Positions 1 to 64,000 of a DNA stretch of 64,000 bases are shown here, in pieces. The notes beneath the pieces are model-generated. The model saw nothing but the letters and a program-made list of their open reading frames with translations, had not been told where the DNA came from and did no database searches. Position 1 is the stretch's first letter. Each line of letters begins with the position of its first letter. The DNA comes from Brachynemurus nebulosus (Eukaryota; Arthropoda; Insecta; Neuroptera; Myrmeleontidae): assembly GCA_035578155.1 (NCBI GenBank), contig JAPWDM010000008.1, positions 3,307,347 to 3,371,346 on the forward strand, written 5' to 3'. Both the position numbers and the translations under genes were made by a program.

Positions 1-265
1 TTACGTAAATTTCAAAATTGCAGTTTGTTTTTAGAAAAGAATAGAAGACTGATTTGTTTCGAATATAAGAATTATTTAATATTTAACGATAATCATGCTC
101 ATTTGTATTTGAAACGGGCTATACATAAACAGCAGTTGGCGACATTGAATTAAAATTAACCTGTTTAACATCCTAACAAAAGTAGACAAATAAGCTGGAT
201 AAGCTGTCTTTAAAAAGCATTGTGTAATTATTTGTGTGTAATAAAAATAAAAACGAAAACCAAAA

Positions 266-457
266 ATGGAGAATTCGGCCCATGAATGTTTTCATACAAA
301 TAAAATTAAAATGGAGATAGACGAAGTGGATGAACCGGTCCATGAAATTGATCATACATGTAAAATTAAAGTGGAGAAAGATCGAGTGTCACAAGAAAAT
401 ATTAGTTTGATGGATAAAAAAAACTTTACGGACTTACAACAGCAAAATATAAAACTG
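266..457 (+). CDS. Zinc-finger gene A, exon 1 (acidic N-terminal segment)
   Basis: This exon encodes the first 64 residues, starting MENSAHECFH, of a C2H2 zinc-finger protein. The start is chosen because MENS/MEKS opens all six paralogues in this window and follows a conserved A-rich leader. The segment has no zinc finger. It is acidic and holds two I-K-x-E motifs (IKMEIDEVDE and IKVEKDRV), which fit the SUMO-attachment consensus followed by acidic residues. The exon ends in ...QNIKL with the donor GTAAGT after a complete codon, so the intron is phase 0. The same boundary is found in genes C to F. The acceptor is 4.5 kb away because transposons fill the intron (the intron of gene C is 73 nt). 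This N-terminus is the shortest of the family. The exon joins and family membership are clear; the SUMO role is inference. Confidence 0.8.
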
Positions 458-600
458 GTAAGTACTAAATAAGTATATTAGATTTGAATCATAAAGAATA
501 AGGGTGGATTTTCGCTCTAAAGAGTTTTGAGTTTAACTCATATGGCACAGAATACATTGGAATAGGTACATCTTATGCATTTCATGCCAGTATTACAAAT

Positions 601-878
601 ATAACCACAGAGCACTGAATCAAACATATTAACATATGTTTCCTAGAAATAACACAGGCATTAAATTTTGAAGCATGACTCCATTTTAGTAAGCCTAACT
701 TGTAACCACGGAGACTTGTTTATAAATATTAGATAAACCATTAAATTAATAGTATGACCGCCATTAAAGTAATCCCATCAGTCAGTTTTTTTGCTCACAT
801 CAGTCAATTTTTTTGCTTCAATTTCTTAATGTATTTGTAATACATAACATTCTCTCTAGTCGATTCTCTCCTCAATGA
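601..878 (-). mobile_element. 250-bp interspersed repeat, copy 1 (in intron of gene A)
   Basis: Read on the minus strand, this segment matches two others at 15053-15298 and 28365-28595. Similarity stops abruptly near CATTGAGG at one end and near CAGTGCTC at the other, which marks the element edges. It contains no reading frame. It is best described as a short non-autonomous element (MITE or SINE-like). I see no clear target duplication, so the class is open. Confidence 0.6.
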
Positions 879-1315
879 ATATAACAACGGTGAGACCTAA
901 ATAAAAATTTAAATATTTATTATATTTGTCAGAGCTGTCACTAGTAACTAAGGTAAAAGACCCGGTAATTGACCCTGGCCCAGTTTCTGAACTTTTCAAT
1001 TTTGTTATAAAAGGTTCATTCCATTTACGAATACTGAATTCTATTGAATCGTTCAAATAATATTGGAATTGATTATAATGCGCAAGTACAGTTCAAGATT
1101 TCAAATAAATTTTAGAATAATGAACTGTAAAAGGAACGCTTTTTAAAAATCTGAATTGTATTTAAGTTCAAAATAATTTCCACAGATGTCCTCACGAATA
1201 ATATGATGTAGGGATATTTCTTTACTAGTGACTTTTAAATTTTTGATATTCGATTTCAACAATTTCATAATTATAAAACCCCCTTTTATAAATTATCAGA
1301 ATACTTTTTTTTAAA

Positions 1316-2148
1316 ATGGCTAACGACTTTTCTGGTAAGTTTGTGAATACAAGAGAAATTTATTATACATAAATTCGAAAATAACTGAGAAATTCAATTT
1401 TTAGGGGTAGAAGAATTTGTAATTTTAAAAAATACGATGGAGGAAGTTGCTGAAAATGTTTACAACATTGAAAATAAAGATTATTTTATTTGGAATACAA
1501 ATAATACAAAAATATTAATCGATTTTGTTGGTCAAGAAAAACCCAAAGTGGGAAAATCAATTAAAACTACGAAAAATGTGGGAAATAATAGCCAAACTAT
1601 TTTTGGAAAAATACAACATTATTGTAACAGCGAGCAATTGTGAAAACAGATGGAAAGTTCTGGACAGAAATTACAAGGACATTGTTGATAATAAAAAGAA
1701 AACAGGTCGTGGTCGTAAGGATTTCGAATTTTTTAATGACATGCACCAAATTCTTCAAAAAAAGAAAAATGTGTTCCCTGAAATATTATTAGATTCTACA
1801 AATAGTTACGTCAACAACGCAATATCAGAAAATCTCACGGATTTAAATGAAAATCAGAACGCCGGAACAGAAAATCCGAGTACATCAAAAAAACGGAAAA
1901 TTGAGGAAAGTCAATTAGTACCAAAGAAGAAGAAAAAAAGTCGAAACGATGTCTTTATACAAGACAGAGAACATGCTAAACTGTATCGACAAATGAAAGC
2001 AGAAAATTTCAAAAAACGGATAGAAATCCAAGAAAAGAAATTAGTCATCCTTGAAGAAAGAAATAAGTTACTTGAACAGCAAAATGACCTATTAAAACAA
2101 TTGTTAATAACTAGAAGTACCTCTAGTAATAAAATATTTACTGTTTAA
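1316..2148 (+). pseudogene. Harbinger Myb/SANT-like DNA-binding protein, one frameshift
   Basis: In PIF/Harbinger transposons a Myb/SANT-like partner protein helps the nuclease enter the nucleus and bind the element ends. Here a 19-nt first exon (MANDFS) ends at a GTAAGT donor. A 70-nt intron follows, and exon 2 resumes at 1405. The trihelix-type Myb domain runs from ...YFIWNTNNTKILIDFV through KPKVG to WEIIAKLF, CENRWKVLDRNYKDIV and TGRGRKDFEF. Between KPKVG and WEIIA the reading frame shifts by one base near 1553-1560, inside GGGAAAATC, consistent with one extra A. Downstream are a basic nuclear-localisation-like stretch (SKKRKIEE, PKKKKKSRN) and a C-terminal coiled coil rich in E, K and L. 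The stop is at 2146-2148. Apart from the frameshift (which could be a sequencing error) the gene looks complete. Confidence 0.75.
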
Positions 2149-2375
2149 TTCTAAAATAATTTTTTCTTTTTTTATATAATGTAGAATATAATTTTGTTTT
2201 GTGCAATAATAAATATCCTTTTTATTATACTTTTTTGTAATACGTTTTTTATTTATTTGCATACATACATATTTACAAAAAACAAAAAAAGAAAAAAAAC
2301 AATTTACGATCATTTTTACCAGAAAAACATTAAATGAACTGGTTTCTTAATTAATGAAAATGTTATAAATATTAT

Positions 2376-3520
2376 TTAATTTAATATATGTCTAGCAATA
2401 AAATTTCTGAATTCTGTCCCAATGAATTCATCTTCAGCAAATTCTCCTTCTATTTCGTAATCATTGTTACCGTTTACGATGTCTTCAACTTCAAAATTAT
2501 CGTCAATGGCTAAATTGTGAACAACACAGCATGCACGAATAAAATGTGCAATATTGCCCGTATTTCTTAATTTTAAATGGTACAATTGTCTGAATTTTTG
2601 CTTTAAAATAGCAAACGTGTGTTCAATTTTGATCCGGTTTTTTGACAAAAGTTGATTGTATCGTATTTCATGAGGTTGTAAATTGCCACGATTTCTATAG
2701 GGTGTTAATAAGTGCCTTCTGCATGGGTAAGCACTATCTCCTAATATATAATTGTGACCACACTTTTGTGGTAAATTTTGACCCAAAGTTGAAGATCGGA
2801 AAACCCGAGCATCGTGCACTGATCCTGGATATCCTATGAAAATGTCCATAATTTTCTTGTTATGATTGCATACTGCCTGCATCTAAAATATTACAAAAAG
2901 AAAATTTATGTATTATAACTAAAGTAGTTAATTTTATCATTTATTACCTGCATGGAATAAAATCCTTTTCGATTTAGATATGAATCTGAATCTATTTCAG
3001 GCTTATCTAATTTAATATGAGTACCGTCAATACAACCAATTGCACCTGGAAATCCATTTCTAGCGAAAAAGTTTTCTGATTCAATTTTTTCTTCAGGGCT
3101 AAACCAAGTAATTACATCTCTACTTAAATTACTTAAAAATAAAATTGTCCTCTTTAATATACGAAAAAGAGAACTTCCTGTAACACCAAACCGATCTGAA
3201 ACATCTCTAAAAGAAGCAGTTTGATGACCGCTAAACCATAGAAACATCAAAATATGTTTTTCTGCTGTAATTTTTTCTCTCCCGACATTTGATACAGGAT
3301 AATATTCCGACTGTGAAAATTGTTCTGTTAAATTATTCACAACACCTCTCGATACTCGGAAATGTTCCATGAAATCCTTATCGGAATATAATGGAACAAT
3401 TTCTTCCACAAAATTTTCAATTTTCTGGCGTAGTTGTCGTTCAATAAATATTTCATTAACAACAAATTCGTCGTCGCTTTCAGATGAACTGTTATCTGAC
3501 GAAAATGATGTATCCGACAT
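2376..3520 (-). CDS. Harbinger DDE transposase (nuclease)
   Basis: This two-exon gene encodes about 359 residues: exon 1 is 3520-2948 (191 codons) and exon 2 is 2882-2376. The 65-nt phase-0 intron has donor CAG|GTAATA and acceptor TTTTAG, and joining gives ...GFYSMQ followed by MQAVCNHN. The protein belongs to the DDE_Tnp_4 family of PIF/Harbinger nucleases, which cut and paste the element. A helix-turn-helix-like segment (SFRDVSDRFGVTGSSLFRIL) lies around residues 103-122. The catalytic triad is visible: D165 in GCIDGTHI, D240 in LGDSAY, and E278 in RIKIEHTFAILKQKFR; the family HDARVF motif is at about residue 215. The N-terminus is Ser/Asp-rich. No stop or frameshift is seen, so it may still be active or only recently silenced. 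The neighbour on the opposite strand is its Myb-like partner. Confidence 0.9.
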
Positions 3521-4999
3521 TATAAAAATAACTAAAAATATATATTTACGTTAAAAAATGAATTATAAACAAATTACAAACTTTTAATTGCAATACCCAA
3601 TAACAACACACGTGCTTATTACAAATCTTAACGATTGCTGTTGACCGATAATACAGGAGTTCTTCAAACAAGAATTTCAAATACTTGTAAATCACTTCGA
3701 ACTGATTAGAACCGTTCGAATGTGAATTTGGATTTAAAATTTAGAAAATGGAATAAAGAACGGTGAATAACCAGTATTTCAAATACTAGAATTCGTATAA
3801 TGGAACAGTGATTTCACAAACAGTTCTTTCTGCGCATGCTTATAAATAATGAACTGTTCAATGCTTCTAAATGGAATGAACCTAATTTAATAAAAAAACT
3901 ATATTTTAAATAAGAAAAAAAATAATTTCTTAATTTAAAGTAATCTTTTCTGTGTCTAATGAACAGCAATTTAAAAAGTGTAGAATATATTAACTAAATA
4001 AAAAAAATTTTTAAGTTTAAAATGTGTGTAAAAACTATTTTTTTGGTAGTTTCCTAACAGTTTATGTTACAAAGTACTCATTTTGATCTGTGCAATATTC
4101 ATCATGTAAGTATGAAAACTTAATTAAAAATATATGAGCAGGTTAATATTTGTTTAAAATTTATTTTAAAATATTTATAAAATACCCTAGAATGATTTTT
4201 ATTATTGAAATATGAGGGTCGATTACTAGGCTCACTTCTAAAGTGGTATGGCCCAATTAAATTCTAACCAGTTTTTGTTAGTTACTTTGTTATTTATAGT
4301 TATCTTCGATTAGTTTTTGTTATTTTCATAACGTATATAACATTAAACATTTATTTTTATCAATAAAAAATTATTTATAAATTAAAATTAAAAAAACTGT
4401 ATTTTTAAATTTAAGGATCAGAAACTAGGCCACTGTCAGGGTCAAAAACTGTCACATGAGAAATTTTGAAGGTCAGAAACTGGGTCCTTTTTGTCAATTT
4501 TTAAAACATTAAATTATTAATTCAATTCAAATAATTATTTTACTTGTATGACTTTATTTTGAAAGCCATAAACTAGTTGATAAAATTATTAATTGTCTCT
4601 TAAGTTTAAAATTATATTTATTACTGTCGTTTAACCTCAGCCGTCACTCTTAAAAGGTCAGAAACTAGGCCCGTTACCTTAGGCCTACCTATTTTTTTTC
4701 TTTTTAAGCCAGGGCTTCTTAAAATTTTTTCATTTTGTAAGGAATTATTGATTACGTAACAATATAATTTATACATATAAAAAATTTTCGCTATGACCCT
4801 AAGATTTCGCTAAGCGACTCCTAATGGGGTCGCGACACATAGTTTAAAAAGCTCTGTTTTAAACAAAAGGCAGGGGCAACACTTTTTAGGGTGCCTAGGG
4901 CAGCACTTAGGGTAGATCTGGCGCTGGTCCTTATAGACTTTTAACCTTTTCAAATAAAATTATACAAATGTTTTAATTAATGTTCTTACAATATTTTAG

Positions 5000-5962
5000 G
5001 AGTTGAGTGAATCTTTGCTAGATTTAAACAGTTTACACACGGAAATCAAAATTGAAGAAGCTGAAGTAGATGAAGATCATTCGACAGACTTAACAGAACA
5101 TCAGATTGCAAGTGTTGACAAAAAACTATTTCAGTGTGATACATGTAATAAAACATTTACTTATCCAAGTCATTTAAAAACACATGAAAGAATTCATAGT
5201 GGTGAAAAACCATACAAGTGTAATGTATGTTCTAAAACATTTACTACTTTAGGTCATTTAAAAGTACATGAAAGAATACACAGTGGTGAAAGACCATACA
5301 AGTGTAATATATGTTTTAAAACGTTTAGTAATGCAAATGATTTAAAAAGACATGAAAAAATTCACACCGGTGAAAAACCATACAAGTGTAATGTATGTTC
5401 TAAAACATTTAGTGATTCAAGTTATTTAAAAAGACATGAAAAAATTCACAGTGGTGACAAACCATACAAGTGTAATGTATGTTCTAAAACATTTACTGTT
5501 TCAGGTACTTTAAAAACACATAAAATAATACACAGTGGTGAGAAACCATACAAGTGTAATATATGTTCTAAAACATTTAATCATTCAAGTCATTTAAAAA
5601 CACATGAAAGAGTTCATAGTGGTGAAAAACCATACAAGTGTAATACATGTACTAAAACATTTAATCATTCAAGTCATTTAAAAACACATGAAAGAGTTCA
5701 TAGTGGTGAAAAACCATACAAGTGTAATACATGTACTAAAACATTTAATCAATCAAGTCATTTAAAAACACATGAAAGAGTTCATAGTGGTGAAAAACCA
5801 TACAAGTGTAATACATGTACTAAAACATTTAATCAGTTAAATAATTTAAAAACACATGAAAGAGTTCATAGTGGTGAAAAACCATACAAGTGTAATATAT
5901 GTACTAAAACATTTAATCATTTAATTTCTTTAAGAAAACATAAAATATTTCATACTAGATAG
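5000..5962 (+). CDS. Zinc-finger gene A, exon 2 (ten C2H2 fingers)
   Basis: The exon opens at the acceptor ATATTTTAG with GAG TTG AGT (E-L-S-E-S), in phase with exon 1, to give a protein of about 384 residues. A third I-K-I-E motif (EIKIEEAEVDED) lies just before the fingers. Ten C-x2-C-x12-H-x3-H fingers follow, joined by SGEKPY/SGERPY linkers; one linker has the canonical TGEKPY. Fingers 6 to 10 are very similar (NHSSH, NHSSH, NQSSH, NQLNN, NHLIS at the recognition helix), which suggests recent tandem duplication at the C-terminal end. The protein is probably a nuclear, sequence-specific DNA-binding factor. The function of the family is unknown. Transcripts must splice across a 4.5-kb intron holding nested transposons, so expression is uncertain. 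Confidence 0.85.
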   Translation, partial: ELSESLLDLNSLHTEIKIEEAEVDEDHSTDLTEHQIASVDKKLFQCDTCNKTFTYPSHLKTHERIHSGEKPYKCNVCSKTFTTLGHLKVHERIHSGERPYKCNICFKTFSNANDLKRHEKIHTGEKPYKCNVCSKTFSDSSYLKRHEKIHSGDKPYKCNVCSKTFTVSGTLKTHKIIHSGEKPYKCNICSKTFNHSSHLKTHERVHSGEKPYKCNTCTKTFNHSSHLKTHERVHSGEKPYKCNTCTKTFNQSSHLKTHERVHSGEKPYKCNTCTKTFNQLNNLKTHERVHSGEKPYKCNICTKTFNHLISLRKHKIFHTR

Positions 5963-6011
5963 AAACCAATGAGTGTAATAAATGTTTTAAAACATTTAAT
6001 CACAATAAGTA
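5963..6011 (+). pseudogene. Decayed finger remnant after gene A
   Basis: Just after the stop codon the sequence still resembles the start of another finger (K-P, then E-C-N-K-C-F-K-T-F-N-H-N-K-stop), but only after a small frame correction. The array was therefore longer by a partial finger. The same 3' flank, with AATCACAATAA and ATTACATTAC-like words, occurs after gene C near 29985-30040, showing that A and C are close paralogues. Confidence 0.5.
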
Positions 6012-7340
6012 ACAATTTTGTGAGTCTTGTGGCGCGTGAAATTACATTACACTCAATGCAATTTCACTACTGATGATGAAAGCGTTGCTCTAGAAACGTA
6101 CACCGAATGTCCCAATTTTATGTACACATACGATTTACTATTAATTCAATATTTAACCCCTTAAGGGATATGGGACATATTTGTCCCAATTTATATTTAA
6201 TTTATATTTTCTTCCTGTCAAAATTGCACCTTCCGGTTGAACAGAAACAGAATATACTCTATATCTATCTGTATTAAAAAAGTATTTTATCTTCTTAATG
6301 TAACAAAATATGTATATCTCTTACTAAAAATATATCTTTCCTTTTTGTTGGACTTTGATCGCTCAAGAATTCTGCGTTTAGATATATTAACTTTTATATG
6401 TATGAAAAGAGTCAGATTTTTATTGAAAGTACACGAATGCCTCACAAAACGGAACATCAAGAAAGGTTTGTCTCTTTCTATGTTACAGTAAGTGAAGCGT
6501 ATATAGGATGTTCAAAATGTACATATATATATAGGTATACATATAAAGGGAATAAAGGTAACATAAGTGTGATAAAAATAAAAAAATAAAAAAGGTTTTT
6601 TACACACCAAATCCGTAATAATAAATGCACATATAAAAATATCACTTTTTTTTAAAGTTAAACATATTCTGTTCAAAACTAAATACACTGCTGCATCACT
6701 AGTTAGACCCCCTACTAGTTGTACCTGCGTGGGAATTTTTTTTATACAAACAATAACATGTTTACAATATTTTTAAACAAAAATCGACAAAAATATATTA
6801 TACAGGATGTGCTTTGCAAATAATTATACTTTACTGTTATAAATTATTTTATTACATAATCACATAAGTAATTAAAACATATTTAACTGGTCTTTTTATG
6901 CATTTAAAAAAAGGAAAACATTGATATTATACACCACACCGCATCATATTAAATAAACAAACAACATACGTATGAAGTGGTCCAACCTAGTATCAATCTA
7001 ATTAATACCTATACCTACATAGACATAGTAGATAATGTTCGAATAATTCAGCTGCTTGCATTTAGCGTGAAAAATATTTTTGTATTTATTTTATAATCCT
7101 GTATTATACCAGGCATCAATTTTATTAAGTCTTAACATTTTAAATACATAATTTTACAATAAAAATTTTAATAATGTTCTTTAGTTACATATTTATAATA
7201 AGTTAATAAAACTTATTAATAAAATATTTGTTGTGGTGTGTTTTTATTATTAAACAATGTATTTAATATGTGTTGTTTTTATATTTTCTCTACGCAGTTG
7301 AAAATTTATAAATTTTAATTTATTTTTAAATACGTATGTA

Positions 7341-8196
7341 AGGTAACGGGCCTAGTTTCTGACCTTTTAAGGGTGACGGCTGAGGTTAAACGACAGTAAT
7401 AAATAAGTTTAAACTTAAGAGACAATTAATAATTTTATCAACTAGTTTATGGCTTTCAAAATAAAGTCATACAATTAAAATAATTATTTGAATTGAATTA
7501 ATAATTTAAATTAATGTTTTAAAAATTGACAAAAAGGACCCAGTTTCTGACCTTCAAAATTTCTCATGTGACAGTCTTTGACCCTGACAGTGGCCTAGTT
7601 TCTGATCCTTAAATTTAAAAATACAGTTTTTTAAAATTTAATTTATAAATAATTTTTTATTGATAAAAATGAATGTTTAATGTTATACGTTATGAAAAAT
7701 AACAAAAACTAATCGAAGATAACTATAAATAACAAAATAACTAACAAAAACTGGTTAGAATTTAATTGGGCCATACCACTTTAGAAGTGAGCCTAGTAAT
7801 TGACCCTCATATTTCAATAATAAAAATCATTCTAAGGTATTTTATAAATATTTTAAAATAAATTTTAAACAAATATTAACCTGCTCATATATTTTTAATT
7901 AAGTTTTCATACTTACATGATGAATATTGCACAAATCAAAATGAGTACTTTGTAACATAAACTGTTAGGAAACTACCAAAAAAATAGTTTTTACACACAT
8001 TTTAAACTTAAAATTTTTTTTTATTTAGTTAATATATTCTAAACTTTTTAAATTGCTGTTCATTAGACACAGAATAGATTACTTTAAATTAAGAATTTAT
8101 TTTTTTTCTTATTTAAAATATAGTTTTTTTATTAATTTATAACAAAGTTGAAAAGTTCAGAAACTGGGCCAGGGTCAATTACCGGGTCTTTTACCT
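7341..8196 (-). mobile_element. 860-bp TA-flanked MITE family, copy 2
   Basis: This full-length copy is in reverse orientation. It starts AGGTAACGGGCC, ends GGGTCTTTTACCT, and has TA on both sides. It aligns along its whole length with the copies at 951-4679, 33038-33898 and 55276-56136 with few differences, so the family spread fairly recently. It has no reading frame and contains the internal GGTCAGAAACTAGG-type words. Confidence 0.9.
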
Positions 8197-8271
8197 TATA
8201 TGCATATAAGATCATCCTATATTGTGCCTTGATAGTTATACTTTAGAGTGAGGTACATATACCAAAGACCC

Positions 8272-8559
<288 letters not shown>

Positions 8560-8784
8560 TATGTAATTATTGTTTTTTTTTTTTTTATAATTGTTACATA
8601 TAATAGTTTTATTTTTTTAAAAATTTTTATAAATCAACACAAAAAAATCACTATACTCTTTTCCTGCTCTAGCGCTATTCTGGCGAGTTTTTGAACTGTT
8701 ACTTAGTACTTAAAACGGGACATTTTTTGAACTATTTTTCTATTGTTTTCCGTACAAGATAGTCCTCCTTATATTCTACACTCC

Positions 8785-8789
<5 letters not shown>

Positions 8790-8878
<89 letters not shown>
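8790..8878. repeat. (TA)n microsatellite
   Basis: A pure TA tract of about 90 bp. Reading frames through it give only Ile-Tyr repeats and are not genes. Confidence 0.95.
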
Positions 8879-8880
<2 letters not shown>

Positions 8881-8918
8881 GTGTTATTCTCTTGGGTATA
8901 TATTCACTAATACAAGCA

Positions 8919-9462
8919 TTATGGGCGCAAGCCAAAAAGAACTTTTTTACCTATATCTGAATTTATCTTTGTCTGTCATATTAATAGATAGAAGGTATGT
9001 ATACGATGTATACCGAATAGCGTTCGGTATACATCGTATACATACCTTCATCCTTCTCTCAAGAACATGGAAAGTGAGACAGGAATATACAAATATCTCC
9101 AAAGTAAGACAAAAGCACTTCAAAACAAGTGTAATGTTCTTAAAAGTAAGATCAAGACGCTTTAGCTAGGTGCGTTTTTTTTTTTTTTTTTGGTTTTTTT
9201 TGGCCTCCGATCTTTTGATCATTCTTTGCCAGCAACTTAGTAAATTTAAATGTTAGGGTAAAATAGGATCAAACATTTAAAGACAATTCACAACAGTGAT
9301 AATAGACACATATGATTTGAACAATTGGCCAAGAGGGCTATCATGGCGCTAGGTGCGTTAAAAATGCGCCCATAATTAGTTCGTTTGGTTGGTAACTATG
9401 TAAATTAATTTGTATTCCACTCACCTCAATTTCTGGTGGTCTTTTGTGCTTGCGCCCATAAT
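8919..9462. mobile_element. Candidate MITE with inner arm of the GTGAGACAGGAA family
   Basis: The ends are inverted: TTATGGGCGCAAGC at the left and its complement at the right, both followed inward by A/T-rich words ending near AAAAGA. Inside, 9020-9175 matches one arm of the palindromic MITE at 44039-44365 (GCGTTCGGTATACATCG, then TCTCAAGAACATGGAAAGTG, then CAAAACAAGTGTAATGTTC). A further inverted fragment, GCGCCCATAATTA, lies at about 9365. The structure may be composite, and the target duplication is unclear. Confidence 0.45.
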
Positions 9463-10692
9463 ATCGCCATCAGTGACAGATTTCTCGAAATACGGTATAA
9501 TTGTAAGTTATGTTCAATTTTACCAACATAACTTATTGTTAGTATAATTTCTATTTTGCAAATTTCCAGAGTATCATTTTTTGATGTTGGCATCTCCGAT
9601 TTTCTTTTCTTTTTTGTAACCTTATCTGTTGTACTTGTCAATGGCAGTAAAAGTCCAGCATTTTGAAACAAAAAAAAATTTCTCAATGGTTAAAATAAAA
9701 GAATTAAGAATTATGGGTATTTTATTATATCAACATTTTCCAGTTAATTTTCGAAGTTAGCGCAATAAAACTATACAAATAATATTTATTAGTCCAGTTA
9801 AGAGATTATAAGAGCTAAATCACCTTTTTATTTGGTTTAAATATAATTTATATATATATGTGTATTTCTATTCAGTACAGATATAACCTTTGTATGTAAC
9901 TTAAATCATGTACATAAAATAACTAAAAATTTATATTATAAATAATTTTAATTTCTTTTTGAGTCTAAAATATTTACTTACTACTTTAAAATCGTAAAAT
10001 TTTTAATATATATTTTTTTTTATTTTATTTCGGGGCGTATCATCAATTGGTAAATAAAAAAATATTGATTTTAAATTGCAAATAATGAAAAATTGTCGCC
10101 ATTTTGATAAATTAGTTTTAGAACTGAAATAAAATAAAATAACCACTGTCGTTTTTACAAAATACATAATGTAGATGGCGAAACAATATTTGTAAAAAAT
10201 ACAGTATTTTTGATCGTTTATTTCATTGAATATTTAAACCATTCTGTGTTTCCTACTTTGACATTCTATGTATTACTAGATGTCACTCTATGTTATATAT
10301 TCCACGCGTGTTTTTTAATACATTCAGAATTATTGGGGCCAGTGAATTCCGATATGAGTACATGCAATTTGTGAAAGAAAAACATTAATAATTAAAAATT
10401 GTTGGGTTGTATTTGTTTAAAAACATATTCATTGGATTAAAAAAAACTTGGTTTCATGCTTATTAACACTTTTAGTACCGCCGTATATTCCAATATTTTA
10501 GATAAAAAATTTAATATCTCTATAAGTATAATTGCAAATTTGGTACGTTTTGCTTAATTTATTTATAATATGACCGCTCTTTACTATACAGCCTCCAGTT
10601 ACCGATATAAGACAATGCAACACTCTTCAGTTGAATTTTTTCTAAAAATTAGTATGACGAGCTGAGCTCGTCATTAGTCCTAAAGGGGTTAA

Positions 10693-12047
10693 GAAAAAAA
10701 AAATGGGTGTTTAATTTATTTATTAATTTTTAATAGCCAGTTTAATTATACACCTAAAAATAGTGTTCCGGTATAGGGGATTTTAGGTTAACAATGAAAA
10801 AATAATACACTTTTAACAGTAAAAAAAGGATATAAATAAAAATAAGTAGTTAATTAAAAAAGAAATAAATTAAATACCTAGTAGAAGTTATAAAAATTGT
10901 AAGAGGGTTAAGTTGTGAATTATTTTATAATATTTAAAATAAAAAAAGAACTGTGTATTTAAATAAATAAATTATAATAAAAAAGACGTTGTTTTATTTG
11001 AAGAAATACAAGAAAATATACAAAATTTATACTTATTCATTAATAGAATACATTTGATATTTTTCTAATAAAGGAGAAGTAGTAGCGTGGATAATATAAT
11101 AATATGTAGTTACATTTAACTAAAATATAAACCAAAACTAATCGACTGGTGAAACAATTTTTGGAATCCATTTATCAAGTAATAGAGAAATAGAAGATCA
11201 AAGTTTAAAGCACAATGATAGATTTTCTATTCGCCTGTGACGTCAAACATCTGCACAATCGGACACCGAGTGTCTTTTTTACAATATTTTTTTTAATTAA
11301 TTATATTAAATTACCATGGATTTAATATAATTAATTTTTTATTACATATTTATTAATCTTAAAAAAAGTTCAAAAAATGACATTTCAAAACGTCAAAATA
11401 TTGAATTTGTAAAAAAGATTCAAAATGATCGAATCCATATAATATGTAGTATCCGTAGTAATTAACGTATTGATCGGCTTTATAAAAATTAAAATAAAAA
11501 AAAACTCTTCGTTGTATTTGCAATTCCGTAGAATAAATGACGTCACACATCTGTCTCAAATGAAATTGAAAAGTGAAATTTTAAAGTCCCATAACTGTTA
11601 GTTGTTGAGATATCTTAATTTTCCTTTTACACTTTTCTTTCATTTTGCCTTAATTTTTATTTTCATTCATAAAAAAAAAATTGGTAAACTTCTCTACTGG
11701 GTAACTTTTTGTTGAAGTTTATAATCCAGTTTAGTTCTTACCATTTTATATTTTATACTATACGTCAATAAGGTTTCATTTTTATATGTCAAACTATTAT
11801 TTTCTAGTAAAATAACAAAAATGAATTCATTTATTTTAAAATTATCCTTAATTGTCAAATTTTTCAATGATATAATATTTATTCTACAGACTTTCCAAAA
11901 AAACACTTAATTAATTAAATTAATTTACTATTCATATTTTTTCACTTCCTGATTTTTAACATGACCGTACGTACAACAAGATCAACATAAAAGAATAAAC
12001 TTAGATATATTAAAAAGTTTTGAATTTATACAACTGAACGTACTTTA
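10693..12047. other. AT-rich stretch with no recognisable gene
   Basis: I see no coding region, tandem repeat or element end that I can support. The short frames here lack codon structure and homology cues. Confidence 0.5.
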
Positions 12048-12629
12048 AGGTGAATCGATTAGTCCTGACAAATGAATTACTGTCTATTTTTTTCTAATTT
12101 ATGTGTAGAAAAATAAGTTAAATTTTATAATACATGTAACAGTATTAATATTTGATTATTGTTCAATCTTCTAATTTTAATAATTTTAAAAGTAATCAAT
12201 TTGATTCTGGTAGTGACGTGTCCACACATATAATAACTAACACGTACACAAATATATTATGGGTGTATTAGTATAAAATGACATTTTTATAGTTTTTTTT
12301 TTCTATTTATTACAATAACTAAACGTCCAATATTAAACAAAATAGTTTTTGAATGATTCAAAAACATAAAAGAAAATAATTTTCAGTTTTTTAAATCTTA
12401 AAGTTGGTTTTTAATGACACAACTTACTTAAATATATACCACTGATTCACCTCTGATCGTTCTTTGGCATTTACTCGTACATTAAAAATTCTAACTTTGA
12501 AAACTTATTTCTTCTAAACTACATGTAGAAATTATTCAAAATAGTGTCAGTGAATGCATCATATCTTCTCTATAATATACTGAAATTTCAAATTCTAAAC
12601 TTGGCAAATTTCATGTGATCGATTCACCT
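12048..12629. mobile_element. MITE with AGGTGAATCGAT ends and TA duplication
   Basis: The left end AGGTGAATCGAT and the right end ATCGATTCACCT are exact inverted repeats, and TA lies outside each. The 582-bp interior is non-coding. The TA-AGGT start resembles the 860-bp MITE family but the bodies do not match. Confidence 0.6.
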
Positions 12630-13339
12630 TAAAACAAATAAAAAAAAAATAAAAAATAAAGATTTGATATAATGAAAAAAAAAAACGCCGTGAGCAGCGG
12701 AGCCCCATCACGGAAGTCGAATTGTTCCTTTCATCTTCGGTATTGAGTGTCTACAAGCGAAATATAATTGAAAGTCCACAAGCGATTTGTAATTTTGGTG
12801 GTTTCAAAACTGATGATGAGTGTCCGGTTGATCGGAGCTTTAAAAAAAGGTTTTAAGTTTTTAAGGGCTGAATCTCAGTAAATTTCAATTTTGTGCCTAT
12901 AGCAGTTAACAGGGAAAAAGCCAACACAATTCGTACGAGGGCATTTCTATCCATGCTTATCCGCCAATTGCCTTTGTGTTTTATTTTTAAATATTAAAAA
13001 AGGAACTTATCTAGTAAACTGGAAGGCTTTTATGAAGATATTTTTTCTTTCCAAAAAAATCCAAAATTTCTATTTTATAAATAATAAATAATAAAAATCC
13101 AAAATTCCTAATTTATAAATAAACAGTGACTTTAATAACATTTTCAAATTACTTAATATGTATGTATTTCATTTATTAAAAAATTGTATTAACTTTTTTT
13201 TTAATTTTTTAAAATTACTATTCGCCTACTTGTATTTAGAATAAAAGTAATGCATTTAAAACACATTTAAAGCATTCAATTCCGATGTAAAAATGGAAGA
13301 AGTGGGGGAAAAGTAATGTGAACTCCCTAAAAGCTACTA

Positions 13340-14160
13340 GCTGGATACTAATTGAATACACGTACAAAATTTCAGCCCTCTAGGTTTCCTTATGGAGTCT
13401 CTAGACGTGTTAGAAAACAAGCAAAAAAATTAAGGAAATATTGGCGTAAAAATCGTGGGGGTAAGGGTTAAAAGTTGAAACCCCCCAAAAACAGTGTCTG
13501 GCTATTAGCTTAACCTGTACACCAAATTTCAGCCCTCTAGGTTTATTTGGGGAGATTTTGACCCGAACGAAACTGTTAAAAAACAAGAAAAATCATGTTG
13601 TTCTTTTGGGTATAAAAATGGTGGGGGTAGGGGTTAAAAGTTGAGACCCCCAAAAGGCACCCCCTTGATACTAACTCAATCCGAATACAAAATTTCAGCC
13701 CTCTAGGTTTATTTGGGTGACCTGTGCGAGTGGTACAAACTTCGAAAACGTCGAAAATGCATGAAATTGTAGCTTAAAAATGAGGGAGGTGGGGGTAAAA
13801 TATTAAAACCTCCAAAAAGCACAACCTAGGTACGAACTTTATCAACACACCAAATTTCAACCCTCTACGTTAAATCTGGGGGGCTGGGGGCCTGTTAGAT
13901 CCAGCGAAAATCGTTTTTCCCCCCTCTACTCCCACCAAATCATCCTAGGAAGCTGAATTTTGGATATGTTGTAGATAATTGACCGAAACATTATTTAAAA
14001 CCGGTTTGGAAAAGTTTTATTGCTTTTCCGCCCCCCACCACCCCCTTAAAGGTCGGGTCAGAAAAACAATATGCCCAAAATTTGACCCCATTTTGATAGT
14101 ATGAAGTGCCTCGAAAATGAGCCCCATTTACCAAATTTCATCTCTTAACTTCCATAGGGG
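13340..14160. repeat. Diverged tandem repeat, about 160-bp unit
   Basis: A phrase like CCAAATTTCAGCCCTCTAGG recurs at about 13372, 13530, 13693 and 13851, with a weaker copy near 14128. Each copy is followed by a G-rich GGGGGTAGGGG-type segment and then CCCCCAAAA. Units differ by many substitutions, so the array is old. It is unusually GC-rich for this window. There are no open frames. It may be a decayed satellite or the tandem interior of a transposon. Confidence 0.65.
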
Positions 14161-14189
14161 GGCCCTACACAAATTAAAAGGTGGCGGGA

Positions 14190-14202
<13 letters not shown>

Positions 14203-14254
<52 letters not shown>
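14203..14254. repeat. (TA)n microsatellite
   Basis: A TA tract of about 50 bp following an AAATATAAATA run at the edge of the GC-rich tandem repeat. Confidence 0.9.
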
Positions 14255-14269
<15 letters not shown>

Positions 14270-14479
14270 CAGACATTTTTTTTTCTACATATTTGTGTTC
14301 TACGGGTCCGAAAATGGATAGCGCCCCTACTCTCGCCTCTCGCAGTTCTTATCGTATAGACTGTATAAGTCTAATTTTTCGGAGAAAATTCGACTAAAAA
14401 ATGTGCACGTATGTGGACAAAATAACGTGTCAGGACTTGATTACTTTGTTACTGATGAGACTGTCCGGACTCAAGAGAA

Positions 14480-14620
14480 TATTCCTGTGTCACCTCCATG
14501 TTCTAGAGAGCAGGGTCAAGTATTACCGAACGTTACCGATGTAACGTTCGGTATACATCGTATACATACCCTCACCCTTCTCTCTAGAACATGGAAAGTG
14601 AGATACAAATATACAATCAA
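14480..14620. repeat. Foldback of the GTTCGGTATACATCG family
   Basis: Inverted arms containing CCATGTTCTAGAGAG and its complement surround a central palindrome, ACCGAACGTTAC...GTAACGTTCGGT. The right arm matches words at 9020-9100 and 44190-44260, so this is a third, deleted member of the same family. Confidence 0.6.
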
Positions 14621-14634
14621 AAGCAAACCAAATG

Positions 14635-14886
14635 AAGGGGTCAGTGCAAAAAGTTGTTAAGTCCACTTTTTACCGTTATTGAGTTATTTACTGCCATCTG
14701 TCCCATTTTGTCCGCACTATCGCATGGTCTGTTCAAATTTGTATAAAGAAGTCGGTAACTGGTCGTTTTTGCATATTTTTGAATATGAGCTGGTGTTCAT
14801 TTCAGTGCAAGAAGTTGAATGTGCCCGCGACGTAGACCGCGACAAGAAGTAGAATGTGACTTAGCAACTTTTTGCACTGACCCCTT
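14635..14886. mobile_element. MITE with AAGGGGTCAGTGCAAAAAG ends
   Basis: The inverted ends (AAGGGGTCAGTGCAAAAAG and its complement) are near-perfect over more than 20 bp. They are flanked by a 6-bp direct repeat, CAAATG, on both sides. The 252-bp interior is non-coding. The duplication length does not clearly settle the superfamily. Confidence 0.75.
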
Positions 14887-14983
14887 CAAATGTGTTTCAA
14901 AACAAACACAAATTGATTTAAAACGAGCACAAGCAGCTTGAGCTTACGCCAATACGAATCGGCTCATCGTCTTTTACACAAGC

Positions 14984-15438
14984 TGTTGGAATATAGTACA
15001 TTTATATTGGCTGTGAATATTTTTATTGTACGGTTTTTGTTTAGTTGTAAACATTGAGGAGAAAATCGACTAGAGAGAATGCTGTGTATTACAAATACAT
15101 TAAGAAATTGAAACAAAAAAACTGACTGATGGGATTACTTTAATGGCGATAAAACCATTAATTTAATGGTTTATCTAATATTTATACACAAGTCTCCGTG
15201 GTTACAAGTTGGGCTTACTAAAATGGAGTCAAAATTTAATGCCTGTGGTATCTCTAGGAAACATATTATGTTAATATGTTCGATTCAGTGCTCAGTGGTT
15301 GTAAATAGATGTTCAGTTGTTATATAATAATAAAAGGGTGTTAATTTCTGTAATGAAAAATGTTGTAATTAAAAAGGATAAATAAAGAAATAAATTAAGA
15401 TTATTAATTAAAAAAAAGTTTAATTTATTATATTAACA
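14984..15438 (+). mobile_element. Solo-LTR-like element interrupted by a 250-bp repeat
   Basis: The sequence starts TGTTGGAATATA and ends TATTAACA, and aligns with the intact solo LTR at 61919-62116 except for about 250 extra bp. The extra piece is the interspersed repeat at 15053-15298. The flanking 5-mers (CAAGC and CAGCC) do not match, so this copy is older than the one at 61919. Confidence 0.65.
15053..15298 (+). mobile_element. 250-bp interspersed repeat, copy 2
   Basis: The segment is present inside the LTR at 14984-15438 and absent from the LTR at 61919-62116, so it is an insertion. It matches 601-878 (reverse) and 28365-28595. No reading frame is seen. Confidence 0.65.
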
Positions 15439-16616
15439 CAGCCCATGCTACATTTGAGTCCAAAATAAGCTTTTTTGCGCATTTCGCCAATTACGTCATG
15501 ATACGTCACATATTTTAATTTTTAGAAAAAGACAGCATTACAATTACTCACAGAACAAATAGAACGAATATAACTGTCTCTTTTCTGCAATCACTTATGT
15601 GGAAGTATGTGCATCTTAGGCTGCTTAGGTGTCAGTTGCTCAGTACCCGTCGTTCAGTGTAAGTCAGTCAAACAACAATAAATTTGATTGTTGAACCGGC
15701 ACAAGTAGCGTTGTAGTATCACACACATCACATACATGTATGTGAACCAAAGGTCACGTGACGGCTATCACCACTCACACAAACAGAGTTTACCGCACAA
15801 ATACAAAGTAAACACCATGCACGTATACAACATATTTTCTATCTTAAGTGGTTACACAGGTTCCAGTAGTATTGGCTGGGTGCATGATGCCAACGACATC
15901 TATAGTATACATTTTCTCATGCTATTAAATAATGGTAACCGTGGAAATAAATTTAAAATATTTTCAAAAAAACCGTAAAATCTGAATTCATATATTTGTT
16001 ATTTACAATTATTTTTTTTTATAAATAAATTTGAACAATTTGAGGTATAAAATACTGGATGAAGTATAATAGTTGTATTAATAAAGTATTTAAACAATTT
16101 TCGACGTTAACATGGATATAATTATCAAGACAGTATTTCCTTCCAACCCCGGACTATGCAGAGGAAGAAGTTGCTGGTGATGGTGAAGCACGTCAGGGAA
16201 ATTCGAAAATTAAGAAATGCTGACATAAGTCATTTAGCTGAATGTACAGTCATACATAAAGCAAACATCAATAACTTCTTATGAAACATCATTGCATGTG
16301 AGTTTAAAATATCTCAAATATTTTTAATTCTGTATTTATGGATTGACGTGTAGACGTTAATACGTTGACAGATAAATAAGGAACGACATATTAGTGGCAA
16401 TTGCGTTTATAATCAAAGTGGATCAATGTATTATATTTTTATTTAATATTTTTTATTACACTATAAACACATATGAGCATGTATTATTGCCTATTTTCTC
16501 CACTACTCACGCTGCAATCGATTTAGTTATCCCCACCATATACTACGCACCCTGCCAATAGAAATATGTATTTTCTCTCTAGATGCTCTATGCAATTACT
16601 TATTGTAATATTTATA
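15439..16616. other. Non-coding stretch with one repeat shared with 53.7 kb
   Basis: A short segment around 15575-15625 (TCTCTTTTCTGCAATCA, then TATGTGCAT) recurs at about 53680-53720, so it belongs to an interspersed repeat. The rest shows no supportable gene or element. Confidence 0.4.
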
Positions 16617-16803
16617 TAGTCCGAGTTTTTTGAGAGTTACCATTTTTATTACAGCCAAACCGTTGATAAGAGCTAAGAGCTAAAAATATCCTGACAATAG
16701 CAATCGTTGCCCCCGTCGATATCTGCAACTCTTATTTGAACAATTTCTCAATTAAATCAACGGTTTGGTTGTAGTAAAAATGGCAACTCTCAAAAAACTC
16801 AAG

Positions 16804-16806
<3 letters not shown>
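16617..16806. mobile_element. MITE with GAGTTTTTTGAGAG ends, TA duplication
   Basis: Inverted repeats of about 45 bp (AGTTTTTTGAGAGTT at the left, its complement at the right, then the CAAACCGTTGA region) are flanked by TA. The right edge runs into a (TA)n tract. A relative lies at about 37200-37462. Both copies lie a few hundred bases downstream of a zinc-finger gene (B and D). Confidence 0.75.

Positions 16807-16892
<86 letters not shown>
16807..16892. repeat. (TA)n microsatellite
   Basis: A pure TA tract bordering the MITE at 16617-16806. Confidence 0.95.
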
Positions 16893-16895
<3 letters not shown>

Positions 16896-17054
16896 CGCCA
16901 ATTACGTCATCAAGATCTGCGCGTCGGCGTACCTATTTTAATCTACCTCGATATTAACACACGCAAGGTCGATAATGGTCATAATGGTGTTAACTATTTT
17001 ACCCAGTACATATTAAATATCACCATCGAATTGATGGTGAAAACTATAACGTGA

Positions 17055-17134
17055 AAAATGTAACACTGTGAGTTTTTTCATGTGATTTTAAATGACTCGA
17101 ATCAATGAATGTTTTAGAACATATTTTTACATTT
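17055..17134 (-). pseudogene. Lost fourteenth finger of gene B
   Basis: Immediately after the stop codon of gene B the sequence continues as a recognisable finger (C-S-K-T-F-I-D-S-S-H-L-K-S-H-E-K-T-H-S). Two changes explain the loss: the Tyr codon of the linker (TAC in most copies) is TAG here, and there is one extra base between the two cysteine codons. Downstream flank at 16970-17075 matches flank at 56262-56366 beyond gene F, so it is the ancestral 3' end of the family. Confidence 0.7.
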
Positions 17135-18916
17135 CTATGATTTTTCACCACTGTGAATTACTTCATGCCTTCTTAAAGTACTGGATTGATTAAATGTTTT
17201 AGAACACACATTACATTTATATGACCTTTCACCACTATGTATTATTTCATGTCTTTTTAACTGACCTGAAGTAGTAAATGTTTTAGAACACACATTACAT
17301 TCATATGACCTTTCACCACTGTGTATTATTTCATGTGTTTTTAAATGACCTGAAGTAGTAAATGTTTTAGAACATATGTTACATTCGTATGGTTTTTCAC
17401 CACTATGTATTCTTTCATGTTGTTTTAAATTACTTGAAGTAGCAAATGTTTTAGTACATATATTACACTGGTATGGTTTTTCACCACTGTGTAAACTTTC
17501 ATGTCTTTTTAAATGACTTGAAGTAATAAATGTTTTAGTACATATATTACACTGGTATGGTTTTTCACCACGGTGTAAACTTTCATGTCTTTTTAAATGA
17601 CTCGAACTAATGAATGTTTTAGAACACACATTACATTCATATTGCCTTTCACCACTGTGTATCATTTCATGTCGTTTTAAATCAGTTGAAGTAACAAATC
17701 CTTTAGAACATACACTACACTGATATGGTTTTTCACCACTGTGTATCATTTTATGTAATTTTAAAGCATGCGACTGACTAAATGTTTTGGTACATATGTT
17801 ACATTTGTATGGTCTTTCACCACTGTGAGTTCTTTCATGTCTTTTTAAATGACCTGAGTCAGTAAATGTTTTAGTACATATATTACACTGGTATGATTTT
17901 TCACCACTGTGAATTTTTTCATGTGCTTTTAAATAACTCGAACTAATGAATGTTTTAGAACACACATTACATTCGTATGGCCTTTCATCACTGTGAATTT
18001 TTTCATGTCTTTTTAAACCACTTGAAGTAACAAATGCTTTCGAACATACATTACACTGGTATGGTTTTTCACCACTGTGAAATCTGGTATGTTTTCTTAA
18101 ATATCTTGAATCACTAAATGTTTTAAAACATATATTACAAGACAGTTTTTCAAGTCTTTCAGCACTGTGAACTCTTTCATGCATCTTTAAATAATATGCA
18201 GTAGTAAATGTGTAATTACATGTATCACACTGAAATAGTTTTTCGTCAACACTTGCAATCTCATGTTTTGTTAAATCTGTTGAATGTTCTTCATCTACTT
18301 CATCTTCTTCAATTTTCATTTGTAAGTCTGTAAGGTCTTTTTTATCTGTCAAACTATCATTTTCTTGGGCCAATTTAATTGGTTCAAAAACTTTTGTTTC
18401 TGTTGATAACACTAAATTATTTTCAAACGCTTCATCATTTTCCATTTTAATTTCAAATTTACAATCAATTTCATGGCCCGATTCATTCATTTCATCTTTT
18501 TCCACTTTAGTTTCAAATGTGTGAAAATTTTCATGGATCGGTCTAATCACTTCATCTTTCTCCACTTTAATTTCAAATTTACTATCAATTTCATTGATTG
18601 ATTGATTCATTTCATTTTTTTCCACTTTAATTTCAAATGTGTGGAAATTTTCATGGCTCGGTCTAATCACTTCATCTTTCTCCACTTTAATTTCAAATTT
18701 ACTATTAATTTCATAGCCCGATTCATTCATTTCATTTTTTTCCACTTTAATTTCAAATGTGTGAAAATTTTCATGGCTCGGTCTAATCAGTTCATCTTTC
18801 TCCACTTTAATTTTATTATTTGTATGGTCAGTTTCATGGACCGGTTCATTCACTTCATCTTTATCTACTTTAATTAAAACTGTATGAAAACCGAATTCAT
18901 TGACCGAATTCTCCAT
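17135..18916 (-). CDS. Zinc-finger gene B, intronless, 13 C2H2 fingers
   Basis: A single 593-residue frame starts MENSVNEFGF. Residues 1 to about 220 are acidic and hold about nine I/M/T-K-x-E/D motifs (IKVDKDEV, four of the EIKVEK type, MKIEEDEV and others). The module from [11 protein letters not shown] to the next EIKVEKDEV is repeated about three times with period near 38 residues. Thirteen C2H2 fingers follow, with SGEKPY/SGERSY linkers; the linker between fingers 1 and 2 is irregular (AERLEKLS). In its paralogues a phase-0 intron separates the acidic exon from the fingers. Here ...LTDLQ runs straight into MKIEEDEV, so the intron and about 20 flanking codons are gone in frame. This is a deletion, not a clean retrocopy. 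The protein is a putative nuclear DNA-binding factor of unknown target. Confidence 0.9.
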   Translation of the reverse strand: MENSVNEFGFHTVLIKVDKDEVNEPVHETDHTNNKIKVEKDELIRPSHENFHTFEIKVEKNEMNESGYEINSKFEIKVEKDEVIRPSHENFHTFEIKVEKNEMNQSINEIDSKFEIKVEKDEVIRPIHENFHTFETKVEKDEMNESGHEIDCKFEIKMENDEAFENNLVLSTETKVFEPIKLAQENDSLTDKKDLTDLQMKIEEDEVDEEHSTDLTKHEIASVDEKLFQCDTCNYTFTTAYYLKMHERVHSAERLEKLSCNICFKTFSDSRYLRKHTRFHSGEKPYQCNVCSKAFVTSSGLKRHEKIHSDERPYECNVCSKTFISSSYLKAHEKIHSGEKSYQCNICTKTFTDSGHLKRHERTHSGERPYKCNICTKTFSQSHALKLHKMIHSGEKPYQCSVCSKGFVTSTDLKRHEMIHSGERQYECNVCSKTFISSSHLKRHESLHRGEKPYQCNICTKTFITSSHLKRHESLHSGEKPYQCNICTKTFATSSNLKQHERIHSGEKPYECNICSKTFTTSGHLKTHEIIHSGERSYECNVCSKTFTTSGQLKRHEIIHSGERSYKCNVCSKTFNQSSTLRRHEVIHSGEKS

Positions 18917-19030
18917 TTCAGATTTCCGTTTCTGTAGAGTTTAATTACAATACCTACTAAAATTTAAAATTACACAATCTTTAAAATGTCTGCCGACGTC
19001 GCCGAGGTTACATGCACATCTGTCACGTCT
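18917..19030 (-). promoter_or_regulatory. Conserved 5' flank of gene B
   Basis: The leader reads GAAATCTGAAATGG around the start, preceded by an A/T-rich block and a GCAGACATTT word. The same order is found 5' of genes D (38979-39084), E (50098-50170) and F (59070-59165). Conservation outside the coding region suggests a shared core promoter and 5' UTR, though shared descent alone could explain it. No TATA box can be singled out in such AT-rich DNA. A hAT-like element interrupts the region at 19039. Confidence 0.5.
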
Positions 19031-19038
19031 GTCACACG

Positions 19039-20088
19039 CAGTGTCGCCAGATTTTAAATCGACATATTACTACAGAAGAGGGTAGAAAAATACTATTTAT
19101 TACTACTCCCACAGCAAAAAATACTACCTTATTACTACACTGGCGGCGCTGGAGTCTTTGAATATTAGAGGTAGAATCTGACAAATTCTGGCGATAAAAT
19201 ATGATATTTAAAAAAAAAAGAATGATTTAACGCCATCTGTAGACTTTTCGATTATTTATGGATTTTCAAATTGTATTTAGAATACTTTTAATAATATTTT
19301 TGTTAATTATAAAACTTAAATTCGATGTATTTTTAATCAATAAACAATCATTTCGGTAATTTCAAAGAAATAAGGCTATCTATAAATTCGATTAAAAATT
19401 ATAAAACAAAATTTATAAAACACTCGTAAGGATTTTGTATCCACAAAAAAAATGATATGTGTAATAGGAAGATTTATAATGAATCTATTGATACGGTACT
19501 TGACAGAAAACCATTTATATATGTATGTAAGTGCCTTGTTTTTGAATATCATAATATATCAGTCATTTTTTTTGTATTTTTATTTTTGATAAATTTTGTA
19601 ACAATTAACGACTTTCAAAATAAGGGAAATAAATTATAAAAATGATTACTATTGTTTTTTTCTTTTTTTTTTATTATGAGCTTATCTAACCTTATTAAGA
19701 AATATTTTTTAGTATTTCCAAATTTGCAAAAATTAAGGAATTTTTCGTATTCCTATAATTATTTGCCATTTTTTACTTTTTACAATACTTCCGCAGCTAC
19801 TTTAAGATTAATTACTCCTCTGCAAATAAAATAAAAAATATCCAGATCAAAAATATCCAAATCATAAATGTGTAAATTTTTAAATATATTCGAAAAAATA
19901 CCGCTAAAATACTATATTTTTTAAAAAATACTACTAAAATACTACATTTTTTTTAAAATACTACTAAAATTCTACATTATTACCAAAATACTACTAAAAT
20001 ACTACAATACTACGTCATTACTACAACCTAAATCTGGCGGTTAAATATTACTACGGTAGTAATGAAAATACTACATATGGCGACACTG
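19039..20088. mobile_element. hAT-like element, 8-bp target duplication
   Basis: The ends CAGTGTCGCCA and its complement are inverted and flanked by a perfect 8-bp duplication, GTCACACG. CAGTG starts and 8-bp duplications are typical of hAT elements. Both subterminal regions carry repeats of TACTAC (at about 19065-19135 and 19900-20075), plausible transposase-binding sites. There is no transposase. The element lies about 120 bp upstream of the gene B start codon. Confidence 0.85.
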
Positions 20089-20137
20089 GTCACACGTCAC
20101 ACTGTATCCACTGTATTGGCAAGATGTATTGGCTGTA

Positions 20138-21645
20138 TAGGGACCGAGCCTGAACTATAGACGGCAGCACTGGCACCGATAGTGGCGCCTTTATGTGTCT
20201 AAAAATGAAAAATAAAAATGGTGAATGAGAAACGAGGGAAATAGAAATGAGTGTTACTATGGTGTTACTTGATTTGAATTTTTTTTTGCGTGTGTCCAGA
20301 AAGTTTTGTTTAAATATTTCAGACCTACAAGTATTTACAGTTGCCTTTGACGGCCACGCAATCAATTTTCCTGGCAAGATATGTAACGTTGAAATAGTAG
20401 CAATAATTTTTTTTTTATATTTTATATATAATACACTTAAATTAGAATAATACAAACTGGTTTTTAATTTCTTGAGTATAATGAACAATCTTGTCTTTTT
20501 GGAAACTTATTAACTTTTTACTTTCTGTAAGAGCATTTAAAAAACAATTCTACACATTACTTGTAATATCTAGGGGCATATTACCTATGGACTGACTGAG
20601 TTACAGCGCAGGAAGGTAGAATTGTAGGGGCTGCAAGTATTTCTTCAGTAAAAAATAATGAAAAGTAAAGACCAATTGTAAATCTGAATGCTCTTTAAGG
20701 CTACTCAATTTCTCCTCAAAAATTCTTTAGGATTTGTAAATACCTCCGTAATACTACGACTCAAACGTGACTGAATTCTTCAATAGAAAGCAACTTGATG
20801 GAAAACAGACTATGCAGAGTTGTATCACAGAAAATAAAAGTTCTTAGGAAAGTAATAAGAGTTTGGGTCTAAATAAATGCCTATTCTCAAGAAACGTTTT
20901 TTTATAACTAATAATATTTTAGAGCAAACATGTGAGGAAATGCCGATGGTGGGGAGTGGGATTTAATTTAAACACGCCATTGGTAACACCCATTATATTA
21001 TTATATATTTTTTTTTCATTTTTTTAGACTTTAGCTCATGAAAACCTGAATAAAAGCTTCGTTTCGGAATTAATAACATATGGATCATAACTTGCATCTT
21101 TCATTTTATTTTTTGAGGTAATTTTAATGTTAGCCTCACAGATTGAATTTAAGGTTTTCTTCACGTTAATATTAACTTGCATTTCTGTACATTTTATCCC
21201 ACCTATGTTGCTTAAATTACACATAATTTGGATTGGTAGATTCTTCGAAACATTCTTCTGTATGACAACTACTATTATGAGTTTATTATTACTGGGATAT
21301 TATATTATAATGTTATGTTAATTCTCTGATTCTGTCATGGTACAGTTGTTTGTGCGCAGTTTTTACTTACTTTTACTAAGAAAATTGGAACAACTTTTAG
21401 TACAACAATATCTTATTATGAAGTTCATACTGATATAAATCCTTCTAATAGCAATAATTGATAATACAATGAGCAAGAGCATTTCAAGCATTTTAAATAT
21501 TAAAAAAATTTAATTTGACATTTAATAACATTATAGACATGATATCCAAAATATTTAAAAGTAGTTATTTATATCTATGTCATGCCTGAAATGCTTCTCT
21601 AAATCTGACACCAGGTGGCAATAATGTCGTCAAGCTCGGTCCCTA
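20138..21645. mobile_element. Candidate element with TAGGGACCGAGC ends
   Basis: TAGGGACCGAGC at the left and its near-complement (GCTCGGTCCCTA) at the right form an inverted pair 1.5 kb apart, with a GGCGCC/GGTGGC region just inside. A target duplication is not clear (only TTGG is shared). The interior has no convincing gene. Confidence 0.4.
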
Positions 21646-22369
21646 TTGGAAAATCAAATGGAGTAGTGGTTTAATATGTAGCATAGAGATACATGGAGAG
21701 ACAACTTAAAAAATCGTTTAAAAAGTTAAATAGTCATTAAAGAAAAAGATGACAGCAGTCATTTGTATTTCTATACTATATTTTATCTTTATCTAATAAA
21801 TGACAAAATATATTTGTTAAAGGAATGCTAATTTTGAGTCAGGAATAAAAAAAGATACATATACCTTTAATGTGTTTAATGTCGTGTTGTCACACTCCTA
21901 TCAATTGTTTATGTTGGAGTTTTTGTTGTCATAGATCGCATTTGTTTACAACATACTTGCTTCAGAAATAGATACGTAGTTGGCCATCCATGTATATCAC
22001 TGATATGTACATATTTAGCCTACTGGCAATGGTTTCTTCATTCGTCATCACCATAGCCCGGACTCTATAGTGCAGGTAATAAATTATCCTGTCAAAATTG
22101 CCGAAAAAACGTATCACCATTCGTTAGAAGCGGCACATAATTTATCTATTTTTCATAGATACATTTACCAAGTTTTTCTAAATGCGCTCTATAGTTATTG
22201 TGGTAGGTATGGAAATGATGACATTCAGGTATATTTTGTTTATACAAATTGATAATTAGTACAATCTGCCAAATTAAGTTTGTAACATCACTTGCGCCAC
22301 GAACGAACAAAACTTGTATTGTCCAACTACATTTGTATTATGTAAACAAACCTATAAAAAAAACGACGG

Positions 22370-22760
22370 GTTGCACTCCGGGAGTGCCGGCAGAAATGAA
22401 AACTTGAATATTAACGTTGTGAATTTTTGATATTTTGGAATGGTTAGGGAATAATTTTGCACGAATTGCTTTAATTATCAGTATAAAAGTACTATCATTT
22501 ATGTGGTAGAATACAATATTTATTTATTGCGCTATCGTACACGGCACACCCTGCCGGAACGCTAGAAAAAGTGGACTTTTGAGTGCGCGTTTGGAGCGCT
22601 GTATCTTTTCACCTGTACAAGATAGACAGGTGCTCTCGCTGACTTTTTTGTAGAGAATTCGATTCTCTACAAAAAAGGTCTTAACACTTTTTAATGTATC
22701 TATCACCGTTTTCGCTACGTAAGCGGTGAAAGCTCAAAAAACGCTATTTATGAATTTTCA
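22370..22760. other. GC-richer module with two strong hairpins
   Basis: The module opens with a palindrome, GCACTCCGGGAGTGC, and contains TGTAGAGAATTCGATTCTCT followed by ACA, another near-perfect hairpin. Between them are GC-rich words (CACGGCACACCCTGCC, GTGCGCGTTTGGAGCGC) foreign to the surrounding AT-rich DNA. There is no long open frame. It looks like part of a mobile element or transferred segment, but I cannot name it. Confidence 0.35.
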
Positions 22761-23317
22761 ATATTGTTTAAACAATATAAAAAAACATTTCCGGGAGTTC
22801 ACATTTTGCACAAATGTTCTCTTCGGTAATCCCTACAAGAATCTCTTTTTAAAAATTTTTTATCTCTATTCTAAAATTAATGTTTAATGAGATAGGGCTT
22901 AAAATTAGTGCTATTGGAGTAAACCCGTATAATATACCTATCTGTCCTTTCGCGTTACACTGGTTTCAGTAGTATAGAGATACTACCGTTCGTTCTGTAT
23001 TCTGTACATATATGTAGTATACATATATAGCCAAATGGATATGAAAAAAACGTCCCAACATCACGGTGCAGATTTGGAAGTATTTTGTTCGTTTTGCGCA
23101 AACGCGACTTTTTTGGTGGTAATATGAACCAATCTGAACAGTAAACACGGTAAACACTAATTGATGCATCTGCGCAAAACAACTGAAGTGCCTCTACCCG
23201 ATGTCTATCCGTCTCACTTCATCGGAACCACTGCCTCTTATAGGGATTGGCCATATAGTTATAATACATATATGATTCTGTACTACTGTCTACCCTGTCT
23301 ACTGTTATGTACTGTCG

Positions 23318-23545
23318 TCTTACGAATTTTCGATCAGGTCACGTGTCCTGACGCCAGTTTAACATTTTTTACCCATTACAAAAAAAGTGTACAACGCAGT
23401 TTATTGTCTGCTCTACTGACTGTCTACTTTCCATTCGTCTTACGAATTTTTGATCAGATCTTACGAATTTTCGATCAGGTCACGTGACCTGACGCGAGTT
23501 TAACATTTTTTACCCATTACAAAAAAAGTGTACAACGCCGCTAAA
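23318..23545 (+). repeat. Direct duplication around GATCAGGTCACGTG
   Basis: CTTACGAATTTTCGATCAGG followed by TCACGTG and the next 70 bp (TTTAACATTTTTTACCCATT onward) occurs twice, about 138 bp apart. A partial third copy of the first words lies between. The CACGTG core is palindromic. It is non-coding. Confidence 0.7.
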
Positions 23546-25993
23546 GAAGTTTTCACTTCAAAAATTCTTTTTTCTTCATCTCAAAAATTGTAAACAATTA
23601 TCTAAAGGAGCGTACTTCCGTAAAATTTTTAGTCGGGACATTTGATAAATAGACAACAGACATCAATAAACTAAATATATTATCTAATATTTCAAATTGT
23701 TTTGAACTACTTTAATTACATAAAAACATACATTTTAAGTATGTAATAATTTAAATAAAGAAAAACTTGCAATTATTTGTTGATGTATCTTTTTGATCTC
23801 CGTATGATCAACAATTTGATGACGATGAATAAGGATATTCATACATAATATAAAATGTTATATGTAAGTTATATTATACATACGTAGTATGTTATATTAT
23901 ACATACGAATGCAGTGTTTGTGTTTGATAGTAGAGATATGAATACCTACCTGCTACCTCTTCAGTCACTCATTGAATGATACGACTGATATACCATTACA
24001 ACTCCCAGAAAAAAGTTAAGGTAATAAAATTTTGAAAAAAATATGATTGGTTAAATAAGATGACAAGGATAAAAAAGCAGCTTGTACAGTGACAGTTCAA
24101 TTTACTTATCTCTCTCACACAAAAATCTGTCAAACTAAGTCGGATTTACATAGCTAAAAAAAACTAGCATACGGAATTTTTAATGTGTCTCTCCATGGAG
24201 ATACGGAGTCTTCACCTGATGGCAGATTTGTGGTAACTGATAACTCTTACTGATTATATCGTGTCACCCTGGAGTTAAATATCTACTTCAATTCATTTTA
24301 GAAAACTATTAAGAAATTATTCTATTTAATGGAAAACTAAAGTAGAAATACATATAAGAAAACATTAAAAAGTTACTAGCATTATTTATAAGTAAAAATT
24401 AATAACAAACTTAGATAAAATAAAAAAAAAAAAAAACAACAAACACCACTCGAAAATTATAATTGAGAGGACAAATGCATGAAGAAGTTATGTGACATTT
24501 TTGTAATTTTACAGTACAACCATTTGAAAGTTTTTATTTACTTGTACTCCCTATGAAATAGCACATGTTTATTATTGAATTTGTTTGAAACTATTGGAAG
24601 TAATGAAACCAAATTTTTCTAGATGATATTTCAGGATAAAATATTTCTAAATTCTACAAAATCAAAAAAAGTAAACGAACAGTCAAAAATAAATATATTA
24701 AATTTTAAGAAAAGTTAAGTTTTGAAAAAATATTAATACCATGACGATCATAACCTTTAATGACACAACGTCCAGTGGTACATTATTTTGACGTTTATAC
24801 ACTTCATGTGGATTTATTGACGTCGTGCAACGTGATATGTGAGTTAGTAAAGTTTCAGTTGACGTCTTATGACGTCAGCGACCGTCAAGGTGTTACTTTA
24901 AATACATAATTTTAATTTTTAATATTTAACATTACATTTGACATATACATTTTTTTTAACATATACATTTGAAATCATAAAACAATTCGATAAAATTTAA
25001 ATGGACAAAATCGTTAAAAGTGATGATATTAAAAATTGAAAATTAAACTTAATAAAATTAAAATTAATAAAAAAAAAATAATAATAAAACTAAGAAAACA
25101 GTGTTACACAAAATTTAGAAAAATGTTACAAAAGAATCAAAATTAAGAACAATTAAAAATGAATCACGAGGTGCTCGAAACAAAATAAATATATAAACAA
25201 AATGGCTTTAGTCTAATGGAAACAAAGTAGTGACTGTGGCGTTGTAGTCAAGTTGGGTAACCATTTTAATCTTTTAAGCGGCTTGTTAAACTGGACGGTT
25301 GCTGTTTTACATGCCAGCATCAAAAGTGTTGTGCAAATTAAATTGGAATCTGTGTTACAAATAGAAGCTATATGGAGTTTACCCCATTTAAAATTTTGAT
25401 ATATGACAAGCACGATAGATAAAATGGCGGCACAATCGACAAATGTCATCAACATGAGTTAATTCGGGTATCCGCTTAAGTGGCTAAAATTTTTGATCTT
25501 AACTCCCTGACGATTATAGGAATAATTCCGAAAAACTAATTGATATAAGTTAAAAAATCAAGAATACACTATTTTGACAACTAGTACACTTTATATGGAA
25601 CTGTTGACGCCGTTGACGCTGTTTACCGTTATGTATACATTAGTTTTTTTTTATAATGTAAAGTGCAATTCTTTTTTTTTTTATTTATAATATCCTGTGT
25701 ATGTTTTAAGAATTGAATTATGTATTTTAATAATAAATGAAATTCTTAATTTAATTACGCATTATAATTTAAAAAGTTAAATGAATGTATATAATTTTTA
25801 AAACTATAGTTTTAAATTATAATTTAATATTTCTAAATCGTGTTTTGTATTACTATTTTCTATTTTTAATTGAAAAATAATATTTATGAATGTTGCTGCA
25901 AGAGGGCAGTTTCGTACTGAAAATAATTTATTTCATTTTTTGCTATAGTGTAAATCCAACTTGTAAAATTTTATTACGTTTACTTTTTTCTTA
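23546..25993. other. Long AT-rich stretch, no gene supported
   Basis: No coding region, inverted-repeat element or tandem array stands out over 2.4 kb. Around 24835-24885 there is a small cluster of TGACGTC-like words (GACGTCGTGCAACG, GACGTCTTATGACGTCA), which resemble CRE sites; this may be chance. Confidence 0.4.
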
Positions 25994-26157
25994 GGGCCCG
26001 TCCACACGCTCAAGCTTTACCACCGACTTACCTGCGCAAACCAGGTTTGTGCAAGTAAGTCGCTACGTTTTTTCCCGTCCATACGTACATGTTTACTTGC
26101 ACAAACTGGTTTGCGCAAGTAAGTCGGTGGTAAAGCTTGTGTCGTGTGGACGGACCC
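25994..26157. mobile_element. Tourist-type MITE, TTA duplication
   Basis: Near-perfect palindromic arms start GGGCCCGTCCACACG and end with the complement CGTGTGGACGGACCC. TTA flanks both sides, as for PIF/Harbinger-mobilised MITEs. Inner arms hold AAGCTTTACCACCGACTTAC and its complement. At 164 bp it is non-coding and could form a long hairpin RNA if transcribed. Confidence 0.85.
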
Positions 26158-26165
26158 TTAGAGTT

Positions 26166-26541
26166 GTTCTGTGACTGATACATTGGTATAGGACGATATC
26201 AGCACATACGTGTTAAAAATTATACAGTGGCTAATTAATCTACGTACACATAGTTAGGATTTATAAAACAAAAGTTTCACAAATCAATAGATGTATTGAA
26301 ATATGCCATTAATTATTTAAGAATTGCACATTTTTTGTTTTTTTTTGTTTTTATAATATGTGTTCTGTGACTGATACATTGGTATAGGACGATATCAGCA
26401 CATACGTGTTAAAAATTATACAGTGGCTAATTAATCTACGTACACATAGTTAGGATTTATAAAACAAAAGTTTCACAAATCAATAGATGTATTGAAATAT
26501 GCCATTAATTATTTAAGAATTGCACATTTTTTGTTTTTATA
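26166..26541 (+). repeat. Tandem duplication, 196-bp unit, two copies
   Basis: The block starting GTTCTGTGACTGATACATTG is repeated 196 bp later with almost no change, ending each time in GCACATTTTTTG and a T-rich run. The near identity implies a recent duplication. It lies directly after the MITE at 25994-26157. Confidence 0.85.
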
Positions 26542-26949
26542 CCTGTGCATAATCAACAAAATATTAATTTATCGCTATAAAAAAAATTCAAAACACAGAA
26601 GCTGTCGGCTTGTTGAACAATATTATGTGAATAAGGTGTCCTACATTTAATTGAATGTAACATTTTTCTTTGTATAAATATAATACCAGTTCAAATTTTT
26701 AAAAAACTATAGGTTTTGAAATTACAGTTTATTGTCATTTCTAGACCCCCGTATTTGTTTTTACGCCCCTGAAGATTAATTAATTTTTTGACAGGATGAT
26801 TTATAATACACTAAACGTCCGGGCTTTAGTCATCACTCATCACTTCATCAGTCATCAATCATTCATCAGATCGCATAAATTGATACTTTAAAATAGAGTG
26901 CCTTTAGAATACTTTAAGAATGGTAGCAATTTGAAAATGTCCGTTTTAA

Positions 26950-27900
26950 TATGAAAACCAGCAAGGAGACGAAACTCAATGTATTCAAAAAAGTGTCCAA
27001 ATCAAAAATGGCACTCGTGTTCGACGAATACTAGAGTCCCTATAATAAATAGTATCGTGACATGTCATCCATTTTGTATCCAAAATAGAGCGGGAAGCTT
27101 CAAAATTAATTATCACATATTTGGGTAAATATTTTTGAGTACATAATTATTGTTAATAAGTTATGAATTAATGAACAATTAAAAATTTTTAATTTAATTA
27201 TTCTTTCTAAGTTAAACTAAATAGTTTTTGTTAACATTTAATTTATTTCCAATGTATTTTACGAAAACTTTGGATACAAAATGCCGGAACCAATCAGCGT
27301 TCAGCATACATGTCACTAGGAAAGCGGTACAGTACTTATTATCAAATGGAAACGCGAGCTTCTATATTATCTTTGTTAGCTCTTGAATAGAATATTCTGG
27401 AATCTTTTTCAATGTTCAACTCAGTTATAAAGTGCGTTTTTCGATCGTTTTTAAAATAAACTTAACAATTTTTATTTTGCGTTGCATCATTTACATTATA
27501 TATTATATAATTCGCTAACGTCACTATGTAAGATCGGAGTCATTGGATATTCGCCGTATAAAGTAATTTAAACTATAAAAGTTTATTTCATACATATGTA
27601 ATTTCTATGTATTTCCTTATTATTAAATATCATCAACCGACATTGGTGATTCTCAAATGGAAACACTCACTTCCCCAGTCCCGACGTGTTTCCATTTGAG
27701 AATAAGTACTGTATTTACATTCTGTTTTATCCGTTTTATGTTACTATATTCGCTATATTCACATCAGTATTTTGAGATTATTAACGCCGCGAATGATAAA
27801 AAAAGAAAACCTTATACTTACCATTTGCCTGACCAATTTTGTCAATTCCTCTCATATAACTTAGATCTCCATCTTATAATACTCCATTATAAAAACAATA
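26950..27900 (+). repeat. Diverged repeat shared with 60790-61410
   Basis: Words such as AAAGCGGTACA, TGAATAGAATATTC, ATCAACCGACATTGGTGATT and CTCCCATTTGG/CCATTTGAGAATAAG recur in the same order in the second locus. There the segment lies inside a hAT-like element. A mariner-type MITE is inserted in this copy at 27034. The frames here are short and not conserved. Confidence 0.6.
27034..27317 (+). mobile_element. GAGTCCCTATAATAAATAG MITE, copy truncated at right
   Basis: The left end, bordered by TA, and the body match the two inverted copies at 34861-35170 and 35183-35488. The last 25 bp or so, including the right inverted repeat, are missing. It is inserted in the repeat at 26950-27900. Confidence 0.75.
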
Positions 27901-28364
27901 AATTACATATTATGAAAAAATTAGAATGACATTCAAAAAAACATGCCAGTTTGTATTTTATAAATGGCAGTAGTTATTTTTTTGACCACTAGTTCGCGTA
28001 TCCAAGTTTTACGATTCCAAACATGTACGGCAGGGTATGGACACTAGATACTCCCCTCCGCTCCTTATTCAAACGGTGTGGAGTGGATCAAAGCGATACC
28101 AATAACACCAAAATCACCAAAATTAAACTGTAAAAACTTATTTTACTGGTATTACTGAATGAAAGTCCTATAATATTTTAGTGAATATTTTATTATTATG
28201 TTGGCTAGTGTTTGATCCACACCGACGAATAATTTGTCCGATAAACTATTGAGTGTCCATACCCTGATGTACGGTCCCTCGATATTATGTAACTCTGTAA
28301 CTTATGTAATACAGGCTAAATCATGCATGTTCCTGCCACTTGTTTTCAAGGACGGACCATTGAG

Positions 28365-28595
28365 AGAGAATGCTGTGTATTACAAATACATTAAGAAATT
28401 GAAGCAAAAAAAATGACTGATGGGATTACGATCAAACCATTAATTTAATAGTTTATCTAATATTTATAAACAAGTCTCCGTGGTTACAAATTGGGCTTAC
28501 TAAAATGGAGTCATGCTTCAAAATTCAATGCCGTGGTATCTCGAGGAAACATTATGTTAATATGTTCGATTCCACTTCGATTCAGTGCTTAGTGC
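28365..28595 (+). mobile_element. 250-bp interspersed repeat, copy 3 (upstream of gene C)
   Basis: It matches 15053-15298 and, in reverse, 601-878. It ends about 70 bp before the gene C start codon, so it may have replaced or joined the promoter. It is non-coding. Confidence 0.65.
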
Positions 28596-28662
28596 ATTGA
28601 ATGTCACCGTTTGCTACGTGGCGCTAATGGTGGCATACCATATATAAAAGTAGAAATCCGAA

Positions 28663-29950
28663 ATGGAGAAATCAGTCCACGAAAATTTTCATATATTTGG
28701 AATTAAAATGGAGAAAAATGAAGTGAATGAACCTATCCATAATATTGTTGATCATACATTTGAAATTAAAGTTGAAAAAGATGAAGTGGATGAGAACAAT
28801 TTAGGATTAACAACAGAAACTAAAATTTTTGAACCAACTAAATTGTCACACGAAAATAATAGTTTAACGAATAAAAAAACTCTCGCGGATTTACAAAAGC
28901 AAAATATAAAATTGGTAAGTACTAAATTTCAATTGTAAATTTTCGAATAAAATTTTGCAAATATTAATAAGGTTTATAACATTTTAGGAGTTGAGTGAAT
29001 ATATGATAGATTTAAATAGCTTACATATGGAAATTAAAATCGAAGAAGATGAAATAGATGAAGATCATTGGACAGATTTAACAAACCATAAAATTGCGGG
29101 TGTTGGCAAAAAAATAATTCAGTGTGATACATGTAATAAAACATTTACTCGTTCAAATGATTTAAAAAGACATAAAATAATTCACAGTGGTGAAAAACCA
29201 TACAAGTGTAATGTTTGTTCGAAAACATTCATTAATTTAAGTCATTTAAAAAGACATGAAAGAATTCACAGTGGTGAAAAACCACACAAATGTAATATAT
29301 GTACTAAAACATTTACTTATTCAAGTGATCTAAGAAAACATGAAAGAATTCACAGTGGTGAAAAACCATACAAGTGTAATGTATGTAGTAAAACATTTAC
29401 TACTTCAAGTTATTTAAAAACACATGAAAGAATTCACAGTGGTGAAAAGCCATATGAATGTAGTAAATGTTCTAAAACATTTAATCAGTCATGTGCTTTA
29501 AAAATACATGAAAAAATTCACAGTGGTGAAAAACCATACCAGTGTAATATATGTACTAAAACATTTAAACATTCAAGTGCTTTAAAAATACATGAAAAAA
29601 TTCACAGTGTTGAAAAACCATACCAGTGTAATATATGTACTAAAACATTTATTCAGTCAAGTCATTTAAAAACACATGAAATAATTCACAGTGATGAAAA
29701 ACCACACGTGTGTAAAATATGTTCTAAAACTTTTAATCAGTCATTTCATTTAAAAAGACATGAAAGAATTCACAATGGTGAAAAACCATACAAGTGTAAT
29801 GTATGTTCTAAAACATTTAACCAAGTAAGTAATTTAAAAACACATGAAAGAACTCATAGCGGTGAAAAACCTTATAAATGTAATAAATGTTCGAAAGCAT
29901 TTGCTAGTTCAAGTCATTTAAGGTATCATAAAAAAATTCATATCGGTTAA
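28663..29950 (+). CDS. Zinc-finger gene C, two exons, ten C2H2 fingers
   Basis: Exon 1 (28663-28914, 84 codons, starting MEKSVHENFH) is acidic with IKMEKNEV and IKVEKDEV motifs. The donor GTAAGT follows a full codon, the intron is 73 nt, and exon 2 starts at 28988 with GAG TTG AGT (E-L-S-E-Y), giving about 404 residues. A third motif, [12 protein letters not shown], precedes the fingers. Ten intact C-x2-C-x12-H-x3-H fingers follow, mostly with SGEKPY linkers; two linkers vary (SVEKPY, SDEKPH). This is the least damaged member: no stop, no frameshift, a compact intron. Exon 2 is exactly as long as in gene A (963 nt) and the 3' flanks match, so A and C are sisters. A 250-bp repeat lies just upstream instead of the 5' flank shared by B, D, E and F. 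Likely a nuclear DNA-binding protein with unknown target. Confidence 0.9.
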
Positions 29951-30391
29951 AAAAGTGTGTGAATATTTTAAAAATTAAGTATTTAATCACAATAAATGAC
30001 AATTTTTCGAGCATTGTGTCGCATGAAATAACATTACTAACAATAAGATGGGGCAAAGGGACATTTGCGTACTTCTTTGTTTATGAGCATATTTGAATTG
30101 CTAACTACAGAAAGGGGACATCTTCAATTATTTTCAAAATTGAGTTATTAAAATTTTTAAATTGATATCAATATAGAGCATGATTTACTGCAGAAAGAAA
30201 AAAAATATCCAACCTTACAGTATGTATATAATTGCGTGTATAAAATTTTCGGTTTTAATTAATAAAGATTAATTAATTGTTAAAATATAAAGACCCAGTC
30301 TGGCCAGTCAGTTTCGAGAAAAACGCTTTCAAAATTCTATATTCATTTACTGAATATACACCAAATATAAGTTATTGGTGTGTCAATTCAA

Positions 30392-30455
30392 CAAATCGAT
30401 AGCGCAGTCGGCAGCGTGCTAGACTGGCGACTAGAGTGCACGGGTTCAATTCGGA
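30392..30455 (+). other. tRNA-like sequence (SINE head or tRNA pseudogene)
   Basis: A box-A-like TAGCGCAGTCGG and a box-B-like GGGTTCAATTC are correctly spaced for a tRNA-type Pol III promoter. The D stem can pair. The anticodon arm (CTAG...CTAG) is off by a base, and the T and acceptor stems do not pair. It is therefore not a working tRNA. The loop reads CTGGCGA, which would suggest an Ala (GGC) origin. Confidence 0.55.
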
Positions 30456-31290
30456 CTTCTTAAATTTTTATGAAAATAAGTGAATTAGCTTTTAAATTTT
30501 TACAATGAGCTCACAGGAAGTTGATGTTTCTAAGTAAAAAGAAAAAAAAGGACTTTCTACAAGATAAATATAAAAAAAAATAAACCATAAAATTCATTCC
30601 ATGTTACCAAATGGAATTTTGGAAAAAATCCTAAAATTGCTTACCACAAATAAAAATAATAATTTAGAATGAAGTCCTATTGTTTATTAATTAAAAAAAG
30701 AATGTATTTTTCAAAAATAATAGAAAAAGAAACCTGGAAAATGTTTGCATAATTTTCTACTTTACCTCAGAAAAGGGGCATGTCGCCCTTTAATTGCAGA
30801 AAGCAGATATCTTCAAAAATAAAAATCGCTTTAAAAGACAGTCAAATGATAATATATTTGATCTGTAGTAAAAAATGAATAAAAATTCTTTATATATTTC
30901 GATTTTTGCTAAAAAAAAAAAAAAAAAAAATAAAAGAAAACAGAAAATATAATATTTATACATTTTTTTCGATTCCTGTGACTTGTCTCCTTTCTGTAGT
31001 CTCCTTCTGCAATTCATTTACTCTCAAATTTGGTTTTCGATATTATAAAACATCATTTAATAGCAAATGAGCTAATGTTGATTTTGCATTTAACCACATT
31101 TTTTTTTTAATTTTCCTTTTTAGTTCACATTAAGTGCATATTTTCACAATTTTGAATTTGACCAAAATAATTAAATTAACAATTTTAAACTTCCAATTAA
31201 ATAAATAATTAATTGGAAAAAAAAAACCGTTAAATATTTGTTAAATATATGTATATATCTATGCTAATCTTTAGTGAATATCTATTTAGA
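30456..31290. other. AT-rich stretch, no gene supported
   Basis: It follows the tRNA-like head and might include a SINE tail, but I cannot find its end. There are no supportable coding frames. Confidence 0.35.
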
Positions 31291-31296
31291 TAAATA

Positions 31297-31491
31297 CAGT
31301 GGAACCTCTCTTAACCGAACAGCATTTTCATGCGAAAATTATCATTGAAATATGAAAACGGCTAACTTTAAGTCTTTTAGCTAACAAAGTGAAGCACTAT
31401 AAATAACTGACTTTGTAAAGAATTTCGAAATATTTAATTTAAAAAAAAAAATTCGCGTATAAATGCTGTCCGTTTAAAAAAGGTTTCACTA
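31297..31491. mobile_element. pogo/mariner-like MITE, TA duplication
   Basis: The left end CAGTGGAACCTCTCTTAACC and the right end AAAGGTTTCACTA are imperfect inverted repeats flanked by TA. The 195-bp interior is non-coding. The CAGT start and TA duplication fit pogo-type elements. Confidence 0.65.
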
Positions 31492-31599
31492 TAATGCGTA
31501 ATTATTTTGTTTTTTAAGACATTTGAGCATATTTTAGACATTTTTTGAAGCATATTAGGTGTATCCGTTGTAATGGTGGTAGGTGCCAGCCGAGAACTT

Positions 31600-32330
31600 T
31601 AGGCAATCAAATTTACACTAATGTAGTGTTGATTGCCTCTATGAGATTGATTAATTTTTGGGAACTTATCATGAGCTCAAACCCCAGGTAACGTGGTTGA
31701 TGTCGCCAACTAGCGGCCGTAACGTGAACTATGTGAGGCCGCCATCATTATTCCGATATTGATTTCTTACAGCAAGGGTTGATTTTGTGATTACCCGAAC
31801 TAAGTGATTTTTGACAGAGAACTGTTACAATAGCGACCAAAGAACAACGGTGAACGAGTGCTATGATATTGCTTCGCGCATCACTCACTCACTCACAATG
31901 TGACCTTAGGTAGGGGCAGACGTAATTTTGTTGTGAGTCATAACAAAGCAATAAAATAATATTTAAATTAATTTTGTAAAATATTTTTATAATCATTTAA
32001 AAAATATAAGTAGGTACTTAAAATATAAAATAAATATAAAATATTAAAATGAAACTTTTTTATTATTTTAAATACCATATTTAAACATCTATCGACTAAT
32101 AGAATTTTATTTTGTAATCAACAAATTGTTTCGACGCTAAACACACAACGAAATGTAATATTTCGAAAGAACCCAATACCTTTGGAAGTTTTATTAATTT
32201 GGCATCCAATTTAGCGCTATTTCTGCGTGGGACAACAAGTAACAGTGTTGGGCGCGAATTTTAAGTATTTTTAAATATAAGCTAAACCGCCGCTACTGTT
32301 ACACCCATATATGTACGGTTTTTTAGTACA
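31600..32330. other. Non-coding stretch with one small hairpin
   Basis: At about 31602-31639, AGGCAATCAA and TTGATTGCCT enclose a second inverted pair, ACACTA/TAGTGT. Otherwise no gene or element can be supported. Confidence 0.35.
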
Positions 32331-32331
32331 T

Positions 32332-32551
32332 ACCGTCTTTTTCCGAAAATAAGACACTGTTTTACTTTCTTTTTTGGTCTAAAATACGCGCTAGGGCTTA
32401 TTTTCGGGGGAGGGGGAATGTTTTAATTTAATTAACATGATTGCTATCGATGAGACCGCGGTATTCTCTGTCTCCCGAAAATAAGCCCTAGCGCGTATTT
32501 TGGACCAAAAAAGAAAGTAAGACAGTGTCTTATTTTCGGAAAAAGACGGCA
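32332..32551. mobile_element. Palindromic MITE, CCGTCTTTTTCCGAAAATAA arms
   Basis: Arms of about 80 bp are near-perfect inverted repeats (starting ACCGTCTTTTTCCG, inner CGCGCTAGGGCTTATTTTCG and complement) around a short spacer. It is non-coding. The target duplication is not clear, so the class is undetermined. Confidence 0.7.
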
Positions 32552-33037
32552 TTTACCCAACTTTAATTACACAGCCACAAAATTGCTATATTTGTTAATT
32601 TTGAGGGCGTTTTTTGAGGTTACGGCCGAATCCAGATGTACTGGAATAAAACTGACCCCAAATTCGGATTCAGCGACCCCAAAAACATATAGTACATATA
32701 GTGAGACCTCCAGGTCAGAAAAATTTTTTTTTTGTGTGTGGCTGTGTTATTAGTACTTTATTTAATTCCATTTTGAAAATCAAACGAGATCGTACGTATT
32801 ACGAATTCTCACGTGAGGTGGATGTGTTCAAAAAAATAGATTAAATGCTGATGAAAAAAAAAATGTTTTTCTACACCTGTTGAAGAACACACTCATTACA
32901 TATCCGTTAATTGTTGAGAAAGTTAGGCATTATTCAAAGGTGTGGAGGAATGATCATTACTCACTACCTTTTTGACCAATGAAATCGCCGTATTAACCAT
33001 TATTCACTGGGCTAGCTTTTGTTTTGTGTATAATATA

Positions 33038-33898
33038 AGGTAAAAGACCCGGTAATTGACCCTGGCCCAGTTTCTGAACTTTTCAACTTTGTTATAAATT
33101 AATAAAAAAACTATATTTTAAATAAAAAAAAAAATAAATTCTTAATTTAAAGTAATCTATTCTGTGTCTAATGAACAGCAATTTAAAAAGTTTAGAATAT
33201 ATTAACTAAATAAAAAAAAAATTTTAAGTTTAAAATGTGTGTAAAAACTATTTTTTTGGTAGTTTCCTAACAGTTTATGTTACAAAGTACTCATTTTGAT
33301 CTGTGCAATATTCATCATGTAAGTATGAAAACTTAATTAAAAATATATGAGCAGGTTAATATTTGTTTAAAATTTATTTTAAAATATTTATAAAATACCT
33401 TAGAATGATTTTTATTATTGAAATATGAGGGTCAATTACTAGGCTCACTTCTAAAGTGGTATGCCCCAATTAAATTCTAACCAGTTTTTGTTAGTTATTT
33501 TGTTATTTATAGTTATCTTCGATTAGTTTTTGTTATTTTTCATAACGTATATAACATTAAACATTCATTTTTATCAGTAAAAAATTATTTATAAATTAAA
33601 TTTTAAAAAACTGTATTTTTAAATTTAAGAATCAGAAACTAGGCCACTGTCAGGGTCAAAAACTGTCACATGAGAAATTTTGAAGGTCAGAAACTGGGTC
33701 CTTTTTGTCAATTTTTAAAACATTAATTTAAATTATTAATTCAATTCAAATAATTATTTTACTTGTATGACTTTATTTTGAAAGCCATAAACTAGTTGAT
33801 AAAATTATTAATTGTCTCTTAAGTTTAAACTTATATTTATTACTGTCGTTTAACCTCAGCCGTCACTCTTAATAGGTCAGAAACTAGGCCCGTTACCT
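33038..33898 (+). mobile_element. 860-bp TA-flanked MITE family, copy 3
   Basis: A full-length copy with TA on both sides, AGGTAAAAGACCCGG at the left and CCCGTTACCT at the right. It interrupts an older repeat shared with 53440-54330. Confidence 0.9.
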
Positions 33899-34009
33899 TA
33901 CGTATCAATTTTTAATTTTAAATATGTTGCGTATTAACGTCTTAGTAAACAAAATAATGTGAATTTTATTTTGGTCGTTTCCATAGATACATATACAAAA
34001 AATTAATGA

Positions 34010-34250
34010 AATTAGAGATAGATTAAAAATTTTATTCTTTTAATTTAAAATTTATATTCAATTTTATTTAAATCAGAAAAGAAAAAAGTCGTAGAAAAAA
34101 TATCGTATTCAACTCGCTTGCAATGGCTATTACTCACTCAGATGCATTACGACACTCGCCTCGCATGCTCGGCTCGTGTCGCAATTTCATCTTCGTGAGT
34201 AATAGCTATCATTACCACCTTGTTGAATAATATACTATTTCTGTTATATT
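34010..34250 (+). repeat. Interspersed repeat shared (inverted) with 53440-53660
   Basis: Both loci hold an A/T-rich segment followed by an inverted pair, CTATTACTCACTCAGATG and CATCTTCGTGAGTAATAG, around GC-richer words (GACACTCGCCTCG, CTCGTGTCGCAATT). Flanking words before the MITE at 33038 (CATTATTCAAAGGTGTG) also match 54140-54260, so the repeat continues across that insertion. Confidence 0.6.
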
Positions 34251-34860
34251 AAAGAGAGTTTTGTTTATGTTTATTTCACAAACTTTTTTTTTTAGAAATA
34301 GTCACTAATAAATAACTCATATTTCGTCTAAGATGTCCTTTGATTTCGTACTCCTAACACCCAAAACAGATTTTTATTTTAATAACAAAATAAAAGTAAC
34401 ACTTTTTTTGGCACTTGGTTAGTATTTGCATGACAAATCTTTAATGGCTAGGGATGTAAACATCGGTCTTAAAAACATCGATGTTTTGAAAAAGAAAACA
34501 TCGCTTTATAAACATCGATGTTTGCAAACATCGATGTTTTTTTTAGGAATTTTTGGCTTAATTTACCAAATAATCGAACACAATATGCAAAAACCAGTGT
34601 TTTAATAGCACTAAGTAACTAGGCTAGCAATCGAATTTACGCCGTTTACGCATTACCAATACAGGATTGCCGACATTACAGTTTTAACGGTTTTAACTGT
34701 TAATCTGCAAATTTTTTTCGTTTGTCAGTTTTTGTTTTATCCCCAAATTGATTACTTTCTAATGAATAACTTTTAAAATACGTCTCATATTATTATTATT
34801 AAATTATGGAAACTGAACAAATTTTTCCCTATCACTAAATAATAAAAACAGTAACAGTTA

Positions 34861-35170
34861 GAGACCCTATAATAAATAGAGTCGTGACATGTCATCCATT
34901 TTGTATCCAAAACAGAGCGGGAAGCTTCAAAATTAATTATCACATACATATTTGGGTAAATATTTTTGAGTACATAATTATTGTTAATAAGTTCTGAAAT
35001 AATGAACAATTAAAAATTTTTAATTTAATTATTCTTTCTAAGTTAAACTAAATGGTTTTTGTTAACATTTCATTTATTTCCAATATATTTTACGAAAACT
35101 TTGGATACAAAATGCCGGAACCAATCAGCGTTCAGCACACATGTCACGACTCTATTTATTATAGGGACTC
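34861..35170 (+). mobile_element. GAGTCCCTATAATAAATAG MITE, copy a
   Basis: TA-flanked, 310 bp, with ends GAGACCCTATAATAAATAG and the complement. It lies 12 bp from an inverted second copy. It is non-coding: frames found on both strands are mirror images produced by the inverted pair. Confidence 0.85.
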
Positions 35171-35182
35171 TAGTAACAGTTA

Positions 35183-35488
35183 GAGTCCCTATAATAAATA
35201 GAGTCGTGACATGTGTGCTGAACGCTGATTGGTTCCGGCATTTTGTATCCAAAGTTTTCGTAAAATACATTGGAAATAAATTAAATGTTAACAAAAACCA
35301 TTTAGTTTAACTCAGAAAGAATAATTAAATTAAAAATTTTTAATTGTTCAGTAATTTATAACTTATTAACAATAATTATGTACTCAAAAATATTTACTCA
35401 AACATGTGATAATTAATTTTGAAGCTTCCCGCTCTGTTTTGGATACAAAATGGATGACATGTCACGACTTTATTTATTATAGGGACTC
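35183..35488 (-). mobile_element. GAGTCCCTATAATAAATAG MITE, copy b (inverted)
   Basis: Inverted relative to copy a, TA-flanked, separated from it by TAGTAACAGTTA. The words GTAACAG/GTAACAA occur next to the elements at several junctions, so the site may have been duplicated or hit twice. Confidence 0.85.
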
Positions 35489-36071
35489 TAGTAACAATTT
35501 GTTTACAATGACATCTATGATATTTGAGCTAACTAGAAATGCAATAGATATTACTTTACCAATCGAGATATTGCTATTTAAAAACGTAGATTAACACTTT
35601 TAAACAAACCATATGGTAAAAATTTTTTTTTTCAAAATGCCGGCCTTTTTACTACCAAGTGATAAGTACAATAGATAAGGCTACAAAAAAAGAAAAAGAA
35701 AAAATTAAAGATCCCAACATTAAAAAAGTGAACCCTAGGAATTCATAAAAAATAAATTATACTAAACTATGTTGATAAAATTGAACATTATTTAGAATTA
35801 TACTATATTGTCACAGATGGCGGCACCTGTACCAGTGAATATATACATATGACAGCATTTTGAGCCGCCATATTGCAGGACGAGTTAACTCGTCTTAATC
35901 ATTTAAAGAGTTAAAGATATCTGAACTTACTTCGCGGTGAACGAAAACATCGTTCATAATAGCGATTTAGCATCGATACCTCGATATTTTCAGAACCAAA
36001 ACATCGATGTTAATGAACGATACATCGATGTTTTCAACACATCGAGGTATCGTTTGCATACTGATTAATGG

Positions 36072-36645
36072 GTGTTTTATTTTAAAGATAGGTTATCCAA
36101 GAAAATTCGCTGAATGCATTTAAGACTGGTCAGTGGACGGAGGCAAAACCGTAAGTTTAGGTAAATTCATAACTTCTGATTGTTTTTATCCCATAATTTT
36201 TGATGTGGCTGATCTTCAATTAAAGTTAAATATTTATACTGTGAAAATAATGAAAAAATATTTAACGTGCATTAATTTTTTTAATCAGAGCGCTCTGGTT
36301 TATAACGGTGCAAGCTCCCAATGACGTATATGGACTAGTCATTTTGTTAGATGATTTGAAACCAAACACTGGTGCTCCTACTGTCAGTTTTTTAGTAGTG
36401 TGTGTGTTGTTTGCATTGACAAAATATCTGCATCTCGTTTTATTTTACATGTGTGTTAATGTGTGTGAATATGTGTGTAGGCTTCATTTCTGTAATATTC
36501 ACATAAACTGTATGCCATCTCCACCCCACCTCCGTGCAAGCTCCGTTAGCTAACCTAATTTTTTAGCGAACGTCAGCATTATCTCTACATGGATGGTAAG
36601 TCCCGCTTTTTGGAGGACTGTCCCGCATGCCACGGATTTTTAAAA
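36072..36645. other. Stretch without a supportable gene
   Basis: Two short frames here show no domain or coding-like pattern. There is a TGTG-rich segment at about 36400-36480. Confidence 0.35.
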
Positions 36646-36649
36646 ATGT

Positions 36650-36846
36650 AACTGGTAAAATGAAGAAAAATTTTTAAAATAAAGTTGTGTAAATTTTTTA
36701 ATTTATTTATTTATATTTAAAGTTGGTACATTAGATAAGTTTTAGGAGCAAATTAACACTATGAGGCCCGAGCACTTTCACAGTAAACTTCCCCGGAAGT
36801 CGACAATATTTTTAAAGAGACTTTATATAAACAAATACATAAAATG
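36650..36846 (+). repeat. Repeat unit paired with 43565-43945 (empty site for a MITE)
   Basis: It matches 43565-43945 closely (GGTAAAATGAAGAAAAATTT, ATGAGGCCCGAGCACTTTCA, CAGTAAACTTCCCCGGAA). In the other copy a 184-bp MITE is inserted after TTTTA; here that site (TTTTAGGAGC at 36741-36749) is unoccupied. Confidence 0.8.
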
Positions 36847-37199
36847 ATTTAACATGTACATACGTACATACATATATTTGACATTCAAACACATTCAAAT
36901 CAATTAGAGAATTACAAAAAGTTCAGATAACAAACTGGTAAAAATAAATAACTTAGGTATTTATTTAATAAAAAAAGAAAAATAAACAAATACTTTTATT
37001 ATTATTAGTTTTTATATTGTTTATTTTACAATATGTTTTATAGAAACCAGGAGAGTAGTATGTGTTGGTGTTTGTGTGAACTGAATATATACACATCGGT
37101 GTGGTAACATCGCACACATACATAATACGTAATCAATTACTCATTGATCGCGATCGGCCTCTGCGATTGTTTTGATTATTTTCGAATGCCGAAACCGTA

Positions 37200-37462
37200 A
37201 AAAAACTAAGTTTGCATCATAGCTCGAAAATTACAAGAGCTACAAAGCTCCTAATTATAGCAATCGGTTGTCCCCCACCAATATCTACAACTCTGATTTG
37301 AACATTGAAAATATTTAAAGTAATTAAAACTTTAAATATTTTCAATATTTAAAATGAAATTTCACAAAGTAAATTTCTTCACAGTACCCTATTTGAACAA
37401 TATTTTGATTAAGTCAGCGGTTTGGCCGTAATAAAAATGGCAACTCTCAAAAAACTCAACTG
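37200..37462. mobile_element. MITE related to 16617-16806 with an 87-bp insertion
   Basis: The right arm (GGCAACTCTCAAAAAACTCA) and interior match the MITE at 16617-16806. An 87-bp insertion at 37304-37390 is flanked by an 8-bp direct repeat, ATTTGAAC. The insert itself contains a small palindrome, AAAATATTTAAAG...CTTTAAATATTTT. It lies just downstream of gene D. Confidence 0.6.
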
Positions 37463-37543
37463 GTATATCGCTACGTTTCTGACTTAACCACGTCTTAGAA
37501 AACGCCCAATTTTTGGACACACACAAAAAAAACGTATTTAAAT

Positions 37544-37686
37544 TTATGTTTTCATCACTCTGAACTTAATTAAACCACTAAATCTTTTCGAACATATATT
37601 ACACTGATATGGTCTTTCACCACTGTGAGTTCTTTCATGTGATTTTAAAATACGTGAAGTAGTAAATGTTTTTGAACATACATTAC
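37544..37686 (-). pseudogene. Cut-off C-terminal fingers of gene D
   Basis: The frame downstream of the gene D stop reads on as finger sequence: [27 protein letters not shown], then [19 protein letters not shown] and a stop. It is out of frame with gene D because of an extra 8 bp (GTAAGTAG) between the codon for the first Cys and the Asn codon. The last finger never completes its His pair, so this probably marks the original protein end. Confidence 0.75.
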
Positions 37687-38978
37687 CTACTTACATTTGT
37701 ATGATTTTTCACTACTGTGAATTTTTTCATGCTTTTTTAAAATACTTAACCGAGTAAATTTTTTAGAACAAATATTACACTGATACGGTTTTTCACCACT
37801 GTGTATTATTTCATGTCTTTTTAAAACACCGAATTGGTTAAATGTTTTTGAACACACATTACACTGATATGGTTTTTCACCACTATGAATTCTTTCATGT
37901 GTTTTTAAATCATTTGAACGAGTAAATGTTTTAGAACATATGTTACATTTGTATGGTCTTTCACCACTGTGTATTCTTTCATGTACTTTTAAATGACCTA
38001 TAGTAGTAAATGTTTTAGAACATACGTAACACTGATATGGTTTTTCACCACTGTGTATTCTTTCATGTTGTTTTAAATGACTTGAAGTAGTAAATGTTTT
38101 AGTACATATATTACACTTGTATGGTTTTTCACCACTGTGTATTCTTTCATGTTGTTTTAAATGACTTGAAGTAGTAAATGTTTTAGTACATATATTACAC
38201 TTGTATGGTTTTTCACCACTGTGTATTCTTTCATGTTGTTTTAAATGACTTGAAGTAGTAAATGTTTTAGTACATATATTACACTTGTATGGTTTTTCAC
38301 CACTGTGAACTCGTTCATGTTTTTTTAAATCACTTGACTGAATAAATGTTTTAGTACATATATTACAATGATATGGTTTTTCACCACTGTGTATTCTTTC
38401 ATGTATTTTTAAACTTTCTTTTCGAGTAAATGTTTTATTACATGTATCAGACTGATATCGTTTTTTGTCAACACTTGCAATCAGATGTTTTATTAAATCT
38501 GTTGAATGATCTTCATCTACTTCATCTTCTTCAATTTTTATTTCCGTATGTAAACTGATTAAATCTGACAAAGATTCACTCAACTCCTAAAATATTATTA
38601 TACATTATATTTTGATTAATTGGCATAATTTTATTCTGGTATTTATAAAACAAATTTGATACTTACCAGTTTTATATTTTGCTCTTGTAAGTCTGTAAGG
38701 TTTTCTTTATTTGTCAAACTATTATTTTCTTGGGCCAATTTAAGTGGTTCAAAAACTTTTGTTTCTGTTGATAACACTGAATTATTTTCAAACGCTTCAT
38801 CTTTTTCAACTTTAATTTCAAATTTACAATCAATTTCATGGCCCGATTCATTCATTTCATCTTTCTCTACTTTAATTTCAAATGTGTGAAAATTTTCATG
38901 GCTCGGTCTAATCACTTCATCTTTCTTCACTTTAATTAAAACTTTATGAAAATCGATTTCACTGATCGAATTCTCCAT
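37687..38978 (-). CDS. Zinc-finger gene D, two exons, truncated array
   Basis: Exon 1 (38978-38667, 104 codons) starts [10 protein letters not shown] and carries IKVKKDEV (a lost motif, K in place of E) and two EIKVEKDE motifs. The intron is 80 nt (donor GTAAGT). Exon 2 (38586-37687) starts E-L-S-E-S and adds [12 protein letters not shown]. The first finger has lost its first cysteine ([10 protein letters not shown] instead of the usual CDTC), so it should not hold zinc. Eight intact fingers follow; fingers 3, 4 and 5 are identical (TTSSH helix, CNICTKTF). The frame stops in the next finger at YKCK because of an 8-bp insertion; two more fingers lie downstream out of frame. The predicted protein is about 403 residues. 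It may still be functional with a shorter array. The 5' flank continues homologous to gene F but is split by transposons. Confidence 0.85.
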
Positions 38979-39084
38979 TTCAGATTTCTGTTTTTACACA
39001 ATTTACATAATTATTTTCACAATACACAAATTTTAAATTATACAATCCTTAAGCACCTTAAATGTCTGCCGAAGTTACGACTTA
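38979..39084 (-). promoter_or_regulatory. Conserved 5' flank of gene D
   Basis: It matches the F flank (59070-59175) almost base for base, from the GAAATCTGAAATGG start context through an A/T-rich block to AAGGTGCTTAAGGATTG and the GCAGACATTT region, and continues to GAAGTTACGACTTA. There a MITE insertion begins. This is a likely 5' UTR and core promoter, by conservation only. Confidence 0.5.
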
Positions 39085-39955
39085 AGGTCCATTCATATCT
39101 ACAGACACTAAACGTAACAGACACGTATCGTGCCAGACACGACAAATATTGTTTAATGCTTTGGGAATTTTGTAGAGGACTACAACATGCGATTTTTCTT
39201 TTTTTAACCGGTAAAAACAAAGGAATAGTGGTGGAAATTTTAAATAATGAAAAGTTAAAGCGCGGTAGCATATTTTTGTTTTGGAAAACTCAAATTTATT
39301 AATATTTTTCACAATTTTTTACAATGACAATTATACGATATAGCACATATTTTAAAGCAAATTAGTGTATAATTTATTTATAGGAAACGGTAAAAATAAC
39401 AAAACATTGCGAAATACACTTACGTATAACTAGTAAAATAAATAAAACAAAAAATATATTTTTAAAAAAAAGAAAACAGAAAAATTGTATTTTAATTATG
39501 ACATATGTAGGTATTCCAACATGATATTTAAGTATTGATATCATAGAGCATAGAGAACATCCAGAACATAGGTACTCACAGAACACTAGAAGCAAACTAA
39601 AATTATTAAAAGAATAAAAAAAAGTGTAGATTGCTTGGAGTCATTTGTTGGTCTATCACAGCTTAAGGTGGCTAGTCGTGCATCAGCTTTACCAAAGCAA
39701 ACAAGCATTGTTAGGTCGTGGTTACTATCAAAGATAAATGCATATAATTTTATGATGTGTAACAAATTTTATTTTGTGTTAATAAATAATAACGGCAAGG
39801 GTGTAAGGTAAGGGTGTTTGTAGTTCAATATAGTAATACATATACATTTATACCTGAAATTTATTTCGTATACAAAATTGAGTGCCGTTTTTTCAAAAAA
39901 AATAAAAAAAGGGTTTTTTTAAAAAAATTATTTATTTTTAGTACAGCCGAAAAAT

Positions 39956-40195
39956 TTTTATACAAAATTTATAAATAAAAAACAACATCGAATTATACCG
40001 TTTACACTGTATCAATAGATCGGTTTGATTTATGTAAATTTGGGGCGTCAGTGGGTGGCGTCGGTGGGCGGCGCGCGCCACCCACCGACGCCACCCACTG
40101 ACGCCCCAAATTTACATAAATCAAACCGATCTATTGATACAGTGTAAACGGTATAATTCGATGTTGTTTTTTATTTATAAATTTTGTATAAAAAA
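39956..40195. repeat. Near-perfect 240-bp palindrome
   Basis: Arms of about 115 bp are almost perfectly complementary around a GC-rich core (GGCGGCGCGCGCC). The inner parts hold GGGGCGTCAGTGGGTGGCGT and the complement. It would extrude as a cruciform or give a long hairpin transcript. It sits inside the transposon at 39164-40767. Confidence 0.9.
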
Positions 40196-40232
40196 TAAAG
40201 GAAAATTATAATTACTAGAAAAGGTCATCTCA

Positions 40233-40427
40233 GTGCCGCGCCTGGGGCCCTAATTTGTAGGATGCCACGCGTCATGCTAGTAACGGCGCTTCGCGCCGTA
40301 ATTTGTACGACGCTACGCGTCGTTCTCATAACGGCGCTCCGCGCCGTAATTCGTACGACGCGTAGCGTCCGGGTCAAAACGGCGCTTCGCGCCGTAATTT
40401 GTATGACGCCCACGTCGTTCTCATAAC
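40233..40427. repeat. GC-hairpin tandem array, 48-bp unit, four copies
   Basis: Each unit contains two small palindromes, GGCGCTTCGCGCC and GACGCTACGCGTC, joined by GTAATTTGTAC and TTCTCATAAC. Copy lengths are about 50, 48, 48 and 47 bp. The base composition is very different from the AT-rich surroundings. An open frame across it (repeating Q-I-T-A-R-S-A-V) is a by-product of the period being divisible by three. Confidence 0.85.
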
Positions 40428-41797
40428 TGACCGACTAAATGCCTTAAGCGGTATCTGACACACTCAGACACACTGCTATCACTGCTATCCACAATTTTTT
40501 TAAACATACGCTTAGGGCTTGCATGCATATATATCACAACTGGTGTATATTCTCTCTGTCGTTAATAAATGTCGTTCTGTTCAGACGTATTGGGTAAATG
40601 TGAGTAACATTTAAAATGTAATATTTAATAATAAAACGCAATTATTTTTAATAAAAATATGTGACCGCGCTTTAACTCTTTAAGTACAATAATTCTCAGC
40701 CACATTTGTTTTATTTTTCCGGCAAACATCGAAATTGCAGCGTGTTGTAGTCCTCTACATTTTACCCAATGCTTTTCTTATGGGTGTATTCATATTATAG
40801 CGTAACGTAAGCGCACAGACACGTACAGTGACAGACAGTGTCCGCACAGTATTCTCGAGGAGAATATTTTGTCTGTGCTGGAACGTGTCTGTTGACTTTG
40901 CGCGGCTAATATGAATGCATGTTTCAAAACGTACAAACAAAATTCCTAGAATTTATTTATAAACTTTCATTTTATTCGTTTTATGAAGTATAAATAACGA
41001 AAAATTAATCGAATTTGTTAGAAAATAAACATTTTCTGTTAATTATATAAGATCTGAATAACAAACATTTAATCGAATTTATTAGGTTATGTACATTTCT
41101 CCACAATCACACTGATAAGAAATTTGGCGATAATCAAAAGTAACGCAATTTCGGAAATAATAACGGAATTTCGGAAAAATCTTCAATATAAAAGTCACAT
41201 AACGTTGTCAGATTTGCTATAACTTAATTTTTGTAATTCACTGATACATACTATATGTGCTATACGTATAGTATCTACTGTCTGTGTCTGTCTGCTCATT
41301 GTCTGTGTAATATGAATACTTTTGAAAATGTCGTGTCTGCCACGATACGTGTCTGTGACGTTCAGTGTCTGTAGATATGAATGAACCTTTACGTATCGTA
41401 AGTCGTAACTTCATATCTACAGACACCAAGGGGACACCATTCATATCTACAGACACCAAGGGGACAAACTAGATTGGTTTTGTGTCTGTTCCACTTGTAA
41501 TGAGTTTGTGACGTACTCTGTTTGTGTACAGCATACACACTGTTTGCAGTGTATTAGTTTGGTTTTTTGTAGTAGTATGTGTATTCACGCATACTACCTC
41601 ACCACCCGTATTACCAGAGAGAGCTGTTCAACGTGTTCAAGTAACAATGGGTATATTGTTAATACAATGCAGTGTGAACTCGACGACGGTCAATAAGTGA
41701 CTACATGCCTTAAGCTGTGACTGGTGTCAAATGACTCCGAGCGAATTACACTTTTTTTATGTTAGTTGGCTTCTAGTGTTCTATGACAGACACTAAT

Positions 41798-42089
41798 GGC
41801 TCATACACAATCAATGAAATAAGGAATAAGAAGTATGCCATCTAGTGACGTTGAATGGAACTTTAACGTAACGTAATAGATATAAACATGTAGGCATTTT
41901 TGTACGTCAAAATTCGTGATTTTTTTCACTTAGTGATAAAAAAGTCATCACGAACGTTACTTTTTCATGAATTTTGATGTACAAAAATACCTAAATACAT
42001 TTACCTATGAGCAGTTAAGTTAAAGTTCCATTCAATGTCACTAGATGGCATACTTCTTATTCCTTATTTCATTGATTGTGTATTAAGCC
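41798..42089. mobile_element. Foldback MITE, ACACAATCAATGAAATAAGG arms
   Basis: Inverted arms of at least 65 bp (ACACAATCAATGAAATAAGG, then AAGTATGCCATCTAGTGACG and complement) continue into weaker inner complementarity (TTTTTGTACGTCAAAATTC). It is non-coding. The target duplication is unclear. It lies between two inverted Harbinger-type MITEs. Confidence 0.75.
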
Positions 42090-42276
42090 TAAATGTCACA
42101 GACACGTATCGTGGCAGACACGACAAATATTGTTTAATGCTTTTCTTATGGATGTATTCATATATACCGCACAGACACGGATTGTCTGTATGTATGAAAG
42201 TGTTCATATGAAAAGCATTAAACAATATTTGTCGTGTCTGCCACGCTACATGTCTGTAAATATGAATAGGCCTATA

Positions 42277-42974
42277 AGGTTCATTCATATCTACAGACAC
42301 TGAACGTCACAGACACGAAATTTTCAAAAGTATTCATATATACAGACAATTAGCAGACAGACACAGACAGTAGATACCGTAGATACTATACGTATAGCAC
42401 ATATAGTATGTATCAGTGAATTACAAAAATTAAATTGTAGCAAATCTGACAACGTAGATTTATACTGAAGATTTTTCCGAAATTGCGCTATTATTAGAAG
42501 AGGAAAAATTTCCTTTCTTGCTCCATACTTCTGTTGATTATCGCCAAATTTCTTATCAGTGTGATTGTGGAGAAATGTACATAACCTAATAAATTCGATT
42601 AAATGTTTGTTATTCAGACCTTATATAATTAACAGAAAATATTTATTTTTTAACAAATTCGATTAATTTTTCGTTATTTATACTTCATAAAACGAATAAA
42701 ATGAAAGTTTATAAATAAATTCTAGGAATTTTGTTTGTACGTTTCGAAACATGCATTCATATTAGCTGCGCAAAGTCAATAGACGCGTTCCAGCACAGAC
42801 AAAAAAATTCTTCTCAAAAATACTGTGCGGACACTGTCTGTCACTGTACGTGTCTGTGCGCTTACGTTACGATATAATATGAATACACCCATAAGAAAAG
42901 CATTAAACAATATTTGTCGTGTCTGGCACGATACGTGTCTGTTACGTTTAGTATCTGTAGCTATGAATGTACCT
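42277..42974. mobile_element. Harbinger-type MITE, uninterrupted copy
   Basis: The ends AGGTTCATTCATATCTACAG and complement match 39085-41388, in inverted orientation to it. The flanks are ATA and TTA, an imperfect 3-bp duplication. Its body supplies the empty site for the transposon at 39164-40767. A shortened relative lies directly to its left (about 42085-42275). Confidence 0.8.
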
Positions 42975-42977
42975 TTA

Positions 42978-43215
42978 TACATACTTGTCTGTCACATACA
43001 AATCTAGTGGCTAGAAGCTAGCATGAAGCTAGTAGAGCAGAGTGAAGTGTTGCCAACTACAGCTTATTAAAAAATCTATTTTCAAAATGATATTCAAAAT
43101 AAAACACGCATTCGCCAGAAAATTTTATTAGCCTAATAAATGTTAATTAACGGAGCTTGTACCGTTACAAACCAGAGAGCTCGCATTCAAAAAATTAACA
43201 TGCATTAGATATTAC
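42978..43215 (+). repeat. Segmental-duplication flank shared with 59208-59487
   Basis: This segment (CTGTCACATACAAA, then AGAGCAGAGTGAAGTGTTGC to AACATGCATTAGATATTA) matches DNA upstream of gene F. It is the continuation of the gene D 5' flank, displaced by about 3.9 kb of nested transposons. Confidence 0.8.
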
Positions 43216-43560
43216 GTAGTTGCTCTGACAAGTAAAGGTCCCGTGGCCGGACCTATCGATTTTGATGAAATTTAAATACGTTGTAGAACACTAAAAAAAC
43301 TAAGGGACACGTATTTTTTTTTATCTGCGGAAAAACGGTTTGAATGGGTGCAATCACTCTTCAAAAATTAGGGTAGAAATTTAATTTTTCAGATATCTCG
43401 AAAACAGTAAGAGATAGAGCAAAAGCTGAAATTGGACATTCTTAATTGATTAATTAATCTTATTTTGGAGAAATAAACCTTGAGGTGAAGATAGTTATTC
43501 TCATTTTCTTCATGTATCAGGCGTCTGTAAATTGGGGTATCGACCCATAGTTTTAGCGCT
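43216..43560. other. Stretch without a supportable gene
   Basis: No domain-bearing frame, tandem array or paired element ends are seen. Confidence 0.35.
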
Positions 43561-43564
43561 AAAT

Positions 43565-43945
43565 TGGTAAAATGAAGAAAAATTTTTAAAATAAAGTTGT
43601 GTAAATTTTTTTATTTATTTATTTATATTTACAGTTGGTACATTAGATCAGTTTTAGGCCGCTATTACATTGTCATAGATATATGTCAAAGATCTTTGAT
43701 CAAATCTATGATCAAATATTAAGACGTATCTTTAACTATGGTTACAGAAATTTATATTATAAAAGTTGACTTATTACACTATAATATTTCTTTGATTAAA
43801 TAAAACTTTGACATATATCTATGACAGTGTAATAGCGGCCTTAGGAGCAAATTAACACTATGAGGCCCGAGCACTTTCACAGTAAACTTCCCCGGAAATC
43901 GACAATATTTTTAAAGAAACCTTATATAAACAAATACCGTGAAAT
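43565..43945 (+). repeat. Repeat unit paired with 36650-36846, carrying a MITE
   Basis: It is the same sequence as 36650-36846 but interrupted by the 184-bp MITE at 43657-43840. Confidence 0.8.
43657..43840. mobile_element. Tourist-type MITE, TTA duplication, empty site known
   Basis: The ends GGCCGCTATTACATTGTCAT and the complement (ATGACAGTGTAATAGCGGCC) are inverted repeats. TTA is duplicated at the borders. The paired repeat at 36742-36744 holds a single TTA with no insertion, which proves mobility in this lineage. Confidence 0.9.
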
Positions 43946-44038
43946 GGTCTTGACTCGGTCACTTTTTTACTATTTTTAGGTGCAACTCCTTCCTGCTGTT
44001 GAATACATCAATAAATACATTTCTATCTCATAAAGTAT

Positions 44039-44365
44039 GGGCCTATTCGTACCGCACCAAGTCAAAGTGTCTTGCTCTTACTTTTAAGAACATTACACTT
44101 GTTTTGAAGAACTTTTGTCTTACTTTGGAGATATTTGTATGTTCCTGTCTCACTTTGATACGATGATTGTAGCATCCATAATTTATAGTCAGTAATAGCG
44201 TTCGGTATACATCGTACATATCCTTCACCCTTCTCTCAAGAACACGGAAAGTGAGACAGGAACATACAAATATGTCCAAAGTAAGACAAAAGTTCTTCAA
44301 AACAAGTGTAATGTTCTTAAAAATAAGAGCAAGACACTTTGACTTGGTGCGGTACGAATAGGCCC
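44039..44365. mobile_element. Palindromic MITE, GGGCCTATTCGTACCGCACC arms
   Basis: Inverted arms of about 125 bp begin GGGCCTATTCGTACCGCACC and contain AGTGTCTTGCTCTTA and CTGTCTCACTTT. The flanks are TAT on both sides, fitting a TA or TAT duplication. One arm matches 9020-9175 and part matches 14530-14610. It lies inside a candidate larger element (about 43937-44461) with inverted TTGACTCGGTCAC-type ends. Confidence 0.8.
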
Positions 44366-44498
44366 TATGTTTCCTTTATTATATCCCTGAACCTTTAATC
44401 TATGTGTGTGTGTAAATAACGATAATAAAAAATCAATAAGAGTAACCGAGTCAACATGGTAAAAGGTCGTTGAGTCGGTCACCTACTTAAATTGCATT

Positions 44499-44925
44499 TA
44501 TGGAGGGTAGAGTACAGGAGAAGTATCTCCATATATAAAAAGTGGCCTCAAAAGTGGATGAAATTAAGATGGAGCTAGTGTAGTAAAATTCTTAAATTTA
44601 AAATTAAGCGCTGAAAATTTTAAAACTAAAACAACAGTTTTTATTGTTTTTAACAGTTTTAATTGTTATATTTAATTCAATTTTTATTGTTTTTATATTT
44701 AATTCCATTTTTATTGTTTTTAATTCAATTTTTATTGTTTTTGACAGTTAGTGTTTCCCTTTAGCATACTTCACTTCATTTATAATTGCTAAGTTCAGAT
44801 CGAACCCTGATTGCTTATCAGCGCCGTTCTGGTTACTTATTGAACTATTATTTCATCAAATTCAGGGGCCACTTTTTCGATTCAAGTCCCATAAGAGATA
44901 CTCCTCCTGACCTCTACCCTCCATA
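44499..44925. mobile_element. MITE with TATGGAGGGTAGAG ends, 8-bp duplication
   Basis: The ends TATGGAGGGTAGAG and complement are inverted, with an inner AGTATCTC/GAGATACT pair. The flanking 8-mers ATTGCATT are identical. The ends resemble those of the MITE at 50555-50838, so both probably belong to one hAT-like family. Confidence 0.85.
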
Positions 44926-45140
44926 ATTGCATTACAACGTCGAAACTAACCTTTTCAGTCCGAATTCGGGCACATATTTAGACACCAGAGCTTGTTTACA
45001 ACAGTTGGTGATTGGTTGCAAAGCTTGCAAAGTCAGATGTAAGAAATATGGAAAAAAAATCAATGGCACACCCACATACAAAGAGTAAGGTATTTTATTG
45101 GTTAACATAGAGTAAGGGATAGTTTTTTACAAATTAGTAT

Positions 45141-45994
45141 CAGGGCTGGAAACTATTTAAAATGATTTCATTTTAAATATGTATTTAAAATACAAAATGG
45201 TATTTTGCATTTTCTATTTTAAATAAGTTCGGTTAAATCATTTTCCGTTTCGTATTTAAAATGGAAATTTGAATCGATTTTACATTTAAAATGAAAATGC
45301 ATGTACACTCAAATTTATGTGTATATGTATGACACTTATATTAATCATAGAACTCGAGCTGAACGCAGTCTAACAAATTGTAAATTAAATGTAAGTTGAT
45401 TCAATTGACTCAAATTTTTTATAACTCGAGTTGCAATGTCACTTGAGTTAAATTTGTTACTAGAGTTGCAGTTCTATTAAGTCACATTTTTCTGACTCAA
45501 GTTGTGTGCTATTATCTTTAAGACACGCCGATAAGAAATGTTTTGATATTTCGAATAGATGATTTTCATAATTTAGAAGTCGCAGTTGTAGCGTAGTCAA
45601 GATTTGATTATATCATGGCTGAATTAAATTTTACAATATTTTTCAGTAACAATATTTGAAGAGTTAAATTTCGTTTTCATATCATGCAAACTTTATAAAA
45701 TTTTCTCAAAGGACTGCCCTTATTTGATTTCAGTACATTTGACATTTTCTTAACGTTTTCTTTTTTTTTTTTTTTTTATTATTAATATAAATCAAGATAA
45801 AAATTTTTAGAATAAATTTAAAGTAAAAAATGCATTTTGCATTTTATAATCCATTTTAAATAGCTATTTTCCATTTTCTATTTTAAATATGTTTAGCAAA
45901 ACCATTTTCCATTTTGTATTTTAAATGCATTTTTGGAAAACATTTTTCATTTTCAATTTTAAATGATTTCTATAAACCATTTTTCCCAGCCCTG
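45141..45994. mobile_element. hAT-like element with ATTTTAAAT repeats
   Basis: The ends CAGGGCTGG and CCAGCCCTG are flanked by a perfect 8-bp duplication, ATTAGTAT. Both subterminal regions (about 150 bp each) are packed with variants of CATTTTAAAT and TTTTAAATACAAAATGG, likely transposase-binding sites. There is no transposase gene. Confidence 0.9.
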
Positions 45995-46002
45995 ATTAGT
46001 AT

Positions 46003-47110
46003 GATGTAATAAAATAACATAGGCCGAATACTTAAGGACGTTCGTACGTCAAACCTAATAGTAGATAAAAATTTTAATTTTAGAGAATTGACAAGTTCAA
46101 TTACATAGTTATCTTCCTTCAAAGATTTTAAGGCCTTCATAGAGAACCTGCCTGATCTTTGAATTACGACACTAGTGCGTATGGTACCTATATTTAGCAT
46201 TTTTTAAATGAAAGAGTTTAATTAATATAAGTAGGCTATTTTGAATTAAAAGTTTGTTATTTTTTTATGAAAAATGTCAAATTGCAAATAAAATTATTAT
46301 AAAAAGCGGTTTTCGAGATGTCCAAGTGACTGATTTATGTAATTCTTGTTACAAAAAAGGAAAATACTTGTGTCAAAATGGTCATATGTACACGAGATTT
46401 AAGAACTATTATATATTTGTGTCCGAAGTGGAATAACAGCCAATTATGCGACAAACAAATATAAAACTTCATTGTAATATAACTATTAAAGTAAGTGGCT
46501 AATTATACATTTTTTAAAAAGATTTAATTTAAATTTTTAGTAATAAATAAATATTTATCTGTGCGATTACAATGTTGCATTGGACGTAGTCAATTTATCT
46601 GTTGTATTTAAAACAACAACAATAACTTGTAAAAAACTTATAAATTGACTTATAGAGACGTCACTAGTGACAATGGTGACAATGCAGGCTCTCTGTATTT
46701 ACTTTATTTAATATTTATATATTAAAATTATAAATATTAAAAAGTAATAATTAATACAAAAGTATAAACTTGTTAATGAATTTATATGAAAATCTATAGT
46801 CACAAAAAATTTGCGCTGACATGCTCACGCATGTACTTATAAAATTATTGAAAAAGGCGCCACTTGTCTTTATGCAGCTTCTCTATAGATCATTTCTTAT
46901 ATAAGTAATTGACGATTAAAAATCAAATTTCTAACGCAGAGTTGTTAGGAAAAAATATTCTAAACAACTTTTTTTCATTTTAAAAATTATAGTAAGCATA
47001 TTATAAGAGTAGATACCATAATAAAAAATGTTTAAAAATATTCTTTGAAATATGCAATTTATATAATTGCACAAAAAAAATCGTTTTGACGAACGTTAAA
47101 GTGAAATTAA
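46003..47110. other. AT-rich stretch, no gene supported
   Basis: A 60-residue frame near 46254 has a few Cys (CNSCYKKGKYLCQNGH) but no recognised domain and no support around it. I do not call it a gene. Confidence 0.35.
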
Positions 47111-47117
47111 GGGTAAA

Positions 47118-47305
47118 GTAAAATTATTCGAAATGTTGAATAATTCGCGTCGAATTTCGAATCGAATAATTCGAAAAATATTCGAATTATTCGAAAGAGA
47201 ACGAATAATTCGAAAAATCGAATTATTCGAAAGAAAACGAATAATTCGAAAAAATGAATTATTCGAAAGAAGACGAATAATTCGAATAGCTCGAATTTTT
47301 TTTTT
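47118..47305. repeat. TTCGAA-rich tandem repeat
   Basis: About four units of 36-40 bp are built from CGAATAATTCGAAAA and CGAATTATTCGAAAG, so each unit is itself palindromic. A related CGAATCGAATAG-rich stretch at 48236-48317 ends in TTCGCACACCCCT, which looks like a hAT end. Confidence 0.75.
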
Positions 47306-47309
47306 TTTT

Positions 47310-47997
47310 GATAGAGATATTTAAACATTTAATTTAAATAAAAAAAAAAAATCGATAACATTACAATAATTTCATAAATGGAAAGTTACATTATGCCTAA
47401 AGAACAAGATAAATCAATCAGTAATAATAAAAGTTTATTGTTACAAAAACTTGTCGCCCCATGACAGTGGGTGTAATAGCTGAATTTTCGATTCGAATAT
47501 TCGTTAAAACAAAACAAAAAAATACGACAAAAGAATCCACTGCAATAACTTCCCAGTGGGAAGTTAAAAAGAATTATTTTTTGGATGAATTTGCTCTGTA
47601 AATGAAACTATATTAATATATATAAATTATATTATTAAAGTTCTTAGTATGTTTGAGTCTTATAAATAAAATACCCTTGTCGCAGCATCCTGCATAACAC
47701 AGCGAATTTCCGTTTATAAAAGTTAGTTTTTCTCGGAAACTAGTTGACATAGAACAATAGTTTAAAAAGACCTTTTTATGTAATTTTTTCTCCTCTTTTA
47801 AACGGTGTAAAAAAATTTCGCAAAAATTGTTGGTTAAATGGAAATTTTGGCAAAAAACTAATTTTTTGCAAGAACAAACACCATGTTCCTGGCATCCGAC
47901 CCGTCTGGTTAACGAACTCGTCCAACGGTTTGGGACTTCCAATATTTTCACTAAATTTCGTAAACCTAGGACATTCCGTTCGAGACTTATCGTGCGG

Positions 47998-48018
<21 letters not shown>
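47310..48018. other. Stretch without a supportable gene, ends in (CA)n
   Basis: A word group, ATGACAGTGG then TGTAATAGCTGAATT, at about 47462 recurs at 48160, so the two edges may belong to one element. The frames here overlap the repeats and lack domains. A short (CA)n run precedes the (TA)n tract. Confidence 0.35.

Positions 48019-48082
<64 letters not shown>
48019..48082. repeat. (TA)n microsatellite
   Basis: A pure TA tract directly after about ten CA repeats. Confidence 0.95.
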
Positions 48083-48085
<3 letters not shown>

Positions 48086-48317
48086 TTTAGCGAATATTAT
48101 TTTCGGTTTCTAGGGACCTCAAAACAAATTTCTGCCATGGTTCCGGGCTCAGGTCGCGTTATGACAGTGGCTGTAATAGCTGAATTCCATTCTGGAAATT
48201 CGCTAAAAGGAAAAACTTCGAGCTATCCGAAAAAATGGAACGAATAATTCGATTCGAAATCGAATCGAATAGCACTATTCGATTCGATTCGATTCGAGCA
48301 CTATTCGCACACCCCTA

Positions 48318-48970
48318 AGTGAAATATTAATTAATGAAAAATATATTACCGGGTAGATTTTGATGTGTAAACGTACATAATATACATACAAGGTCAAATC
48401 AGACTACTAAACTTCAATCAACAGCTGTGTATGCATTGATGTCATAGATCAGTATATCGGTGGTACGTATAGCAATCACCCATATACACGACACGATATG
48501 ACACATGAACAAGTACAAGCTCTGTATGCATAACATACAGGTATAGTGTTTTTTGTGGTAGCTACATACCATTATTCTGTAGTGTTTTGTGGACGTGCTC
48601 GTACGTCTTTAAATTTAAAAGAAACAAGATTTCTCAACGAAAATGAAAGTGACCGAGTCAACAATAGAATTTGTTTACGCCGAATATTTTTGTTGTTGTT
48701 AAGGATACGATTACACACTTATCGAAATATCGATGCCGATTAAATTTCGAATCGATTAAAACCGTCTCCTTTCGATTTATTATTCAACGTCCGATTATGT
48801 ATGCCTTAACCAGACAAAAATATTTCGTCGCTGTTTTTAGATTATTTGGTGAACCCGGTATTATATTTTAGACAAACCAATCAGAGTTTATAAACGATGA
48901 AAACGAGACAAATTGTGAAAGGTTAGGTTGTCTGGTGTCTTAATAACAAATGTTTTTACCAATCGCGACA
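48318..48970. other. Stretch without a supportable gene
   Basis: It contains GTGACCGAGTCAACA at about 48650. The same word occurs at 48974 and near 44444, with an inverse near 43946, so it belongs to an interspersed element that also borders the cut end of gene E. Confidence 0.4.
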
Positions 48971-48982
48971 TGGGTGACCGAG

Positions 48983-50097
48983 TCAACACCATTTCACGGT
49001 AATACAACTATACGGTTTTTCACCACTGTGAAGTCTCTCATGATTTTTCAAATCCGTTGAAGTAGTAAGTGTTTTAGTACACACGTTACATTTGTATGGT
49101 CTTTCATCACTGTGGAATATTTTATGCAATTTTAAATTACGTGAAGTAGTAAATGTTTTAGAACAAATATTACACTGATATGGTTTTCCATCAGTGTGAA
49201 TTTTTTTATGTGTTTTTAAATCACTTGAACGAGTAAATGTTTTACAACAAATATTACACTGATATGATTTTCCACCACCGTGAATTTTTTCATGTCCTTT
49301 TAAATGACCCAACTGTTTAAATGTTTTAGGACACACATTACATTTGTATGGCTTTTCACCACTGTGTACTCTTTCATGTATTCTTAAATTACCTAAAGTA
49401 GTAAATGTTTTAGAACACACATTACATTTATAAGGTTTTTCACCACTGTGAATTATTTCATGTGTTTTTAAATTATCCTTTCGATTAAATGTTTTATTAC
49501 ATGTATCACACTGAAATAATTTTTGGCCAACATTTGCAATATGATGTTTTGTTAAATCTCTCCAATGATCTTCATCTACTTCATCTTCTTCAATTTTAAT
49601 TTCCATACGTGAACTATTCGAATCTATCAAAAATTCGCTCCACTTCTAAAATATTATTATATATTGTATTTTGATTAATTTGCATAATTTTATTCTGTTA
49701 CTTTTAATCCAAATCTAATACTTACCAGTTTTATATTTTGCTCTTGTAAGTCTGTAAGGTTTTTTTTATCTGTCAAACTACTATTTTCTTGGGCCAATTT
49801 AATTGGTTCAAAAACGTTTGTTTCTGTTGATAACACTGAATTATTTTCAAACACTTCATCTTCCTCCACTTTAATTTCAACTTCACAATCAATTTCATGG
49901 CCCCATTCATTTATTTCATCTATTTCCTCTTTAATTTTAAATGTGTGAAAATTTTCATGTCTCGGTCTAGCCACTTCATCGTTCTCCACTTTAATTTTAT
50001 TTGCATGGTCAGTTTCATGGGCCGGTTCATTCACTTCATCGTTCTCCACTTTAATTAAAACTGTATGAAAACCGAATTCATTGACCGAATTCTCCAT
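48983..50097 (-). CDS. Zinc-finger gene E, two exons, truncated by repeat DNA
   Basis: Exon 1 (50097-49726, 124 codons) starts MENSVNEFGF and holds four I-K-x-E motifs (two IKVENDEV, IKEEIDEI, IKVEEDEV), each followed by acidic residues. The intron is 80 nt with donor GTAAGT. Exon 2 (49645-48983) starts K-W-S-E-F, a variant of the usual E-L-S-E-S, and adds [12 protein letters not shown]. Six fingers follow; finger 6 has Leu for the conserved Phe (CTKTLTTS). A seventh begins (EKPYSC) and then runs into unrelated DNA, giving ITVKWC and a stop. That DNA (TACCGTGAAATGG, then TTGACTCGGTCAC) matches an element end at 43937-43962, so an insertion or rearrangement removed the rest of the array. The predicted protein is about 344 residues, possibly functional but reduced. 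Confidence 0.85.
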
Positions 50098-50186
50098 TTC
50101 AGATTTCTATTTTTACACAATTTAATTATACAATACACAAATTTGAAATTACACAATCCTTTAAATGTCTGCTAAGTCACTGATGT
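50098..50186 (-). promoter_or_regulatory. Conserved 5' flank of gene E
   Basis: The leader and A/T block match genes D and F up to the GCAGACATTTAAAGG region. A MITE insertion starts 90 bp upstream of the start codon. Confidence 0.5.
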
Positions 50187-50498
50187 CAGCGCCCGCTCTA
50201 GCCTTTACGCCGCCCCGTGTAAAAGGAAAAATTTCCGCCCCGGTGCAAAATGACCGGTCGTGTTTTTTTTGGTCGTTGGTCCCTCTTTTTTTTACACCGA
50301 CGACCATTTTTTTTTTTTGCTCGCCAACTGTAAAATTATCCGCCTCTTTTTTACAAATTCCGCCCCAGGGCAATTTTTTTTTCGGCACTTCTAAAATGTA
50401 ACTCCTTTTTTTGCAAAAATTTCCAAAAGTTCGCCCTTAAAATTTACCGCTCCGGGCAAATGTTCGAGTTACCCCGTCCACTTCTGGAGCGAGGACTG
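50187..50498. mobile_element. hAT-like MITE upstream of gene E
   Basis: CAGCGCCCGCTCTAG and CTGGAGCGAGGACTG are imperfect inverted ends, CAG...CTG, flanked by a 7-bp direct repeat, CTGATGT. The interior is T-rich with GC words and has no gene. Confidence 0.6.
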
Positions 50499-50554
50499 CT
50501 GATGTGCCTTTGAATTATAAATCAATGTGATGTGCACATCCATGGTGTCTAGAT

Positions 50555-50838
50555 CATGGAGGTTAGAGAGAAGGAGAACGATCGCTGTAGAAAACAGTGT
50601 CCCAGAAATACGGACAAAATAAGTGAGGCGCTGCGATCGCTAAGTTGTCTCAATAAAAGCGGGAAATTTATTTATTTATCTACTTGTACTCATAAACAGC
50701 TAACTTCGCAGATACTACTTACCGACGGCAGCGCGGCTGGTGGCTGAAAAATGAATTATAAATTCTACAAATTTTCAGGGACAGGCGAGCTAATGCTTCA
50801 GCACGTAGCGATCGTTCTTCTTCTCTCTAACCTCCATG
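50555..50838. mobile_element. MITE with CATGGAGGTTAGAGAGAAGG ends, 8-bp duplication
   Basis: Inverted repeats of about 32 bp reach to ACGATCGCT and are flanked by a perfect 8-bp duplication, GTCTAGAT. The ends share ATGGAGG-TAGAG with the MITE at 44499-44925. Confidence 0.9.
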
Positions 50839-50849
50839 GTCTAGATAAA

Positions 50850-51570
50850 GGTACGCGTCATACCAATAAACCAGGGTTGGCATTGTTATTATAAGTGAAA
50901 TTTTTCTTATTTAAGTATTTCATTTTTTATTAAAATTACTACATTTTTGAGTTACTTCGTTACATTCATATTATGTTTTTCTTAAAATAATTATATTTAA
51001 GATATTTTTTACTAATAATTATTATGTTATTAAATCTTTATGTAAAAATATCATTTTTTAGACTTTCTAAAAATTGAAAACTAGCTTAAGCACAGTTATT
51101 TTTATTTGATATTGCTGTAATTATGTTAATTTTTTCTTGAAATTATTATATTTATAATATTGGCTTGATATTTATTGATCGTGTTCCATTAGTAAACACA
51201 AACGACACTGTGTAACACAGTGCATTTAGGGAAAAAGTAATGCCAACCAAATTTTCGTGATTTTTGTACTTTCTTTTTTCACAAAAAAATTAATTTTTTT
51301 AATTTTATTGCGAAACTAACCTTTTATCTGCTTTTAATTAAATTATTATTTATGTAATTGGGAATCACAAAAAGTATGCAAAGCAGATTGAATCTATTTT
51401 TTTTTTTTTTAAATCTAGTAACTTTGTTTATGCTGCCCTCTGTAGAAACGCAATAAAAGTTGATTTTCAATTAGTAAAAAAAGTAGACACAGTGTAACAG
51501 TGTCATGCATTGTGTAAAATTTTTGCTAATGGAATACGGTCGTTATTTACATTAATTTAAATTTTTCCAG
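50850..51570. other. AT-rich stretch with a candidate inverted pair
   Basis: GTTCCATTAG...GACACTGTGTAACAC at about 51182 and GTAACAGTGTC...CTAATGGAATACGG at about 51497-51538 are inverted and may bound a 360-bp MITE. No first exon for the THAP gene could be found here. Confidence 0.4.
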
Positions 51571-52040
51571 TTTTCCTAAAGATGTACAAAGTTAGTATGG
51601 GTTGATGCAATTAAGAGACCTGCTGATTGGATTCCGTCCAAAAGTTCCAGAATTTGTTCGAGACATTTTAAAGAAGATTGCATTTATACAACAAAGGCGG
51701 GAATGCATAAATTGGTACCTGGAACAGTTCCTACATTATATTTACCAGTAAGTGTTACCATATTTATAGCAGCATAAAAATTTAGTTAATTTTGTTAATA
51801 TTTACATATTAATTTTAATTTCAGTCTACAAATGATAAAGCTACGCAAACTGATTTTAAAGAAAATCTACTTGTGTTGTCAGAATTTGAAACAGAACGTT
51901 GTTCGTCATCTTTATCGGAAATGAATATAGATTCGATGTCAACATCCACTGATTCGAAAACTTTCGATTCTTCTCGGGAAACATCGTCATTGTCTTTTAC
52001 GTCGGATCCAATTACATCACCAGCACATGCAATAAATTAA
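51571..52040 (+). pseudogene. THAP-domain gene remnant (two exons)
   Basis: The first visible exon (51571-51747) follows an acceptor-like TTTTTCCAG. It encodes the C-terminal part of a THAP zinc finger: FPKD, then WVDAIKRPADW, ICSRHFKEDC, and GTVPTLYLP, which fits the AVPTIF-type end of the domain. FPKD and WVDAI are in different frames, so one frameshift lies between them (about 51587-51597). The donor GTAAGT gives a 77-nt intron, and exon 2 (51825-52040) continues in phase as a Ser/Thr-rich tail to a stop at 52038-52040. The N-terminal Cys pair and start codon are missing. THAP proteins are DNA-binding factors related to P-element transposase. This is a truncated copy, probably dead. Confidence 0.7.
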
Positions 52041-52549
52041 TTTTAATTCAAGGACAATAGAAATGTATTATTTTTTTTTAAAGTTACTTTTAAAAACGTG
52101 TTTTTTTGCATTTACTTTATTTTTAATAAGTTCTTTTTAGTTTCATATGGTACATTATTTTTTTGCACGATTGTGTATTTTTATGCACTTACCGATGCTG
52201 TTGACAATGCTAGTAAGCTACATTTCCCGAACGTTTGTTTATATCCATAGCAATCAAAAAAATTACAATATGGTAAGCAAAATAGGTGTGAAAATAGGAG
52301 TGCGGTAAGTAAAATTAGACTAAAAATGATTATAATTATTTATTTATAATGAAATTAAAAGTACAATTTGAACAGTTAAATAAAATTAATTAATTTAAAT
52401 ATTAGAATTTTCAATAGTTTGTACATTTTTATTACCATAATTTGCCTTCATATTTTATTTACATTTCAAAATTTACATAATTTTTCTTTCATTTTACAAC
52501 TAATATTAAATGCTTCATCAATTTTATTATTCTCACTAATATTATAATA

Positions 52550-53340
52550 ACTCTATTACCTCTCTATGACACTGAGTATAGATGTCATCGTTGTCGTAAT
52601 CATCATGCGTAGCATACTTGAAAAGAACAGAGATATCACTATAATAACTTTAAATTATTTTTAGCCTTATCCGATAATATAGATTACTACTAGTAAGATA
52701 ATCCACTAAAATTTTCCTAATTGTATTTTATTTTGATCAGTTTTTCAAGTTTAAAATTCATACAATAATTATAAACTCATATATTTGTTTAAAAACTCAA
52801 GTAAATTTATTTTTACTCAAAATTATAAATTAATCAAATATTTCGTAAATGAATATCACTAATACTGATTCTAATTTCTGACAAGTGTACTTCCATTTTT
52901 CTGCAACAGATAAAATTTATTCCAATTTTCTAATTAATTTACTGTGACAATAAAATAAGTAATTATTTTCAAATAAAAATAAAGTAATAAATGTTAATTA
53001 TACATACCTCCAGTAATAATTAAGTAAAATTATTAAATTTAATATTAAACTCAAAAAAATAGACGAATTACTCATAAATGATTCGAAGAAAAAAGAAAAT
53101 TTTCCTGATAGAATTTTTTGTAATTGTTACTATAGAAATGTTACAAATTATAAATTTCTAAAATAATAGAATAATTTCTATGAACAGTAAATTCGACAGA
53201 TACCAGCTAGTAGCACCGTCTACAATTACCATTTTTTTTAAATATGTTGTGCAGTGCTACTGCAATGCCCTCTGAACTCAGCACAAAAATAACCACCTGC
53301 TAAGAAAAGATCCTATAATTTAAGTGAGTGCTCTTCTATT
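52550..53340 (+). repeat. Interspersed repeat shared with 59557-60000 plus 61765-62325
   Basis: Long stretches match in order (GTCGTAATCATCATGCGTAG, ACTACTAGTAAGATAATCCA, CTCAAAAAAATAGACGAATT, CCTCTGAACTCAGCAC). In the second locus the repeat is split by about 1.7 kb containing a hAT-like element, and later by a solo LTR; here both sites are empty. There are no coding frames. Confidence 0.85.
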
Positions 53341-53439
53341 TTTATTATTTTTCAATAGATAAGATATGCTAAGGTGTCTGGTCTCTGGTGTATAGTATCT
53401 CTGGTGTATAGTATTTTCTGGTGTATAGTACATATTAAT

Positions 53440-54330
53440 AGTATATTATTTAATGAGCTGGTAATGATAGCAATTACTCACGAAGATGAAATTGCGACAC
53501 GAGTCGAGTTTACGAGGCGAGTGTCGTAATTCATCTGAGTGAGTGATAGCCATTGCAAACGAGTAAAATACTATACTTTTTCTACGACTTTTTTCCTTTT
53601 TGATTTAAATAAAATTGAATATAAATTTTAAATTAAAAGAATACAATCTTTAATCCATGGAAGACTGGAAGGAATACAACTATCTCTTTTCTGCAATCAT
53701 TTATGGGCAAGTATGTGCATTTTACAGAACTATGTTGTCATTCACTTACTAGCTTGCAACGGGTGTGTTTCAATTATTGTCATATTGTTGTCATTGTGTC
53801 GACACGGTATGTTGCATGTACGTACCACATACATATTATCTATTTTTTTAGTATATGCGTATGCAAGACACGCAGACAAACAACCATATATCGCACTACC
53901 ACACACAACTCCGCGTGCACATATATAAGATAGTGGTGGTGGTATTTTTTATCCTTTAGCGTTACGCTGGTTTCAGTAGTATAGAGGTACTACCGCTCGT
54001 TCTGTGTTATTCTGTGCTTTAATCCATCTCTAATTTTATTAAATGTTCGTATATGTACCTATAGAAATGATCAAAATAAATAATAAATTGCTTTGTTTAT
54101 TTGCATGTTACTACGCAACATATATGAAATTAAAACTTGACAGATATATTATTCACAAAACAATCGCAAGCCCATTGAATAATGGTTAATACGGTGATTT
54201 CATTGATCGAAACGTATTGAGTAATGATCATTCTTGCACACCTTTGAATAATGTCTAATTCTCTCAACAATTTACGGATATTATATGAGTCTGTGTAAAA
54301 CAGGAGTAAAAAAAACAATTTCTAACGTGG
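53440..54330 (-). repeat. Repeat shared (inverted) with about 32880-34250
   Basis: It contains the ATTACTCACGAAGATGAAAT / ATTCATCTGAGTGAGTGATA inverted pair and, after an extra 350 bp, ACACCTTTGAATAATG, as in the other locus. The extra part at about 53660-54010 matches short segments near 15580 and 22935. Confidence 0.5.
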
Positions 54331-55192
54331 TAACCGATTGTTTTTATTCGATAATTTTTGAATGTGTTACAAACCAGCTACCGTTACAAACCAGAGGGCT
54401 GTGATTCAAAAAATTAATGCACGTTAAATATTTTTCCTCTGGTTTTTCACTGTATAAATACTTACACTTCTAAAGTACAGGCACATTTAAAACTTATGGA
54501 ATAAAAACAATCAGTCACCATGTTAGAAATTGTTTTTTATTACTCATGCGGAAGAAGTACTAACTTGACGCACACATTTCTGTACACAAAATAGCTGTTT
54601 GCCCACTGTACTCTTCTCGCATACTTTTTTGCGTGCGGAAAGTAACTTTCCACACGCAAATTGACAATAAAACACGCAAAGCCGCCTCATAATTTTTCAT
54701 TTAATAAATATTTCATAATTATTTCTGTAGAAACCACCAACAAAGTAATTTAAACGATAATAATTAATTCAGAAAAAAAGACGAACACTTAAAAATATTA
54801 TTTTAAAAAGTAATAAAAATGTCAAAAATAGTAATAATAATAGAAAAAAGTATGTGAAATTCCTAATAAAAAAATAGTATGTGCAACTCGTGCGGGATTG
54901 TCGATTGCCCCACTCAAGCGAATGAGCGCACTCACTACGTTCGTGCGCTCAACTTAGCTTTCGTGAACAATCGACAATTTCCCGCACTTATTGCACAATA
55001 TACTATTAATATCTAATGTATGTTAATTTTTTTAATCCGAGTTTTAAGTCTTTTTTTTTACTGTTATAAAATAGAATAAAACAGGTGCATTTATCAAAAA
55101 CAATACGGGAGACTACCGACAAAAGATGTAAAAGTTTTTTATAATATTGTTAGTTATTGTGGTACGAACTAATTTATTTTAATAACAAACTA

Positions 55193-55196
<4 letters not shown>
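54331..55196. other. Non-coding stretch with two hairpins
   Basis: TTTGCGTGCGGAAAGT and its near complement form a hairpin at about 54629-54661. CGTGCGGGATTGTCGATTG and its partner enclose about 100 bp at 54890-54990. Some words at 54365-54425 (CCGTTACAAACCAGAGGGCT) recur upstream of genes D and F. Confidence 0.45.

Positions 55197-55275
<79 letters not shown>
55197..55275. repeat. (TA)n microsatellite
   Basis: A pure TA tract ending exactly where the 860-bp MITE begins. Confidence 0.95.
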
Positions 55276-55282
<7 letters not shown>

Positions 55283-56136
55283 AAAGACCCGGTAATTGAC
55301 CCTGGCCCAGTTTCTGAACTTTTCAACTTTGTTATAAATTAATAAAAAAACTATATTTTAAATAAGAAAAAAAATAAATTCTTAATTTAAAGTAATCTAT
55401 TCTGTGTCTAATGAACAGCAATTTAAAAAGTTTAGAATATATTAACTAAATAAAAAAAAATTTTTAAGTTTAAAATGTGTGTAAACACTATTTTTTTGGT
55501 AGTTTCTTAACAGTTTATGTTACAAAGTACTCATTTTGATTTGTGCAATATTCATCATGTAAGTATGAAAACTTAATTAAAAATATATGAGCAGGTTAAT
55601 ATTTGTTTAAAATTTATTTTAAAATATTTATAAAATACCTTAGAATGATTTTTATTATTGAAATATGAGGGTCAATTACTAGGCTCACTTCTAAAGTGGT
55701 ATGGCCCAGTTAAATTCTAACCAGTTTTTGTTAGTTATTTTGTTATTTATAGTTATCTTCGATTAGTTTTTGTTATTTTTCATAACGTATTACATTAAAC
55801 ATTCATTTTTATCAATAAAAAATTATTTATAAATTAAATTTTAAAAAACTGTATTTTTAAATTTAAGGATCAGAAACTAGGCCACTGTCAGGGTCAGAAA
55901 CTGTCACATGAGAAATTTTGAAGGTCAGAAACTGGGTCCTTTTTGTCAATTTTTAAAACATTAATTTAAATTATTAATTCAATTCAAATAATTATTTTAC
56001 TTGTATGGCTTTATTTTGAAAGCCATAAACTAGTTGATAAAATTATTAATTGTCTCTTAAGTTGAAACTTATATTTATTACTGTCGTTTAACCTCAGCCG
56101 TCACTCTTAAAAGGTCAGAAACTAGGCCCGTTACCT
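55276..56136 (+). mobile_element. 860-bp TA-flanked MITE family, copy 4
   Basis: Full-length, AGGTAAAAGACCCGG to CCCGTTACCT, inserted at the edge of a (TA)n tract. It is very close to copy 3 at 33038-33898. Confidence 0.9.
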
Positions 56137-56261
56137 TATATGTGTGGTAAAGAAATTTTGTAATCTGCAAAAATATGCGTGTTTCCAAACTTTTGAACGG
56201 TAGTGTAATTATTTATGTAAGTATTATTATTATTACATATAATATAAATCATGTTGTACGC

Positions 56262-56366
56262 AAGCAAGGTCGATAATGGTGTTAACTATTTTACCCAGTC
56301 CATATTATATCGCCATCGAACTGATGGTGAAAACTATAACGTGAAAACTGTAACACTGTGAGTTCT
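56262..56366 (-). pseudogene. Ancestral 3' tail of gene F, displaced
   Basis: On the minus strand AGAACTCACAG continues as GTTACAGTTTTCACG and further flank that matches the region just beyond gene B (16970-17075). It is the original end of the gene F coding region and 3' flank, cut off from the gene by the insertion at 56367-56628. Confidence 0.65.
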
Positions 56367-56410
56367 AATATTAATAGATTTGAGCGTTACTTTATGGTAT
56401 TCCATATTTG

Positions 56411-56629
56411 TAAATAATAAACAAATACTTTACTTTGCAAAATACCACGTTTATTTTTGAAACTGTGACATTATTGTTTCGAACCGTTAGTTCATTTTCA
56501 AACAGAATAAAAATTATAGTCCATAATTTTTATTCTGCTTGAAAATGAACTAACGGTTCGAAACAATAATGTCACAGTTTCAAAAATAAACGTGGTATTT
56601 TGCAAAGTAAAGTATTTGTTTATTATTTA
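56411..56629. mobile_element. Foldback element inserted in the 3' end of gene F
   Basis: Arms of about 107 bp (TAAATAATAAACAAATACTT inward to GAATAAAAATTAT, and complement) surround a spacer of about 5 bp. The insertion, including about 45 bp of non-palindromic DNA, is bracketed by a 12-bp direct repeat, ACTGTGAGTTCT, at 56355-56366 and 56629-56640. The arm supplies the final Lys codon and the stop codon of gene F. Confidence 0.85.
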
Positions 56630-59069
56630 CTGTGAGTTCTTTTATGTCTTTTGAAATTTCTTGAATCATTAAATGTTTTTGAACATATATTACACTGATA
56701 TGGTTTTTCACCAGTATGGATTCTTTTATGTGTTTTTAAATCAGTTAAACGAGTGAATGTTTTAAAACATATATTACACTGATATGGTTTTTCACCAGTA
56801 TGGATTCTTTCATGTGTTTTTAAAACACTTGAACGACTAAATGTTTTAGAACACAAATTACATTCATATGGTCTTTCACCACTATGAATTGTTTCATGTG
56901 CTTTTAAAATACTTAGCTTATTAAATGTTTTAGTACATACGTTACACTTGTACGGTCTTTCACCACTGTGTATTCTTTCATGTGTTTTTAAATTACTTGA
57001 AGTAGTAAATGTTTTAGTACATATATTACACTTGTATGGTCTTTCACCACTGTGTATTCTTTCATGTGTCTTTAAATGAGCTAAATCACTAAATGTTTTA
57101 GTACATATATTACACTGATATGGTCTTTCACCACTATGAACTCTTTCATGTCTTTTTAAATCACCTAAAATAGTAAATGTTTTAGTACATATGTTACACT
57201 TGTATGGTTTTTCACCACTGTGAATTCTTTCATGTGTTTTTAAAATACTTAGCTTATTAAATGTTTTAGAACATACGTTACACTTGTATGGTCCTTCACC
57301 ACTGTGAATTATTTCATGTGTTTTTAAAGCACTTGAAGTAGTAAATGTTTTAGTACACACATTACACTAATATGGTTTTTCACCACTGTGTATTCTTTCA
57401 TATGTTTTTAAAGCACTTGAAGTAGTAAATGTTTTAGTACACACATTACACTGATATGGTTTTTCACCACTGTGTATTCTTTCATGTCTTTTTAAAGCAC
57501 TGGATTGGTTAAATGTTTTAGAACACACATTACACTTGTGTGGTCTTTCACCACTATGAATTATTCCATGTATTTTTAAAATACTTAGTTGATTAAATGT
57601 TTTAGTACATATATTACACTGATATGGTCTTTCACCACTATGAACTCTTTCATGTCTTTTTAAATTACCTAAAATAGTAAATGTTTTAGTACATATGTTA
57701 CACTTGTATGGTTTTTCACCACTGTGAATTCTTTCATGTGTTTTTAAAATACTTAGCTTATTAAATGTTTTAGAACATACGTTACACTTGTATGGTCCTT
57801 CACCACTGTGAATTATTTCATGTGTTTTTAAAGCACTTGAAGTAGTAAATGTTTTAGTACACACATTACACTGATATGGTTTTTCACCACTGTGTATTCT
57901 TTCATGTGTTTTTAAAGCACTTGAAGTAGTAAATGTTTTAGTACACACATTACACTGATATGGTTTTTCACCACTGTGTATTCTTTCATGTCTTTTTAAA
58001 GCACTGGATTGGTTAAATGTTTTAGAACACACATTACACTTGTGTGGTCTTTCACCACTATGAATTATTCCATGTATTTTTAAAATACTTAGTTGATTAA
58101 ATGTTTTAGTACATATATTACACTGATATGGTCTTTCACCACTATGAACTCGTTCATGTTTTTTTGAATCACCTGAAGTAGTAAATGTTTTAGTACACAT
58201 ATTACACTGATATGGTTTTTCACCACTGTGTATTCTTTCATGTCTTTTTAAAGCACTGGATTGGTTAAATGTTTTAGAACACACATTACACTTGTGTGGT
58301 CTTTCACCACTATGAATTCTTTCATGTGTTTTTAAAATACTTAGCTGATTAAATGTTTTAGTACATACGTTACACTTGTATGGTTTTTCACCACTGTGTA
58401 TTCTTTCATGTGTTTTTAAATTCTTTAAAGTAGTACATGTTTTAGAACATACATAACATTGATATGGTTTTTCACCACTGTGAATAATTTCATGTATTTT
58501 TAAATTTCTTGAAGTACTAAATGTTTTGTTACATGTATCACACTGAAATAGTTTTTGGTCGACACTTGCAATCTGATTTTCTGTTAAATCTGTTGAATGA
58601 TCTTCATCTACTTCATCTACTTCAATTTTTATTTCCGTATGTAAACTATTTAAATCTGGCAAAGATTCACTCAACTCCTAAAATATTATAATATATTGTA
58701 TTTTGATTAATTTGCATAATTTTATTCTGTTATTTTTAATCCAAATCTAATACTTACCATTTTTATATTTTGCTCTTGTAAGTCTGTAACGTTTTGTTTA
58801 TCTGACAAACTATTATTTTCTTGCGGAAATTTAAGTGGTTCAAAGACTTCTGTTTCTGTTGATAACACTGAATTATTTTCAAGCACTTCATCTTCCTCCA
58901 CTTTAATTTCAAATTTACAATCAATTTCATCGGCTGATTCATTCATTTCATCTTTCTCTATTTTAATTTTAAATGTGTGAAAATTTTCATGGCTCGGTCT
59001 AATCACTTCATCTTTCTCCACTTTAATTAAAACTGTATGAAAACCGATTTCACTGACCGAATTCTCCAT
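56623..59069 (-). CDS. Zinc-finger gene F, two exons, 23 fingers with in-frame TAG
   Basis: Exon 1 (59069-58758, 104 codons, MENSVSEIGF) has IKVEKDEV, IKIEKDEM and IKVEEDEV motifs. The 80-nt intron has donor GTAAGT. Exon 2 starts at 58677 (E-L-S-E-S) and adds EIKIEVDEVDED. Fourteen fingers run to an amber codon at 57367-57369, where a linker Gln codon (CAG) has become TAG; nine more fingers continue in the same frame to 56623. Fingers 6-11 and 12-17 are a 504-bp tandem duplication (helices NQLSI, NQSSA, TTSSA, TTSSA, NKLSI, TILG). Finger 2 has Cys for the usual Phe (KTCTTLKN), and finger 14 has Tyr for its first His (KTYERIH). Without readthrough the protein has about 540 residues; the full frame is about 787 codons. 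The final THSK and stop come from a foldback insertion. It may be a recent pseudogene or a shortened functional gene. Confidence 0.8.
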
Positions 59070-59175
59070 TTCAGATTTCTGTTTTTACACAATTTACATA
59101 ATTATCTTCACAATACACAAATTATAAATTATGCAATCCTCAAGCACCTTAAATGTCTGCCGAAGTTACAACTTA
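59070..59175 (-). promoter_or_regulatory. Conserved 5' flank of gene F
   Basis: It is nearly identical to the flank of gene D, and related to those of B and E, over about 100 bp, including the GAAATCTGAAATGG start context and AAGGTGCTTGAGGATTG. No transposon interrupts it, so it shows the ancestral arrangement. Confidence 0.5.
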
Positions 59176-59207
59176 ACGTATTTTAGTCGTATTAGTACTA
59201 TTAGTAT

Positions 59208-59487
59208 TATAGATACACATCTGTCACATACAAAGCCAAGATTATACAAAGCTAGAGGCTAAGGAAGCAGTGAAGAGAAACGTATCTAGAAGCTAGTAGA
59301 GCAGAGTGAAGTGTTGCCAACTGTAGCTTATTAAAAAATCTATTTTCAAAATGATGTTCAAAATAAAACACGCATTCGCCAGACAATTTTATTAGCCTAA
59401 TAAATGTTAATTAACGGAGCTTGCACCGTTACAAACCAGAGGGCTCGCATCTCACATTCAAAAAATTAACATGCATTAGATATTAAC
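59208..59487 (+). repeat. Segmental-duplication flank shared with 42978-43215
   Basis: It continues the F upstream region and matches the displaced D upstream region up to AACATGCATTAGATATTA. Homology ends there in both loci, marking the limit of the duplicated block. Confidence 0.8.
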
Positions 59488-60467
59488 CATAGATAAAGTA
59501 CACCAGAATTTTATTTCTGCAAGATAGCCAACTTCAATACATTTTTTTGACCCTCTATTACCTCTCTATGGTACTGAGAACGGGGGCCCTGGGTATAGAT
59601 GTCACTGTTGTCGTAATCATCATGCGTAGTACACTTGAAAAGAACAGAGATGTCATTATAATAATAATAACAATAAATTATCTTTAGCTTTATCCGATAA
59701 TGTAGATTACTACTAGTAAGATAATCCACTACAATTCTCCTAATTGCATTTTATTTTGAACAGTTTTTCAAGTTTAAAACTCATACAATAATTATAAACT
59801 CATGTATTTATTTAAAATTACTAAAGTAAATTTATTTTTATTCAAAATTATAAATTAATCAAATACTTCGTAAATGAATACCATTATCACTGATTCTAAT
59901 TTCTGACAAGTGTGCTCCATTTTTCTGCAGCAGATAAAATGTGTTTTAATTTTCTGATGAATTTACTGTGATAATAAAGTAAGCAATTGACTAGGAGCAA
60001 GGCGAATAAAATTTAGCAAGGTGACTAGGAAAATATTAAATATTGGTCATTTTTTTTAAAAAAAGAAGTTGCTATGAAACAAAAATATTCATTGATTTTA
60101 ATTTTTGAAAAAAGTCGTAAGAGGAAACATTATTAAAAAATTAAATTGAATAATAATTATTTAATTCACTAACTATTTAATATATTTGCTAAATTTTATT
60201 CGTCAAAAAAATTAAAATATTGGCACATATGGAAAGCAGTGGAGAATAAACGATTAGATTTTTGATATTATCAGAAAGCCAGAAGCAGTGCCATCTACAG
60301 AACGAATTATATAAAAATGCTGCTGGCCTGGGTGGTAATAACACTCTTATTTGAATATATTCAAGTGACGTCAGCGCGCCAAATGGTGATGTTTAAATAA
60401 TGATAATGTAAAATGAAAAATCATTTTTTTATTTTTCTGAAATAAAGGCGCAAATTGTACTCATAAT

Positions 60468-61695
60468 CAGTGTTCCCTCTAATTTTTTGTGACCTGTGTG
60501 CGCACTTTTTAAGTGTGTGCAGTTTTTTTCCAAAACAAAAAAATATGCGCGACAATATTAAAAAAGCGCATATAAAAAAAAAACACTACGCAGAATAGTA
60601 TTCATATTCAGCTAATTTTTGTACCTACTCATACGCATTGACTCGATCTTACAGCAAGCATACCACTTGTCCTACATACATTTCAACGGAACACAATAAA
60701 AAAAAAACTACTCCAAAATCAAGTCAAATCCTTAGTTCGTGAAGACAGATTTTAGCTATTTACTGTGGCCATGGTGACTAGAAGAAGGTGATCGAACTCA
60801 ATGCATTCAAAAAGTGTATAAATAAGAGTCTTCTTTGTGTATCAAAGCGGTACAATACTTATTCTCAAATGGAAACACTCCCATTTGGAAAGACGAGATC
60901 TTATATCTTTGTTAGCTTTTGAATAGAATATTCAGGAATCTTTTTCAATGTTCAACTCAGTTATAAAGTGAGTTTTTCGATCGTTTTTAAAATAAACTTA
61001 ACAATTTTTATTTTGCGTCGCATCATTTACATTGTAAATGATGTGTCACTAACTAAGGTCACTATGTAAAATCGGAGTCCGTACCATCGGATATTCACCG
61101 TATAAAGTAATTTAAACTATAAAAGTTTATTTTATACATCTGTAATTTCTATGTACATATTTCCTTATTATTAAATAGCATCAACCGACATTGGTGATTC
61201 TCAAATGGAAACACTCACTCCCCCAGTCCCGACGTAAGAATAAGTACTGTATTTACATTCTATTTTATCCGTTTTATCTTACCATATTCGGTATCAGTTG
61301 ATGACGAATATTAATGCCACGAGTGGTAAAAAAACAAAATACCTATAAACTGGCATTTTCCTGACCAATTTTGTCAATTCTTCCCATATAAGTTCGACAT
61401 CCATATGTATGGTTTATGACTGTGGCTTTCGCTTTTCATTCAAATTAAAAATAAAACAATTTATGCTATCATCTATACCTACACACAAATACTGTAGTTG
61501 GCGGTTTATTTAAATCTAAAACTTATATTTGATTCAATTTCTTTCATTTTATTTTTTTCTAAGGAATAAATATGCAGGTGCAATTTTATTTTCTGCACGA
61601 AAAAAAATTTTCGTGTGCGCGCGAATGTTTTTAATGTGCGCTAAGTTTAAAATTTATGTGCGCGCGCACACGCGCACAGCTTAGAGGGAACACTG
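60468..61695. mobile_element. hAT-like element, CAGTGTTCCCTCTAA ends
   Basis: CAGTGTTCCCTCTAA and its complement are inverted, followed inward by TGTGCGCAC/GTGCGCGC-rich words on both sides. The flanks CTCATAAT and CTCATATA suggest an 8-bp duplication with changes. The interior includes a segment shared with 26950-27900. There is no transposase frame. Confidence 0.75.
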
Positions 61696-61918
61696 CTCAT
61701 ATAATATTTTTGTGATTTTTTGACATCAGTTTAAACTATTTTTGAAATAAATGGAAAACATGCATATTCCCTATTATACATACCTCCAATAATAATTAAG
61801 TAAAATTATTAAATTTAGTATTGAACTCAAAAAAATAGACGAATTTCTCATAAATAATTCGAGAAAAATGAAAATTTCCTGATAGAATTTTTTGTAATTG
61901 TTACTATAGAAATGTTAC

Positions 61919-62116
61919 TGTTGGAATATATTACATTTATATTGGCTATGAATATTTTTATTGTACGGTTTTTGTTTAGTTGTTGATAGTTGTTCAGTTG
62001 TTATAAAATAATGAAATGGTGTAAATTGCTGTAATGTTAGTTTATAGTTAAAAAGGATTTATAAAGAAATAAATGAAGATTATTAATTAAAAAGAAATTT
62101 AATTTATTTATTAACA
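61919..62116 (+). mobile_element. Solo LTR, 198 bp, 5-bp duplication GTTAC
   Basis: The sequence starts TGTTGG and ends TTAACA, the TG...CA form of retroviral-type LTRs, and is flanked by GTTAC on both sides. The paralogous repeat at about 53145-53150 has one GTTAC and no insertion. An AATAAA word lies in its second half. No internal retrotransposon region is present. Class and family are not identified. Confidence 0.85.
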
Positions 62117-62325
62117 GTTACAAATTATAAATTTCTAAAATAAAAGAATAATTTCTATGAAAATTTCTAAAATAGTAGAATAAGTTCTATGAACAGTAAA
62201 TTTGACAGATATTAGCTAGTGTTATGCAGTTCTACTGCACTGCCCTCTGAACTCAGCACCAAAATAACCACCTGCTAAGAAAAAATTCTATAATTTAAGT
62301 GAGTGCTCTTCTATATTCCTATATA

Positions 62326-63290
62326 TACCGTGTGAGTTTTTCAGGAGTTGCCAGTCGATTTATTCCTAAAATATGCATCTAATCGAAAAAAAAGTTTATA
62401 CAAAAAATATTCAGAATAGAGGGGGCCATTCAGGAAAAATTGTTCCAGACTTCTAGGACTTACGGTTTTTTTGGAATTGAAATTTTTTTTTTTCAAATGG
62501 GAACATATGTTGAGATGTTTCTTAAAAATTAGTTTGTTACTTCAAACTACCAATTATGCTAGAATTTTCATTATTTTATTGCAAATTTTTGAGAAATTGC
62601 ATTTTTAAGTTTTAATTTTCAAAACCCGTGGTCAGGTTTATTTAATCGTACGCAAGAAATACGGATAATTTGCTATTTACATTCAAAACACCCAAAATAA
62701 CTAGTGATGGTAAGTTCGCATTAAGTTGTTTCAATAAACAAAATTTATTAATTAAATACATTAATTATCAAAATAAATTGTATTTTTTCCTCAAATAGTA
62801 AACTTAATATTTAATAAACAGGCCATCACATTACAACTGTGATTGTAATATTTAATTTTACACCATATTAAAGAAGTCAAAATTTCTTACGTGTGAATTG
62901 GCGTTACTAGATTCATAGATTAGGCAGTATGTATCATATGAATGTAGATATGTACTACAAAGAGCTGTCATGTTTGTCAAACTTAAATTTTTAAACTCTT
63001 TTTTAAAAAACCAAAGTAAAAAAATTGTCCAAAAAAATATTTTTAATATAAAAATTTTCAAGTATGTATGGTATGTATTTTAACAATACGTCTGAAAAAG
63101 ATGTATTCTAAAAAGATTCATAACCTTAATTTATTTTCCAGTAATCTGTCCAGTAAATACAAATCGAAAATAGTAATTTTTCATAAATCACCAAAATTAA
63201 AAGAACATGGGAAATTTACGCTACATAATGTGGAAATTTAAAAAGTTAAAACGTACACATATCTAGATGTACGATTTTCTGCATCGAGTA
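62326..63290. other. AT-rich stretch, no gene supported
   Basis: No element ends or coding frames can be supported here. Confidence 0.35.
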
Positions 63291-63291
63291 G

Positions 63292-63495
63292 TTAAAAAAA
63301 CTGTTGCGACCATCTTCAGCAAGCAAACTAAAAGCAAATGAAAAAGCTACAAAGAAAGCTGTAAAAGCTCAAAAAAATATTTCAAAAAGTGATGAAAAAA
63401 AGATTCATTCTGATTTTATTACAATTTTAACATCTTTAAAACCTATGTTCTGTGTTAAAACGGTTCTCCATAATGAAAACGACAGTATTTAATAA
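63292..63495 (+). other. Short lysine-rich open frame, possibly a gene end
   Basis: A frame without an ATG near its start reads RPSSASKLKANEKATKKAVK and on to a stop followed at once by AATAAAG, a polyadenylation-like signal. It could be the last exon of a gene or a transposon protein tail, or chance. No domain is recognised. Confidence 0.15.
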
Positions 63496-63654
63496 AGTTT
63501 TTAATAAAATTACACAAATTTTATTTAATTACAACTACTTCCTAAATAAAATATAATAATTTTTTTTCTCTCCAAAGTAAAATTTTTTACGCACATTTTA
63601 TATTTTAGAGCTTCCTGAACTATTTTGGTTTGGTGTCTGTCCGTCAATCCGTCT

Positions 63655-64000
63655 ATGTGTCGCCAGTTTGCACCAAGTGGCATAACTTCTGAACTATTCG
63701 TTTGTTTTTAATAAAATTTTCAAGAATTATACAGTTTGGTTCGTAGATGGTTCCCTATGAATTTAATCGAAATCGGAGTAACGGTAGCTACACCGCTACC
63801 ATGTCATTCCAAAATTGCACCAGGTGTCATAAATTCTGAACTATTCAATTAATTTTTATGAAATTATCAGAAATTATGCGGTCTGGTTCCTAGATGGTCC
63901 CCTACAAATTTCATTGCAGTCGGAGTAATAGTATCCACGGCACTACCATGAAATCCCATTAAATGTCAATATCTTATTTACTGTTAGCCACATTTCGCTC
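63655..64000 (+). repeat. Tandem repeat, about 155-bp unit, runs off the window
   Basis: Two units share GCACCA-GTG-CATAA, TTCTGAACTATTC, AAATTAT-C-GGT-TGGTTC-TAGATGGT, CCCTA and TCGGAGTAA, each followed by an ACC-CTACCATG-AATCCCA-like word. A third unit may start near the end. The frames are broken, so the origin is unknown. Confidence 0.65.

Follow-up and report, generated by a model that had tools for sequence, protein, structure and literature searches.

The window, that is, the whole 64,000-nucleotide stretch of Brachynemurus nebulosus DNA that was analysed, contains six C2H2 zinc-finger genes (A to F) spanning positions 266-59069, these limits being the start codons of gene A and gene F, respectively. 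The six gene models bear out the claim of an earlier note on this DNA that finger genes with a repeated motif N-terminus, six in number, occupy this interval. A phase-0 intron is found in five of the six (A, C, D, E and F), gene B having none; the N-terminal frame is open in all of them, gene B being fused in frame and the other five having intact splice sites. On the forward strand, the gene model of A has an exon 1 that runs from the start codon to the GT donor (266..457) and contains two repeat units (motif span 305-388), an intron of 4542 nt enlarged by nested transposons (458..4999), and an exon 2 (5000..5962) with a third motif, IKIEEAEV, at 5045-5068, then 10 C2H2 fingers. Gene C, also on the forward strand, has two repeat units in exon 1 (28663..28914; motif span 28702-28788), an intron of 73 nt, and an exon 2 (28988..29950) with the motif IKIEEDEI at 29033-29056 and 10 fingers. 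The other genes lie on the reverse strand. Gene D has three repeat units in exon 1 (38667..38978; motif span 38793-38936), the first of which is degenerate (IKVK), an intron of 80 nt, and an exon 2 (37687..38586) with IKIEEDEV at 38518-38541 and 8 pattern-matching fingers, ahead of which lies an additional finger whose first Cys is gone (SDTC). Gene E has four units in exon 1 (49726..50097; motif span 49852-50055), an intron of 80 nt, and IKIEEDEV at 49577-49600 followed by 6 fingers in exon 2 (48983..49645). Gene F has three units in exon 1 (58758..59069; motif span 58884-59027), an intron of 80 nt, and an exon 2 that extends to an in-frame TAG (57367..58677), with IKIEVDEV at 58609-58632 and 13 pattern-matching fingers. 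Nine more fingers follow this TAG in the unchanged frame (56623..57366, the lower end being approximate), outside the translated model. Gene B consists of one exon (17135..18916) encoding 593 aa with 13 fingers; its repeat array (18428..18874) comprises eight 20-codon units with a tandem period of 60 nt and a 120-nt higher order that is 87% matched, and a ninth motif, MKIEEDEV (18296..18319), is the counterpart of the exon-2 motif in the other genes. A retrocopy origin of gene B was ruled out, as the exon junction does not correspond to precise excision of the intron: the latter was lost by a genomic deletion with a short AA overlap, which overshot into both exons and also took 6 exon-1 codons and 15 exon-2 codons. 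Rfam gave no matches at the gathering threshold.

The surrounding DNA had been described as transposon-rich, a description supported by one insertion and four copies of a short repeated element. The former, located in the gene A intron at 1012..3883, is of the PIF/Harbinger type as judged from Pfam, with 16-nt terminal inverted repeats (AGGTTCATTCCATTTA), a Myb/SANT-like open reading frame on the forward strand (1519-2148) and two transposase frames on the reverse strand, at 2376-2882 (DDE_Tnp_4) and 2906-3550 (weak DDE_Tnp_4). It sits within a copy of the short repeated element, which has inverted ends, is probably non-autonomous and is 94-98% identical among its four copies. Three of these are found at 33033..33904 (forward), 7335-8201 (reverse) and 55268-56138 (forward), and the fourth, split by the Harbinger element, at about 950-1011 plus 3884-4696 (forward).

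SUMO is a small protein tag that is often used to turn genes off. The N-termini of the six proteins are tandem 20-codon repeats that carry Psi-K-x-E followed by an acidic residue. Our recount reproduced the motif numbers given earlier for each gene: 3 in A, 3 in C, 3 plus the degenerate one in D, 4 in F, 5 in E and 9 in B, two of the latter being degenerate (IKVD, TKVE). An extra IK(L/M)E, beyond those counts, is created where the two exons join in A, C, D and F. The strict motif is present in 25 of the 28 motif units (22 exon-1 units and six exon-2 units, including the equivalent in B) and, with the four at junctions, 29 times in the six N-termini. The number of exon-1 units differs among genes, from 2 to 8, in support of the term "expandable" applied to the array. 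The negatively charged SUMO motif (NDSM), as given in the available text of PMC5727262, reads Psi-K-x-E/D-x1-x2 followed by an acidic residue at x3 and/or x4. The proposed fit to this motif holds: Psi-K-x-(E/D) is retained in 20/22 exon-1 units and 6/6 exon-2 motifs (B equivalent included), and x3 is Glu in 21/22 and 6/6, respectively.

It could be argued that such an N-terminus, acidic, disordered and of low complexity, works as a conventional acidic activation domain and that Psi-K-x-E is a by-product of composition, an account which we consider quite unlikely. The Asp plus Glu content of 22-27% would suit it, as would the AlphaFold model of the B N-terminus computed with the six paralogues, which has no confident structure (mean pLDDT 29.4, from 6 sequences, so that the low score may reflect disorder or sparse data alike); the array is probably disordered. 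The patterns E-x-K and K-x-E, in both orders, are also common within the repeat. When the residues of each N-terminus were shuffled (2000 times per gene), 0.47-1.42 strict motifs were expected against 4-7 observed, the observed count being reached in at most 0.85% of shuffles, a significance that is overstated because the units are duplicates; the contrast within the unit is the better test. Charge-swapped decoys are not rare in the six N-termini (13 Psi-E-x-K and 19 E-x-K-Psi), of which 13 and 16, respectively, share residues with the motif (FEIK, EIKV and others), so that only the Psi-R-x-E decoy is independent. Against the compositional account, no hydrophobic-R-x-E occurs in any of the six N-termini, and the lysine does not vary from unit to unit, whereas the flanking acidic and hydrophobic positions drift; the units were located by a pattern that requires lysine, so the absence of arginine is partly built in. 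Activation domains are not known to need a fixed lysine.

The motif core is retained preferentially within the repeat. All 22 exon-1 units keep the motif lysine, 21 keep Psi (Ile) and 20 the glutamate, and pN/pS is 0.11 for the Psi, K and E columns vs 1.23 for the 13 columns outside the motif; lysine conservation was assessed among the paralogues and repeat units of this cluster, which are kin, and the counts are not independent. On a unit tree built without the core columns, few of the 20 columns change as slowly as those of the motif. As few amino-acid steps as those of Psi-K-E were found in 5 of 1140 column triples, and Psi-K-E with the D/N at +5 and the E at +6 forms the single lowest of 15504 five-column sets, these two added columns having been picked after the conservation counts had been inspected. 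At the level of whole genes, exon-1 dN/dS among D, E and F is 0.81-1.33 overall, and in the nine motif codons the three comparisons yield 1, 1 and 0 amino-acid replacements, too few to prove gene-level selection.

The fingers, described in the earlier note as fast-evolving, are diversified at the positions that contact DNA. There are 6-13 of them per translated model, joined mostly by (S/T)GE(K/R)PY linkers; pN/pS reaches 2.99 at DNA-contact codons vs 0.72 and 0.36 elsewhere, and of the 28 finger positions four vary most, namely -1, +2, +3 and +6. The entropy ratio of contact to other positions (1.90-3.06) falls within the range of 83 KRAB/SCAN proteins (1.11-4.45), and is thus KRAB-like and not distinctive. 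The finger arrays are also decaying or turning over. The TAG of gene F is internal to its finger array; the array of gene E ends early, with no finger in the three frames downstream; in A, B and D, finger remnants lie out of frame past the stop codon; and all that is left of a seventh copy is a remnant of an exon-1 end and donor region (11718..11805, reverse strand), 77-78% like F and D, with a broken frame. It might therefore be proposed that the repeat is a neutral minisatellite in decaying genes, the likeness of its units reflecting recent duplication only. This proposition accommodates the disrupted F and E, the dead seventh copy and an exon-1 dN/dS near 1, and the finger remnants just mentioned slightly raise it, while slightly lowering the silencing function that we prefer below. 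We nevertheless hold it to be very unlikely: columns of the same age differ strongly, the 5 core columns accounting for 6 amino-acid steps and the other 15 for 85, the open N-terminal frames and splice sites described above speak against it, and dN/dS in the N-terminal segment of exon 2 is 0.17-0.61 in all but one of the 10 pairs, the exception being D-F at 1.18.

The reported absence of ZAD, KRAB, BTB and SCAN was supported by a Pfam scan of the whole gene B protein and the N-termini of A, C and D. KRAB (PF01352), ZAD (PF07776), SCAN and BTB were found neither on those three N-termini nor in the best 25 of the 40 families matched by B, these 25 all peaking in the finger part (residue ≥259); A had one match and C three, all far below cut-offs, and D none. 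No cysteine-rich N-terminus was seen in the six gene models. Domain libraries would tend to miss such arrays because they consist of a short motif in probably disordered sequence. Two protein searches with the N-terminus only, which detect relatives that share exact 5-residue words and are of similar length, gave none at E 0.01 among 7664 candidates and none at E 10 among 439; the full-length search is driven by the fingers. A match in Adelges from the latter (93% query coverage) was ruled out as an N-terminal homologue beyond the motif itself, with an hhalign probability of 1.8% (E 0.027 over 18 motif residues) and a best BLASTP E of 1.7. Among the matches listed from the literature (titles and abstract openings), no tandem SUMO array on a finger family was described.

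In this cluster the repeated N-terminus may play the part that falls to the KRAB domain in vertebrates. The cluster resembles tetrapod KRAB-ZNF clusters in having an effector exon ahead of the finger exon, in its clustering and in the diversification of contact residues, but differs in that no KRAB was seen by Pfam in A-D; the overall layout, decayed copies in a tandem cluster included, matches that of KRAB and FiNZ genes. FiNZ sequences of cyprinid fish also carry several Psi-K-x-E. By description, FiNZ-ZNF proteins likewise combine a Glu-rich N-terminal segment on its own exon with a finger exon, but that segment is single and 28 residues long, whereas the cluster has a 2-8 fold repeat; they are lineage-restricted with positive selection on the fingers, and the silencing mechanism is left open in the available text (PMC10547256). 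Closer to insects, the ZF271-like/APEZ families of Hemiptera (pea aphid, Oncopeltus), compared by description, form tandem clusters of 4-8 genes, and the cluster shares with them tandem genes, long finger arrays, a short penta-peptide linker, disrupted copies and no KRAB or other named domain on the proteins scanned (PMC6444547). The available part of that survey describes no domain beyond the fingers, notes that insects have no direct KAP-1 orthologue, leaves the silencing partner open and asks for others (PMC6444547); unlike in those families, the non-finger part here is a motif array, which offers a candidate answer for insects. The best reading is that of a lineage-specific polydactyl family with the tandem SUMO-acceptor array as candidate effector.

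We propose, at close to even chances, that the six genes form a young tandem cluster encoding polydactyl C2H2 transcription factors, in which the effector role falls to a tandemly duplicated, probably disordered NDSM acceptor array and not to a folded domain like KRAB, and that loading of this array with SUMO leads to silencing, most plausibly of repeats and transposons. The proteins may thus be SUMO-modified, repress transcription and target transposons. The finger array would read a DNA sequence, and Ubc9, helped by a PIAS-type ligase, would conjugate SUMO to one or more of the motif lysines. Together, these SUMO groups would attract proteins with SUMO-binding motifs, for example the SetDB1 arm of heterochromatin formation, and these would silence the target site. 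Gain or loss of the 60-nt unit would tune the number of SUMO groups carried, and selection on contact residues would retune the target. In fly Bonus, as excerpted in PMC10672805, an N-terminal SUMO site is required for silencing and favours the link to SetDB1; the cluster has comparable candidate sites, but Bonus has one site on a TIF1 cofactor and the cluster an array on a DNA-binding protein. The same source reports that most of the Bonus recovered by SetDB1 pull-down was unmodified, this form being by far the more abundant, which counts against our proposal, as does the lack of correlation between repeat content and family expansion in the Hemiptera survey (PMC6444547, in part). SUMO sites are implicated in repressive domains by a human screen cited in PMC9890238; in the fly factors of that study, as far as the text consulted goes, repressive domains are not enriched in such sites relative to other fragments, which counts against a simple rule equating motif and repressor. 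This result would suit real SUMO sites that act in localisation, in damping activation (synergy control) or in turnover via SUMO-targeted ubiquitin ligases rather than heterochromatin silencing of transposons, an explanation that we regard as unlikely. Motif conservation fits any use of SUMO, and papers are listed that deal with the synergy control motif in connection with SUMO and zinc fingers. However, an expandable tandem array joined to contact-diversifying fingers in a cluster that turns over resembles repeat-tracking repressor families (PMC10547256, in part). For silencing by KRAB-less finger families, a conserved motif array with defined chemistry provides a concrete hypothesis.

The motif excess seen in other KRAB-less finger proteins suggests possible generality. 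In a sample of 120 finger-matched proteins, drawn with a query that itself bears the motif, 32 proteins without KRAB, SCAN or ZAD have 57 N-terminal Psi-K-x-E vs 11.2 after shuffling (about 5x), alongside 8 Psi-R-x-E, 11 Psi-E-x-K and 6 E-x-K-Psi decoys, and 83 proteins with KRAB or SCAN have 51 vs 37.0 (1.4x). At least four N-terminal motifs are found in 5/32 of the former vs 0/83 of the latter. It can be tentatively hypothesised, though we find it rather doubtful, that SUMO-acceptor motif arrays are a recurrent, convergent stand-in for KRAB in animal finger families without KRAB, SCAN or ZAD, a domain-free effector that grows by short motif units and of which clusters like this would be the most explicit form; if so, such arrays would fill in the silencing arm that is missing for finger expansions in insects. 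Like the cluster, proteins of Adelges (P0012), Cydia (P0002), Limulus (P0042), Myxine (P0010) and Scleropages (P0099) have 4-10 N-terminal Psi-K-x-E ahead of their fingers and no KRAB, SCAN or ZAD in their Pfam annotation. The Adelges N-terminus, the only one compared, differs in lacking likeness to the cluster outside the motif, and from these alignments the resemblance looks convergent. Adelges P0012 and Cydia P0002, as in the cluster, also repeat larger blocks.

The reading of the cluster that we consider most likely is that of a DNA-guided putative SUMO platform. The AT-rich window (GC 0.25-0.35 in 4-kb steps) carries six C2H2 zinc-finger genes between 266 and 59069, in the order A+, B-, C+, D-, E-, F-. 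The earlier note's description of a six-gene zinc-finger cluster with acidic, motif-bearing N-termini is corroborated by the six models, each of which combines an N-terminal repeat with a finger array. One common structure is found in all genes except B: exon 1 encodes the N-terminus and is followed by a phase-0 GT-AG intron, of 73-80 nt in C, D, E and F and 4542 nt in A, then by exon 2, in which a short acidic lead precedes the fingers. Gene B consists of one exon: the intron was removed by a deletion, with losses of 6 and 15 codons from exons 1 and 2, respectively, the frame remaining open. The tandem, expandable motif platform that had been proposed is found as 20-codon units, present in exon 1 in two copies in A and C, three in D and F, four in E and eight in B, where a 120-nt higher-order period is also observed; one extra motif per gene comes from exon 2, or its fused equivalent in B. 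An additional IK(L/M)E is formed only by splicing in A (457/5000), C (28914/28988), D (38667/38586) and F (58758/58677), this junction motif being lost in E (IKLK) and deleted in B.

Most units contain Psi-K-x-E (Psi, hydrophobic) followed by acidic residues. All 22 exon-1 units have the motif lysine, a count that may be biased because the units were picked by a lysine-demanding pattern. The units follow one another in gap-free steps of 20 or 21 residues, so that no lysine-less unit was skipped inside an array; at the edge of an array, such a unit may have escaped the pattern. The residue before the lysine is Ile in 21/22 units, and Glu stands two residues after it in 20/22. Among units, K and E have a pairwise pN/pS of 0.05, or of 0.11 when Psi is added, and the 13 columns that lie outside the motif reach 1.23. 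For the class made up of the three columns that follow the motif Glu the value is 1.22, though both pN (0.127) and pS (0.105) are low. When the core columns (Psi, K, E and positions +5, D/N, and +6, E) are left out of tree building, Psi, K and E account for 3 of the 91 amino-acid steps, with 5 of 1140 column triples equal to or lower than this. The five-column core, chosen after the conservation counts of the units had been seen, takes 6 of the 91 steps, fewer than any other of the 15504 sets. Counter to this, comparisons between D, E and F give dN/dS of 0.81-1.33 over the whole of exon 1, and replacement changes in the nine motif codons number 1, 1 and 0 in the three pairs, too few for gene-level proof.

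The negatively charged SUMO motif is defined in PMC5727262 as Psi-K-x-E/D-x1-x2-(x3 acid)-(x4 acid). The units satisfy this definition through x3, which is Glu in 21/22 of them, and the assignment made in the earlier note thus stands. Among decoy patterns, Psi-R-x-E occurs zero times in the six N-termini; there are 13 Psi-E-x-K and 19 E-x-K-Psi, of which 13 and 16, respectively, share residues with the motif (as in FEIK and EIKV). For an external control, the best 120 of 7863 above-threshold finger matches of D were grouped by Pfam labels, a sample that may lean towards the motif because the query itself bears it. Within these 120, the 32 proteins with no KRAB, SCAN or ZAD (7400 N-terminal residues) contain 57 Psi-K-x-E, compared with 11.2 after shuffling, and 8 Psi-R-x-E, 11 Psi-E-x-K and 6 E-x-K-Psi; the five ZAD proteins contain 8 Psi-K-x-E (1.6 shuffled). 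The 83 proteins with KRAB or SCAN (25326 residues) contain 51, compared with 37.0 shuffled, and 14, 27 and 25 of the respective decoys. At least four motifs are found in 5 of the 32 and in 0 of the 83 (Fisher P 0.0013, relatedness ignored). These five proteins come from a moth, an adelgid, a horseshoe crab, a hagfish and a bony fish. As to the possible lean of the sample, four of them align to 62-66% of the query with 48-51% identity, a coverage much like that of KRAB matches, while the adelgid match spans 93% and may have been favoured. The adelgid N-terminus, the one of the five that was compared, gave no alignment with the cluster N-terminus outside the motif.

The fingers were compared as the 65 of 69 pattern-matching fingers with the full 28-codon length, the post-stop fingers of F among them. 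The letters at the contact positions (-1, 2, 3 and 6) are distinct in 54 of the 65, and these four positions are the most variable of the 28. Their pN/pS is 2.99. The linker gives 0.36, and 11 other finger positions, a set that excludes the zinc ligands and the two residues flanked by the cysteines, give 0.72. These values are in keeping with the fast-evolving fingers of the earlier note. Since the comparison is between paralogous fingers, it shows that recognition diversified among paralogues and does not address branch-specific selection. In contact entropy, the cluster falls within the spread of values of the 83 KRAB/SCAN proteins.

The cluster is young and turning over, as is evident from damaged finger arrays, a broken seventh copy and high identity between genes. 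In gene F, 13 pattern-matching fingers are followed by an in-frame TAG, with nine more fingers beyond it; E stops after six, with no finger downstream in the three frames examined; and the first finger of D lacks one cysteine. The seventh gene is reduced to a decayed fragment (exon-1 end and donor) at 11718-11805. With fingers masked, D and F share 92% identity across 632 nt (38457-39088 and 58548-59179), a stretch that includes ~110 nt before the start codon, and E and F share 89% identity across 481 nt. Behind the D stop (37687), a different frame encodes one further finger and the beginning of a next one; the D array was therefore once longer. Shorter finger-like remnants directly follow the stop codons of A (5962) and B (17135).

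We propose that the fingers would carry the motif array to DNA, where Ubc9 and a PIAS ligase could modify several motifs, and that the multiple SUMO groups may then recruit silencing complexes. In the fly cofactor Bonus, according to PMC10672805, an N-terminal SUMO site can be required for silencing and can favour SetDB1 binding, although the form recovered by SetDB1 is mainly the more abundant, unmodified one. Counter-evidence comes from PMC9890238, in which SUMO sites are without enrichment in fly repressive domains, though a human screen is cited there that implicates them in such domains, and from PMC6444547, where family expansion in Hemiptera is not tracked by repeat content. The cluster would be KRAB-like in its proposed working, yet it is not a KRAB family, because no KRAB, in line with the earlier note, is found among the Pfam matches listed for the whole of B and the N-termini of A, C and D. 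It has the described features of ZF271-like/APEZ expansions, a likeness by description only, and its nearest architectural parallel is FiNZ (PMC10547256). What is new relative to known finger families is the candidate effector array; the N-terminus found no match in a set of 5.8 billion proteins, within the reach of a search based on shared exact 5-residue words and similar length. The short introns, the base composition and the insect match of highest coverage weakly suggest an insect host, perhaps a hemipteran.

The transposon-rich DNA that had been noted is represented by a nested element in the A intron and by four copies of a ~0.87-kb element. The former, of PIF/Harbinger type as inferred from Pfam (1012-3883, 16-nt inverted ends), splits one of these four copies; its transposase is divided between two DDE_Tnp_4 ORFs (2376-2882 and 2906-3550, the second match weak), and it has a long Myb/SANT-like ORF. 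The ~0.87-kb copies (7335-8201, 33033-33904, 55268-56138 and, split, ~950-4696) share 94-98% identity and represent a recent burst; their ends are TAAGGTAA, and long TA runs adjoin two of them. Two 178-nt blocks at 26165-26538, 100% identical and spaced by 196 nt, are a very recent tandem duplication. An inverted pair of ~0.63 kb with 88% identity (40768-41389 and 42276-42904) lies in the 4-kb step where the GC content of the window is highest, and a 48-nt tandem repeat is located at 40247-40427.
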